64,000 nt of DNA from Cephalotus follicularis (taxonomy: Eukaryota > Streptophyta > Magnoliopsida > Oxalidales > Cephalotaceae). Numbering within the stretch: position 1 is the first letter of the stretch; each line of letters starts with the position of its first letter. The stretch is from the NCBI GenBank assembly GCA_001972305.1, contig BDDD01000173.1:507833-571832 (forward strand). The letters run 5' to 3'. The notes beneath the pieces are model-generated. The model saw only the letters and a list, made by a program, of their open reading frames with translations, was not told the DNA's origin and made no database searches. Shown piece after piece: positions 1 through 64,000 of the stretch. The translations under genes and the position numbers were made by a program.

Positions 1-2060
1 ACGCGTGGGCCCACGCGCCGGCGACCCTACTGCGAGGAATTTCGGACAGTTTTTCGACTCCGTTCTCTGCGGCGATGTGATCCGTTCCAGTTCCGCTGCG
101 GGATTCTGACTCGGTGCTCCGTTTCATCAGCTTTCGGTAAATTCCGAACTCTGTTCCGTTAGTTCTGTTTTCCGCTGTTTTCTGCATATCTGTATCTGTT
201 TCTGCTGCATATGAACTTAATTGCTTATATAACTCGAATTGGATAACCTGGACGACCACTTGGACTAGCTTTAATGATTTTGGACTAGCTTTAATGTTTT
301 CGAACGGATGTTTAAATAAGAGGTTTAAAAGATGTTTTAATAATCGAACTTTTGTTCTGTTAACCGGATTGATCGGTTATGATTTTCTGACATCTGCACG
401 CATTTCACTGCATTAATGTATTGCACGACATTGTGCATGTTTGAGTCTGATAGTCTGTTGTCTATCTGTCTGTTGGCAGATGATCCTGCCTTTGAGGTCG
501 GCCATGGAGGTGACCGGTCGAGGGACTCGCTCGTCTGTACAGTGAGTGGAACGCCTTTCTTAAACCTTTTTACTATGAGGTTTTCTTTAATGGTTTGAAT
601 GTTGAATGTTTTACTATGACGTTTTCTATTCTGAAATCTGTTTAAGTTTTAATGTCTGAAACTTTCATTTACTGTTTTCAAACGCTCGCACGGTTATAGT
701 CATACTATGACACTATTTTCTGCTATATCTGTATACGATGAGGAAAATGATTCATCTATTTGTTTAAATATGTTTTAAATATGTTTTTATGACGATGATA
801 TCTGAAATCTGTTTTGATGACTCGGATGAGTCTCTGTATTCTGTATTCTGAAATCTAAATTCTGTTTTCTGAAAATCTGTTAAATATGTTTAGATGCATG
901 GTGATCTCGGTATTGTATTATATATATGTATCTGATGCCCATGAGAGGCACTGTCTGCACGTGTATGACCTTCTGTTCTGATGTTTTGACACGACGGTGT
1001 CATTGCCACTATTTCTGCTGGACGTTCGGCCCGACGGGGCCCAGGCGTCAACCTTACCTAGTAGACCCATGACATCTTTATATATTTTTATCTGTTTAAA
1101 CTCTGTAAATTTCTACATATATATGAAATTCTGATGATTTTGAATCTGGTTTTTCTGATGTGATTTTCTGCTCTAGTTTTCTGCTGGTTTTCTGGAAACT
1201 TGGTTTTATAAATCGATTTTAGATTTATATTCTGTTTAAGTTGTTTTGATCTGTTTTATAAGTCAGAGTTTGGACTTTATTTCTATTTCTGAACTTCTGT
1301 TTAAGTTTATTTTATACTTTTGTTATATCTTTTCTGCAAAGATATTTATATGCGAGCAAAAACTCTGCGGAGTCTTTTTGTTCCATCTCACTAGTCCTGT
1401 GGACTAACCCTCTCCTCTGTTTTCTGTTTTTAGTTCTGACAGGTTAGTCTGCTGCGCTTTGTCAGCTGGAATCTGTGTGTCTGCAGAGGTGAGACCATAT
1501 AAAGGGCATGCTACCAGAGTCAACATATGCATAGCATACTGCATCAATGTTTTAAATTCTGCATTACTTATATGTTTATATAACTGTTTTGGTTTTGTTT
1601 AAAAAGGGTTGAACCCTATTCAAGTTTTAAGTTTTGTTAATACGGTTGAGGCAGAACCCAACCCATACTTGTTTCTGTTTATATTCTGATCTGCTGAGGG
1701 CTGAGCCCATTTTATAAACTGTTTCCTCCTTCGGGAGTGTGGTCTGTTGAGGGCTGAGCCCATTACAAACTGTTTCCTCCTTCGGGCGTGTGTTTTTGCA
1801 AACTGTGTTTTTCTTTACAGGGGGCATAGTCCTATAAACGAATACTACATGCCCGATTTTCGTAAAATTTTAAGAGTTAGAATTATTTTCAGGATTTTCA
1901 AGAAACTTTTATGTTTACTTTCTGTTTTGAAGAACATTCTGTTTTAAAATGTATTTTCTAAATCTCTGTTCTGCTGAACCTACGAGGTGAGTCTCTGATG
2001 GGAGACTTGGCCTCGTAGCGGGCACGACGGATTCCAGCGGGTTTGGGTCCGGGCGTCACA
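1..2060 (+). mobile_element. P: 3' part of a Ty3/gypsy LTR (solo or 3' LTR), left end outside the window
   Basis: About 2 kb of non-coding, T-rich DNA ending in GGGCGTCACA at 2060, a typical gypsy LTR terminus. The next bases, GTTTAGATTCACC, match the interior of H's 3' LTR near 26742, so P is an insertion into H's 5' LTR. GTTTA (2061-2065) is probably the right copy of the target duplication, but the left copy lies outside the window. No primer site follows 2060, so P is a solo LTR or the 3' end of an element. Orientation is inferred from resemblance to C's LTR (a 'ctaacccatccttcggg'-like stretch and CATATAAAGG at 1496-1505). No palindrome array is seen in it. Confidence 0.7.
1688..1792 (+). 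repeat. Two-copy tandem repeat of about 52 bp inside P
   Basis: Copy one (about 1688-1741) and copy two (about 1742-1792) share the run GAGGGCTGAGCCCATT, then AAACTGTTTCCTCCTTCGGG and GTGTG. Copies differ by a few substitutions and a short indel. A diverged third relative may lie just upstream (around 1605-1665). Confidence 0.75.
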
Positions 2061-2667
2061 GTTTAGATTCACCAATACCATGCCAAGTCTCATTAAAATC
2101 TATAGGTTGATTGAGTGTCATTGTAAACTTATGATGGATTGTCTGATAGATGATTGGATAGAATTGTATGCTTATGTCATATTTTTATACGCCAACATGG
2201 GACAATTGTATATGAATAGTCGACCATAATTGACATTCATGCATATACCATGGCATGCATTATTATTGTATAAACTATTCACTCTATTATGCATTGGGAA
2301 TATTCTGCTTGGCCATATGGCTAACCCATCCTTCGGGATGGGGCATTGATATTGTTTATAGGATGGGAAGCATGGAGCAGCAGACAATGAATCAATGATG
2401 TTGCAACTGCTTGAACTGAGATTTGACTTTGGTTAATGCTCTTTTATATTCAAACTGCCAGGATCGTATTGCAATTGAATTATAAGCTTTTATGCATGAC
2501 AACTATTGCATTAAGAATACTGAATGGACTGTTTGTAGAACTTTGTTTAAAGTTTTTTATATTTTCATAATTGACAGACTGAACTAGTACCCAACTATTG
2601 GACTAAGAGACTAAATAGGACTGAGAGTGATGTCTCGGGCCCACCCTTCGAGCTCGGGGCACAACAA
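2061..2667 (+). mobile_element. H 5' LTR, 3' portion
   Basis: The sequence aligns by eye with 26742-27208 in H's 3' LTR. Shared landmarks are GTTTAGATTCACC, 'ataggttga(t/c)tgagtgt', 'gatgattggat' and the 'ggccatatggctaaccca' block. Differences are frequent, giving an old age relative to the others. It ends in CACAACA at 2667 just before the primer site. The 5' part of this LTR lies beyond P, outside the window. Confidence 0.75.
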
Positions 2668-2670
2668 AGT

Positions 2671-2682
2671 TGTATCAGAGAT
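2671..2682 (+). other. H primer binding site, initiator Met-tRNA type (mutated)
   Basis: TTGTATCAGAGA, one G-to-T change from the TGGTATCAGAG core that pairs with the 3' end of plant initiator Met-tRNA. It lies 3 bases after the LTR end. Confidence 0.7.
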
Positions 2683-2855
2683 TGAGTTAGCCTACTAGGT
2701 TAAGTTTTTTAACTGAACTTTTATATATTAACTGAATGGACTTGCATGACCTATGTTCCCACATTTGTTTATGCCTTTTAATTGAGAATTGGACTGTGAT
2801 TAGATATGTTGTTTATCCATTCATTTCTATTTTGCCTTTATTATATAATGTAGAT

Positions 2856-3830
2856 ATGGAAAACAGAGGATGGAGAGCCCGCAAAGGTTGGAGAGGGTTG
2901 ACCGCCTTGACTCTCGAAGTAAATGATGAATTAGTGAACAAAAATGCAACACCGAAGTATGATGCAAATGCTCCACCTCGAGGGGTTAACCATGACATCT
3001 GGAGAGATATATGTGCAACCATGGCACGCAAGGTTGACCTTCTCGAAAGAAGAGCTACTAGAGAGGAGCGTCGACCATGGATATTGAATGGAACTGAATG
3101 GGCTTGGACTCTCTCCCTGCTAGAATTCAATGCTCGCTTTTATCTTTAGGATTAGAAGGATCAGAGGGAGACGGAGTTTTCCAATCTGGTATAGTGGAAC
3201 ATGACATTACCATAACATGAGGCTGAGTTTACTCAACTAGCTCAATCTGCTCCACATCTAGTGAAAGGTGAATCATGTAGGACAAAGAAGTTTACTCACT
3301 GGTTGATAATTGAATTAAGGAGAGAGTTACCTTATCTTGGTTTGATGAACTTGTCATAGATTGCCACTCAGGCTAGGCAACTCGAGGATCTTGTAAAGGA
3401 AGTAAGACAACTGAGGAGCCAGACGAACACCCAGCATGTGCCTTCCTCATGGCAAGGTGGTGGTAACAACACTGACAATGGAAAGTCTCAATGGACTGAT
3501 AGTAGTGGATCTCCTAGAGGAGGTTCGTAGAGTGGTAGTCATGGAGGACAAGGGAGTCAACCACAATATTCAAGTAGGAACACCCAGCATGTACCATCCA
3601 GATTCTCTGACGCTGGTAAGTCGTTTACTCCCACACCTTGTATGTACTGTCTGAAGACCAACCATACTTCTAAAAACTATCCCTGGTACTTGGGTATCTT
3701 TTGGGCTTGTGGAGCCACAAATCACATTGCCAGAGACTATCCACACAATTATGTTAATTGAGGGTTCACACAGACATCGTAGACACAAGCACCACAGAGA
3801 CAAATGCCCATAAGAGGATTGGTAATTCAC
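2856..3830 (+). pseudogene. H gag remnant with two damaged zinc knuckles
   Basis: Starts at an ATG (2856) with MENRGWRARKG, matching the first residues of C and D gag (MENRGRRGRRGG). About 75 codons later the frame jumps from the RRP region to a WTLSLLEFNARFYL segment, which aligns with the WDAFKIEFYARYY region of D. The intervening gag core is therefore deleted. Frame 0 is later regained over the nucleocapsid zone at 3639-3735, where both knuckles have lost their last Cys (Tyr instead) and the second has also lost its first Cys. Stops occur at 3147 and beyond. Non-functional. Confidence 0.8.
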
Positions 3831-3933
3831 CATGTACCTCCCAATGGACTGGTCAGTACAAAGAGAAGCAGGTTATGGGTTTTACACTGATAGTACAAAC
3901 GATGGTTTTTTCATAAAGCTGGGAGCTGCTGTT

Positions 3934-4409
3934 GGGTCTACGATCATTGGAGGTACTTTTCGACTTTTCTAGCATTCAGCATGGGTCGTTGTAGACCCGA
4001 GCTCATCCATTCATACATTGAATCTCATTTTGTATGTCACATGGGTTTGAGGCTGGAGTTCCTACGAATCCTGATGGAAGTGAGTACCCCTATCGGTGAG
4101 TTAGTGACTACCGATAGGGTGTGTAGAAAATGCACCATAGAAATTGATTATCGTAGCCTACAGACCAATCTTATTGTTTTACCAATGGATGATTGGATGT
4201 AATCATGGGTATGGACTTGTTATCAGCACATTATGCCCAAATGGACTACTATTGGATAGTAGTGACTTTCAGCTTGCCAGGTCAGTTTCCATTCCAATTT
4301 TTGGGGACTTTTGAGCCACAGACTAGATAGATGATTTCAGCATTGCATGGAGGCCGATTACTGAGACATGATTGTTGAGGATTCCTAGCACATGTCATTG
4401 ATACTGATA
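3934..4409 (+). pseudogene. H aspartic protease remnant
   Basis: The stretch reads as a gypsy protease in frame 1 with shifts: GGTFRLF, then VVDPSSSIH at the place where C has LIDPGSSHS, then a LEFLRILMEVSTPIGE segment and LIVLPMDDW. The Gly of the D-x-G active triad is replaced by Ser, and frameshifts lie on both sides. It continues to 'gatactgatagatgg', where a 270 bp insertion interrupts it. Non-functional. Confidence 0.7.
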
Positions 4410-4414
4410 GATGG

Positions 4415-4684
4415 TGAAATAAAACACTCTTGCAATATACAAGAGGGGGGGTGAATTGAATATTGAGGAATATGCGGAAATTTAAAAACTTTAAATTTAA
4501 AGAGATAAGGAAAGAAAAACTTCTCCAAAATTTAGAGTGGTTCGGCTAACTCTTGCCTACGTCCATTTTCTGCAGATGGCATTTAGACTTTGATATTCAA
4601 CTTGTAATTCCTTGCACATAAATCAACTTAGTTAGATGCAAATATGTTATCATCAAAACAAGGATTGAGACTTAAACGTCAACA
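4415..4684 (+). mobile_element. 270 bp insertion with TG...CA ends and 5 bp target duplication (solo LTR or TRIM-like)
   Basis: The H coding sequence 'gatactgatagatgg / aaacctagac', which matches D's [12 protein letters not shown], is split by 270 bp. The insert begins TGAAATAAAACAC and ends CGTCAACA. It is flanked by GATGG at 4410-4414 and 4685-4689. It contains 'gagggggggtgaatt' and 'gagtggttcggct ... ttgcctacgtcca', motifs I associate with short plant copia or TRIM LTRs. No coding capacity. Likely a solo LTR of a small element. The exact family is unknown. Confidence 0.75.
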
Positions 4685-4689
4685 GATGG

Positions 4690-5754
4690 AAACCTAGACT
4701 AGAGGATATTCCAGTTGTTTACGACTTTAAGGATATTGCAAAGACCACTTTTAGGTCACGATACGACCGCTACGAGTTTTGGTTATGCCTTTTGGTGTGA
4801 CCAATGCATCGGTCAATTTAAAGGACTTGATGAACCGTCTGTTCAGTCCTTATATGGATCAGTTCATAGTGGTTTTCATTGATGACATCCTAGTCTATTC
4901 AAAGATCGAGGAGGAGCATGCCCAAAATCTTCATATTGTGTTACAATTACTGAAAGACCTACAATTGTATGCCAAGTTCAATAAGTGTGAATTTTGGCTA
5001 ACATAAGTTTCTTGTCTGGGACATATCATTTATAGTGTTGGGTAAACAGTTGATGCAGGCGAGATTGAGACAGTTCAAGATTGGAGATAGCCAACAAATG
5101 TTTTAGAGGTCCGCAGTTTCTTGGAACTGGTAGGATATTACCTCATGTTTGTCGACATATTTCCATAACACTATCTCGACTGACACTAAAAGATTGCATT
5201 TTATGGGATAATGACTTTGAAAGGAGTTTCCAGTAGCTAAAGTAGAGATAAATTTCTGCTCATATTTTACATTTTCCTAATGGGAACGAAGACTTTTTTG
5301 TCTATATAATTTCTTCAGGAAAAGGATTAGGTTGTGTCCTTATGCAGTATGGTAAGGTTATTGCCTATGCATCTGGAAGATCAAACCACATGAGAAGAAC
5401 TATCCGGTACATTATCTTGAGTTGGCATCCATTGCCTTTACCTTACAAAAATGGTGTCACTATCTTTATGGTACCAGGTTTGATGTCTTCACCGATCACA
5501 AGAGTTTGAAACATTTGTTTACACATAAAGATTTGAACACAAGACAGAGGAGATGGTTCGAATTTCTTAATGACTACAATTATGAGATAAAGTACCATCC
5601 GGGAAAGGCAAATGTAGTTGATAACGCACTGAGTCGCAAGATGTCTTGCATGAAATTTTCCTACATTCATGTACACAAAATACCGATAAAGAGTTATGAT
5701 ACTGGCAACAGGTACAGAGGGAGATTTGAAACTGGATTTCACTCTTCTTACTGA
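4690..5754 (+). pseudogene. H reverse transcriptase / RNase H remnant
   Basis: After the 270 bp insert the frame reads LEDIPVVYDF and then jumps to [16 protein letters not shown], so the linker and the N-terminal half of RT are deleted. RT palm follows at 4779-5006 (MPFGVTNAS, catalytic FIDD at 4875-4886) and stops with TAA after FWLT. RNase H follows with shifts. At 5422-5754 it carries [11 protein letters not shown] and YHPGKANVV, with the usual VADALSR changed to VDNALSR, so the last catalytic Asp is lost. Non-functional. Confidence 0.8.
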
Positions 5755-7019
5755 TGAATTATTGAGACACCGAGGCCGAATATGTGTTCTAGCTAACAAT
5801 GAATTGAAGGATGAGCTTTTATCTTAGGCACATAGATCTAGTTTCTCCATTCATCCACGGAGTACGATGATGTACCAACACCTTAAACTCAACTATTTGT
5901 GAAATAATATGAAGAGAGCAATTGTAGAGTTCATATCGAGATGCCGAACTTGTCATCAAGTCAAAAATAGAACATCAGAGATTTGCAGGTTTGCTTCAAC
6001 CTTTGTCCATTCTATAGCAAAAGTCGGAACACATTATGATCGACTTTGTCATCGAATTACCGATGACTCGTGGCAACCATGATGCCATTTGCATTGTGGT
6101 TGATTGACTCACGAAATCGACCCATTTTTTACCTATCTGGGTGACTTATTCTATGAAAAGATTGGCACGGGTGCATACATGATAATATCAGACTGCACGG
6201 GGTACCGATCAACATTGTTTTAGATAGAGACACTCGTTTCACTTCCGGTTTCTAGGGGTAGTTACAGACAAATATGGGTACACAGTTGAGCTTCAATACT
6301 GCTTTTCATCCACAATCAAGTGGTTAGTCTGAGATGACTATATAGAAACTAGAGGATATTCTTCTAGCATGTGCTATTGATTTCAGGGGTAACTAGGATG
6401 AACATCTACCATTGATTGAGTTTTCCTATTGGAACATATTTCATGCGAGCATCCAGATGGCTCTATATGAAGCTTTATATGGTAGGAGATGCTGATCACC
6501 AGTTTGTTGGGATCAAGTTGGCGAGGGATGTATAATGGGACCAAAGATTGTACTGATCACCTCTGAGAGGGTGAAACTGATCATGGACATGCTATTGGTA
6601 TCTCAAAGCCTCCAAAAGAGTTATGCCAAAGTTTATCGGAGGGGACTGGACTTCCTTGTTGGTGATCATTTTTTCCTCAAAGTGTCACCAATGAAGGAGT
6701 TATGAGATTTGAAAAGAAAGGGAAACTTTCACCACATTTCATTGGATCGGTTGAGATATTGGAGAAGTTCGATTGACTTGCTTACCAGCTTGCTTAGCCT
6801 CTAGCAATGTCATGAGTTCATGATGTGTGTAATGTTACTTAGTTAAGGAGGCATCATCAAGATACTTCACATTTATTGACTATAGACCGATATAGTTAGG
6901 GCCAAACTTATCCTATGAGGAGACACCAATACAGATTATTGACAAAGAGGACCAAGACCATTCCTTTGGTCAAGGTTCTATGACAGCACCGTGGTATAGG
7001 GGAGTGTACTTGGGAGCGA
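5755..7019 (+). pseudogene. H integrase and chromodomain remnant, cut by G
   Basis: Degenerate integrase in shifting frames. Recognisable pieces are 'RCRTCHQVK' (zinc region, about 5938), 'DRDTRFTSGF' around 6225, 'FHPQSSG' around 6308, '[10 protein letters not shown]' around 6460 and a C-terminal LVGDHFFLKVSP segment near 6660. The tail (about 6900-7019) corresponds to the chromodomain and stops inside TWER where G is inserted. It resumes at 24947. Many stops throughout. Confidence 0.75.
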
Positions 7020-8396
7020 TGTAATGCCCCCGATCCGAGTTCACTTTAAACTCAAATCGAATCTCGAGGAATCGGTGCATTACGTGGGGGTGAAACCTTT
7101 AATCCTTTAACAATCTTACTAATTGCTAATATTTATCCAATTTCTCACATAAATTAACTTGCATCTTGTCATTAAAATATTTTACTCTCATTTAAATTAT
7201 CATAAACCATAACAATCATAGTCAACGTCTTACGTCTACACAGGATCTATCATAAGGCATTACACAACGGAAAACATTAATTTATAATGTAATAAAATGT
7301 TTATACAAAACGTTATTTCATAACATAATTTCTTTCCAGACTTGCTTTCCGAGCTTGCTCTAAAGCTCACTATCTTCGTCAATCGTCTCCTGGAAATTTT
7401 ATTTAAAAACAAAACATTGAAATGAATAAGCTTAAATAGCCCAGTAAGAATCATAGCTATAAAAAAAATGTTAACGAAATTCCTTTTTGATGATCTGTAT
7501 ATCAAAATGATTTCAAATCATACCTTCTTTTGGCATATAACATAATCATGCTTGAAAATAAAACATCATTAAAATTCTTTTTCTGGTATAAAAACCAAAA
7601 TATTTCACATTTATTTCGTTTTCTGTTCATATCTCATGAAACATAACATTTCATTTCTTTTTTCTGATCATATCTTATGAATCAGAATATTTCATAAATA
7701 ACTGAGGGGTTGTATAAACTTAAATAACCCAATTGAACCATTCTTCTTCGGGGCATTGTACACTCCCCCGGTTACTAACCTTACATCACATGCATGTCCG
7801 TGGGCACTCTCTGCTCATAACATTAATCTTTACTAGATTAATCCTCCCTGGATCGCAATCCAGTAGTTGTTCGTCTCAGTTCATTTCATTTTTACCTTTC
7901 ATAAATCATTTTCTTAAATACTTTGAGTGATCAGCTCAAAGCATTCATAAAATAAATTCGTACAACATTTGTAAAACCGAGTTTACATATAGCAACGTAA
8001 AACAGTAAAATGATAAAATCATAACTTTCATAACAAAAAAATAAACATATAATTTTATCAAGAAATTGACAGAATTTCGGAATACATAAAGCATGATAAA
8101 AAAATTAAAGTATTAACATTAAGGTAAATATCTCAACGAATTTAGAAAGCTAAAATTCGTAAATAAAGTTAACGTAAATATTTCAACGAATTCGTAAATT
8201 TTAACTAGTAAGTAAAGCTATAGCAAAATATCAGAAAATACAACATTTAATAATTTAGAAAATAAGTGGAATAAAATACTTTGGCGAAAGTAAGATTTTT
8301 CCTGACCACCATAAAATACTCTAGAAATGTGATTAGGAATCTTTACATTGCTTTAATCTCCTTCTTTTCTTTTCTACACTGAAGTAATTTCAGCAG

Positions 8397-8513
8397 AACT
8401 TTCCCTCTCTTTTCTTCTCTTTCTCTACTTCTTTCTCTCTTTCTCTTCTCTTTTTCTCCTCTTTCTCTCTTTCTCTCCTCTTTCTCTCTCAAACTCTTAG
8501 ACTCTCTTTCTCT
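8397..8513 (-). repeat. CT-rich low-complexity tract in G LTR
   Basis: Almost pure pyrimidine on the + strand (repeated CTTTCTCT), hence GA-rich on the element's sense strand. It lies just downstream of the TATA box and is probably the start of the 5' untranslated R region. Confidence 0.7.
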
Positions 8514-8573
8514 CAGTAACTTCAGCCGAATTTACTACTGCACTAAGACGTTCTACTCACCTGTATTTATAGG

Positions 8574-8582
8574 AAGTGAAAG
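8574..8582 (-). promoter_or_regulatory. G LTR TATA box
   Basis: CTATAAATA on the minus strand, about 60 bp upstream of the GA-rich tract in the sense orientation. A good plant TATA match in the expected part of the LTR. Confidence 0.55.
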
Positions 8583-8635
8583 CCGCCTTAAATTTGTCGT
8601 TTTCTGGTTAAAAAATCAATATATTCACTTTTTCA

Positions 8636-8945
8636 ATCGTTTGGCGACAAGCGTCATTTCTTAAAATTATTAACGCGCTAAACGACAAAAACGCCAGTAT
8701 TTCCAAGTTTTTTCCTTACAGTGTCAGAGGTTATGAGCAAAGAGTCACCGCTTAAACCTCAAAGCGCTGCCGCTTATACCACGAAGCGTCGCCGGTTAAA
8801 CGCATTAACAAAGAAAATGGGCTTTGAAATTAGTTGACACTTAAGGCATTTCACCGCATAACCAGGGCAAATTGTCGACGCTTTAAAATAGGCAGTCGAC
8901 GCTTTATAAACTGTCGACGCTTATTCTTGGCAGTTGACGCTTTCA
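8636..8945. repeat. Palindrome array in G LTR (GTCGACGCTT type)
   Basis: Several spaced copies of GTCGACGCTT and AAGCGTCG-like half-sites, with decayed forms such as 'gttgacgctttc'. Closest to the AAGCGTCGACGCTT form seen in E. Confidence 0.75.
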
Positions 8946-9043
8946 ACGTTGCAAAACATGCGCAAAACGTTTTCTCACATTACAAGCCCTAGAACAACCA
9001 TATAACAATGACTTCAACAAAATTTCCAGTCCAAAACAAATAG

Positions 9044-9306
9044 CTGGTTATGAGATTGTAGTGAAGTTTGGAATGTACTGTTTTGTAATACTGTATTGAA
9101 GGATTGACAATGTATTGTAAAAGACTAGTATTGTAAAAGATTTGCATTATAATGTATGGATTGATTTGTATTGTATCTTCTGCAAGTGTTATATATTGCA
9201 AAGTTTTAAGTTTTCCGCATTTTTATATTGCTAGTCCCGACCATTGTATTGTGTATTGGTTTGAGTGTAATGCCACGTGTCCGCCCTGCGGGCCCGGGGT
9301 GTTACA
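9044..9306 (+). mobile_element. C 5' LTR, last 263 bp only
   Basis: CTGGTTATGAGATTGTA onward is nearly identical to 24536-24798, C's 3' LTR end, up to the terminal GGGGTGTTACA. The preceding bases do not match that LTR, so the 5' part has been deleted. Confidence 0.85.
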
Positions 9307-9309
9307 GTA

Positions 9310-9321
9310 TAGTATCAGAGA
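9310..9321 (+). other. C primer binding site, initiator Met-tRNA type
   Basis: TAGTATCAGAGA, one change from the TGGTATCAGAG core, 3 bases after the LTR end at 9306. Confidence 0.75.
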
Positions 9322-9488
9322 CATTGGTCGGCCATCTAGCTAAGTATATAAATGCGTTGATGAGATTGACTGAATGGATTTGCATGATACGTGTTCTTGC
9401 TTATTCATGCTATTGTTATTGGAAAAGAGATTGATATTGGAATTGAAAGTGATTGCATCTGATCATCCCATTGTTGTCTCTTATAGTA

Positions 9489-9881
9489 ATGGAAAATAGA
9501 GGAAGGCGTGGCCGACGGGGTGGAAGGAATGCTCCTGCCCTTGCTCCTGCCCCTGCTCCTGTTGATGATGAACTGGCTCCTGGTAATGCTTTTCCGGAGT
9601 ATGATCCCGATGCTCCACCAGTGGGTGCTGACCCTGAGGTTTGGAGACAATTGTGTGCCACTATGGCACAGATGCATACTCTGATGGGACGCCAACAGGC
9701 TAGAGTGGAACGTAGACCAAGGAGGGAAGACATGTTGAGCCACTTCTTAAAGTTGCAGCCTCCAGCATTTGTAGGACTCCCTGATCCTACCCTTGCTGAG
9801 TCTTGGCTAACCCATATGGAAAAGATCTTTGAGGTCATGGGATGTGATTATGAACATAAACTGGTATTGGCAGTGTATATG
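9489..9881 (+). pseudogene. C gag, N-terminal part, cut by copia B
   Basis: ATG at 9489 gives MENRGRRGRRGGRN, an Ala/Pro-rich linker, then the VWRQLCATMAQ and LPDPTLAESWLTHMEKIF regions of the retrotransposon capsid. The frame is open for 131 codons and ends exactly where B is inserted. The last codon, ATG at 9879-9881, overlaps the ATATG target duplication. The same frame continues at 19484 (LQGETEH). Upstream in-frame codons belong to the leader. The MENRG start is chosen because D and H share it. Confidence 0.85.
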
Positions 9882-11497
9882 TGATGGAAACGGACAAAAC
9901 TGAATCTAATGCCATAAATGGACAAGGGTGTAAAAAAAAACAAAACATACAATCATGGCAGCGGAATAACACTCTATTCAAATAAAATTGGTCCATTATG
10001 ACATGTCCACAGACCACATGGATCACCACAACATCTACAGAATTGAATTGGTGTCACCATTACAAACAATGGTGACACACAAGCATGGCAAAAGGAAGAA
10101 GGACCAAGAATTATACCAGCGGGTGAAGGGTCCTTCTTTCTTTGCCGCTACAAGCTTGAGTAGATTCCCCTTTGATGTTCTCCAAGTCTCAGGAACAACA
10201 GGCAATCCAACCAGCATTGATAAAGTGCATGAACTCTCTCTCTCTCACTGAGCTTAGAAAAGGTGTATTGATTTTGACCAATGAAGTCAATAATCAATCC
10301 ACCCTAGATAAGCTCTTGCTTGGTGTATATGAGATGAAGTGAACACACACCGCAGAGAAGAAAATTCGAGCTCTCTTGCCCAGCAAAACTCAAACTTTTT
10401 ACCTCGCAAATTATTTTCTGCAGAAAATGCCTATTTCTAGCCCTCCTTTTTCTCTCCCAATCTCCCATTAACCTTAGATCATGGTCCTCACTCCCTAGGA
10501 GTCCGAAGCCATGATCCCCACGTTTCTAAAACGTGTAAAATCAAGAGAAATCGACTAAGGATGTGAGAGAAAACGTGCCCACGAAGTGAGCTCGTGCACA
10601 GGTTGCACGTTCTGCTCGCCTTTACAAAAGACGTCGACGCCCTTGCAATGTGGTACTAAAAGCATCGATGCTTTCTAAAAGACATCGACGCCTTTCAAAT
10701 GTTAAGCATCGATGTCTTTCTAAAACACGTCGACGCTTTGTCTGTCCAGTGAAGCATTAAGAGTCCAACTCTTTTAGTGATCTCATGTAGCCTTCGAATA
10801 GTGGTTAAGTAAGATCAAACATATGTGTTTCCACAAAATGCAAAATCCACATAACCGATATTTGACACCAAGACTTAATATGTACAACATATTAAAGATC
10901 TAATCATTATAAGTCAGGGACTCTTTAAAATCTTGGTTAAAACGAGAGGTGTTCATAAATTACCGAAATACCCCTAGGGTTCGGTTTAGCCATTCTAAAT
11001 GATCCCAGACCATTTAAATGCTCTCGGAGTAATATCTAATATTATCCAGGTGGAAAGATTAATCTAATTAATTTTCCCATAATTTATTACACACCTCATT
11101 AACCCTAGATTTTATAAGTCGTCGGTTCACGTGTACTATAATCCCTTGTCATGCTTGGCCCCGATTGAGGTCTAGGGTAAGGATATGTGTCAACCCTAGA
11201 TATTACCTCAATGGCTAAAATATCTGATCATTACTAGGACCTTTGGTAAACTCTCTGGAAATCTAATTTCCAGTCTACCTCAACCTTGGCCAAGGATTTC
11301 ATAAGTCCAAAGTATAATCAGACCATAATAGGGCCGATCACCTTCGCTCAGGTGTGATAATCCCTTATTGCGCACTCACTTATATTCATATAGATTCGAT
11401 CATACCCAAAGACCACCCGATTGCCAGCCCTGCGCAAGGACTGGGTAAGGTGGAGATCAAAGCATAACCGTCTCCATACAATATAAAGTAGTCGCTC
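9882..11497 (-). mobile_element. B 3' LTR, truncated by the assembly gap
   Basis: Nearly identical to the 5' LTR (17927 onward) from TGATGGAAACGG to CACGTGTACTAT near 11139. It then carries about 360 bp that the 5' LTR lacks but solo LTR J has (56774 onward: CCCTT, TTGGCCCC and 'cttcgctcaggtgtga' landmarks). It stops at the N run. Complete copies should be about 2.2 kb, judging by J. Confidence 0.88.
10624..10740. repeat. Palindrome array in B 3' LTR
   Basis: About five units such as AAAAGACGTCGACGCCC, AGCATCGATGCTTT, AAAGACATCGACGCCTTT and ACACGTCGACGCTTT. It has one unit fewer than the 5' LTR copy at 18671. Confidence 0.85.
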
Positions 11498-11542
11498 NNN
11501 NNNNNNNNNNNNNNNNNNNNNNNNNNNNNNNNNNNNNNNNNN
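11498..11542. other. Assembly gap (45 N)
   Basis: A run of N joining B's 3' LTR directly to integrase coding sequence. The missing RT, RNase H and LTR start of B may be unassembled rather than deleted. The true length cannot be inferred from the number of N. Confidence 0.99.
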
Positions 11543-12777
11543 TAGAAATAGTATCCTTTAGTCTCTTTAGGATACCCCACAAACCTGCAACGGTCTGACC
11601 GCGCTTCGAGCTTATCTGCGTCAAGCCTTTTGACATAAGCAGGACAGCCCCAAACCTTCAAGTGGCTCAGGCTGGGTTTCCTCCATGACCATACCTGGTA
11701 TGGGGTAGAAGGCACAGATTTTGAAGGAATCTGATTCAAGATATAAGCAGCTGTATCTAGGGCATAACCCCAGAGATAGGTAGGAAGGTCAGCAAAAGAC
11801 ATCATGGATCGAACCATGTCTAACAAAGTCTGATTCCTCCTTTCGGATACACCATTATGCTTTGGTGTTCCAGGAGGAGTCCACTGAGATAGAATTCCGT
11901 TATCTCCAAGATAACCTAGGAATTCTGCTGACAGGTATTCTCCACCTCGGTCCGACCGAAGTATTTTAATGGATTTACCTGTTTGCTTTTCTACTTCAAG
12001 TCTGAACTCCTTAAATTTCTCAAAGGATTCTGACTTGTGTTTCATTAGATACACATAACCATACCTAGATAAATCTTCGGTAAAAGTTATGAAGTAGATA
12101 TAACCACCTCGCGCACTAACTGACATAGGACCACATACGTTAGTATGGACTAAGCCCAGTAAGTCCATAGCCCTTTCTCCTTGACAAGAGAAGGGTGATT
12201 TGGTCATCTTTCCCAATAAACAGGATTCACAAGTTGGATAGGACTCTAAGTCCTGGATATCAAGGAGATTATCCTTAACCAACTGTGATAGTCTAGCATC
12301 ACTAAGATGACCAAGACTACAGTGCCAGGTATAGGTTTTATTTAAGTCAGTTTCTCTTTGTCTTTTCTTATTGTTACTTTGCTCAATGGACAAAATATTT
12401 GATTGTGAACTATTTAGGACATATAATCCATTGTCGATAACGCCATTACCAACACAAACATTGTTTGAATATATAAGACATCCAATGTCTCAGAACCTAA
12501 GCTCCAAGCCGAAACTACATAAGTGAGAAACACTCACAATGTTCTGAACAATGTTCATAACAAAATAACAAGGATCCAATGTAAAAAAAAAATTATTACA
12601 CAAACTAATATCATAAACACCAACAGCTTGAGCAATGATCCTAGATCCATCGCCAAGCCTCAAGTCCAGTTCTCCAGCTCCAAGCTTTCTAACTTTTCTT
12701 AGTCCCTGCAATGAATTGCAAAGGTTAGTTCCACATCCAGTATCTAATACCCATGAAGAACTACTATTCAAAGCTAG
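11543..12777 (-). pseudogene. B copia pol: protease to integrase, truncated at the gap
   Basis: On the minus strand, in the same frame as B gag, the protease active site reads VLDTGCGTNLC (about 12742). A TGA at 12490-12492 breaks the frame. GAG-pre-integrase and integrase follow: zinc region WHCSLGHLSDARL with CESCLLGKMTKSPF, then HTNVCGPM where the first catalytic Asp is expected (Asn here). ILRSDRGGEY carries the second Asp and KHNGVSERRNQT the Glu. Coding continues through the integrase C-terminus (GCPAYVKRL, GYPKETKGYYF) into the N run. Thus one stop, one active-site change and no visible RT/RNase H. Likely inactive. Confidence 0.88.
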
Positions 12778-12986
12778 ATTAATCTTTAGCATAAAAATGT
12801 GTTGTTTTTAATGATTTATTTGTGATATTTTTATGCTTGGAATAGACTACTTTGGTTGTGTTGTGTTGATTTTTAGATATAAGTGCAAAAGGACCAAAGT
12901 GTAAGAATACTACCCAAAGTTGTGCAAATTGGAGATTGAAAGAGTAAAGATTGAAGAATTGACAAATTCGACAGAAAACAGAGTAA

Positions 12987-13075
12987 ACACGTCGATGTCT
13001 ATCATACACCTCGATGTCTTTGCTGGGTTTACAACAAACACGTCGATCTTTCTTTGAGGATCGATGTCTTTTCTG
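12987..13075. repeat. Palindrome array in K
   Basis: Four decayed half or full units: CACGTCGATGTCTATC, CCTCGATGTCTTT, ACACGTCGATCTTTC and AGGATCGATGTCTTTTC. It lies in the 5' non-coding end of an Athila-like element. Confidence 0.7.
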
Positions 13076-13103
13076 GAAAATGCAACTTACCTTCAACTCG
13101 GTT

Positions 13104-14220
13104 CTATCTTTTTGTCATGATCAAGCATGTGGAGGTCATTTCGGCCCAACCAAGACAGCGGCTAAGGTTTTACAATGTGGTTTTTATTGGCCGGCTATTT
13201 TTAAAGATGCATTTCAGTACTGTAAGGCTTGTGCTTCATATCAAGCTTTAGGCCGTGTGACGAAACGAAATATGATGCCTTTGACACCGATTTTGACGGT
13301 CGAGATCTTTGATGTTTGGGGTATTGATTTTCTGGGACCGTTTCCAAATTCATTTGGGAATTTATACATCCTTCTAGTTGTTGATTATGTTTCAAAGTGG
13401 ATTGAGGCGATACCTTGTCAAACCAATGACAACTCCGTCGTTGTTAAATTTCTCAAGGGACATATTTTTTCTCGTTTTGGCACCCCTCGTGCCATTATCA
13501 GTGATAGAGGTACTCATTTTTGCAATCGTTCAGTTGAAGCCCTTATGAAAAGATATGGGATCATTCACAAGCTCGCCACACCATATCATCCCCAAACAAG
13601 TGGGCAAGTTGAAGTATCTAATCGCCAAATCAAGCAATTTCTCAAAAAAAATAGTCAACCCCAACAGAAAGGATTGGTTCACGCGACTTGTGGATGCTTT
13701 ATGGGCTTATCGAACCGCTTTCAAAACTGACCTTGGTCAATCTCCCTACCGTCTTGTGTATGGTAAAGCTTGTCATCTTCCTGTGGAGTTAGAACATCGA
13801 GCATTTTGGGCTATTAAGCAATTCAATTTTGATCGTTCCACTGCGGGTAGTCATCGTGCACTTCAGTTATCTGAGTTAGAAGAAATTTGAAATGACGCGT
13901 ATGACAATGCAAAGATTTCGAAAGAAAAGACCAAGGCTTTTCATGATGCGCGGATTTTGTGGAAAAATTTCGAAGTAGGAGACAAGGTTCTTTTATATAA
14001 TTCACGTTTACATTTGTTTCCTGGAAAATTGAGATCGCGTTGGGATGGTCCTTTTATTGTTAAAAATGTTTTCTCATATGGTGTTTTTGCAATATGTAAG
14101 CCAGGTACTGAAGATGTGTTCAAAGTAAATGGGCAAAGATTGAAGAAATTTTTAGAGATTCCGGCTGCGCCGCTGAAAGAGGCCATGGATTTGCATGAGC
14201 CTCTTTATGAACCTCCATGA
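13104..14220 (+). pseudogene. K Athila-like integrase with one frameshift and one stop
   Basis: Zinc region CHDQACGGHFGPTKTA with CKACASYQ, then catalytic core VWGIDFLGPFP (Asp), AIISDRGTHF (Asp) and [13 protein letters not shown] (Glu). The C-terminal part has [33 protein letters not shown], and the [19 protein letters not shown] domain typical of the Athila clade (no chromodomain). A frameshift falls at a run of eight A (13644-13651). A TGA at 13888-13890 follows LSELEEI, after which the same frame stays open to TGA at 14218. All three acidic residues survive, but the protein is broken. Confidence 0.88.
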
Positions 14221-15177
14221 TGATATTCGGTAAACCCTACCCCTTTGTTCTTTATTTTATTGCATTGTTTCTTATATATTGTGTGATCATGCATTTTTTC
14301 TTTTCTTTAATTTGTTTCTAGTGCATTTAGGACAATGCAAGATTTAAGTATGGGGTGGTTTAGACCAAAGTTCATTTTAATTTTGAAAGTAGGAATAAGG
14401 GTTGATATGCTTAGAGATAATAGAAAAACCCCATAGGAGATAATAAAAATTTTGTTTTCAAGGAAAAGAAAAGGAATGCATCTCAAAGTAGGAATTTTGT
14501 GCGAAAATTAAAATGATAAATAATAATAAAAAAAAGACAAGACCGATCTTTTTGTGTTTTCAAAGTTTCATAAGATTTAATGGAGGAGGATGACAAGGAA
14601 TTGAGGTTCTTGCATATGTGTGTATATATATATGCTGAATAAAAAAAAAATCGGTCTTAGTCTGAAGCCTATTTGATTCGAGTAATTAAACCTTAGGGGT
14701 GTTCTACACCTAGTTCCTTAAAGCCAACTGGTTTGAGAGCAACTGGTCGAAACCTCGCGACATGGATCTTATAGAAAGCTTAAGAGGCTAAGACCTATAT
14801 AAAAAAATCGTTCAATTAAATGGAATTGTTCAATACAATCTACGGTGAGTTTCTATACCGAAAAACCGTTTCTTAATTATATATATTCTCTTCAGTTTTT
14901 ATTAGTTGTTTTGGTTAGATTTAAAATTGCATGCTTTATTTCTTGGTATTTCAAATTCAATGGTTTCAATTATCGAAGTCTTAATTTCTTGTTTTGATTA
15001 TTTATTTTACTTTGCATAATTAGGAGTAGTTTTTGATAGTTTATCTCAAACTCGGTATACTTCGCCTAGGTTGGGTAAATTACAACTAGTTTAACGTTTC
15101 CCTGCGTTCGACCCGTTACTGCATGATCCGTGCACTTGCGGATATAAATTTTAAAACATTCTTTTTAACAGTGAACA
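14221..15177 (+). other. K 3' non-coding region and LTR-like end
   Basis: No ORF of note. It holds a purine-rich 'aagtatggggtgg' (14348-14360) that may be the polypurine tract after 'gcatttaggacaatgcaag'. AT-rich sequence and the 'tgcgttcgacccgttact ... gtgcacttgcgg' end follow. I cannot place the LTR start. Confidence 0.5.
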
Positions 15178-16107
15178 ATTAAGTTCAATCATGAACATAC
15201 CTGATGTACTCGCACCATGCGGGTTATCAGTAGAGACTGCAGCAATAGTAACAAGACAATCCTTTTTCCAGTGCCCGGTCTTATCGCACTGGAAACAAGC
15301 ACCTTCAGCAGCTAACTTCTTCATACGATCTTTGGCAACACCCCCACTAGCTCCAAGCTTTCCCTTCTTCTTCTTCTTTTGCTTCTTCTTACCCTTGCCT
15401 TTTGCGTTGACATGCATGAGTACGCCCTTCCCTTTATAGGAAGACGAGGCACCACCCTTTCCTTGGGCAGACCTAGAAGGAAGAAGTAGGGAGTGGGTCT
15501 TTGACTTCCCAGAGTCAAAATCGGCCTCAGCCATTCTCAACATAGCCACCAGCTCAGGTAGAGTTACCTCTATCTTGTTCATGTGAAAGTTCACCAAGAA
15601 CTGTGAGAACGACTTAGGAAGGGACGTCAGAATAAGATCTACAAATAGATCATGGTCCATGAAAAACCCTAATTGAGCCAGCTGCTCAATCATGTCTATC
15701 ATCTTCAATCCATGCTCATGGATTGAAGCTCCCTCTTGCATCTGAGCCTTAAAGAGTTTACGAGATAGATTGAACCTTTGAGTCCTAGACTCAGCTCCAT
15801 ACATTTCCTGAAGGTGGAGTAGTATAGCAGATAAGGTCTCAATCTTCTCATTCAGACGTTGAAGCTCATGTGTCATCCCGAGAAGGGCAAGACATCTAGC
15901 CTGCTCGTCATCCTCTAGCCACTTGTCTAGTCGCTCGCTCTCTTCGGGCGTCGGATCTTCACCCAGTGAAGGAGGCCCACCAGTCATCACATAGGCCATT
16001 TTATTGGCCGTAAGGACGATCATGAGGTTGCGGTGCCAATCGTTGAAGTTGGGCCCCTCAAGTTTGTTTGTCTCAAGTATACGGGACATTGCATGTGATA
16101 AAGCCAT
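15178..16107 (-). pseudogene. B copia gag with CCHC zinc knuckle, cut by K
   Basis: ATG at 16107 (minus) gives MALSHAMSRILETNKLEG, then NFNDWHRNLMIVLTANKMAYVM, the N-terminal part of the copia capsid. The UBN2-like core has TLSAILLHLQEMYGAESRTQRF and SFSQFLVNFHMNK. A lysine-rich basic stretch follows, then one zinc knuckle, CFQCDKTGHWKKDC (CX2CX4HX4C). About 305 codons are open before K interrupts at GMFMIELN. The frame continues at 12777 with LALNSSSSWVLDTG. The capsid region is otherwise undamaged. The protein would package the element's RNA in virus-like particles. Confidence 0.9.
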
Positions 16108-17913
16108 TCTAGCAACCTAGATAAGGAAATATACGCATGAGTTAGCATTTATTCCAATTTTAATATATGACAACCATAACACTTGGTCTTTAGTGCTTAT
16201 GGTCCCTCCCACTATTCTAATCGTATCCCATACCCCCATATGGAACTCGAGAAGTCTAACTTCCTGTTGGGGATTGGAATCCATCGCAATCATATTATAG
16301 CCTCAGCTAGGGCATGACAAACTATAATATATCCAATGGGTAGGCTTTCTTGCCAATTTGTATCCAATACAAGATCCAATCATAGTATTTGGCCTTAGAT
16401 TCAATATGGCCTCAGCTAGGGCATGACAAACCATCAGAATCTTGATAAGTCAAGTACCCACAATTTTCATTGGAATGCACTAGTTTTAACACCCACACGT
16501 AGGCGTGTCCAAGTGCTAAAACATAGCCACCCTTTACGGTGCCCAACACCGACGTTGACATAACATCCCCAAGTTATCAGCCTCAACTAGGGCATGACAA
16601 ACTAACAACCTAGGAATACTACTCAACGCAAATTGTGGAAGGCCACGGGGAAACACTCCATGGGTTCCTACGTTAAGACTTATTATTGAAGTGAGGGAAT
16701 TTGCGGTCTCCGGTTTTAAATACCATGCCATTAATTAATTCATTGGTTATATTAGCCAATTCCAATTAATTACAGCTTAGCATGCATGACGTGTATCTTA
16801 TGAACCTTGGACATATTTCTAAAATATGTCAATGGATTGGACAGGACATTATTAGTAATGACTTGAGCCCAAAGTCACTACTAGGTCTTCCTAGGTGTAA
16901 TGATTTAAATGTATTTATTACAACAGTAACCATGCATACATGGCCTTCAAAAGTCATGTACTTCATATCTCCTTTTCTCCATCTCTCCTTGCATGGTCTT
17001 CTTTTACAAAAAGAACATTACATTTTCGAAAGGAAAAATACATTTTAAAAATTACAAGGAGAAATTACAAAGGTAAGGAAAAATAAATGGTGCACGCAGG
17101 CCCCTTATTACAGACCTTTAAAGATAATAAATAAATAAAATCCATTCACACATAGAAAACCATAAACTAGGTCAAAGTCCTTTTCGGGCCATCCATTGTG
17201 CATATTATATCCAAAATAATAAAACGACAAATAAAACACATGCCATAAATAATAACAAATTACTGAATTTAATTCAATGATTGTTAATTGATCAAACTCC
17301 CACTAAATCAAGCAATGATTTTTAATTTTCCAGGTGCCAAAATGTATAAAATCCAATTTTATTAAAAACAGTTTTTTTTTATATAAAAGACGTCGATGCT
17401 TATCAACAGCATCGACGTGTTTTCTGGAAATACTTGAACAAGGCGTCGACGCATAACAGGAGCATCAACGCCTTTCTCAAGAACAGTTGAAAAAGGCGTC
17501 GACGTTCAACAAGAACATCGACGCGTTTCACAAAAAGATGAACGAGACATCGACGTCTATCAAGAACGTCGACGTCTTTACTGGGAATATGAATAGAACA
17601 TCGACGTCTACCAAGAACGTCGACGTCTATAGCCCCCTGGGTTGTTTCTGCATTTCTAAAAATGCTGAAAACAATGGTTTAGACTATGGAATACCATTAT
17701 GGCATTCCAAAATGCACTATGCATGTTCCAAACATAATTCTAAACACATTAAAACAAACTTCCCAGCACAAAAACACAATGAAATCCAATTTCATGCAAT
17801 TTTCATTAAGGCACTTTGAAAATTTAGTTTGATCACAAAACACATCCATTAATTAAACCATTAATCAGTACATCATCTAAGGCATACGTATTCAATCAAG
17901 GATGATGTGGGAC
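16108..17913 (-). other. B leader (untranslated region between primer site and gag)
   Basis: About 1.8 kb without a convincing ORF. It holds repeated 'agctagggcatgacaaac' segments (16300, 16415, 16585), also found in the leader of copia A on the other strand near 38680-39010, which ties A and B to one family. It also holds a palindrome array at 17388-17630. Confidence 0.75.
17388..17630. repeat. Palindrome array in B leader
   Basis: About nine units with spacing of 20-30 bp, alternating forms such as AAGACGTCGATGCTT, AGCATCGACGTGTTT, AAGGCGTCGACGCAT, AACATCGACGCGTTT and AACGTCGACGTCTTT. Unlike the other arrays it lies outside the LTR. Translation of the + strand gives a false repeat peptide (KNVDVF). 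Confidence 0.85.
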
Positions 17914-17925
17914 GCTCTGATACCA
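17914..17925 (-). other. B primer binding site, initiator Met-tRNA
   Basis: TGGTATCAGAGC on the minus strand, a perfect 12-base match to the usual plant copia primer site, one base inside the 5' LTR. Confidence 0.92.
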
Positions 17926-17926
17926 C

Positions 17927-19478
17927 TGATTGAAACGGACAAAACCGAATCCAATGCCATAAATGGACAAGGGTGTAAAACAAAACAAAACATACAATCA
18001 TGGCAGCAGAATAACACCCTATTCAAACAAAACTGGTCCATTATGACACATCCACAGACCACATGGATCACCACAACATCTACAGAATTGAATTGGTGTC
18101 ACCATTACAAACAATGGTGACACACAAGCATGGCAAAAGGAAGAAGGACCAAGAATTATACCAGCAGGTGAAGGCTCCTTCTTTCTTTGCCGCTACAAGC
18201 TTGAGTAGATTCCCCTTTGACGTTCTCCAAGTCTCAGGAACAACAGGCAATCCAACCAGCAATGATAAAGTGCATGAACTCTCTCTCTCACTCACTTAGC
18301 TTAGAAAAGGTGTATTGATTTTGACCAATGAAGTCAATAATCAATCCACCCTAGATAAGCTCTTGCTTGGTGTATATGAGATGATGTGAACACACACCGC
18401 AGAGAAGAAAATTCGAGCTCTCTTGCCCAGCAAAACTCAGACTTTTTACCTCTCAAATTCTTTTCTGCAGAAAATGCCTATTTCTAGCCCTCCTTTTTCT
18501 CTCCCAATCTCCCATTAACCTTAGATCATGGTCCTCACTCCCAAGGAGTCCGAAGCCATGATCCCCACGTTTCTAAAACGTGTAAAATCAAGAGAAATTG
18601 ACTAAGGATGTGAGAGAAAACGTGCCCACAAAATGAGCTTGTGCACAGGTTGCACGTTCTGCTCGCCTTTACAAAAGATGTCGACGCCTTTACAAAAGAC
18701 GTCGACACCCTTGCAATGTGGCACTAAAAGCATCGATGCTTTCTAAAAGACATCGATGCCTTTCAAATGTTAAGCATCGACGTCTTTCTAAAAGACGTCG
18801 ACGCTTTGTCTGGCCAGTGAAGCATTAAGAGTCTAACTCTTTTAGTGATCTCATGTAGCCTTCGAATATTGGTTAAGTAAGATCAAACATATGTGTTTCC
18901 ACAAAATGCAAAATCCACATAACCGATATTTGACACCAAGACTTAATATGTCCAACATATTAAAGATCTAATCATTATAAGGCTGGGACAATTTAAAATC
19001 TTGGTTAAAACGTGAGGTGTTCATAAATTATCGAAATACCCCAAGGGTTCGGTTTAGCCATTCTAAATTATCCCAGACCATTTAAATGCTCTCGGAGTAA
19101 TATCTAATATTATCCAGGTGGAAAGATTAATCTAATTAATTTTTCCATAATTTATTACACACCTCATTAACCCTAGATTTTCTAAGTCGTCGGTTCACGT
19201 GTACTATCACAAAGTGAACCTATGACTTGGAACAAATTTGACATAAGGAATAAGGAAACCAGTCTCACAGCCTCCATGCCAGGCATCCAACCTTATGTCA
19301 GGGCATCACTAGTATAAGTAGGTAATTAATAAACTACTTCAATTATGTGATAAAATACAAGTGATATAGCCATAACAAATTTAGCACGCATGATATATAA
19401 GGAATAAGATTGTTTCATACAATAACAGATATAAAACGACAGTCCATCCAATGGCTTGTCGGGTCACTATATCTAACA
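17927..19478 (-). mobile_element. B 5' LTR (1552 bp, internally deleted)
   Basis: TGTTAG...AATCA on the minus strand. Compared with J and with B's own 3' LTR it lacks roughly 620 bp between CACGTGTACTAT (near 19207) and CACAAAGTGAACC. The deletion removed sequence still present in the 3' LTR, so it happened after integration. Confidence 0.88.
18671..18808. repeat. Palindrome array in B 5' LTR
   Basis: About six units, including tandem AAAAGATGTCGACGCCTTT and AAAAGACGTCGACACCC. One extra unit of about 21 bp compared with the 3' LTR. Confidence 0.85.
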
Positions 19479-19483
19479 ATATG

Positions 19484-22400
19484 CTTCAAGGAGAAACCGA
19501 GCACTAGGGGGCTATGGTTAATACAGATTGGACAAGGAATGGTACAGTCCGCTCTTGGGATACCTTCAAAAGAGAATTCTATGCAAGGTACTACCCTCAG
19601 GTAGAGATAGACATAAGAGAGATTGAATTTGCTAACTTGGTACAAGGGAGCATGACAGTTGCTGAGTACGAGGCGAGATTCACGCAATTAGCCCGATCCA
19701 CTCCGTACTTAGTGGAAAACCAAGAGCGTAGAGCAAAGAAGTTCCTTCGAGGACTGAGATTGGATTTGTGGAGGCAACTGACCCCCTTCGGGTTGACCTC
19801 CATATCGGATATTTCCTCCCAAGCTATGCAGCTTGAGGATATTGCAGCTAAGGCTAAACTGATGAGGAATGCAGCCCGTACCAGGCCTACTCCTTCTTCT
19901 TGGCAGAGTATTAGTGACAGTGGTAGTGCTAAATCGTAGAAGACTGATAGTAGCCCCTCACTTGGTTCTCAGGGTAGTAATCAGGGTAATGGGAATCCAT
20001 CCCATTCTCGGAGGAGAGGCAGATCGAGGAACGCGCCCCGAGGAGACCGATCTTTAGCACCTAGTCAGGGTACACCCTTCAAATTTTCTGGGAGCGGTAA
20101 TCAGAGTGCTACAGTTCCTTGTGTGCATTGCCAGAAGACTAACCATACTTCTGAGAATTGTTGATGGTTCTTGGACCATTGCTTGGTTTGTGGTGGTCCC
20201 GACCACATTGCTAGAGATTGTCCTCGGAGATCTCGTCCTAGAGGATTTGATCAGACACAGCGGGCACCGCCTCCACTATGACCGACAGCTAGTGTACCGT
20301 TTTCTTCCCGTGGGACTTCACAGTCCAGGGGGAAGCAGCCTATGAGTTCTGCTCCGACAGTTCAGGCTAGAGTGTTTGCTATGGAACCGAGTGCTGCAGC
20401 AGGGTCAGATGTTGTGATTGGAGGTACCATTCGACTCTTTCAGCTTCCAGCGCGGGTTCTTATTGATCCGGGTTCATCCCATTCATTCATTGCATTGTAT
20501 TTTGTCTCCCATGTTGGGTTGCGACCCGAGTACCTTCCTTTCTTTATGGAGGTATCCGCACCTCTCGGTGAGTCAACGACCACCGATCGAGTATGTAGAG
20601 ATTGTATTATTGAGATTGATGGTCGTTGCTTATTAGTCGATCTTATTGTTTTACCGATGGATTGCCTAGATGTGATTCTTGGCATGGATTGGTTGTCTGC
20701 TAGCTTTTCTCAGGTGGATTGTCATCGGAAAGTAGTGGTTTTTAGTCCTTCGGGACGACCACCTTTTCGGTTTCTTGGCACCTTAGAGACATTGTTTGCT
20801 CCGATGATTTCGACTTTGCATGCAGACAGATTGTTACGACAGGGATGCCAGGGGTTTCTGGAACACGTGCTCGATACAGACAGATGACGGCCAGAACTGG
20901 AAGATATTCCAGTGGTATGCGAGTTCGGAGATGTTTTTCCTCGGGATTTGACGTTATTGCCACCAGACAGAGAGATAGAATTCGCGATTGATTTGATACC
21001 AGGAACTGCACCGATTTCTCGAGCACCGTACCGAATGGCACCGATAGAATTGAAAGAGTTAAAGATACAGTTAGAGAATCTTCTCGAAAAAGGTTTTGTA
21101 AGACCTAGTGCTTCACCCTGGGGAGCACCTGTTCTTTTTGTCAAGAAGAAAGATGGATCGCTCCGTATGTGTATTGACTACCGACATCTCAATAAAGTTA
21201 CAGTGAAGAATGAGTACCCTCTACCACAAATGATGAGCTGTTCGACCAGCTTAGAGGAGCGACAGTGTTTTCTAAGCTCGACTTGAGATCGGGCTACCAC
21301 TAGTTGAAAGTCAGACCGGAGGATATTCCAAAGATGGCTTTCAGATCGAGATATGGCCATTATGAGTTCTTAGTTATGCCTGTTGGTGTGACTAATGCTC
21401 CTGCGGCTTTCATGGACCTGATGAACCGAGCATTCAAACAGTATTTGGATTAGTTCATTGTACTGTTCATTGACGACCTCTTGGTCTATTCCAGGACCGA
21501 TGAGGAGCATGCGCAGCACCTCTATATTGTATTGCAAACTTTGAGGGATCATCGACTGTATGCCAAATTCCACAAGTGCGAGTTTTGGCTATCGGAGGTT
21601 GCTTTTCTAGGGCATATTGTTTCTGATGACGGTTTATCAGTGGATCCATCGAAAGTAGAGGCAGTGAAAGATTGGAAACGACCGATGAATGCTTCCGAAG
21701 TTCGCAGCTTCTTGGCTTTAGCAGGGTATTATCATTGGTTTGTTGAGGGATTTTCCCGTATTGCAACACCGTTGACCAGATTGACACAGAAGAACGTTGC
21801 CTTTGTATGGGATAGTGATTGTGAAAGAAGTTTTCAAGAGTTGAAAGACAGATTGATTTTCGCTCCTGTCCTAGCCTTGCCAGACGGGAACGAAGACTTT
21901 GTTGTATACACCGATGCTTCTGGAAAGGGGATTGGTTGTGTTCTTATGCAATATGACAAAGTGATTGCATATGCATCGAGGAAGATCAAACCACATGAGG
22001 AAAACTACCCAGTGCATGACTTGGAATTGGCGGCCATTTTCTTTTCTCTTGGAAAATGGTGCCACTACCTTTATGGTACCAAGTTCACAGTTTTTACTGA
22101 TCATAAGAGTTTTAGATATCTCTTTACACAGAAGGAATTGAACATGAGACAGAGAAGGTGGTTTGAGCTTCTTAATGATTATGATTGTGACATTGAATAC
22201 CATCCTGGAAAAGTAAATGTCGTTGCAGATGCATTGAGTCGCAAGCTATCTTGTATAACTCTTTCCCATATTCAGGTGCAACCTGCATTGCTTGACCAGA
22301 TTAGAGATGAACAGATAGTGGATATTGAATTACAGAAAGTGGCTACTGCTATTGATGAAGGATTGAAACCTGATTTCTCTCTCTCTATAGATGGGTTATT

Positions 22401-22744
22401 GAGATACAGGAACAGAATTTGCATTCCAGCCGATAGCGAGTTGAAGGAAGAGCTTCTTTCTTAAGCTCATAAATCTCATCTCTCTGTCCATTCAGGGAGT
22501 ATGAAGATGTATCGTGACCTAAAACTTAGCTATTGGTGGGTTGGCATGAAGAGAGAAATCGTAGAGTTTGTATCGAGATGCCTCACTTGTCAGCAAGTTA
22601 AGGCAGAGCACCAGAGACCGGCAGGCTTGCTTCAGCCTTTGCTCATTCCTGAGTGGAAATGGGAGCACATTACCATGGATTTTGTGTCTGGGTTGCCTCT
22701 GACTCGTGACAGACATGATGGTATATGGGTTGTGGTCGATCGAG
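19484..22744 (+). pseudogene. C gag-pol, second part: zinc knuckles, protease, RT, RNase H, truncated integrase
   Basis: Continues the gag frame in register after B. Zinc knuckles CVHCQKTNHTSENC and CLVCGGPDHIARDC, protease LIDPGSSHSF, RT with [20 protein letters not shown] and [11 protein letters not shown], RNase H with [15 protein letters not shown] and VADALSRK, then the integrase zinc region [11 protein letters not shown] and [13 protein letters not shown] (first Asp). Stops at 19505, 19937, 20162, 20279 and 20885; a one-base deletion near 21226; stops at 21301, 21451 and 22462. The integrase ends abruptly after WVVVDR (22740), fused to LTR sequence. The rest of integrase and the chromodomain are gone. 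Confidence 0.9.
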
Positions 22745-23076
22745 ATTGAGTGATTGGAAGCTCAACTTTTGAAGCTTCAGTGATAGGAAGGACTTCTTTA
22801 TTGAATTGCCTATTGCTTTATTGATTGATTGACTGAATTGCATGATTGATTGAGTGTTTGAGTGATTGAATTGAGTGAATTGAGGTTTTTAGGGTTTATA
22901 GCTAATCCTTGACCTAATTGTTAATTAAAGGATTGAAATTGAATTTGGAAGGTTGTAACTAGTCTTACTAACCTTAAATAACTGATTGTAAACTTTGGTT
23001 TTCAAAGAATGTCTTTTAATTGCATTTTGGCTTGAGATTGTCCCCATTTTCTACCTAAAAATCGACTCTGCCCAGA

Positions 23077-23410
23077 AAAGACATTGACCCTTAGCCCAAA
23101 GAAGTCGATGTCTTTTTCATCTGAGTGCTTTATCCTTGATTCTGCAGCAAAGACATTGATATCTTTCAAAGACGTCGACGCCTTTGCCTTGAGATGTCTC
23201 TCCCCTGGAAAGACATCGATACCGAACATCGATGCGCATTCTCAGGCTATTTTTATTGAAAAGTGTCGACGCCTTTCCCCAAGGACGTCGACATCTTTGG
23301 CCAGTTCTCTACATAAATAGGGAAAGACATCGACATCTTTCTAAAGACATCGACGTCTTTCCCCCGTTTTAAAGAAGAGCCGATGTCTTTCACCAAAGAC
23401 ATCGACGCCT
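23077..23410. repeat. Palindrome array in C 3' LTR
   Basis: About twelve units, e.g. AAAGACGTCGACGCCTTT, AAAGACATCGACATCTTT and AAAGACATCGACGTCTTT at 2-3 bp or larger spacing. Same array position as in D and I. Confidence 0.88.
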
Positions 23411-23544
23411 AATGTACTGAAAGAAGTTTTTAATTGTTTTAAAGCTAGTTTTCCACTTCTTTTCACATTGCCACTTGACCGGAGCCTCACTAGAGTGTTC
23501 AATTGTTTGAAAATAGTTTTAATGATTGTACTGACCGATTGATT

Positions 23545-23788
23545 GCTTGAGTCATGAGTGTTGCTGTGATTCTAAGTTGGTAAAATGGACGCACGTTCCC
23601 ATCCCTCCATTAGGCACCACCACTTATCGGCTTTGCTTCGACGTTGTATTGATACATTGATCGATTGCTTGTGCCATGAGTGTCGTTGTGAGTCTAAGTC
23701 GGTACGATGAACGCACGTTCCCATTTCTCCATTGGACACCACCACCTATTGACTTTACTTAATATTGTATTGACTCGATTGATTGATT
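23545..23788 (+). repeat. 122 bp tandem duplication in C 3' LTR
   Basis: Two diverged copies starting at GCTTGAGTCATGAGTG (23545) and GCTTGTGCCATGAGTG (23667), both with 'gaacgcacgttcccat' or its 'gga' variant and 'ccaccacct/tta'. D's LTR has one copy, so this is a C-lineage duplication. Confidence 0.75.
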
Positions 23789-24798
23789 GATTGTATTGTA
23801 TGGATCCTATAGAGAGACCTTGTGGTTGACGTCGGCATGTTAGGTCGACTTTGTCCACCTATTTCGTCGATCGTTTCTTGTATTGTATTGTCTTGCTGAT
23901 GAGCACGATTGATTGAAGATTGACGCTCGCTAAGGGCCGTAGCTTCCTAACGACATCAGTAGCTCCCTCAGTTGTAGCTCATCGAGATTGTATTGGCCCA
24001 GCCATAGGCTGGAAGATCTATGTGTTCCAGACCTGATCAGTTTGAGAACCGTAGGTAGATCTCCCACCCTTTTTGAAGGACTACCTTCCATGGGATTGAT
24101 CACTGCTAACTGATTGACACTGAATTGACATCGGTCGCACGCTCTATAGGATATTGATTGATTGATTGGGTGTTTCATACACCACCATTAAGTGTCTGCC
24201 ATTTTATTGATTGTTTGCTATAGATCCTATCCGTATGCTCTATTATGGGCCACTGTCATACGGTTAGTCTGATCACCAATTGTACATGTACATTTGCCAT
24301 GTCATGCATTGATATTGTACACCGCACAATTATATTGTTTTGATTGTCACCGATATTGCACATTGTACATGCATACATACTGCATGGGGTTTCTGCTTAG
24401 CCAGTATGGCTAACCCTATCCTTCGGGGTGGGGCTGTGTTGTACCTTTGTGTGTGGCATAGGTAGGGTAGCAGGTAGCAGCGGACAGAAGGATTGAAGAC
24501 TTGATTGATCGCATGACTACTTGGGTGCCGCAGGACTGGTTATGAGATTGTAATGAAGTTTGGAATGTACTGTTTTGTAATACTGTATTGAAGGATTGAC
24601 AATGTATTGTAAAAGACTAGTATTGTAAAAGATTTTCATTGTACTGTATGGATGGATTTGTATTGTATCTTCCGCAAGTGTTATATATTGCAAAGTTTTA
24701 AGTTTTCTGCATTTTTATATTGCTAGTCCTGACCATTGTATTGTGTATTGGTTTGAGTGTAATGCCACGTGTCCGCCCTGCGGGCGCGGGGTGTTACA

Positions 24799-24941
24799 CC
24801 TCCTGTCCGCTCACCGGTGAGCGGAACCCCCAAACCCCCCGAGCGCTAGGGTCATATTATGGGCCCCATAAAATATTTTCTAACCTTAACAATGGCAATC
24901 ATATTTCCATATAACTTTAACAAAATTTTCCAGTCATTACA
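24799..24941 (-). mobile_element. G LTR, right part
   Basis: Carries the 'gagcggaacccccaaaccccccgagcg' block and ends TTTCCAGTCATTACA, both matching the right end of E's LTR. Target AGCGA follows at 24942-24946, after which H's chromodomain frame resumes in register. Confidence 0.85.
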
Positions 24942-24946
24942 AGCGA

Positions 24947-25027
24947 GATAAGGATGTGAGGGAGAAACATCCTCATTTATTGTCGACAAACGAATCTAGG
25001 GTCTAGATAACTTTAAGGAAGACAAGA
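24947..25027 (+). pseudogene. H chromodomain tail, stop codon and polypurine tract
   Basis: After the AGCGA duplicate the frame reads DKDVREKHPHLL, the end of a chromodomain that began TWER at 7011, and stops with TAG at 25004-25006. The purine-rich AAGGAAGACAAGA (25015-25027) lies directly before the 3' LTR and parallels D's tract. Confidence 0.8.
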
Positions 25028-25820
25028 TGTAAGACCCTAGATCTGGTAAATCCATTTACTGCATTTTTCATTCACGTTTTTTTACTGTATTGAAATTGTT
25101 CTTTATAACATGTTTACTGATTGACTTGATTGGAGTATTTTATAACCATATGCATATTTAGGTGTTTTTTTACTGGCTTTAATTGACCATGGTGTAATTT
25201 TACGGATTACTTTGATAACATATACCCTGATATACACTGAGAAACACTGAATCATTTCCTTTAATAAATATCTCCCTCATCCTCACCCCTTACTATCTCA
25301 TTTTTCACAATCACCAAACTTCTCTTCTCTCTTTTCTCACTGTTGCCGAAGTTTGGGAATCTCAAAGGAAGGAATTTTTTTAATTTTCCTTTCTTGTAAA
25401 CTGAATATTGAAGCTTTGTTTAGTTAATTAATCAACTTAGATCTTGATTGAAGCTCATTTTTCTGATTTCTTTAACCTAAAGCAAGAAAAACTTATTGGT
25501 AGATATTCTTTACCTCAAATGCACCATGGATACACAGTTTACTACTTTATACAATGGCTAAACTGATTGATTGAGCTATAAACTGTTTTGGATTGATTGA
25601 ATTAGTAATGAAACTTGTTTTAGGTTGGAATTTGGAACTTTAGACCTAAAATGAGATTTTGATGATTCCTTGAATCCGAACTAGTTTTACCATGTTCATA
25701 TGGTGTTTATGAATTTCCCTAAAGCTGTTCATAACTACACTTTACAATAGAAATAGAGTTTTAGTTCAAAATAAGAAAAATGGCATTAAGGCACTGTGTT
25801 TTAATCCTGCCCAGAAAAAT

Positions 25821-26122
25821 AGCATCAATGCTTTTCGTAAGCATCGAAGCTTATTCAAAGAAATGACATCGATGCCTCCCCATGTTCATCGATGCCATTC
25901 ATTCCTCTTTCTTAAGGCATAGACCTAAAAGCATTGACGTTTTCCTTTAAGCATTGATTCAATTGTTGAAAGCATCGAGACTCTTTGAAAAAACCATTGG
26001 GGCATAAAGATAGAACGAGATGCTTTTCAAGAAAGACATCGATGCATTTATGCTTGAATGCACTGGACTTGAAAGTCCAAGGGAAGATGTCGACACACTT
26101 TCAAATGTATCGACGCCTTTTC
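25821..26122. repeat. Palindrome array in H 3' LTR (decayed)
   Basis: Units such as AGCATCAATGCTTTT, GACATCGATGCCTCC, TCATCGATGCCATT, AAGACATCGATGCATTT and GTATCGACGCCTTTT. These are mostly the CpG-poor CATCGATG forms, as expected for the oldest element. Confidence 0.8.
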
Positions 26123-26860
26123 CCTATTTTCTTCAAGTGGACTTATTTCATGGTTTTAATTGGAAGTTACACTAGACAATTCCTGAGACCTTTCTAAGGC
26201 CTGTGTATACTGGTTTAACACTGTTTTCAAAGTGACTCAATCATGAAACTATTCTCGCTTATAATGAACTATTTTCTACACGAAGTGGACCGAACTGAAA
26301 CTGTATTTCTAAATTGATATTGTATCGACTGACTGATTGATTAATTGTTCGAACCTATTAGAGCTACCTTAGTGAATTCAAGTCAAGCATGCTAGGCGTT
26401 GAACTCTATTCAACTGTTACCTTTGATTAGGTAGTTTCAAATTTTAATGTCTTTTACTAACTTGATAATTCCAGTATATATATAGCTGAGTAGTCTATTT
26501 ACCGATCCTTAGACAACTATACCTAGCTGAGTAGTCTATTGGGGTGATCCTAAGACAACAATGAGACTTAACTGAGTTATCACTTGGGCTGATCTAGGAT
26601 ATTGAAGTCAAATCTAACTTAGTTTTCTCTTGGATTTATCTAGGATAGTTAGATCACCATCTAGTCCGTATTATCCACGGGTTGTTCTATGGATGGCTAG
26701 ATTATCTATACTTACCGTTTTTGAAGGACTTCTTTCTGTGGGTTTAGATTCACCGATACCATATCAAAGGTCATTAAGCTCTATAGGTTGACTGAGTGTC
26801 TTTGTACACTTGTATTAGATTGTTTGATAGATGATTGGATATGATTGTATGTTTAGGTCC

Positions 26861-26891
26861 TACACACACACACACACAAATACACACATAC
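26861..26891 (+). repeat. (CA)n microsatellite in H 3' LTR
   Basis: TACACACACACACACACA followed by AATACACACATACAT. H's 5' LTR has no such repeat at the matching place (near 2175), so it expanded after insertion. Confidence 0.85.
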
Positions 26892-27208
26892 ATCAGCATG
26901 GGACAGTTGTATATAAATATTCGACCACAACTAGAACTCATGCATATAGCATAACATGCATTATTACTGTTTAAACTGTTCACTCTATTGTGCATGGGAA
27001 ATATTGTGCTTGGCCGTATGGCTAACCCATCATTCAGAATGGGGTATTGATATTGTGTACAAGATGGGAAGCAGGGAGTATCGGACAGTGGGTCAATGTT
27101 TCTACAACTGTTTGAACTTAGAGTTGACTTTGGTAAACGTTCTTTTATATTCACACTGGCAGGACCGTATTGCAAATGAGTTGTATTGAATTGTATGCTT
27201 GTAGGCAT

Positions 27209-28513
27209 TGTTAGAGATGGTGACTCGTCAAGCCACTGAGTGGCTGGATGTAGCTGTTATTATCTTTGAGTTAAAACAATCTTGTTCCATTTATGTGACT
27301 TATGTGTATACTTTTATTATACTGGGAAGCTGTATGTGTTTTATCATATCATCGAAGCGGTTTGAATTTATTATCTTCTCACATATATGGTGTCCAATCA
27401 CATCAAGGGTTGAATGTCGGGTCTGGGGGCTATGAGAACGACTCCCTTATTCCCTGTGATTAAACCGTTCCAAGTCGGAGGGTTACTTATATGGGACATA
27501 AGTGAACCGGTTAGACTTGCCGCGTTATGCTTACTCCAGCAGGTTGGATGCTGGAGTATCTGATTGCCACTTAGGAGGAACCCTAAAGCTAATACGGGGT
27601 GCATGCTTGGAGCATGTATACTGAACTTGACACTGCGTAGGAACACTACTTGGATGGTCGCTAATACCGTGTCAGTAGAAATTCCTATCTGTAGCGATAG
27701 TGTATAGGCGCCGAGTGCCTAGTAGGACCTTGCAGGACCTGTCTGATCCTTATACCTGAGCTACTGCTCTACGTTATGTAAAGGAAGGTTGGCTTTAATC
27801 TCCGCCCTACCCAGTCCTCTCGCGGGATTAGTAAACAGGCGATCTTTGGGCCTTACGGAATCTGCATGAATGTGAGCGAGTACGCAAGATGGAATTGTCA
27901 CACCTATAACAAGGGTGATAGGCTCTATAGCATATGTATTCATTATGGACTGAAAATACCTGCACAGTTTACGGGGACTGGAAACTAGGTTTTTAGAAAA
28001 TTTCGCTAATAGTCGTAATGAGTTTATGGATTTATAGCTACTGGGAAAAACTAGGATTGACATGTATCCTTACCTCAGGCCGTGGTTGGAGCCAAGGATG
28101 ATGAGGGATTATAGTACACGGTAACCAACGATAGGAAAAAGTACCAGGTAAATTGAAAACGGACATTTATGTGGAAATTAATATGGAATTAATTTTCACA
28201 CTCGGATAATATTGAATATTATTTTGGGGTCATTAAAATAGTCTGGATACTATCTAAAATGACTTTACCTGACCCTATGGGAGTTTTGGTAATTTATTAT
28301 CGTTACTAATTTTGATCTAGACTTTCGGGTTCCGACTGATTATTGGAAAAGGGACTTGTGTTAGATACATGTCACTTGGTGGTAAATCTAGTTGTTTAAC
28401 TAGTATATATTAATTAGACATTAGTGGGATACTTGGCGCCACATGTATGTGGTCGCTTGTACCTTATCCTACTATATGCCTTATTGATATATAAAGAGAA
28501 GTGTTAAAAAGGG
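27209..28513 (+). mobile_element. A 5' LTR, first part
   Basis: TGTTAG start, non-coding, and cut at 28513 by D's TGTAACACC. The stretch 28060-28350 ('ggatgatgagggattatagtacacgg', 'aattaattttcacac') is shared with L in reverse orientation at 58650-58960, so L is a related copia LTR. Confidence 0.75.
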
Positions 28514-29802
28514 TGTAACACCTCGCGCCCGCAGGGCGGACACGTGGCATTACTCTTAATCCAATACACAATACAATGGTCGGGACTAGCAATAAAAAAA
28601 ATGCGGAAAACCTAAAACTTTACAATATATAACACTTGCGGAAGATACAATACACTGATCCATACATACGACACAAATCCTTTACAATACAAGTCTTTTC
28701 AATACATTAACAATCTTTCAATACAATATCTCATCAAACCATCAATACAGTATTACAATACAATCCTTTTGCTACAATGTCTCAATCAGCTCTGCGATGC
28801 CCAAACGGTCGTGCAATCGAATCGAATCGAATCTTCAATCTTTCTGTCCGCTGCTACCTGCTGCCTTACCTATGCCGCACACAAAGGTACACACAGCCCC
28901 ACCCCGAAGGATGGGGTTAGCCACACTGGCTAAGCAGAATCCCCATGCAGTATGTATGCATGTACAATGTGCAATATCGGTGACAATCTATACAATATCA
29001 ATGTGCAGTATACAATATCAATGCATGACATTGCAAATGTACATGTACAATTGGCGACCATACTATCTGTATGACAGTGGCCCAAACAGAGCATACGGGT
29101 AGGATCTATAACAATCAATCAATGGCAGACACTCAATGGTGGTGTATGAAACACCCAATCAACAAATCAATATCCTATAGAGCATGCGACCGAGTCAATA
29201 CAATGTCAATCGGTTAGCGGTGATCAATCCCACGGAAGGTAGTCCTTCAAAAAGGGTGGGAGATCTATCTACAGTTCCAGATTGATCAGGTCTGGAACTC
29301 ATAGATCTTCTAGCCTATGGCTGGGTCAATACGGTCTCGATGAGCTACAACCGAGGGAGCTACTGATACAGTTTGGGAGCTACGGCCTCAAGGGAGCATC
29401 AATCGACAATCAATCGGTACCGCTCGTCAGCGGGTCAATACAATACAATAAATGAAACGATCGACAGAATAGGTGGACAGAGTCAAAGACCTGACATGCC
29501 GACACGAATCATGAGGTCGCTCTATAGGATCCATACAATACAATCAATCAATCCGATGTATCAATACAACGTCGAAGCAAAGCAATAAGTGGCGGTGCCT
29601 AATGGAGGGATGGGAACGTGCATCCATTTTACCGACTTAGACTCGCAGCAACACTCATGACCCAAGCAATCAATCGGTCAGTGCAATCATTAAAACTGTT
29701 TTCAAACACTTGAACACCTCAAGTGAGGCTTCGGTCAAGTGGCGATGTGAAAAGAAGTGGAAAACTAGCTTTAAAACAGTTAAAAACTCCTGTCAGTACA
29801 TT

Positions 29803-30155
29803 AGGCGTCGATGTCTTTGGTGAAAGACATCGACTCCTCTTTAAAATGGAGGAAAGACGTCGATGTTTTTAGAAAGACGTCGATGTCCTTCCCTGTTTAT
29901 GCAGAGAACTGGCCAAAGACGTCGACGTCCTTGGAGAAAGGCGTCGACACTTTTCAATAAAAATAGCCTGAGAATGCGCATCGATGTTCAGCATCGATGT
30001 CTTTCCAAGGGAGAGACACCTCGAGGCAAGAGACGTCGATGTCTTTGAAAGACGTCGATGTCTTTGCTGCAGAATCAAGGATAAAGCACTCGTATGAAAA
30101 AGACATCGACACCTTTGGGCTAAGGGTCGACGTCTTTCCGGGCAGGGTCGATTTT
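29803..30155. repeat. Palindrome array in D 3' LTR
   Basis: About fourteen units, including two AAAGACGTCGATGTCTTT in tandem with only a few bases between. Decayed units (GGGTCGATTTTT) sit at the edge. Confidence 0.88.
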
Positions 30156-30631
30156 TCTGGAAGAAAATGGTGCCAATCTCAAGCCAAAATCCAATTAAAA
30201 GACATTCTTTGAAAACCAAAGTTTACAATCACTCATTTGAGGTTAGCAAGACTAGTTACAACCTTCCAAATTCGATTTCAGTCATTCAATTTAACAATTA
30301 GGTCAAGGGTTTGACATAAACCCTAAAAACCTCAATTCAATCACTCAATTCAATCATGCAATTCAATCAATCAATAAATAAAACAGTAGGCAAATTCAGT
30401 AAAGAAGTCCTACCTATCACTGAAGCTTCAAAAGTTGAGCTTCCAAACACTTAATCGGTTGTTGTGTCGTTCAATCACCAATCCACTCTTTGCAATTGTT
30501 GTTCCTGTCAATGGTGATGCGATCCGGGGCTGCGATGGTGGAATATGGAGGCTGCCCCACTAGAGAGATAGGGATAAGGATAGAGAAAGAAGGATGAATG
30601 GTGAGAATGAGAGAAATGACAAAGGAATTAA

Positions 30632-30640
30632 CTTATATAG
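30632..30640 (-). promoter_or_regulatory. D LTR TATA box
   Basis: CTATATAAG on the minus strand, about 180 bp from the LTR start. It is followed in the sense direction by a pyrimidine-rich stretch (30545-30620). The same CTATATAAG is in solo LTR I at 43855-43863. Confidence 0.6.
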
Positions 30641-30818
30641 TCGATTCGGTCAATTCTCCGAAACTCAGCCCAAAATCCCAACTATACATGCATATGATCA
30701 ATAATATATCAATAGGTATAAGAATACCTCAATTCAAAGCAGTTCAGTACGGTCCAATACGGTGCAACACGGTATGATGTATGAATGAACAGTGCCAAAG
30801 GGAATTCGGGTCGTCACA

Positions 30819-30834
30819 TTCTCCCCTCCTTAAA
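30819..30834 (-). other. D polypurine tract
   Basis: AAGGAGGGGAGAA on the minus strand, immediately before the 3' LTR. It is the primer for plus-strand DNA synthesis in this class. Confidence 0.8.
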
Positions 30835-30871
30835 GGAATCTGGTCCCCAGATTCATCGGTCAAACGATCAA

Positions 30872-33829
30872 TCAATCAAATAGGAAAGGATATGTCTCTC
30901 TCATATCGTCCTCACGCTCCCAGGTGCGCTCCATAGAACCATGATACTGCCATAGAACACTGACCAAAGGGATGGTCTTGTTCCTCAATACTCTGATCTG
31001 TCGGTCAACAATCTGTATAGGAGTCTCTGTAAATGATAAGTCAGGTTCCAACTGAATCTGACCAAACTCAATGATGTGTGAAGGATCTTGAACATATCTC
31101 CTCAATTGAGAAACATGGAACACATCATGCACTCCCGACAATGTTGGAGGCAAGGCAAGCCTGTAAGCAAGTCGGCCAATCCGATCCAATACCTCAAAAG
31201 GTCCAATAAAACGAGGAGAAAGCTTTCCTTTCTTCCCGAATCTCATGACTCCTTTAGTGGGCGACAGTTTGAGGAAAACATGGTCACCAACACTAAACTC
31301 TAAGCCTCTGCGATGAACATCAGCAGAGCTTTTCTGTCTACTATGTGCAACAATTAGTCGGTCTCTTATCAATTTCACTTTCTCTGCAGTAATCTGTACA
31401 ATATATGGCCCCAAAATACTCTTTTCACCGAGCTGATCCCAACAAACTGGTGATCGGCACTTCCTACCATATAGGGCTTCATAGGGAGCCATCTGTATGC
31501 TCTTGGGATAACTATTGTTATACGAGAACTCAACCAAATCCAAGTAGTCGTCCCAACTACCTCCAAAGTCGAGTACACATGCTCGAAGCATGTCCTCCAA
31601 TGTCTGAATGGTCCTTTCGGACAAACCATCTGTTTTGGGATGAAAATCAGTGCTGAAACTCAATTCTGTACCCATAGCTACCTGTAACTTCCTCCAAAAC
31701 CCGGAAGTGAAGCAAGAGTCTCGGTCCAAAACAATGCTGACAGGAGCTCCATGTGCTTTAACAATCTCTTTCATGAACAACCTGGACAACTTTTCTCTAG
31801 AATAAGTCATCCGAATCGGTAGGAAGTGGACCGACTTCGTGAGCCGATCGACCATAACCCAAATACCATCATGTCTATCATGAGTCAGAGGCAACCCAGA
31901 CACGAAATCCATGGTAATATGCTCCCATTTCCACTCAGGGATGAGCGAAGGCTGAAGCAAGCCTGCCGGTCTCTGGTGCTCTGCCTTAACTTGCTGACAA
32001 GTGAGGCATCTCGACACAAACTCTGCGATTTCTCTCTTTATACCAACCCACCAATAGCTAAGTTTTAGGTCACGATACATCTTCGTACTCCCTGCATGGA
32101 CAGAGAGACGAGATTTATGAGCTTGAGAAAGAAGCTCTTCCTTCAACTCGCTATCGGCTGGAATGCAAATTCTGTTCCTGTATCTCAATAACCCATCTGT
32201 AGAGAGAGAGAAATCGGGTTTCAATCCTTCATCAATAGTAGTAGCTACTTTCTGTAATTCAATATCCACTATCTGTGCATTTCTAATCCGGTCAAGCAAT
32301 GTAGGTTGCACCTGTATGTGGGAAAGAGTCATACAAGATAGCTTGCGACTCAATGCATCTGCAACGACATTGGCTTTTCCAGGATGATATTCGATATCAC
32401 AATCATAATCATTAAGAAGCTCAAACCACCTCCTCTGCCTCATGTTCAATTCCTTCTGTGAAAAGAGATATCTCAAACTCTTATGATCAGTAAACACTGT
32501 GAACTTGGTCCCATAAAGGTAGTGGCGCCATTTTCCAAGAGCAAAGACAATGGCCGCCAATTCCAAGTCATGCACTGGGTAGTTTTCTTCATGTGGTTTG
32601 ATCTTTCTCGATGCATATGCAATCACTTTTCCGTATTGCATAAGAACCCAACCAAGCCCTTTTCCAGAAGCATCGGCGTAAACAACAATGACTTCGTTCC
32701 CGTCTGGCAAGGCTAAGACAGGAGCGGAAATCAATCTGTCTTTCAACTCTTGAAAACTTATTTCACAATCACTATCCCATACTAAGGCAGCGTTCTTCTG
32801 TGTCAATCTGGTCAACGGTGTTGCAATACGGGAAAATCCCTCAACAAACCGACGATAATAGCCTGCTAAACCCAAGAAGCTGTGAACTTCGGAAGCATTC
32901 GTCGGTCGTTTCCAATTTTTCACTTCCTCTACTTTTGATGGATCCACTGATAAACCATCACCAGAAACAATATGCCCTATAAAAGCAACCTCCGATAGCC
33001 AAAACTCGCACTTGTCGAATTTTGCATACAATCGGTGATCCCTCAAAGTTTGCAATATAATGTAGATATGCTGGGCATGCTCCTCATCAGTCCTGGAATA
33101 GACCAAGAGGTCGTCAATGAACACTACAATGAACTGATCCAAATACTGCCTGAACACTCGGTTCATCAGGTCCCTGAAAGCCGCAGGAGCATTGGTCACA
33201 CCAAAAGGCATAACTAAGAACTCATAATGGCCATATCTCGATCTGAAAGTCGTCTTCAGAATATCCTCCGGTCTGACTTTCAACTGGTGGTAGCCCGATC
33301 TCAAGTCGAGGTTAGAAAACACTGTCGCTCCTCTAAGCTGGTCGAACAGCTCGTCAATGTGCGGTAGAGGGTACTTATTCTTCACTGTAACTTTATTGAG
33401 TTGTCGGTAGTCAATACACATACGGAGCGATCCATCTTTCTTCTTGACAAAAATAACAGGTGCTCCCCAGGGTGAAGTACTAGGTCTTATAAAACCTTTG
33501 TCGAGAAGATTCTGTAGCTGTATCTTTAACTCTTTCAATTCTATCGGTGCCATTCGGTACGGTGCTCGAGAAATTGGTGCAGTTCCTGGTATCAAATCAA
33601 TCACAAATTCTATCTCTCTGTCCGGCGGTAACAACGTCAAATCCCGAGGAAAAACATCTCCGAACTCGCAAACCACTGGAATATCTTCCAGTTCCGGCCG
33701 CCATCTGTCAGTATCGAGCACATGTGCCAGAAACCCCTGGCATCCCTGTCGTAACAATCTATCCATATGCAAAGCCGAAATCATCGAAACCAACAAAGGC
33801 TCTAAGGTGCCAAGAAACCGAAAAGGTGG
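30872..33829 (-). pseudogene. D pol: RT, RNase H, integrase, chromodomain
   Basis: Open from just after the TGA at 33830-33832 to TAG/TGA-free end at 30872 (974 codons counting from the Met at 33796). Numbered from that Met: RT at about 105-270 with [29 protein letters not shown] and FIDD at 226-229; RNase H with [24 protein letters not shown] and VADALSRK; integrase zinc region [12 protein letters not shown], then [11 protein letters not shown] (Asp), [12 protein letters not shown] (Asp) and [11 protein letters not shown] (Glu). The C-terminus is a chromodomain, [16 protein letters not shown] ... TWERE, which in this clade guides integration to heterochromatin. All catalytic residues I checked are present. 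Confidence 0.93.
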
Positions 33830-35497
33830 TCATCCCGGAGGACTAAAAACCAATACTTTCCGATGACAATCCACCTGAGCAAAGCTAGCAGACAACCAAT
33901 CCATGCCAAGAATCACATCTAGGCAATCCATCGGTAAAACAATAAGATCGTCTAACAAGCAACGATCATCAATCTCAACAATACAATCTCTACACACTCA
34001 ATCAGTGGTCGCTGACTCACCGAGAGGTGTGGATACCTCCATAAAGAAAGGGAGGTACTCAGGCCTCAAACCAACATGGGAGACAAAATGCAATGCAATG
34101 AATGAATGGGATGAACCCAGATAAATAGGACCCCGTGCTGGAAGCTGAAAGAGTCGAATGGTACCTCCAATCACAACATCTGACCCTGCTGCAGCACCCG
34201 GTTCCATAGCAAACACTCTAGCCTGAACTGTCGGAGTAGAACTCATAGGCTGCTTCCCCCTGGACTGTGAAGTCCCACGGGAAGAAGACGGTACACTAGC
34301 TGTCGGTCCTGGTGGAGGCGGTGCCCGCTGTGTCTGATCAAATCCTCTAGGACGAGAACTCCGAGGGCAATCTCTAGCAATGTGGTCAGGACCACCACAA
34401 ACCAAGCAATGGCCCAAGAACCATCTACAATTCTTATAAGTATGGTTGGTCTTCTGACAATGCACACAAGGAACCGTAGCACTCTGATTACCACTCTCAG
34501 AAAGTCTGGAGGGTGTACCCTGACTAGGTGCTGGAGATCGGCCTCCTCGATGTGCGTTCCTCGATGTGCCTCTCCTCTGGGAACAGGACAGATTCCCGCT
34601 ATTCTGATTACTACCTTGAGAACCAGGTGAGGGGCTACTATCAGTCTTCTGTGATTTAGCACTGCCACTGTCACTACCACTATGCCAAGAAGAAGGAGTA
34701 GGCCTGGTACAGGCTGCATTCCTCATCAGTTTAGCCTCAGCTGCAATATCCTCAAGCTGCATAGCTCGGGAAGAAATATCTGATATGGAGGTCAATCCCA
34801 AGGGAGTCAATTGCCTCCTCAAATCCAATCTTAGTCCCCAAAGGAACTTCTTTGCTCTACGCTCTTGGCCTTCCACTAAGTATGGAGCAGATCGGGCTAA
34901 CTGCATGAATCTTGCTTCATACTCAGCAACTGTCAGGCTTCCTTGTACCAAGTTAGCAAATTCAATCTCCCTTCTGTCTATCTTCACCTGAGGGTAGTAC
35001 CTTGCATAGAATTCTATTTTGAAGGCATCCCAAGAGCGGACTGTACCATTTCTTGTCCAATCTGTATTAACCATAGCCCACCAGTGCTCAGCTTCTCCTT
35101 GGAGCTTATACACTGCAAAAACCAATCTCTGTTCATCATCACATCCCATGACCTCAAAAATCTCTTCCAGATGGGTTAGCCAAAACTCAGCAAGGGTAGG
35201 ATCAGGGAGTCCTACAAATGTTGGAGGCTGCAACTTTAAGAAACCGCTCAACATATCTTCTCTCCTTGGTCTACGTTCCACTCTAGCCTGTTGGCGTCCC
35301 ATCAGAGTATACATCTGTGCCATAGTGGCACAGAATTGTCTCCAAACTTCAGGGTCAGCACCCACTGGTGGAGCATTGGGGTCATACTCTGGAAAAGCAT
35401 TACTAGGAGCCGGTTCATCATCAACAGGAGCAGGGGCAGGAGCAAGGGCAGGAGCATTCCTTCCACCCCGTCGGCCATGCCTTCCTATGTTTTCCAT
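33830..35497 (-). pseudogene. D gag and protease, two stops, protease Asp replaced
   Basis: ATG at 35497 starts MENIGRHGRRGGRN, preceded by in-frame leader codons. Residues about 50-260 are the retrotransposon capsid (VWRQFCATMAQ, WLTHLEEIFEVMG, WWAMVNTDWT, EFYARYYPQV). Two zinc knuckles lie at about 344-357 (CVHCQKTNHTYKNC) and 364-377 (CLVCGGPDHIARDC). At the protease active site the sequence is IYLGSSHS where C has IDPGSSHS, so the catalytic Asp is Tyr. TGA codons at 33998-34000 and 33830-33832 correspond to CGA in C. The frame is the same as pol, so gag-pol is one ORF in this family. Confidence 0.92.
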
Positions 35498-35607
35498 TAC
35501 TATAAGAGACAACAATGGGATGATCAGATGCAATCACTTTCAATTCCAATATCAATCTCTTTTCCAATAACAATAGCATGAATAAGCAAGAACACATATC
35601 ATGCAAA

Positions 35608-37172
35608 TCCAATACAATCGTCGGGACTAGCAATAAAAAAAATGCGGAAAATTTAAAACTTTACAATATATAACACTTGCAGAAGATACAATACACTGAT
35701 CCATACATACGATACAAATCCTTTACAATACAGGTATTTTCAATACATTAACAATCTTTCAATACAATATCTCATCAAACCATCAATACAGTATTACAAT
35801 ACAATCCTTTTGCTACAATGTCTCAATCAGCTCTGCGATGCCCAAACGGTCGTGCAATCAAATCGAATCTTCAATCTTTTTGTCCGCTGCTACCTGCTGC
35901 CTTACCTATGCCGCACACAAAGGTACACACAGCCCCACCCCGAAGGATGGGGTTAGCCACACTAGCTAAGCAGAAACCCCATGCAGTATGTATGCATGTA
36001 CAATGTGCAATACCGGTGAAATTCTATACAATATCAATCTGCAGTGTACAATTTCAATGCATGACATGGAAAATGTACATGTACAATTGGCAATCATACT
36101 ATCAGTAAGACAGTGGCCCAAACAGAGCGTATGGATAGGATCTATAACAATCAATCTATGGCAGACACTCAGTGGTGGTGTATGAAACACCCAATCAACC
36201 AATCAACCAATCAATATCCTATTAATCATGCGACCGAGTCAATACAATGTCAATCGGTCAGCGGTGATCAATCCCACGGAAGGTAGTCCTTCAAAAAGGG
36301 TGGGAGATCTATCTACGGTTCCAGATTGATCAGGTATGGAACTCATATGGTCTCGATGATCTACAACCGAGGGAGCTACTGATACCGTTAGGGAGCTACG
36401 ACCTACAAGGAGCATCAATCAACAATCAATCGGTACCGCTCATCAGCGGGTCAATACAATACAATAAATGAAATGATCGGCAGAATAGGTGGACAGAGTC
36501 AACGACCTGCATCGATGTCTTTGGTGAAAGACATCGACTCCTCTTTAAAACGGAGGAAAGACGTCGATGTCTTTAGAAAGACGTCGATGTCCTTCCCTGT
36601 TTATGCAGAGAACTGGCCAAAGACGTCGACATCCTTGGGGAAAGGCGCCGACGCTTTTCAATAAAAACAGCCTGAGAATGCGCATCGATGTTCAGCATTG
36701 ATGTCTTTCCAAGGGAGAGACACCTCGAGGCAAAGACGTCGATGTCTTTGAAAGACGTCGATGTCTTTGCTGCAGAATCAAGGATAAAGCACTCGTATGA
36801 AAAAGACATCGACACCTTTGGGCTAAGGGTCGACGTCTTTCCGGGCAGGGTCGATTTTTCTGGAAGAAAATGGGGCCAATCTCAAGCCAAAATCCAATTA
36901 AAAGACATTCTTTGAAAACCAAAGTTTACAATCACTCATTTGAGGTTAGTAAGACTAGTTACAACCTTCCAAATTTGATTTCAGTCATTCAATTTAACAA
37001 TTAGGTCAAGGGTTTGCCATAAACCCTAAAAACCTCAATTCAATCACTTAATCACTCAATTCAATCATGCAATACAATCAATCAATCAATAAAACAGTAG
37101 GCAAATTCAGTAAAGAAGTCCTACCTATCACTGAAGCTTCAAAAGTTGAACTTCCAAACACTTAATCGGTTG
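35608..37172 (-). mobile_element. D 5' LTR, truncated at both ends and internally deleted
   Basis: Inner end: 'atgcaaatccaatacaatcg' joins leader sequence to LTR sequence, skipping the LTR terminus and primer site. Short shared sequence 'atccaatacaat' lies at the join. An internal deletion of about 300 bp relative to the 3' LTR ends exactly at the first palindrome unit (36509). The outer end stops at 'aatcggttg' (37172), lacking the last few hundred bases. Confidence 0.85.
36509..36860. repeat. Palindrome array in D 5' LTR
   Basis: About thirteen units. Two perfect AAAGACGTCGATGTCTTT in tandem at about 36734-36770. Confidence 0.88.
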
Positions 37173-37277
37173 ACTTGGAGTCTTGGTTGTTTTAAAAATT
37201 AAAATGATTATTACTAGCAACCTAAGTCTGAAATCGACGGGGAATCCCTATCGGTTTCCCAAAAGTGGTATCAGAGC
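37173..37277 (+). other. A 5' LTR end and primer binding site
   Basis: The last 89 bases of A's LTR end TTTCCCA (37261). After AAAG comes TGGTATCAGAGC (37266-37277), a perfect initiator Met-tRNA site. Confidence 0.85.
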
Positions 37278-39185
37278 CTCCCTTTTTAATTTCAATTGAA
37301 CTTTAATTTCAGTTTTGGTGGTTGGTTTGGAATGATTTATATGGTTTTATATTTGGTTTAAGTTCCCTCCCTTGGTTGTTTTATAAATATGCAATTGGAT
37401 TGTGTGTTTATGTATTGGTTGGGTCATTTAGTGAGCTAATGTCATGGACCGATTAGTGGACTATTTTTCGATCCATAAGCGTGTACTAGGGGCTTATAGT
37501 GGATAGCAAAACAGGCTCCTAAGTATAGTTACGGATCATTAACAGGGCCTTGGAAGGTCAACGGACTGGGTTTCGTGGTGTTACGAGTGGCTGTGCACAA
37601 AACACACAGTTTCTTGTAGATATTTGCTTGCTGTCAGGTGCGGGGCGGCATCACTGCTGCTGTCTGCGAGGTAGCAGGTGTGTCTGTATGGAAGCCGTGT
37701 GTTTTGGGAAGAAACTTGATGCACCTAGACGCGTAGTTCGCGCACATAATGTAGAATATTTCTGCACAGCAGCCTTGTGTGCAAAGTACATAGAGCGCGC
37801 ACTAGGTGTGGCGCACAGGCTGCACACTGCCGACACGTGCTAGGCATGACTTGTGCACGCGCACTATTTTTGAAAATCATCGTTAAACCATAGGGATACT
37901 AGGATTTAATTAATCTAGTGGGAGTTTTACCGGAATGTCGGTGCACTAGTAAAGTTATTTCGATTAGCCATCAGAAATTGAAATTATTTGTGTTCATTCA
38001 AAGTTCATATTAGATATAATTTTTGAATGTCTTATGCATGACGGTAGGCTAAGAGAGTACTGGACCTAGCTTTTGGTTTTTTTTTTGTGAATGTTTAATT
38101 TTATTTATTACTTTAATGGTTTAATTAGTTTGTAATAAGGTTGCCTGCGTGCACTATATTTCTTATCTTTTAATTCCTTTATCGGATAGGATATCTTCTC
38201 CCTCTAATTTGTATTCTTTTCTTTAAATTCAATGTATTTTTGAAAATTTCATTTTGTAACCAAAGAAGGAATGGCAAAAGAGGAAGAAAAGGAAGATGAA
38301 GAATATTACAAGACTAATGAAGGCCATGAATACATGATACATTTTGTAATAAAGTAGAATCAAATAGTTCACATAGGAGATCGAGTGATGGCATATGGCT
38401 CATGCACATCACTTATAGTTTGAGTCCCTAGCCAGGCCATTTTGTTTCTATGTTGGACATAGGTTTGATGAGATGGATAGTCCAAACACGTCAAGCATGA
38501 TCAGCCGTAATTAATTGGAATTGGCTTTTACAACCAATGGATAAATTAATGACTGGTAATTTAAAATGTGAGACCCAAATTCCTCAAGTTCTACAAATAA
38601 TAAGTCTCAACGTTTGGGACACAATTTAGTATCCCAACGTAGCCTTCCACGGTTCTTGTTGAGTGGCATGGGCAGATTGTGGCCGGTCATGCTAAAGCTG
38701 AGGTCTACAGTCTGTCAGGTGTCATGTCAACGTTAGTGCTGGGCACTGCAAGGAGATTGCAATGGTTTAGCACTTGGACATAAAAACGTGTGGGTGTCAA
38801 AACGTGCGGATTTCTTTGAGGATTGTGGGTATAGACTTATACTGGCTCTAATGGTTTGTCGAGCTAAAGTCAAGACCATACTAAGCTGGTAGGTCGAATC
38901 TATGATTAGATCTTACACAGCGAGGGTGGGACCCTGCGCAGTGTAAATTGGCGAGCGAGCCTACCCATTGCAGGTATTATGGTTTGTCATACTAAAGCTG
39001 AGGCCATGATAAGCTGGTTGGATTCCAATCCCCACCAGGAGGTTGGATTTCCAGAGTTTCACATGGGGGTGTGAAATACGATTAGAATAGTAGGAGGAAC
39101 CATAAAACCAAAGACCAAGTGTTATGGTAGTCACATAAAATCTGGAATAGATGCTAACTCTTGCTTTTAGTTTCCTTATTTTAGG
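37278..39185 (+). other. A leader, non-coding
   Basis: No supported gene. The 97-codon ORF at 37550-37843 is Cys-rich but has no counterpart in B's leader. A block at 38635-38830 ('gggcagattgtgg', 'tgggcactgca', 'gtcaacgttagtg') recurs diverged at 39800-40005, and its relatives lie in B's leader on the opposite strand. Confidence 0.65.
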
Positions 39186-40440
39186 TTGCTTAATATTGTT
39201 ACCATCACCCTTAATCTTGAGACCAATCAACTCAAAGGGCCTAATTTTCTCAATTTGGCAAACGTACGCTAGGCGGGCAATCGGTACTAGGTATTGATAC
39301 CTCACCTAAATACCTGACCAATTGGAGCAACGTCATTGTGCAAGCATGGTGCCTTGCAGTAGTATGAATGGTTCCTGACTACAGCGCTAGTACAAGAATA
39401 TGGAGAACCTCTCCTGCATACTTCTCTTAGAGTTGTATGGCACATAGACTAGGTCTATGAGGTTTAACTAATCTTGATAGCTCTTTAGGATGAGATGACT
39501 AAGGGAGCTCTAGTCCATTGAGTGGACTGAAGATGAGTGATTTAATTGAGCACGGAGCTCAGTTGGATTGTGTCACGAACCTCATAGTGATGTCCCTTCC
39601 TTAGATAATTTTTCGCAGTTATGTACGAACTTCAGCATGTCGAATGTGGAGTTCACACTACCGGAGCTAGTATTATGCTCGGGACTACGAAAGCCAACTT
39701 TGACCCTAAAAGTCAAAGGTCCCAATTAGCTTATTTCCTTCTTTTGTTGGACCGCCTGAAAAGGTGGTGTTGTGGCTTCCCATCGATAGGGAAGGTTGTA
39801 GCTTTGCCTAAGGCTTTCCACAGTTCTCGTTGATTGACATGGGCAGATTGTGGGTGGCCATGCTACAGTTGAGCTCTGCAGTCTGTCTGGTGTCATGTCA
39901 ATATCAGTGTTGGGCACTACAAAGAGATGGCTATGTTTTGGCACTTAGACACGCTCACGTGTGAGTGTCAAAATAGACGCATATCTTTGAGGATTGTGGA
40001 TGACGAATTATTCTGGTTTTAATGGTTTGTCAAGCCAAAGCTAAGAAGAAAAAGAAGAAGGCTAAAGCGGTTGGAGCATAAGGGATAATTGCCAAAGATG
40101 GAATGAGAAAGTTTTGAGAACTAGACCTCCTTCCTTTGTGGCTCGGAAAGGCACTGAAAAAGGGAATATCGAGAGTTCATTGCTTCCACTTCTACTGATC
40201 CACCTCAAGGAGGTGCCTCAGGACCTTGGAGGTACAATACAGCTAAGAGCTGATAAAGAAGTGGATATATGGCTTTGCATTGGATCTAAGATCACTGCAG
40301 AAGCTATAGGATTTATGAATTGTTAGTATATAAAGTTTTTGTGTTAAGAATTGAACCTAGTTGTTATATACTAAGTTTAATTAGAAACATTATAAGTGTT
40401 TACTCACTTATACAAAATGGGCTTAGAGCTCGATTTTGAG
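39186..40440 (+). pseudogene. A copia gag-protease remnants
   Basis: LNLETNQLKGPNF near 39215-39255 matches B's gag start (ILETNKLEGPNF). Near 39430, ELYGT-TRSMRFN with stops matches EMYGAESRTQRFN. A leader-type repeat then intrudes (39620-40020), followed by the basic AKKKKKKA stretch at 40040. At 40240-40435, IGSKITAEAIGF and the run to NIISVYSLIQNG match B's protease-linker region. Stops and frameshifts throughout. Confidence 0.75.
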
Positions 40441-40539
40441 AACAATGGTTGTTCTTTGTTGTCTGATGAAGTTTGAGTATATAATAGGATTCTTATATAT
40501 GGTCTAAGGGTTTTGAATAAAATCTTTAACAATTCAGCA

Positions 40540-41625
40540 AAGAAGTCATAAAAGACAAAGAGGAGCAGACATGTAAGCTTGTTAAAACACTTCTCTTTGA
40601 TAGAGTAGGCAAATACCTATCTGACAAATTCCAACATTATCTTAGAGATAATGGAATACTCTCTGAATGGACCTCTCCAGGAACGCCGTATCCTAACGGT
40701 GTGTCCAAAAGGAGGAACCGAACCTTGATGGTCATCGTCCGGTCCATATTGTCTTTTACTAATTTCCCCACCTCATCTTTGGGGTTATGCACTAGAAGCA
40801 GTGTCAATTACCCTAATCCAGATTCCTTAAAGATCCGTGCCCTTTATTCTAAATATAGATAAAGAGGAAACCCAACCTAAACAGAGGTTTAGGATTGTCT
40901 GGATTACGATAATAGATTGGGACCTAATAAGCTAGAGGCGCGGTTAGACCACTGTCAGTTTGTGGAGTATCCTCAGGAAACAGAGGGATACTGTTTCTAC
41001 CATCCTGACAAATACAAGGTATTTGTTATATGTAATACTGTGATCCTAGAGAGGGAGTACCCTTTCTAAGGAAGCTGTGGGAGTAAAATGGAACTCTAGG
41101 AGTTGCCACAGGTAGAAACCACGCAGGATTTAAAGGACTTAGATGTTGGATCCTCTATAGACACATTTAAGATTAGATTTTAACATGATATTGAATCTCA
41201 GTCAGGCACTCCTCTAGTGAGGAATTCAAGTAGGATTTGATCAGCAGTTGAGAGATATGGTTTTCTTGTCAATGGGAATTGATGAATCTAGTGTCATCAA
41301 GGATGACAAGCCTGTCAGGTATAAGAATACAGTGCAAAGCACTAAATTCGAGACTTGGCTAGGAGCCATGAAATCTGAAATGGAATATTGAGGCATTCAA
41401 TATGTAATTGGTAATGAAGGGGTGTACATGACATGGTGTCAAGTATACTGGTAATCTTCTCACTAATAGCTTCGCTCAAATTCGTTAGGATTTTGCTTGT
41501 TGTTGCCACTCGTCATGGTTATGACATTGGGCATATGGATGTCTTAATCAAAGGGATTTACATCCAATGAGTTTTTCACTCTAAGGTCATTATGACCTTA
41601 AGCGATCATCTCATAGCTGGATCAT
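40540..41625 (+). pseudogene. A copia integrase C-terminus and RT N-terminus remnants
   Basis: From 40610 the translation gives KYLSDKFQHYLRDNGIL, then EWTSPGTPYPNGVSKRRN (catalytic Glu changed to Lys), matching B's YLSAEF and KHNGVSERRN regions. The integrase N-terminal zinc region and first Asp are deleted. At 41180-41390, ERYGFLVNGN, then VIKDDKPVRYK and FETWLGAMKSEME match the start of copia RT. The RT is then cut by solo LTR I. Confidence 0.78.
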
Positions 41626-42975
41626 TGTAACACCCTGCGCCTGCAAGGCGGACACGTGGCATTACTCTCAATGCAATACATAATACAATGGTCGGGACTA
41701 GCAATATAAAAATACGAAAAACTTAAAACTTTGCAAAACATATCATTATGCAGAAGATACAATACAACAATCCATCCATATGGTACAATACAAATGCTTT
41801 ACAATACCGATCATTTACAATACACTTATCAAACTCCTCAAAGCAAAATTACAGTGAACTTTGTCAAATCCAGACGATCCCCTCGGCTGATGGAATCTTC
41901 AAGCCTTCGGTCCGCTACTACCTGCTACCCTACCTATGTCGCACACAAAAAGTGAAACACAGCCCCACCCCGATGGAAAGGGTTTAGCCACCACACGACT
42001 AAGCAGAGCCTCATGCAGCATGTATGCATGTACAATATGCAATATCTGTGATAGTCTATGCAGTAATCAATGCGCTGTGTACAATATCAATGCATGATAT
42101 GGAAGATGCATGAATACAGTTGGTGATTTGACTATCCTATGACACTGGCCCATAACAGAGCATAGGGATAGGATCTATAACAATCAATCAATGGCAAACA
42201 CTTCATGGTGGTGTATCAAACACCCAATCAATCAATGAAGTCCTATAGAGCATGTGACCTTGGTCAAAAAAGTGTCAATCAGTAACAATGATCGATCCCA
42301 CGGAAGGTAGTCCTTCAAAAGGGTGGGAGATCTATCTACTCATTATGGACCGGTCACGTCTCTGACTCATAGATCTTCCAGCCTATGGCTGGGTCAATAC
42401 AGTACCGATGAGCTACAACCATGGGGAAGCTACTGTACCGTTAGGGAGCTACACCCTCAGGGAACATCAATCGTCAATCAATCAATAATGCTCGTTAGCA
42501 AGACAATACAATAAATGAAACGATCAACAAGGTAGGTGGACAGAGTCAACAACCTAACCTGCCGACACGAATCATAAAGTCGCTCTATATGATTCACACA
42601 ATACAATCAATCTATCAGTACACTATCAATACAAAGTCAATAAGTGGTGATGTCTAATGAAGAAATAGGAATGAGCGTCCAACGTTCCGAACAAAGACTC
42701 ACAACACTTATGATTCAAACAAATAATCAATCAATCAATAGCCGCTAGGCGGTGACAATCGAATTAACGAAATAGGAAGGAATGCCTATTAGGTCGATGA
42801 AAGTCACTGGGTCATTGCCTATGGCTTAAACTATCATTCTATCAATTCAATCCTTCAAAACCGTAGAAAACTGTGTTTCAAATGCTTGAATACCTCAAGT
42901 GAGGCTCCGCTCAAGTGACAATGTGAAAAGGAGTTAAAAACTAGCTTAAAATAGTTGAAAGTTCCAATCAGCCCG

Positions 42976-43322
42976 AAAGGCGTCGATGTCCTTGGCCAAA
43001 GACATCGATGCCTATCAGAGCATTCCTTTAAAATGGTAGAAGGACATTGATGTCTCTGAAAGACGTCGATGTCTTTCTCTATTTGTGCAAGGTTCTGGTC
43101 GAAGACATCGACATCCTTGGACAAGGACGTCGACTCTTTTCAGTAAAAATAGCCTGGGAATGCACATAGATGTTTAGCATCGATGTCTTCTCTGGGGAGA
43201 AGACATCCCAAGGCAAAGACGTCGATGTCTTTGAAAGACATCGATGTCTTTCCTGCGGAATCAAGGATGCTGCATTCTGAAGCAAAAGACATCGATGTTC
43301 ATGGGCTGGGGATTGATGTCTT
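42976..43322. repeat. Palindrome array in solo LTR I
   Basis: About twelve units. AAAGACGTCGATGTCTTT and AAAGACATCGATGTCTTT in tandem at about 43215-43253. Confidence 0.87.
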
Positions 43323-43854
43323 TGCTGGGCATGGCCGATTTTTGTTCAGAAAACCAGCAAATCTCAAGTCAAAATCCAATTTAAAGCCACTCTTTGAAAA
43401 CTAATGGTTAAAATCAATCCTTTAAGGTTAGTAAAACTAGTTACAACCTTAAATTTACAATCTCTATCAATGTCAATATCAATTAGGTTAAGGATTAAAT
43501 AAAACCATAAAAACCATAATTTCACTCAATACACTCATTTAATCAATCAATTCAAGTAATCAATCAATACAAGTGGTAGGCAATTCAAGTAAAAAGTCCT
43601 ACCTAGAACTGAAGCTTCAACAGTTGAGCAACAATTGATCAATGGCCGGGGAAAATACCCGAGGACCCACTCTTTCTTGTGCAAACGGCAAGGGAGAGAC
43701 TTACAATCGCTGTCTTTGCCGATGAAGGAGCTAAATCCGAAGCTACAAGATGGAAAAGGAGGCTGCCAGCAAGAGGGAGAGAGGGAAGGGTAGAGAGAGA
43801 GAGGGAGAAGAATGAGAAATGAGGGAAAATGAGAGAAAAAGGTTGGAGAGTTGT

Positions 43855-43863
43855 CTTATATAG
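43855..43863 (-). promoter_or_regulatory. Solo LTR I TATA box
   Basis: CTATATAAG on the minus strand, same place as in D. A GA-rich + strand stretch (43785-43845) lies downstream in the sense direction. Confidence 0.55.
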
Positions 43864-44046
43864 TCAACTTGGCCAGTTTCCCAGAAACTTAGCCCAAAAT
43901 CCCGACTATACATGCATACGATTCATACTATAACCAATAGGTATAGGAATACCTCACCATTTAGTACACTCCAGTACAATCCAATACAGTACAATACGGT
44001 ACAAGGTATGCATGAACAGTACAAAAAGGAAATTCGGGTCGTTACA

Positions 44047-44810
44047 TCATGGGTTCTAATAAAGCGGTCAAATCTTTTGACTTCTTTAAGAACGTGAATG
44101 AGCCACATGTCTACCCAAAATAAAACTGGGCCAAATATATAATTCTGGGTTCTATACTGATAGTTGCATCCTACTGATTGTAAACATCGTGGGTGTGTGA
44201 TTCGTTGGTGTAGAATGCTGAGGATTTTCTCCATCATGGATTTGGGAAAAATGACATATGTGTACTAGGTATAGAGATCTTCGGGGAAGATCTAATAGGT
44301 TGTTTTAGCTTTTCCAAAGCTAGTACATTAGCATAATGCAGAATTTATTCAACATGGAGAATTCTATATTGGAGTATAGAATTCAATTCTCCACTAAGGA
44401 TGTTCTTGGAGAAGCCTAGTGGGAGAACACGCATGGACTTGATCTTTTAAGCGATGGCTGTAGGATGAGTCATGTATACCTTGTTGTGTATTAGGCCTGG
44501 TATTGTGCTTGTGACAAGCAGCTATTAGTTCAATTCTGGTTTGAACACCGGGATATAGTCAAGAAAGTCCTGAAGTATCTTAGAGGCATAAAGGATGTCT
44601 CCTTAGACTACGATGGAATGAGTAGATTGTAATTGGAGGTCTTTATAGACTCCACTTTTATTAGTGATGGGGTTAATCACAAATTGTTTCGAGAAAAGTT
44701 TATATACTAAACGAGGTGAAAAGACTTGTAAGAGCTCGCAACAGGAATCCATGACGAACTCCATCACTAAAGCCATATATGTAGCCAACCAAGTTGCTGC
44801 AAAGGATGGT
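44047..44810 (+). pseudogene. A copia RT C-terminus and RNase H remnant
   Basis: Continues the RT: MDLGKMTYVLGIEIFGEDL (44237-44290), then GRTRMDLIF, the VMYTLLCIRPGIVL region and VLKYLRGIKDVSLDYDG (44560-44620). The YVDD box is decayed to a YTDS-like reading near 44150. RNase H follows with QQESMTNSITKAIY and NQVAAKDGV (44740-44810), where J is inserted. Stops and shifts throughout. Confidence 0.8.
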
Positions 44811-45591
44811 GTAAGTGATGGAAACGGTATAAGCATCTCCGGAGCAAAAAATGGACTTCGGTGTAAAGGGTGCAAAACAAAACTTTTAAAACATATAACG
44901 CATCGGAATAAACACCCTTAACAAGTCAAACACTAGTCCATCTTTGCAAAACCACAAGACAAAGATCACCACATCATTAACAATAGTTGAATTGGTATCA
45001 CCATAACATACAATGGTGACACACAAACATGACAACAAGAGAGGGAGACAAGGAGATATACCAACGGTGTAGGCTCCTTCATCTTTGCAGCTACAAGCTT
45101 GCAAAGACTCCCTCTATGTCCTCTGAATAGTCCTCCTATAGCTCTAGGCATAAGGTTGTGAAGCCAACAAGAAGACAATGAAAACATCCTGTATTTTTCA
45201 CTCACTTCCTCTCACAATGCCTACAAAGGATGCATTGGTATTGACAAGGGTTGTCAATGTCAATCCACCCTAGATAAGCTACAAACTTGGTGTATAAATC
45301 ATAGAAGGGATCACTCAGAAAATCAGAGAACCAATTTTGTTTTTGCCCAGCAAGTTCCTCTTAAAAAAAATGCTCTCATGGAATGCCTCTTAACCAACCC
45401 CGTTTCTCTCTCTCCTATTATGCTTAACTTTACTCCCTTTGCTTGATCATGTTCCTACCTCTAAGGAATCATGGAACCATGATCTAAGAGTGCCCCCTGT
45501 CATGCAGAGAGGGGAGAACATCCCTGGTAGTGGGAGGTTGAGGAGAAAGAGAACGTGCACACGTTCTGGACTATCCCATGTTGCGCACAAA

Positions 45592-45737
45592 ATGTCGACG
45601 TCTTCCAATATGCATTGACGCTTATATATAATAACACTATACGTTTCAAGTGTTAAGCGTCGACACTTTCCCAGAAGGCGTCGACGCTTTGTCTAATGAT
45701 ATGAGTTGACACTTTAAAAAAGGTGTCGACGCTTAGA
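45592..45737. repeat. Palindrome array in J
   Basis: Units AATGTCGACGTCTT, GCATTGACGCTTAT, AAGCGTCGACACTTT, AAGGCGTCGACGCTTT, GAGTTGACACTTT and AGGTGTCGACGCTTAG. Confidence 0.82.
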
Positions 45738-46002
45738 CAAGCTGGTTAGGCAAATAGAGTCTAACTCTTAAATGAGTCCAACTCATTTTATCCCTTCTAA
45801 TATTGATTAAGTAAGATCAAGCAAATATGTTTCCACAAATTACAAGATTCACCTAACCGATATTTGATTTTATAAAATACACTAAGACTTAATATGTCCA
45901 ACATATTAATGTACTAATCAGTATTGGACATGGACACTTTAAAATCTCGGTTAATATCGGTGGTGTTCATAAATTACTGAAATACCCCTAGGCATTCTAA
46001 AT

Positions 46003-48329
46003 TGTAACGACCCCGACCCGAGCTCGCTAATAGCTCAAAGTGAACTCTGAGGATCGGTTGCGTTACGTTGGGTGTGAAACGTTACATCCTTTGGTACTAT
46101 TTTCTGAAAGTACACTACATCATAAACTCATGTCTTGCAACATCATACATAATCTCAAATTCAAACTTTACACATAATCATCTTATATAAAGATGTCATA
46201 ACCATATCGTTGGTCTACATTACACAGGATCATCCTTCTACATAAAAATATAATACAGCGGAAAAACTTTGTTCTTATTACATATCAAAACATTTATGCA
46301 AACATCGTTGCATAGCCTTTCTTTCACAAAAACTCCTTCTTAAGAGCTTCCTCTAAGCTCGTAATCTTCATTTATTCATTTTCTGAAAACATTTAATTTG
46401 AAAACAACATTGAAAGGAATGAGCTCAAAATAGCTCAGTAAGGTGTTTTTATAGTAAACACATTTCATCATAACATTTTTCTAGTCAATACATATAACTA
46501 GAACATTTCATAAAGCATGTCACTTTTCTAATTACAAACTCATAACTAGAACATTTCATAAACATAGAAGTCATAAAAACCTTAATGAACCCTTTACACC
46601 GCTTCACCGGGGCATTGTGCACTCCACGACTACTATCCTTACATCACATGCATGTCCGTGAGCATCTCGCTCCATTCCCCTTGGATCGCAATCCAAGGGC
46701 GGTTCATTCATCATTTAATTTGAGTGATAAAATCAAAGCAAACATAAAAATCATTTCATAACATTTCTTTCACAATTCATAAACTTTTCTCTTCATTTGA
46801 GTAATTGACTCAAATAAGTTCATAAAAACAATTTTGCATAACTTTACGAAAAATAATAATTCATAAAGAAATAAGCCTTTTAAGTGAAAAAATAAAACAT
46901 AAACATTAAAATAGACATATTTATGAATTCATAAAAATCAAGATCATAACAATTGGATGAGAATTGAATCCGTTATGAATTTTTAAGAGTGGCTGGTTCC
47001 ATATGAAAACAGGGCATGAACAGTAAAAAGAAACATTAATTCTCATCAAGAATTCGAAAGAATTTCAAGATACATAGAAAATAAAAGTTAAAGAGGACAT
47101 CTTAAGGTTTTCAAAACATCCAACCATTTAATTTTTCATCAAGAAAAAAGAAAGATATGATTTAAAGAAATTGATAAATAACCTAGGAATAAAAAAGTAC
47201 CCAGACAACAATTTAAAACATTAATTTTCATCAAGAAATAGATAGAATCTTGAAACGTGCAAAGCATAAAAGTTAAAGAGGACATCCTAACGTTTCAAAA
47301 AAATCCTACCATTTAAAAATACATCAAGAATTGAGGAAAATATCAATAGAAAAATCTGCTGCTTAACTTTGAATCAAAACAGAGGAAGCTTTGACATAAA
47401 TGGGTATAGGAATTCCTTACTTTGCTTTAGAATTTCTTTCTCTTTTGCTCTCCCACGAATTCTTCACTTCACTCTCGGTAGGAGCACTTTCCTTCTCAGC
47501 CAAAATGACTGAGTTCAACCATCTTTTCCATTAAATAGAAAGATTACTTGGGAGGCAAGTCTTCTCCCCTTCTCACACAACTCAACTCTCTCTCTTGGCA
47601 GCCCATGTGCTCAAATTCAACCAATCCAAGTGATGACATTTGTTAGATCATCTAATAACATCTCATATTATCCTTCCCTGGGCTGCCACATGTCCAAAAT
47701 TAAATATTTTCACTCACAAAATGCCAAAAAGTCCGATTTTGCATTTTGTCTGTAGCTCAAAGCGTCGACGTTTTCTCCCTAAGCGTCGTCGGTCACGGGC
47801 TTGACCTGAGTTCTCCACTTCTATCCCGACTAAAGCACTGACGCTTTCTTACAAAGAGTTGCCACTTTAAGTCTTCGTCCAGGTCAACTGACACACTTGA
47901 CTTCAACGCGTAGACGTTTTCAATTAGAGCGTCGTCCGTTGCCCAAAGCGTCGACTCTTTCTCGTAAGTGTCGCCAGTGTGAGGGATTTCTCCAATTTAC
48001 CGTTGCACTGGTTTAAAGCGCAGATAGAAGGGGTCTAAGTGTCGCCCGTTACTATCCAAGCGTCGACGCTTGAAGTGGAACTGTCGGTGCTTAAGACAGT
48101 TTTTCCTTCTCATCACTTAGCCAAATTCCATTTTCTTCCGGGGGCGCTGCCCCAGAGCCCTTGCCCGCTGACCGGGCTGCGGGACCCCCCGTCTGCTCAT
48201 CGGGGAGCGGAACCCCCGAACCCCCCGAGCGTAGGGTCATACTACGGGTCCCTTGAACTATTTGCCAAAATACATACTAGCAATCATTTTCCATAATTAA
48301 TATCTTACATGGAAATTTGGGTCATTACA
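46003..48329 (-). mobile_element. E 3' LTR (2327 bp)
   Basis: TGTAACGACCCCGACCCGAG ... GGGTCATTACA on the + strand. Contains a palindrome array at 47759-48096 and the GC-rich 'gagcggaacccccgaacccc' block shared with G. Confidence 0.93.
47759..48096. repeat. Palindrome array in E 3' LTR
   Basis: About ten spaced units of the AAGCGTCGACGCTT type: AAAGCGTCGACGTTTT, TAAGCGTCGTCGG, AAAGCGTCGACTCTTT and CAAGCGTCGACGCTTG. Confidence 0.82.
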
Positions 48330-48330
48330 A

Positions 48331-48343
48331 TCTACCCTCCTTA
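48331..48343 (-). other. E polypurine tract
   Basis: TAAGGAGGGTAGA on the minus strand, adjacent to the 3' LTR. Confidence 0.75.
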
Positions 48344-48367
48344 CAAAAATTTTGTCCTCACAATTTG

Positions 48368-51300
48368 TTATACATTAGACTTAAAAAGATGAGGGTACTC
48401 TTGTCTCATGGTGTCTTCCAACTCCCAGGTGGCTTCTTCAACTTTGTGGTTTTTCCATAAAACTTTTACTAACGGAATGGTCTTGGTCCGCAGGACTTGT
48501 TCTTTGTAATCCAGGATCTCCATTGGTTGCTCATTGTATGACAAGTCTTCATGCACTTGAATAGGCTCAACTCTTAGAACATGAGATGGGTTGGCCATAT
48601 ATTTCTGTAGGAGCGATACATGGAATACATTGTGTACATGAGATAGACTTGGTGGCAAGGCAAGCCTATACGCAACTTCTCCTATCCTTTCCAAAATCTC
48701 ATATGGTCCAATGTATCGGGGACTAAGCGTTCCCTTCTTGCCAAACCGCATGACTCCTTTCCATGGCGATACCTTAAGAAAAATGCGATCTCCCACTTCC
48801 AACTGTAACTCTCTTCGTCTCTTGTCCGCATAGCTCTTCTGTCTACTTTGCGCCGTTAAGAGGCGTTTCCGTATCAGTTTTACTTTTTCGGTAGTTACTT
48901 GTACCATTTCTGGTCCCAATAACTTTCGTTCTCCTACCTCTTCCCAACAGATAGGTGCTCGACATCTTCGTCCATAAAGAGCTTCAAAAGGTGCCATCTG
49001 TATGCTTGCTTGGAAATTGTTGTTGTAAGCAAACTCAATCAGAGTAACATGTTGTTCCCAATTCCCTTGGAAATCTATAACACAAGCACGTAACATGTCT
49101 TCCAAAGTTTGTATAGTTCGTTCTGATTGCCCGTCTGTTTGCGGATGATATGCCATACTGAAATTCAACATTGTACCCAAAGCATTCTGTAAACACTTCC
49201 AAAAGCGTGACGTGAAACGGGGGTCTCAATCCGAAACGATCGATACTGGTACACCATGTAGTCTGATGATCTCTTGTTCATAAATCCTTGCTAGTTGACT
49301 CAATGAATGACTGTCTTTGATCGGTAGTAAATGAGCTGATTTCGTTAATCGGTCCACAACTACCCATATAGCATTATTCCCTTTAGCGGTCCTTGGCAGT
49401 CCTATCACGAAGTCCATACTAATATGCTCCCACTTCCATTCTGGTATAGGAAGCGACTGTAAGGTTCCTTTCGACAACTGATGCTCAGCTTTCACTTGTT
49501 GACAAACAAGACATCTTGACACAAAGTTCGCAATTTCTCTTTTTATATTATTCCACCAATAGAGATCTTGCAAATCTCTATACATATTTGTACTTCCAGG
49601 GTGTACTGAGAAATTTGAACTATGTGCATCTGTCATTAGTTCCTCTTTCAATTCTGCCTTAGCTGGAACACATAATCTTGTATCAAATCTCAATACGTTG
49701 TCGGCTCCCAAGTTGAAGCGCGATACTTTTCCATTCCTTACTCCCTCTGCTATATCCTTCAATTCCAAGTCCTCAAACTGACTTTGCTTTATTCTCTCAA
49801 CTAGAGAAGGTTGTGCTATGACTTGAAATAGGGAAGCCCCTTCTCCTTGTCTTATCACTTCCAAATTCATCCGTTGGAAATCTCTTATTAATTCTTCTTG
49901 TGTAGTGATCATCATAGTCAAGTTCCCCGTACTTTTTTGACTCAGGGCGTCTGCCACAACATTCGCTTTACCCGGATGGTATTGAATGGTGCAATCGTAA
50001 TCTTTGATATGCTCTAACCATCTCATTTGCCTCATGTTTAACTCCTTTTGGGTGAAAATATACTTGAGGCTTTTGTGGTCGGTGAAGATTTCACACTTCG
50101 CTCCATATAGATAGTGTCTCCAAATCTTCAGCGCGAAGATAGTTGCAGCCAATTCCAAATCATGCGTAGGATAGTTCTGTTCATGTGTTTTAAGCTGCCT
50201 GGAAGCATAGGCAATCACTTTTTCTTGTTGCATCAGCACGTAACCAAGTCCTTTGTGAGATGCATCACTATACACCACAAAACTTTCTGATTCCGTCGGT
50301 AATGCTAATATCGGGGCATTCATCAGTCTTTCTTTCAATTCCAAGAAACTCTTTTCGCATTGGTCGGACCACTCGAACTTTACATTCTTCTTTGTCAACC
50401 TTGTGAGCGGGTTCGTAATACGAGAGAAATTCTCAACAAACCTTCGATAATAGCCTGCTAGTCCCAGAAAACTCCGTATCTCGGATACTGAGGTAGGTCT
50501 CTGCCATTCTCTTATTGCCTCCGTCTTGGCGGGATCTACCGATATACCTTCCTGTGTGATCACATGTCCTAAGAAGGATACCTCTTCTATCCAGAACTGG
50601 CATTTACTGAACTTAGCGTAGAGCTGCTCCTTCCGCAGTATCTGTAATACGCGAGTTAAATGTTCCTAGTGCTCCTCTCTACTCTTTGAGTATACTAGGA
50701 TGTCATCAATAAAGACTATCACGAACTGATCCAAAAATTCATTGAAGATCTTGTTCATCAAACTTATAAACACCGCTGGAGCATTCGTTAATCCAAACGA
50801 CATCACCAAAAACTCATAGTGTCCATATCTTGTCCGAAAAGCAGTCTTTGGTATATCTTCTTTCTTGACTTTCACTTGATGGTAGCCCGATCGAAGATCA
50901 ATCTTCGAGAAGAATCGAGCGTTCTTGAGTTGATAAAACAAGTCGTCAATCCTTGGTAGTGGGTACTTGTTCTTGATGGTGACTTGATTCAGCTCTCGAT
51001 AGTCAATGCAGAGTCTCATTGTCTCGTCCTTCTTTTTCAAAAATAGTACCGGTGCACCCCATGGTGATACACTCGGTCGGATAAACCCCTTATCCAAAAG
51101 CTCTTGTAATTGATCCTTCAACTCTTTTAGCTCAGCTGGTGCCATGCGGTAAGGGCTCTTTGAAATAGGAGTTGTTCCTGGTACCACATCAATAGTAAAC
51201 TCCACTTCTCGATCCGGTGGCATACCCGGTAAATCTTCAGGGAAAACATCGGTGAACTCCTTAACAACATGTAACTCTTCTATCTTGATCTTCTCTTTAT

Positions 51301-51670
51301 CGGTATCCATCACATAGGCAAGATAGCCTTCACATCCTCTTTCCAATAATCGCTTACCTTGCATCTTCGATATGATCTTTAAGCGTTCACTGGCTCCCAT
51401 GCTTCGGAAAACAAACTCAAGTTGTTCCGGCATAGCAAACCTAACTTCCTTCTTAAAACAGTCAACACTAGCATGATTCGCTGAAAGCCAATCCATGCCT
51501 AGTATGACGTCAAACTTTACGATTTCTAGAGGTACTAAGTCTACTAGCATCATCCTATCACATAATATTAAGTCACAAGACTTGTGTACTTTATCAGCCA
51601 CCAAAGTATTACCACTTGGGGTTTCAACAGCTAAACCTATCTCCAAATCTGGTGATGGGGTACTTAAATA
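48368..51670 (-). pseudogene. E pol: RT, RNase H, integrase, chromodomain, with two internal stops
   Basis: Same frame as gag. After the TGA at 51671 come the protease C-terminal part ([20 protein letters not shown]), RT ([36 protein letters not shown] at 50702-50713), TAG at 50666, RNase H ([33 protein letters not shown]), integrase ([30 protein letters not shown]), TGA at 49226, then [11 protein letters not shown] with the catalytic Glu. The chromodomain is [15 protein letters not shown] ... ATWELEDTM, ending HLFKSNV. Motifs are intact apart from the stops. It would be about 1490 codons with gag. Confidence 0.93.
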
Positions 51671-52838
51671 TCATGCAAAAGATAAAGACACAAAAGAATG
51701 CGTCGCTCCCGTATCAAACAAAGCATATGCAGATTTAGAGCATATGGGAAAAGTACCTGTCACCACGTTATTGGGATTTTCCACCTCTTCAGCCGTCATG
51801 GCATATGTTCTTGCTGGTGCTCTTTGTTGCCGGGCTCCGTTCCCTCCTTGCCCTCCCATCTTTGGTCGGGTGCATTGATTGGACACATGTCCTTCTTGTC
51901 CACAGTTGTAGCATCTGATCACCCTTTGATTCTGGGCTTGGTTTGGTCCTTGTTGACACTCTTTAGCTAAGTGTCCTTGCTTTCCACATTTGTAACACAC
52001 TCCCGTCCCATATAAACATTTCCCACGGTGTCTTTTCCCACATTATTGACAAAATTTTGAGTCTTGTCCTCCATCAGACCTTGCTTTCTTATGCTTACTA
52101 TTAGAGGATTCACCTGTTTTCCTCTTCCCTTGCCCTTGTTCAGCTCGTGTTTGCTGGTATCTTTGATTATCAATTTCTATCCTCAGTGCACACCTCAAAA
52201 CTACGTCATAAGTCTCTAGATCTTGTGCTATCACCAGCCTTCAGATATAAGATTTCAGACCTTGGCAAAACCTGTTTGCCCTTCTTTCTTTAGTTGATAC
52301 CAGATGAGTCGCATAAGACATTCTAGCAAAGTTTGCTTCGTAATGAGCCACTGTTTCGGACTCACCTTGCTCCAGTTGGAGAAAATCTTCCTCCATTTTA
52401 TCTCTCAAAGCTTGCGGAAAATATTTGTTCATAAATATTTCCTTGAACCCTTCCCACGTCATCACCTCTCTTTCTCGACGCGTCTTGGTTCTCTCAACCA
52501 TACACCACCATTGACCCGCCTCTCCATCCAACTTGTATATTGAAAACTCTACTTTCTGTCGGTCTGTACAATCCATCGCTCTAAAAATCTTCTCGTTCCC
52601 TTGGATCCATGCTTCCGCTTCCAAAGGATCAGTTGTTCCCGAAAAGATTTTCGGATTGTGTCTCGCAAACCGCTCTAGCGTCGGTCTTGAGGGTGGATGC
52701 TCTTCATGATTATTACTGTTGTTGTCGGCAATAACTTGAGCCAATCAGTTTAAAATCGTGCTCAGCGAATTATCATCCTCGTTGTTTTGTGCGTTCGCGT
52801 TTCTTCTTTGTCCTCTTCCTCTTCTCGCGTCGGCCATC
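51671..52838 (-). pseudogene. E gag and protease active site, four internal stops
   Basis: ATG at 52838 (MADARRGRGQRR), TGA at 52745, capsid core FARHNPKIFSGTTDPLEAEA, YKLDGEAGQWW and MNKYFPQALRDKMEEDFLQL, then TGA at 52241 after GLKSYI. The nucleocapsid has three Cys-rich units: a first reading CGKRHRGKC next to a TAA at 52043, then CYKCGKQGHLAKEC and CYNCGQEGHVSNQC. Protease LFDTGATHSF is intact near 51710, followed by the TGA at 51671. All parts share one frame with pol. Confidence 0.92.
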
Positions 52839-53037
52839 TAGTTAGCATATGTAGGTTAGTTCTTAATCTTAAGCAATTCTACTCATATGCTAGATAAAGC
52901 AGTTAAATTCTAATGCTCAAGATCATACAAGGAACTAACAGTTTCATTTATCTTATAAACCTTTATACATCTCCTATACTTCCTTTCTCACTTATCTCGC
53001 ATATAAACATTTTTACAAAATCTTTCTTATCGTTACC

Positions 53038-53424
53038 CTAGTCTTCATCACTAGGGATATCATTATCAGGCAGCTCCTGTTGAATCCGCCTTATCATCAT
53101 TCGAAGGTTCTCTCTCACACCAGTCATCACAATGTCATTAAGTCCCCAAATGTATCTCATAAGTACCATAAGGTCATATTTTATTTCTCTGAGGGTTTCG
53201 TCTTTCCTTTCTAACTCTTCACGGTACTCTGCCTCCATCTGGTAAATGTGTATATAGAATTGCTCTCTATTATTTGCTACCATTTGTCTTAACTCTTCCT
53301 TTTCTTCACGCAATTGTTGGTTTTTAGCTATCAGGGTTCGTACTCGCCAGTGTACCGTTTCGGATGATCCACAACGGGAGAATCCTGTACTAGAATTGGA
53401 GTTGGATTCGCTCGTTGATGACAT
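53038..53424 (-). CDS. E leader ORF: 128-residue predicted coiled-coil protein of unknown function
   Basis: On the element's sense strand, first ATG after the primer site (start at 53424, about 60 nt downstream of it), ending at 53038, about 200 nt before gag and in a different frame. Residues 1-20 are Ser/Asn/Thr-rich (SSTSESNSNSSTGFS). Residues about 27-80 are Glu/Lys/Gln/Leu-rich with heptad-like spacing (NQQLREEKEELRQM, YREELERKDETLREIK), suggesting a coiled coil. A more hydrophobic stretch (YDLMVLMRYIWGLNDIVM) follows, then an acidic tail (PDNDIPSDED). No zinc knuckle, signal peptide or known enzyme motif. It is unbroken although gag-pol has six stops. C, D and F have no such ORF. It could be an accessory protein or a chance ORF. 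Confidence 0.55.
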   Translation of the reverse strand: MSSTSESNSNSSTGFSRCGSSETVHWRVRTLIAKNQQLREEKEELRQMVANNREQFYIHIYQMEAEYREELERKDETLREIKYDLMVLMRYIWGLNDIVMTGVRENLRMMIRRIQQELPDNDIPSDED

Positions 53425-53481
53425 CTGAAAAATAGGTTAGCAAATACACAAATCATATCCTCAACACGTATCACAATTATC

Positions 53482-53493
53482 TCTCTGATACCA
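53482..53493 (-). other. E primer binding site, initiator Met-tRNA
   Basis: TGGTATCAGAGA on the minus strand, four bases inside the 5' LTR end. Confidence 0.9.
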
Positions 53494-54113
53494 TTCCTGT
53501 AACGACCCCAACTCGAGCTCGCTAATAGCTCAAAGTGAACTCCGAGGATCGGTTACGTTACGTTGGGTGTGAAACGTTACATCCTTTGGTACTATTTTCT
53601 AAAAGTACACTACATCATAAACTCATGTCTTGCAACATCATACATAATCTCAAATTCAAACTTTACACATAATCATCTTATATAAAGATGTCATAACCAT
53701 ATCGTTGGTCTACATTACACAGGATCATCCTTCTACATAAAAATATAATACAGCGGAAAAACTTTGTTCTTATTACATATCAAAACATTTATGCAAACAT
53801 CGTTGCATAACCTTTCTTTCACAAAAACTCCTTCTTAAGAGCTTCCTCTAAGCTCGTAATCTTCATTTATTCATTTACTGAAAACATTTAATTTGAAAAC
53901 AACATTGAAAGGAATGAGCTCAAAATAGCTCAGTAAGGTGTTTTTATAGTAAACACATTTCATCATAACATTTTTCTAGTCAATACATATAACTAGAACA
54001 TTTCATAAAGCATGTCACTTTTCTAATTACAAACTCGTAACTAGAACATTTCATAAACATAGAAGTCATAAAAACCTTAATGAACCCTTTACACCGCTTC
54101 ACCGGGGCATTGT

Positions 54114-55769
54114 GCACTCCCCGACTACTATCCTTACATCACATGCATGTCCGTGAGCATCTCGCTCCATTCCCCTTGGATCGCAATCCAAGGGCGGTTC
54201 ATTCATCATTTAGTTTGAGTGATCAAATCAAAGCAATCATAAAAATCATTTCATAACATTTCTTTCACAATTCATAAACTTTTCTCTTCATTTGAGTAAT
54301 TGACTCAAATAAGTTCATAAAAACAATTTTGCATAGCTTTGCGAAAATTGATAATTCATATAGAAATAAGCCTTTTTAGTGAAAACATAAAACATAAACA
54401 TTAAAGTAGACATATTTATGAATTCATAAAATTCAAGATCATAACAATTGGTTGAGAATTGAATCCGTTATGAATTTTTGAGAGTGGCTGGTTCCATATG
54501 AAAACAGGGCATGAGCAGTAAAAGGAAACATTAATTCTCATCCAGAATTCGATAGAATTTCGAGATACATAGAAAATAACAGTTAAAGAGGACATCTTAA
54601 GGTTTTCAAAACATCCAACCATTTAATTTTTCATCACGAAACGAGCAAGATATGATTTAAAGAATTTGGTACATAACCTAGGAATAAAATAGTACCCAGA
54701 CAGCAATTTAAAACATTGATTTTCATCAAGAAATAGATAGAATCTTGAAACGTGCGAAGCATGACAGTTAAAGAGGACATCCTAACGTTTCTCGAACATC
54801 CTACCATTTAAAAATTCATCAAGAATTGAGGAAGATATCAATAGAATAATCTGCTGCTTAACTTTGAATCAAAACAGAGGAAGCTTTGACATAAATGGGT
54901 ATAGGAATTCCTTACTTTGCTTTAGAATTTCTTTCTCTTTTGCACTCCTCGACTACTATCCTTACATCACATGCATGTCCGTGAGCATCTCGCTCCATTC
55001 CCCTTGGATCGCAATCCAAGGGCGGTTCATTCATCATTTAATTTGAGTGATAAGCTCAAAGCAAACCTAAAAATCATTTCATAACATTTCTTTCACAATT
55101 CATAAACTTTTCTCTTCATTTGAGTAATTGACTCAAATAAGTTCATAAAAACAGTTTTGCATAACTTTACGAAAACTAATAATTCATACAGAAATAAGCC
55201 TTTTCAGTGAAAAACTAAAACATAAACATTAAATTAGACATATTTATGAATTCATAAAACTCAAGATCATAACAATTGGATGAGAATTGAATCCGTTATG
55301 AATTTTTTAGAGTGGCTGGTTCCATATGAAAACAGGGCATGATCAGTAAAATGAAACATTAATTCTCATCAAGAATTCGACAGAATTTCAAGATACATAG
55401 AACATAAAAGTTAAAGAGGACATCTTAAGGTTTTCAAAACATCCAACCATTTAATTTTTCATCAAGAAAAAAGTAAGATATGATTTAAAGAAGTTGCTGG
55501 ATAACCTAGGAATAAAACAGTACCCAGACAACAATTTAAAACATTTATTTTCATCAAGAAATAGATAGAATCTTGAAACGTGCAAAGCATAAAAGTTAAA
55601 GGGGACATCCTAACGTTTCCAAAATATCCTACCATTTAAAAATCCATCAAGAATTGAGGAATATATCAATAGAACAATCTGCTGCTTAACTTTGAATCAA
55701 AACAGAGGAAGCTTTGACATAAATGGGTATAGGAATTCCTTACTTTGCTTTAGAATTTCTTTCTCTTTT
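54114..55769 (-). repeat. 828 bp tandem duplication in E 5' LTR
   Basis: GCACTCCCCGACTACTATCC starts at 54114 and GCACTCCTCGACTACTATCC at 54942. The whole block (TTACATCACATGCATGTCC, GGATCGCAATCCAAGGG and the AT-rich part) is repeated once. The 3' LTR has a single copy. The join replaces 'ttttgctctccc' with 'ttttgcactcct', pointing to a short-homology jump. Confidence 0.93.
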
Positions 55770-56080
55770 GCTCTCCCACGAATTCTTCACTTCACTCTCA
55801 GCAGGAGCACTTTCCTTCTCAGCCAAAATGACTGAGTTCAACCCTCTTTTCCATTAAATATAAGGATTACTTGGGAGGCATGTCTTCTCCCCTTCTCACA
55901 GAACTCAACTCTCTCTCTTGGTAGCCCATGTGCTCAAATTCAACCAATCCAAGTGATGACACTTGTTAGATCATCTGATAAAATCTCATATCATCCTTCC
56001 TTGGCCTTCCACGTGTCCAAAATTAAATATTTTCACTCACAAAATGCCAAAAAGTCAGATTTTACATTTTGTCTGTAGCT

Positions 56081-56418
56081 CAAAGCGTCGACGTTTTCTC
56101 CCTAAGCGTCGCCGGTCACGGGCTTGACCTGAGTTCTCCACTTCTATCCCGACTAAAGCGCTGATGCTTCCTTACAAAGCGTCGCCACTTTAAGTCTTCC
56201 TCCAGGTCAACTGACACACTTGACTTCAACGCATCCACGTTTTCAATTAGAGCGTCGTCCGTTGCCCAAAGCGTCGACTCTTTCTCGTAAGCGTCGCCGG
56301 TGTGAGGGCTTTGTCCAATTTACGTTGCACTGGTTTAAAGCGCAGATAGAAGGGGTCTAAGCGCCGCCCGTTACTACCCAAGCATCGACACTTGAAGTGG
56401 AACTATCAGCACTTAAGA
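56081..56418. repeat. Palindrome array in E 5' LTR
   Basis: Same units as in the 3' LTR, with a few C/T and G/A differences, e.g. AAGCATCGACACTTG versus AAGCGTCGACGCTTG. Confidence 0.82.
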
Positions 56419-56654
56419 CAGTTTTTCCTTCTCATCACTTAGCCAAATTCCATTTTCTTCCGGGGGTGCAGACCCGAGCCCCTGCCCGCTGATCGGGCAG
56501 TGGGACCCCCATCTGCTCACCGGGGAGCAGAACCACCGAAACCCCTGAGCGTAGGGTCATACTACGGGTCCCTTGAACTATTTACCAAAATACATACTAG
56601 CAATCATTTTCCATAATTAATATCTTACATGGAAATTTAGGTCATTACATAAAT

Positions 56655-57664
56655 GTTCTTGGAATAATATCCAATACCATTCAGATGGAAAAATTAATCT
56701 AATTAATTTTCCCATAATTTGTTACACACCACTTTAACCCTAGATTTTCTAAGTTATCGGTTCACGTGTACTATAATCCCTTATCATACTTGGCCCCTAT
56801 TGAGGTCTAGGGTAAGGATACGTGTCAAACCTAGATAAAACCTCAATATCTAAAATATATGATTATTACTAGGACCTTTGGTAGATTGTCTGGAAATCTA
56901 ATTCCCAATCTACCTCAACCTTGGACAAGGATTTCATAAGTCCAAAGTACAATCAGACCATAATAGGGTCCATCACCTTCGCTCAGGTGTGACAATCCCT
57001 TATTGCGCACTCGCTTATATTCGTATAGATTAGATCATACCCAAAGACCACCCGATTGCCAGCCGTGCATAAGAACTGGGTAAGGTAGATATCAAAGAAT
57101 AACCGTCTCCATACAATATAGAGCAGTCACTCAGGTCTAAGGATCAGACGAGTTTGAGAACTCGCTAAGTGACTAACACTTATACACAACCGCAACAAGT
57201 AGGAGTAACTGCTGACATGAGAATAACGACTATCCAAACAGTGTTTCCTACGCGGGTCCAGTTCAGTGTACTCACTCCCAGTGCACACCCTGTATTTTAC
57301 CTAGTGTCCAACACAGATGGTAGTGAGAGAATCCATCCTCCAATTCCATGAGCAGGCAACATACACGCAAGTCTAACCGGTTCACTAATGCCCACAAAGT
57401 GAACCTAGAATTTGAACTAATTCGACATAAGGAATAAGGTAACCAATCTCACAGCCTCCATGCTAGGCATCCAACCTTATGTCAGGGCATCACAAGCGTA
57501 AGTAGGTAAATAATAAACTACTTCAATTAAGTGATAAAACACAAGTGATATTGTCATAACAAATTAGCACATGTCATATATAAAAGGAATAAGATTGTTT
57601 ATATACAAGGATAGATATAATACGATAGCCCATCCAATGGCTTGTCGGGTCACTACATCTAACA
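56655..57664 (-). mobile_element. J, right part
   Basis: Matches B's 3' LTR around 11060-11490 and B's 5' LTR end around 19200-19478. Supplies the middle LTR segment (56774-57395) that B's 5' LTR has lost. No coding content; the 60-codon ORF at 57169 is chance. Confidence 0.88.
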
Positions 57665-57669
57665 GTAAG

Positions 57670-57780
57670 GATGTAGAAGTTCCTGACGAAACTTAGGGTT
57701 GTTCCATCCATTTCTAGTTCGTCAGTTCTATACTGCGATGGAGGCCAATGCACAGGTCAGGGATGAAAGCAAAATACTTG
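57670..57780 (+). pseudogene. A RNase H tail
   Basis: After the GTAAG duplicate the translation gives pieces resembling the end of copia RNase H: RNLGLFHPFLV, VLYCDGGQCT and ESKIL. It ends at about 57780 where similarity to copia stops and L begins. Confidence 0.65.
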
Positions 57781-58968
57781 TTTTTGGCCATTTTAGGTTT
57801 TAGGTGATAGGATATTCAACTTTAATTTTCATCAAAGCAGGCCGCAAGCCCATGAACATCCTATAATCTAACTCCGTAAATGATCACAACCGTCCTAGGA
57901 TCGCTAATCAACTGCCCAATTAAACAAACAATCAACAAGCATTCTTTACAAGTCATTGCTATGTCCAACAAAACAATAACTTGCATATAGAGAAGGTTAG
58001 AGATTATACCAAACAACCAAACTCCTTCCTTCAAGAATCCGATCTGAAACTTCAAGCTTTAACATAGAAACAAAACAGCCAATCCGAATCCTATATATCT
58101 AATCCTAGTCTAGGATCAATAGAAGATGTATAAAGCTTTGTGAAGCAACACATCACCTATAGAAATCAGGTAGTAGTGTTGAGGATAGTGGTATAAAGCT
58201 TTTTCTCTATTCTATGTGTTGTTCTCTAAGAACAAAAACCAGATTGCTCTCTCTCTCTCTCTCTGCCTCTATAAAACGTCTAGCATATTGCAGAAGACCA
58301 TGTTATCTCTCTCTTATGCTTTTTAATCACCCAATAATCAAATGCACAATAATAGGGTCACCATAAACACAAAACGTGTTACCAGGATTTCACTCCATGA
58401 ATACAATCCAGTTTCCTTTCTTTGGTGCCATGACATACGACTTGTAACAATTGCTGCTACTTTCCATATAGGTTGTCCAACAACCAAGACGCGTTAATGA
58501 TCTTAATTTCCATCCAGCCAGTGAGAAAAGAGATAGAGAATTATAATCCAATTATGCTTCAACACCATAATCCTACTAGTATGTTATGTCAACTAAATAG
58601 TCACGTAACATACTAATACACCACAATATGACATGTGCCATCACACGTCATAATACTATACGATATATATATCCAATACATATCATCGTGAGGTGGGACC
58701 CGAAAGTACGAAATAAAATCGGTAACGATGGTATGTTACTAAGACGCCCCACTTTTAAGTAAACTTACCATAAATAGTCCTCGACTATTTTAAGACTCTG
58801 AACCTATAACCATCATATTCTAGGTGTGTAAATTAATCCACGATCAATTTCCACAAATTAATTCCATTTTTGATACATCCGGTACTTTATCCTGACGACA
58901 GTTACCGTGTACTATAATATCTCATCATCCTCGGCTCCGATCATGGCCTAGGGCAAGGATATGTGTCA
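57781..58968 (-). mobile_element. L: partial copia LTR related to A's LTR, cut by F
   Basis: Read on the minus strand from 58968: 'ccttgccctaggccatga', then 'gaggatgatgaga' with ATTATAGTACACGG. This parallels A's LTR at 28070-28120. The rest is AT-rich with no ORF of note and a CT repeat at 58247-58264. The right end is interrupted by F. The left end has no clear terminus. Confidence 0.6.
58247..58264 (+). repeat. (CT)n microsatellite in L
   Basis: Nine CT dinucleotides, followed by GCCTCTATAAAAC. Confidence 0.85.
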
Positions 58969-59132
58969 TGTAATGACCGCAATTTCAATTCAATGTATAT
59001 TGTATGATTCATGAATAAAATTATACATTTATATGAGATTATTTGCTAATTCTACTTTTAATTAGCTTATTGTTATCGGTATTGAAGGAAGATAAGTCTA
59101 AGTGCTGAATGTAAAGGAATCAGGACACTTGC

Positions 59133-59340
59133 GCGTCAATTCCATGGAATGACGTCGACACCGAGTAATACTGAAACGTGCTTAAGGCTTCTTGCCTAAA
59201 GGCGGTGACACCATGCGAGGACGTTAACATACATTGCTTGTGAATGGAAGGGAGTTAGGCGTTAATGTGACTAAGTGAGAGCTTGTTAACGCTAAACATG
59301 GAGTCAACGCGTCGATGCCTAAAGTGTCGGCATCATACGT
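59133..59340. repeat. Scattered palindrome units in F LTR
   Basis: ATGACGTCGACACC, ACGCGTCGATGCCTAA and similar, widely spaced. Confidence 0.6.
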
Positions 59341-59849
59341 TAAAGGAAGGACAGAAGACATATGAGGAGCAAAAAGTGCGAGATTTTGTAGTTCCCCTTG
59401 CTCTACACTGACGAAAAGTGAGAGAAGAGTGACTGATGGAGGTCTTGTCACCTGCCATGAGGAAGGAGAGGGAGGAGTGACTCCATTAAATCTCCTCTCC
59501 TCTTCTCCGAACCTCACACCAGTGAAAGAGAGAGTGAGTGAGAGCATTGTTGTTTCGCCACTTAAGCCGGGAAAAGAAGCTTGAGGACCAGATCTTGGAA
59601 CTTGAAAGTGGAGTGATCGAACCGGATCTTGAGGCTTGGAGAAGCTGAGGATCATATTAAAGCTTATGAAGTTGACTTTCAATTCCTAACTTGGAATCAA
59701 AGGTAGGCAGTAGGGTTTATGACATGTTTATGAAATTATGGCATGTGTATTGTGTTATGGTGATTGTGAGTGCTTGCATGTTGATTCCAAGTGTTAAATC
59801 CATGCTTGATTGAAATGATTGTTAACTGATTGTCCTTTTGCATTCGATT

Positions 59850-60251
59850 CACGTCGACGCCTAAGTGATTGACGTTAACGCCTTAACTAGAATAGGCGGT
59901 ATTTAGTACGGATAGGTTGGTTTTTGTCAACGCCTAAGTGGTTGACGTTAACACTATAACTGGAAATAGTTGATGTTTCGGGTGGTTAGGATGATTTACG
60001 TCGACGCCTAAGTGCATGTTGACGCATAAAACCTACTGGTTTCCAGTACATTGACGCCTAAAAGGACGACGTTGACGCTTAAGGTTCCTACATTAATGCG
60101 TCGACGCCAATGTTGAACATTGACGCCTAAGGTCCTTCCTAAATGCGTTAACACACGTGGGTAAAGAGTGACGCATAGATGACGTTAACGCCTAAGATAA
60201 ACGTTGACGTATAAGTGCACGTTGATGCCTAAGATACACGTCGACGCCTAT
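59850..60251. repeat. Palindrome array in F 5' LTR (GTCGACGCCTAAG type)
   Basis: About sixteen units, many as CGTCGACGCCTAAG or GACGTTAACGCCTTAA, plus GTTGACGC variants, with spacing around 20-30 bp. The flank is CTAA rather than CTTT. The core is the same CGTCGACG. Confidence 0.82.
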
Positions 60252-61425
60252 AGTGACTATTTTACATTCTGAGCATATGTTTGCTTGCATTTATGTGGTT
60301 TGATTCCTGGAATCACCAATGATTGTATTGATTGAGTGATCGCATACTATTAAAAGTGATATATTGTTATAGATATTACATATCTATCAAATGATTTCAA
60401 GTGATTTACCTATTGATGCTATATGCATGTTCAAGGTTTTCTATTACTGCTTTTAAAAAGAAAACTAAGTGTACTGTTTGTTTCCTCAAAAGGAAAACTA
60501 GTGAAGTGTTTTTACTGTTTCCTCCACGTGAGGCACAGTCAGTGAATCGTTTCCTCAAAAGAGATTTTAAGTGAAAGTGTTTACCGATTTCTCAAAGAAA
60601 ACTAGTGTTATTTTACATATTATATATATGTAATTTCAGTGATTGATTGTGATTGCAGTGTTTCCGATAGTCTAGTGGCATGGAGTATGCCGCTGACTAC
60701 GGAGGTGAGCGGATATGCCAGGAGTTGGCCCTAGCTTATTCATTAAATTTATCTGTATTGCAGACAGTGAGTGTTATATTGCCCGCCAAGTGTCGGCAAT
60801 AAGTGTTTACCTAGTCTATCACATCGGAGTGCATGGTGATAGTCAAGTGGTGTATTGGTTGAGCTAGGAGGTAGCACTAGATGACACCCACCCAGTGTAG
60901 TGATTGATTGTACCCTTGTGCGGTATTCATGATCAAGTGATTGATTGTAACCATTTGGCATGATTGCTTAAATATTTTCATCATATATATACTTAGTGTT
61001 TAATTATATAATTGCCATGCATGATTACATTCGTATGTTCATTGTCATGCATATTTCCTACTTAGCCAAGTGAGGACAACGGCTAATACCTACAATTACA
61101 GATTGAAGTGAAGAGTTCCACGAGCTGCTGAAGCTACACTTGGAGGCTTCTTATTCCAAGGTTGTTTAAGTTGTAATGTTATCGAATATCGAATATTGTA
61201 ATAAGTCATACTCTGTTAAGTTATATTTACATTGTTGATATGTAATTTATGACTGGTATTGGATTTTGTATGCATGTAGTATGGGCTGCATGCGGATACT
61301 TTTATATAATCCAGTATGAATGATTGCTTCCACTAAGGTTTAAAATTTATTGGATTTTAATAAATGCTGGATTAACTGATAACCATGTTTAATTAATGGT
61401 AATTGAGAACGGCGTGTGACAGACA

Positions 61426-61437
61426 TGGTATCAAAGC
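61426..61437 (+). other. F primer binding site, initiator Met-tRNA type
   Basis: TGGTATCAAAGC, one G-to-A change from the usual TGGTATCAGAGC, four bases after the LTR. Confidence 0.85.
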
Positions 61438-61527
61438 TTATTTTAAATAAGCTATCACTGGGATACTATCCTCGGTGATTTAATGAATTGTTCCTGATGA
61501 TAAACTCATTCCTTATAGGGACAAAAA

Positions 61528-64000
61528 ATGGATCGTCGAAGGGGTAGGCGGGGAAGGCAAAGGGTTGAAGAAGAAGTTAATGCCCCGCCCATGTACGAAA
61601 ATGTTCTGCAAATGAATGAAGGAGGGGATATTACGCAGATGAATGAAGGAGTAAATGTTCCACCAGTGCAGGATGAAAGGAGTAATTTTGACCGTATGGC
61701 TGATCTTTTTCAATAGCAGATACAGGTCAATGCGGCAAATATGGAACAGTTGCAACAAATGTATGAAGCGAATCAAGGGTACCGGAATGCACCTGAAGTT
61801 AATCAAGTTGGTGTATTTGGGACAGATCTGGAGAGGTTCATGAGACAGAATCCTCCAATATTTAAGGGTGAACTTGATGCCACCATAGCGAAACAATGGA
61901 TGAGGGACATGGAGAAAATCTTTGTTGCTCTGGAGTGCACGGATTAGAAAAAGTTGAACTTTGCAGTGTACCGGTTATGGGGAGAAGCTAACCATTGGTG
62001 GGAGTTGATTGAAGCGAAGTGGGAATCTCTTGATCTTTGCAGAACTTGGGACAGATTTCAGTCTGAGTTTAGTGATGCTTATGTTCCACAGATGGAGCGT
62101 GATCGAAGGGAGACTGAATTGCTGGAGCTGCGTCAAGGAGACATGACGGTAGCTAAATATCAGACCAGATTCATTGAGCTGGCTAGACACACGCCTTATC
62201 TAGTGGATGGAGAGTCAAGGAAGATAAGGAGATTCTTGAAGGGTTTGAGGCCAGACATCAGGTCCAAGCTGGTTGTACTACAGTTGACTTCCTTTGTTGA
62301 TGTTATAGAGAAAGCAAGGATTCTGGAGGCAGATGCAAATGAGAGAAGGATGGAAAGGTCTCGTAATTCTTAATCGAGATCCGCTTATTCACAAGGGCAG
62401 GGAAGTAATAATCCTGCTGGGTCATCAAAGTCTGGTAACAAGGGGCAAGGAGGTTCTCGACGGAATACTTCTCGTTCAAGGACTCCTAATCAAAGTGGCC
62501 AACATGGTTCTGGAGTGTGTTCTTTTTGTGGTCTCTCAAACCATAATGAAAGTGTTTGTTGGAAGAGAATGGGGAAGTGTTTGAAGTGTGGCTCGCAAGA
62601 GCATATGCTGAAGGATTGTCCGATAGTGAAAGAGCAGATGCAAAGGGGTGCTGGAGCTAGTGGTCGTGGTGCGGTTGGTCCTTCACGAAAGGATACCGGA
62701 AAAGGGATTGTGAAAGGTAGGGTCTATACCTTATCTAAGGATGATGTGCCAGAATCTACTTCTGTTATGGGAGGTACCATTTTCATATATGGTATATCAG
62801 CTCGTGTCTTAATTGATTCGGGCACTATGCACTCATTTATTGCATCATATTGTATGTGGAATATGCATTGTGTGACTGATCGTTTACCATATGTGCTGGA
62901 GGTGAGTACTCCAACTGGTGTTTGTTTGAGAGTTGATACTATAGTGAAGGAGTGTGAGATCACGATAGCTGGGGTTCAGTTATTCGATGATCTGATCGTA
63001 TTGCCGATCCAGGATTTTGATGTTATATTGGGAATGGGCTGGCTCTATGTTCATCGAGCTTGTGTTGACTGTTACAACAAGGAAGTGATTTTTCATCTAT
63101 CGAATGGAGTTGTGTTCAAATTCATGGGAGAGAAGCTGACTTCTACTCTGGTTATTTCTTACATTCGAGCAATGAAATATCTCGAGAAAGGATGTGAAGG
63201 TTATTTGGCGTATGTGATTGATCATACGAAAGGTACGCTTAGTCTGGAACAGGTTCCTGTTGCTTGCGATTTTCCTGATGTATTTCCAGATGATCTTGTT
63301 TTATTACTACTACAGAGAGATATGGAGTTTAGTATTGAGTTACTACCAGGAATTGCTCCGATTTCTAAGGCTCCATATCGTATGGCTCTTGCTGAATTGA
63401 AGGAATTGAAGGTGCAGTTGCAAGACTATCTTGACAAGGGGTTTATCAGACCGAGTGTATCACCATGGGGAGCACCGGTCTTATTTGTGAAAAAGAAGGA
63501 TGTGTCGATGCGGTTGTGCATTAACTATAGACTGTTGAATCAAGTGACCGTGAAGAACAAGTATCCTCTTCCACACATTGATGAACTGTTCGATCAATTG
63601 CAAGGCTCAACTGTGTTATCTAAACTTGACTTGAGGACAACCTATCATCAGTTGAGGATCCGTGAAGGTGACATTGAGAAGACTGCTTTTTGAACCAGAT
63701 ATGGGCACTATGAATTTCTGATACTGTCGTTTGGTTTGACTAATGCCCCTGCAGCTTTTATGTGTCTGATGAACATGGTGTTTCAGCGTTACCTTGATCA
63801 GTTTGTGGTTGTCTTCTTAGACGACATTCTGATTTATTCGAAGAGTATCGAAGATCACATGCAGCATATAAGAATTGTGTTACAGACACTACGGAAAGAA
63901 AGGTTATTCGCCAAATTTAGTAAGTGTGAATTTTGGCTAGATCATGTGACATTGCTTGGTCACATTGTTTCGAGTGAAGGACTGTCAATGGACCCTTCAA
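61528..64000 (+). pseudogene. F gag-pol (gag, protease, RT), four internal stops, incomplete at the window end
   Basis: ATG at 61528 (MDRRRGRRGRQR). A single frame runs to 64000 with TAG at 61714, TAG at 61945, TAA at 62371 and TGA at 63691. Capsid: FMRQNPPIFKGELDA, YRLWGEANHWW, YVPQMERDRRETELLELRQG and YLVDGESRKIRRFLKGLRP. Zinc knuckles [14 protein letters not shown] (62518) and [14 protein letters not shown] (62578). Protease [10 protein letters not shown] near 62815. [22 protein letters not shown], where Asn replaces the usual Asp of [13 protein letters not shown] replaces the usual LRSGYHQ. FLDD is intact at 63814-63825. RNase H, integrase and the 3' LTR lie outside. Confidence 0.92.

Follow-up and report, generated by a model that had tools for sequence, protein, structure and literature searches.

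Why should copia and gypsy LTR retrotransposons that lie together in one 64,000-nt stretch of Cephalotus follicularis DNA (the window) carry arrays of the same short palindrome in their LTRs, and in one case in the leader? The elements, their arrays and their promoter-like sequences are given below, with letters naming the elements.

8571-8564, minus strand: TATA-like TATAAATA of G, with the array upstream of it
8636..8943, minus strand: array of G, GACGCTT half-sites and GCGTCGAC units
9882..11497, minus strand: 3′ LTR side of copia element B, broken by an N run at 11498-11542
10627-10740: array of the B 3′ LTR, 5 units
12985..13071: array K, inside element B, four units in two pairs
12987-13730, plus strand: open reading frame of a gypsy integrase fragment next to K, the array lying just before the fragment
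15151..16116, minus strand: copia gag of B (PF14223, Pfam)
17386..17630, minus strand: leader array of B with ten units arranged as five pairs, some 285-530 nt past the primer-binding site
17914..17925, minus strand: primer-binding site of B, TGGTATCAGAGC, adjoining the 5′ LTR end
17927..19479, minus strand: copia 5′ LTR of B
18487-18476, minus strand: weak TATA-like CTAGAAATAGGC of B, with the 5′ LTR array about 190 bp upstream
18674..18808: array of the B 5′ LTR, 6 units
22744..24798, plus strand: gypsy 3′ LTR of C, left end deleted; array 23077-23412
25818..26120, provisionally plus strand: array H; a CT-rich stretch at 25320 lies about 480-800 bp upstream
28514..30818, minus strand: gypsy 3′ LTR of D, beginning TGTGACGACCCG after a purine tract; array 30137-29801
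30639-30632, minus strand: TATA box TATATAAG of D, common to I, with the array about 500-840 bp downstream
30872..35533, minus strand: gag-pol frames of D (PF03732, PF08284, PF00078, PF17921, PF24626)
35610..37172, minus strand: 5′ LTR of D, both ends cut; array 36505-36840
41626..44046, minus strand: gypsy LTR of I, TGTAACGACC...GGGTGTTACA; array 43323-42976
43862-43855, minus strand: TATA box TATATAAG of I, with the array about 540-890 bp downstream
44815..46002, continuing at 56650-57665, minus strand: copia LTR of J, split by E, left end approximate; array 45588-45736
46003..48329, minus strand: gypsy 3′ LTR of E; array 47758-48085
47706 and 47537, minus strand: two TATA-like sites TATTTAAT of E, with the 3′ LTR array upstream
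53498..56649, minus strand: gypsy 5′ LTR of E; array 56081-56295
58969..60260, plus strand: first ~1.3 kb of gypsy LTR F; arrays F1 59148-59322 and F2 59847-60251

The 3′ and 5′ LTRs of B are 94.8% identical over 1281 bp, the gag of B has its best relatives in C. follicularis, and J is a relative of B (68-74%). Gypsy-type proteins were identified in C, D, E and F (among PF03732, PF08284, PF17921 and PF24626; Pfam). The TSD TAAAT flanks E on both sides, and the 5′ LTR of E contains an internal tandem duplication of ~828 bp. G is probably a minus-strand LTR remnant. Nested insertions bring the families side by side. An earlier note on this DNA had used the label "Athila-like"; a gypsy-type integrase is all that Pfam supports.

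The palindrome arrays are a real feature of this DNA, and those named in the earlier note were present near where it had placed them. The octamer CRTCGAYG occurs 56 times in the 64-kb window compared to 1.65 expected, with 56 of 56 occurrences inside arrays and none in the remaining ~60 kb; as the 15 array intervals were delimited when the motif was already known, the zero outside them is the informative figure. It agrees with the earlier observation that P and the LTR of A lack the motif. When up to 3 mismatches were allowed, the 18-mer AAAGRCRTCGAYGYCTTT had 59 matches in the window versus 0.26 expected from shuffles. Pooling all 256 palindromic 8-mers gave 300 observed versus 258 expected, and CGTCGACG (17 versus 0.11) and CATCGATG (16 versus 0.87) together account for 32 of this excess of 42. 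A search of IMG/VR with the 18-mer found 23 contigs with a single unit each, and a two-unit pattern gave 51 matches; these loci look like chance or coding matches, because none of the 74 has two ARRCRTCGAYGYYT matches within 300 bp. The D polymerase had no match in IMG/VR. Among the open-licence papers matched by our literature searches we found no report of the motif or of one palindrome common to copia and gypsy LTRs, and nothing evidently on these arrays among those on Cephalotus retrotransposons.

We then considered what the units have in common. The earlier note had proposed one 18-mer for all arrays, which fits the arrays of B, C, D, I, H and K, but those of E, F, G and J have variant units built on the same GTCGAC core; at up to 3 mismatches the 18-mer has no match in G or E and one each in J and F. 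The best common denominator is TCGA preceded by RCR (positions -5 to -3) and followed by YGY (+3 to +5). Among the 56 TCGA sites in arrays we counted C at -4 in 46, G at +4 in 44, R at -3 in 53 and at -5 in 54, and Y at +3 and at +5 in 53 each, while the 157 TCGA sites outside arrays have no flank preference; sites were chosen by TCGA itself, so its own conservation is given by the selection rule. One position-specific pattern around TCGA was seen in the five groups examined, its right side being weaker in E/G. Strict compensatory change within the dyad was rejected, as the left and right sides showed no significant coupling at either ±3 (p = 0.11) or ±5 (p = 1.0); a set of sites selected in another way gave p = 0.14. 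We thought of RWP-RK/NLP half-sites as a possible likeness but make no claim of it.

Outward of the core, the half-sites differ in register. GAYG-CTT is the sole form of the three counted in E and G (6 each), and GAYG-Y-CTT predominates in C (10), D (12) and I (13), each of which also has one GAYG-Y-CTA and no GAYG-CTT. Both GAYG-CTT and GAYG-Y-CTT are present in the B LTR, the B leader, J and H. F2 has six GAYG-Y-CTA and one GAYG-CTT, and 8 of its 8 GAYGYYT half-sites are in element sense. Register crosses superfamilies: GAYG-Y-CTT is the form of C/D/I and GAYG-CTT that of E/G, copia B is mixed with a leaning to the former, and copia J leans to the latter. By themselves the short forms also occur beyond arrays (68, 37 and 14 inside versus 9, 5 and 2 outside).

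At one score threshold and with one copy per family, the arrays contain 4 (G), 10 (B leader), 6 (B LTR), 4 (K), 12 (D), 8 (H), 5 (J), 5 (E), 3 (F1) and 11 (F2) units. Paired units 18-22 bp apart were found in 8 of 10 arrays; in E and F1 pairs appear only with the laxest unit calls. This spacing class makes up 33/63, 31/59, 25/55 and 23/44 of within-array spacings at four thresholds, the stricter thresholds used for spacing still giving 122, 49, 20 and 7 unit calls outside arrays; a very lax score (14 of 20.4) gave 416 such calls and its spacing statistics were set aside. In the B leader array, units are 19 bp apart within pairs and 32-34 bp apart between pairs. Beyond the first neighbour, helical phase is weak, with p of 0.008-0.015 for three of the thresholds and 0.16 for the strictest, and these p-values come from spacings that are not independent within an array. 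A spacing of ~20 bp is near the minimum that 18-bp units permit. The B 5′ LTR array exceeds the 3′ copy by a single 21-bp unit.

Array position relative to the promoter is not constant. Those of B, E and G are upstream of TATA-like boxes, which are weak or ambiguous in B and E, and in D and I the arrays follow a conserved TATA box by about 500-890 bp; no TATA box was found for F or H. B and F have two arrays each, the second of B being in the leader. Of the earlier placement of arrays in leaders, the B array between primer-binding site and gag (17386-17630) stood, B being the one element for which a leader site is shown. The D/I and B leader arrays, which are downstream of the promoter, are probably transcribed.

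Units appear to be kept between related elements. Between D and I, identity is 84.3% in units, 74.5% in array spacers and 75.7% in the remaining LTR, and C-D comparisons gave a smaller unit excess (91.4 versus 88.9% and 89.2 versus 86.4%); unit identity is favoured in these figures because the unit mask was taken from motif matches. The LTR pair of D, which diverged after insertion, has 96.9% in units, 98.0% in spacers and 95.4% elsewhere. D and I have in common 13 of 21 unit CpGs, 1 of 8 spacer CpGs and 23 of 76 elsewhere in the LTR. Part of this may have a cause other than selection, since between the two D LTRs, too, CpGs are better kept in units (17/21) than in the rest (23/37).

The claim that copia and gypsy arrays share sequence above chance held for 8 of 12 array pairs, in which shared 8-mers exceeded all 300 shuffles, but not for the other four; within the window, similarity is therefore not confined to single families. 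Across all pairs tested, 14 of 25 had counts reached by 0 of 300 shuffles, including B LTR-D (32 versus 1.9 in shuffles), J-D (19 versus 1.5), J-E (14 versus 1.8) and J-G (15 versus 2.5). Pairs not clearly above shuffles were B leader-E (reached by 94 of 300), B LTR-G (78), D-G (59), E-F2 (59), D-E (27), B LTR-F2 (22), F2-G (14) and D-F2 (11). The module exchange put forward earlier would mean that the array arose in one lineage and was copied to others, by recombination or template switching, with the spacers diverging afterwards. Unmasked alignments spanning several units (B leader-D, 47 bp at 77%; B LTR-D, 94 bp at 61%), the 32 common 8-mers and the adjacency of the families through nested insertions are consistent with this. 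However, once units were masked, no copia-gypsy similarity was left within the arrays, which indicates that the common part is the motif and not a recently moved module; we therefore rejected recent transfer as the simplest reading. The differing place of arrays relative to the promoter and the E/G flank register, unlike that of D, also argue against exchange, which we consider unlikely.

We lean, with moderate confidence, toward the arrays being putative clusters of binding sites for a host protein, with an enhancer role, gained independently by several LTR retrotransposon lineages. One sequence-specific DNA-binding protein of the host, or a small related family, would bind the TCGA-centered dyad in dimeric form, with a preference for pairs of sites about two helical turns from each other; whichever side of the start site they occupy, the arrays would enhance retrotransposon transcription. 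Unrelated lineages would each have acquired and amplified the same site, and arrays would grow or shrink by units in ~20-bp steps. What was observed, namely the common motif, its confinement to arrays in the window, the pair spacing, the positions relative to TATA-like boxes and the absence of further copia-gypsy homology within the arrays, leads us to infer the protein, its dimeric binding, the enhancer activity and the independent gain. The earlier note had named four readings, a methylation nucleation site among them, and preferred none; a transcription factor array was another of the four and remains the best-fitting one, but its argument from an ACGT core was dropped: many ATCGAT units have no ACGT and keep C and G at -4 and +4, so a bZIP/ACGT core was rejected as the conserved feature.

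More tentatively, much of the LTR retrotransposon load of this plant may share a single host regulator as its switch, perhaps a factor of the germline or gametophyte, with copia, chromovirus-type gypsy and other lineages having converged on the paired palindrome. Flank register would then look as though it tracked the factor or a period of activity rather than the ancestry of the elements. That copia and gypsy elements of one genome share a palindrome points to a host factor common to both, and a single probe could isolate it. Two questions also become testable: do transposons of different origin converge on one host switch, and do their binding sites change together over time?

Alternatively, a host or transposon-encoded factor may bind the CpG-rich arrays and keep the LTR unmethylated, as VANC does at VANDAL repeats, where the targets are tandem arrays of short motifs in non-coding transposon parts (available portion of PMC10398659). 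CpG observed/expected is 0.84-1.91 in arrays (1.69 in G) versus 0.60 elsewhere, and many unit CpGs are retained between lineages. However, the CpG richness is explained by the motif, which itself contains it; all 10 frames run against Pfam, of 20 of at least 150 aa, encode retroelement proteins; and VANC targets, in the same portion, vary among related families, while here unrelated families share one motif. We regard such methylation control as improbable. Least probable is a reading of the arrays as a hairpin source of small RNA, suggested earlier, or as a silencing target: once transcribed, the palindromes would fold and feed RNA-directed DNA methylation, a role that has been proposed in maize Sireviruses. 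Folding is very strong in D, I, C, B5 and the B leader (z -10.5 to -8.2; 40 shuffles per array), and the D/I and B leader arrays, downstream of the promoter, are probably transcribed. Folding shows little excess in G (-0.5), F1 (-1.1), F2 (-2.2) and E (-2.4), however, so that with a span of -0.5 to -10.5, near chance in G and F1, it was rejected as the common denominator; F2 half-sites are moreover all in one orientation, and silencing by itself gives an element no reason to retain units.

The putative binding-site arrays can be compared with several known systems. The Tnt1 BII boxes and ONSEN heat elements are stress-responsive LTR enhancer repeats, and the likeness lies in host transcription-factor sites, putative here, repeated in the LTR. 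To our knowledge, repeats of that type belong to single families each, with no one palindrome across copia and gypsy. VANC-target VANDAL repeats are similar in that a short motif forms arrays that expand and contract in non-coding transposon regions; in the portion available they differ in that the elements are DNA transposons, the binder is encoded by the transposon and each family has its own motif (PMC10398659). A maize Sirevirus palindrome, CACCGGAC...GTCCGGTG, is a small-RNA hot spot (Bousios et al., 2016, as cited by Martin et al., 2023, PMC10760457), and the available sections of the latter paper report it also in Helitrons, giving palindrome sharing across transposon classes a precedent. 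The likeness is in LTR palindrome clusters that fold as RNA; unlike in maize, where those sections describe Ty3 elements as generally without an obvious structure peak, palindromes are here carried by gypsy LTRs.

The comparison extends to the RM boxes of Sireviruses (Ty1/copia). As described in the accessible part of Bousios et al. (2010, PMC2829016), these are palindromes whose units measure about 10-20 bp and number 3-14 in a 3′ LTR; they form CpG islands upstream of the TATA box, have a fixed core in variable surroundings and in some elements recur in the internal region. The arrays here are likewise clustered, CpG-rich palindromic LTR units with, in B, extra internal copies and with a core with varying flanks. 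They differ in having a CRTCGAYG core and no CGG-CCG, the RM-box core, which the Tnd-1 unit ACAATCGATTGT itself lacks (PMC2829016), and in occurring also in Ty3/gypsy LTRs, upstream or downstream of the promoter. Their hosts are gypsy-type in C, D, E and F and copia by PF14223 in B, and the Sirevirus polypurine tract AGGGGGAG has no match in the window versus 1.27 expected, the B 3′ LTR junction being lost in the N run. In the same part of that account the RM motif is reported as Sirevirus-specific and missing from classic retrotransposons (PMC2829016), and the presence of one palindrome in Ty3/gypsy LTRs as well extends this kind of array beyond the group for which it was described.

The elements lie in one 64-kb window, the scope of all our results, of plant DNA made up mostly of nested LTR retrotransposons. 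Twenty open frames reach 150 aa, and Pfam analysis of 10 of them assigned copia proteins to element B, and gypsy-type proteins to C, D, E and F and to the integrase fragment inside B that adjoins array K; I is also gypsy and J copia, and clade-level names are tentative. One frame of B had relatives as follows:

15151-16116, minus strand, copia gag ORF (B), 63 relatives in a protein search

Among these 63, 54 were named Cephalotus follicularis, seven were others and two had no organism in the listed name, which points to Cephalotus or a near relation as the probable source of the window. At 9375-19479, copia B, which itself harbours gypsy fragment K, appears to interrupt gypsy C as an insertion that divides the C gag region. 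A run of 45 Ns at 11498-11542 hides the RT region and 3′ LTR junction of B, which looks deleted or misassembled there. Gypsy E (46003-56649) is inserted in copia LTR J (44815-57665; TSD TAAAT), and its 5′ LTR carries an internal tandem duplication of ~828 bp that its 3′ LTR lacks. A stretch of element H at 26742-27185 is 78% identical to 2061-2484, in an element near the left end.

To derive the motif we took one array from each family and collected all of its TCGA sites (56 in total), leaving flanks unconstrained. The consensus was A-rich, R(-5) C(-4) R(-3) TCGA Y(+3) G(+4) Y(+5), T-rich, a flank pattern absent from the 157 TCGA sites outside arrays. The 18-mer of the earlier note, allowed up to three mismatches, had 59 matches in the window (0.26 expected); CRTCGAYG had 56 (1.65 expected) and the half-site GACGCYTW 38 (2.99 expected). 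Since the 15 array intervals (4,074 bp) were drawn after the motif was seen, density inside them is no test; valid tests are absence outside arrays, shuffles and a palindrome census. All 56 CRTCGAYG and all 38 GACGCYTW sites fell within the intervals, with none in the remaining ~60 kb, and outside matches were found for the looser forms GACGYYT (4/76) and GTYRAC (43/97) and for half-sites of three forms (16/135). In the census of all 256 palindromic 8-mers, CGTCGACG occurred 17 times vs 0.11 expected and CATCGATG 16 vs 0.87, while all 256 together gave just 300 vs 258.

The earlier note had described a core shared by copia and gypsy arrays. Counting distinct shared 8-mers against 300 dinucleotide shuffles, we found 14 of 25 array pairs above every shuffle. 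For copia arrays paired with C/D/I-, E-, F- or G-type arrays, sharing exceeded every shuffle in 8 of 12 pairs, including B LTR-D (32 vs 1.9 in shuffles), B leader-D (25 vs 2.9), J-D (19 vs 1.5), J-E (14 vs 1.8) and J-G (15 vs 2.5); it did not in the other four, which some of the 300 shuffles matched (B LTR-E, 3; B LTR-F2, the second F array, 22; B LTR-G, 78; B leader-E, 94). In blastn searches with the units masked (E up to 0.1), B still matched J and D still matched I, and no match between copia and another family remained in arrays. Because the remaining copia-other matches were short and all outside arrays (B LTR-F, 31 bp; B LTR-G, 29 bp; B leader-H, 47 bp at 68%), what the arrays have in common is a short motif. 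E, I and F share the LTR end sequence TGTAAYGACC, and none of their array regions was alignable at the threshold used. Judged by sequence, the likeness among families is not simple descent.

The families also differ in flank register. C, D and I have GAYG-Y-CTT, plus one GAYG-Y-CTA each, and no GAYG-CTT; E and G have GAYG-CTT alone; F2 has mainly GAYG-Y-CTA; and B, J and H have both GAYG-Y-CTT and GAYG-CTT. Long and short registers number 6 and 4 in the B LTR and 2 and 4 in J, so the two copia LTRs lean to different registers, on small numbers.

Identity between D and I was 167/198 in units, 120/161 in array spacers and 1399/1849 in the rest of the LTR, with shared CpGs at 13/21, 1/8 and 23/76, respectively. 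C vs I was alike (161/198, 115/161 and 1228/1594), and the unit excess in C vs D was small. Between the LTRs of D, which record post-insertion divergence, identity was 188/194, 148/151 and 1143/1198, but here too CpGs were somewhat better kept in units (17/21) than in the rest (23/37). This suggests constraint on units during element activity, with the caveat that the unit mask was derived from motif matches. In B, the 5′ LTR stretch 18660-18815 has one 21-bp palindrome unit more than 10620-10745 in the 3′ LTR, so the gain or loss of an array unit can be seen directly.

Neighbouring units were 18-22 bp apart in 33/63, 31/59, 25/55 and 23/44 cases at four thresholds, and in 8/10 arrays at the threshold with unit lists. 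The B leader has five 19-bp pairs with 32-34 bp between them, K two pairs of 18-19 with 32 between, and D pairs of 19-22; E and F1, the first F array, show pairs at the laxest unit calls only. Longer spacings weakly favour 10.5-bp multiples: p was 0.16 at the strictest threshold and lay between 0.008 and 0.015 at the other three. Pairing at 20 bp is suggestive of binding on one DNA face, and is not proof because unit length alone imposes spacings of ~18 or more.

In B, E and G, TATA-like boxes lie downstream of the LTR array: G has a good one, B a weak one and E an ambiguous case with two sites. A second B array follows the PBS. Both D and I retain a GACTATATAAG box with a CT-rich leader after it, and their arrays span ~500 to ~840 bp and ~540 to ~890 bp downstream of the box, respectively; F has two arrays ~525 bp apart. 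Splice-donor-like sequences precede the downstream arrays of I (GTAAGT type, 43704-43699, minus strand) and F (GTAGG type, 59703, plus strand), so these arrays could be in a 5′ UTR intron. The I site coincides with an alignment gap in D.

Folding was compared with 40 shuffles per array. The D, I, B leader, C and B5 (5′ LTR of B) arrays fold far below shuffles (z -10.5 to -8.2), and J, H and K show moderate excess (z -5.1 to -4.0). As E (-2.4), F2 (-2.2), F1 (-1.1) and G (-0.5) fold little below shuffles, RNA folding is not what the arrays have in common.

The findings fit a model in which the families share one host factor that binds their arrays; the arrays would serve as enhancers and would have been gained more than once. 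Alternatively, exchange between elements may explain the arrays, as may a silencing-related or an anti-silencing role.

A 22-bp near-palindrome of about TCGAYGCCTTNNAARGCRTCGA also occurs at a similar place (starts 404-520) in the short IMG/VR contigs L027, L028, L041, L044, L045, L049, L064, L069 and L074; it may be a conserved motif of coding sequence with no connection to the LTR arrays. According to one study, a maize palindrome is present in Helitrons too and Ty3 elements are generally without an obvious structure peak (PMC10760457). Sirevirus LTRs carry palindromic RM (repeated motif) boxes, which PMC2829016 reports as absent from classic retrotransposons; the arrays described here differ from these boxes in core and occur in gypsy LTRs too, and so extend this kind of palindrome array to gypsy LTRs.
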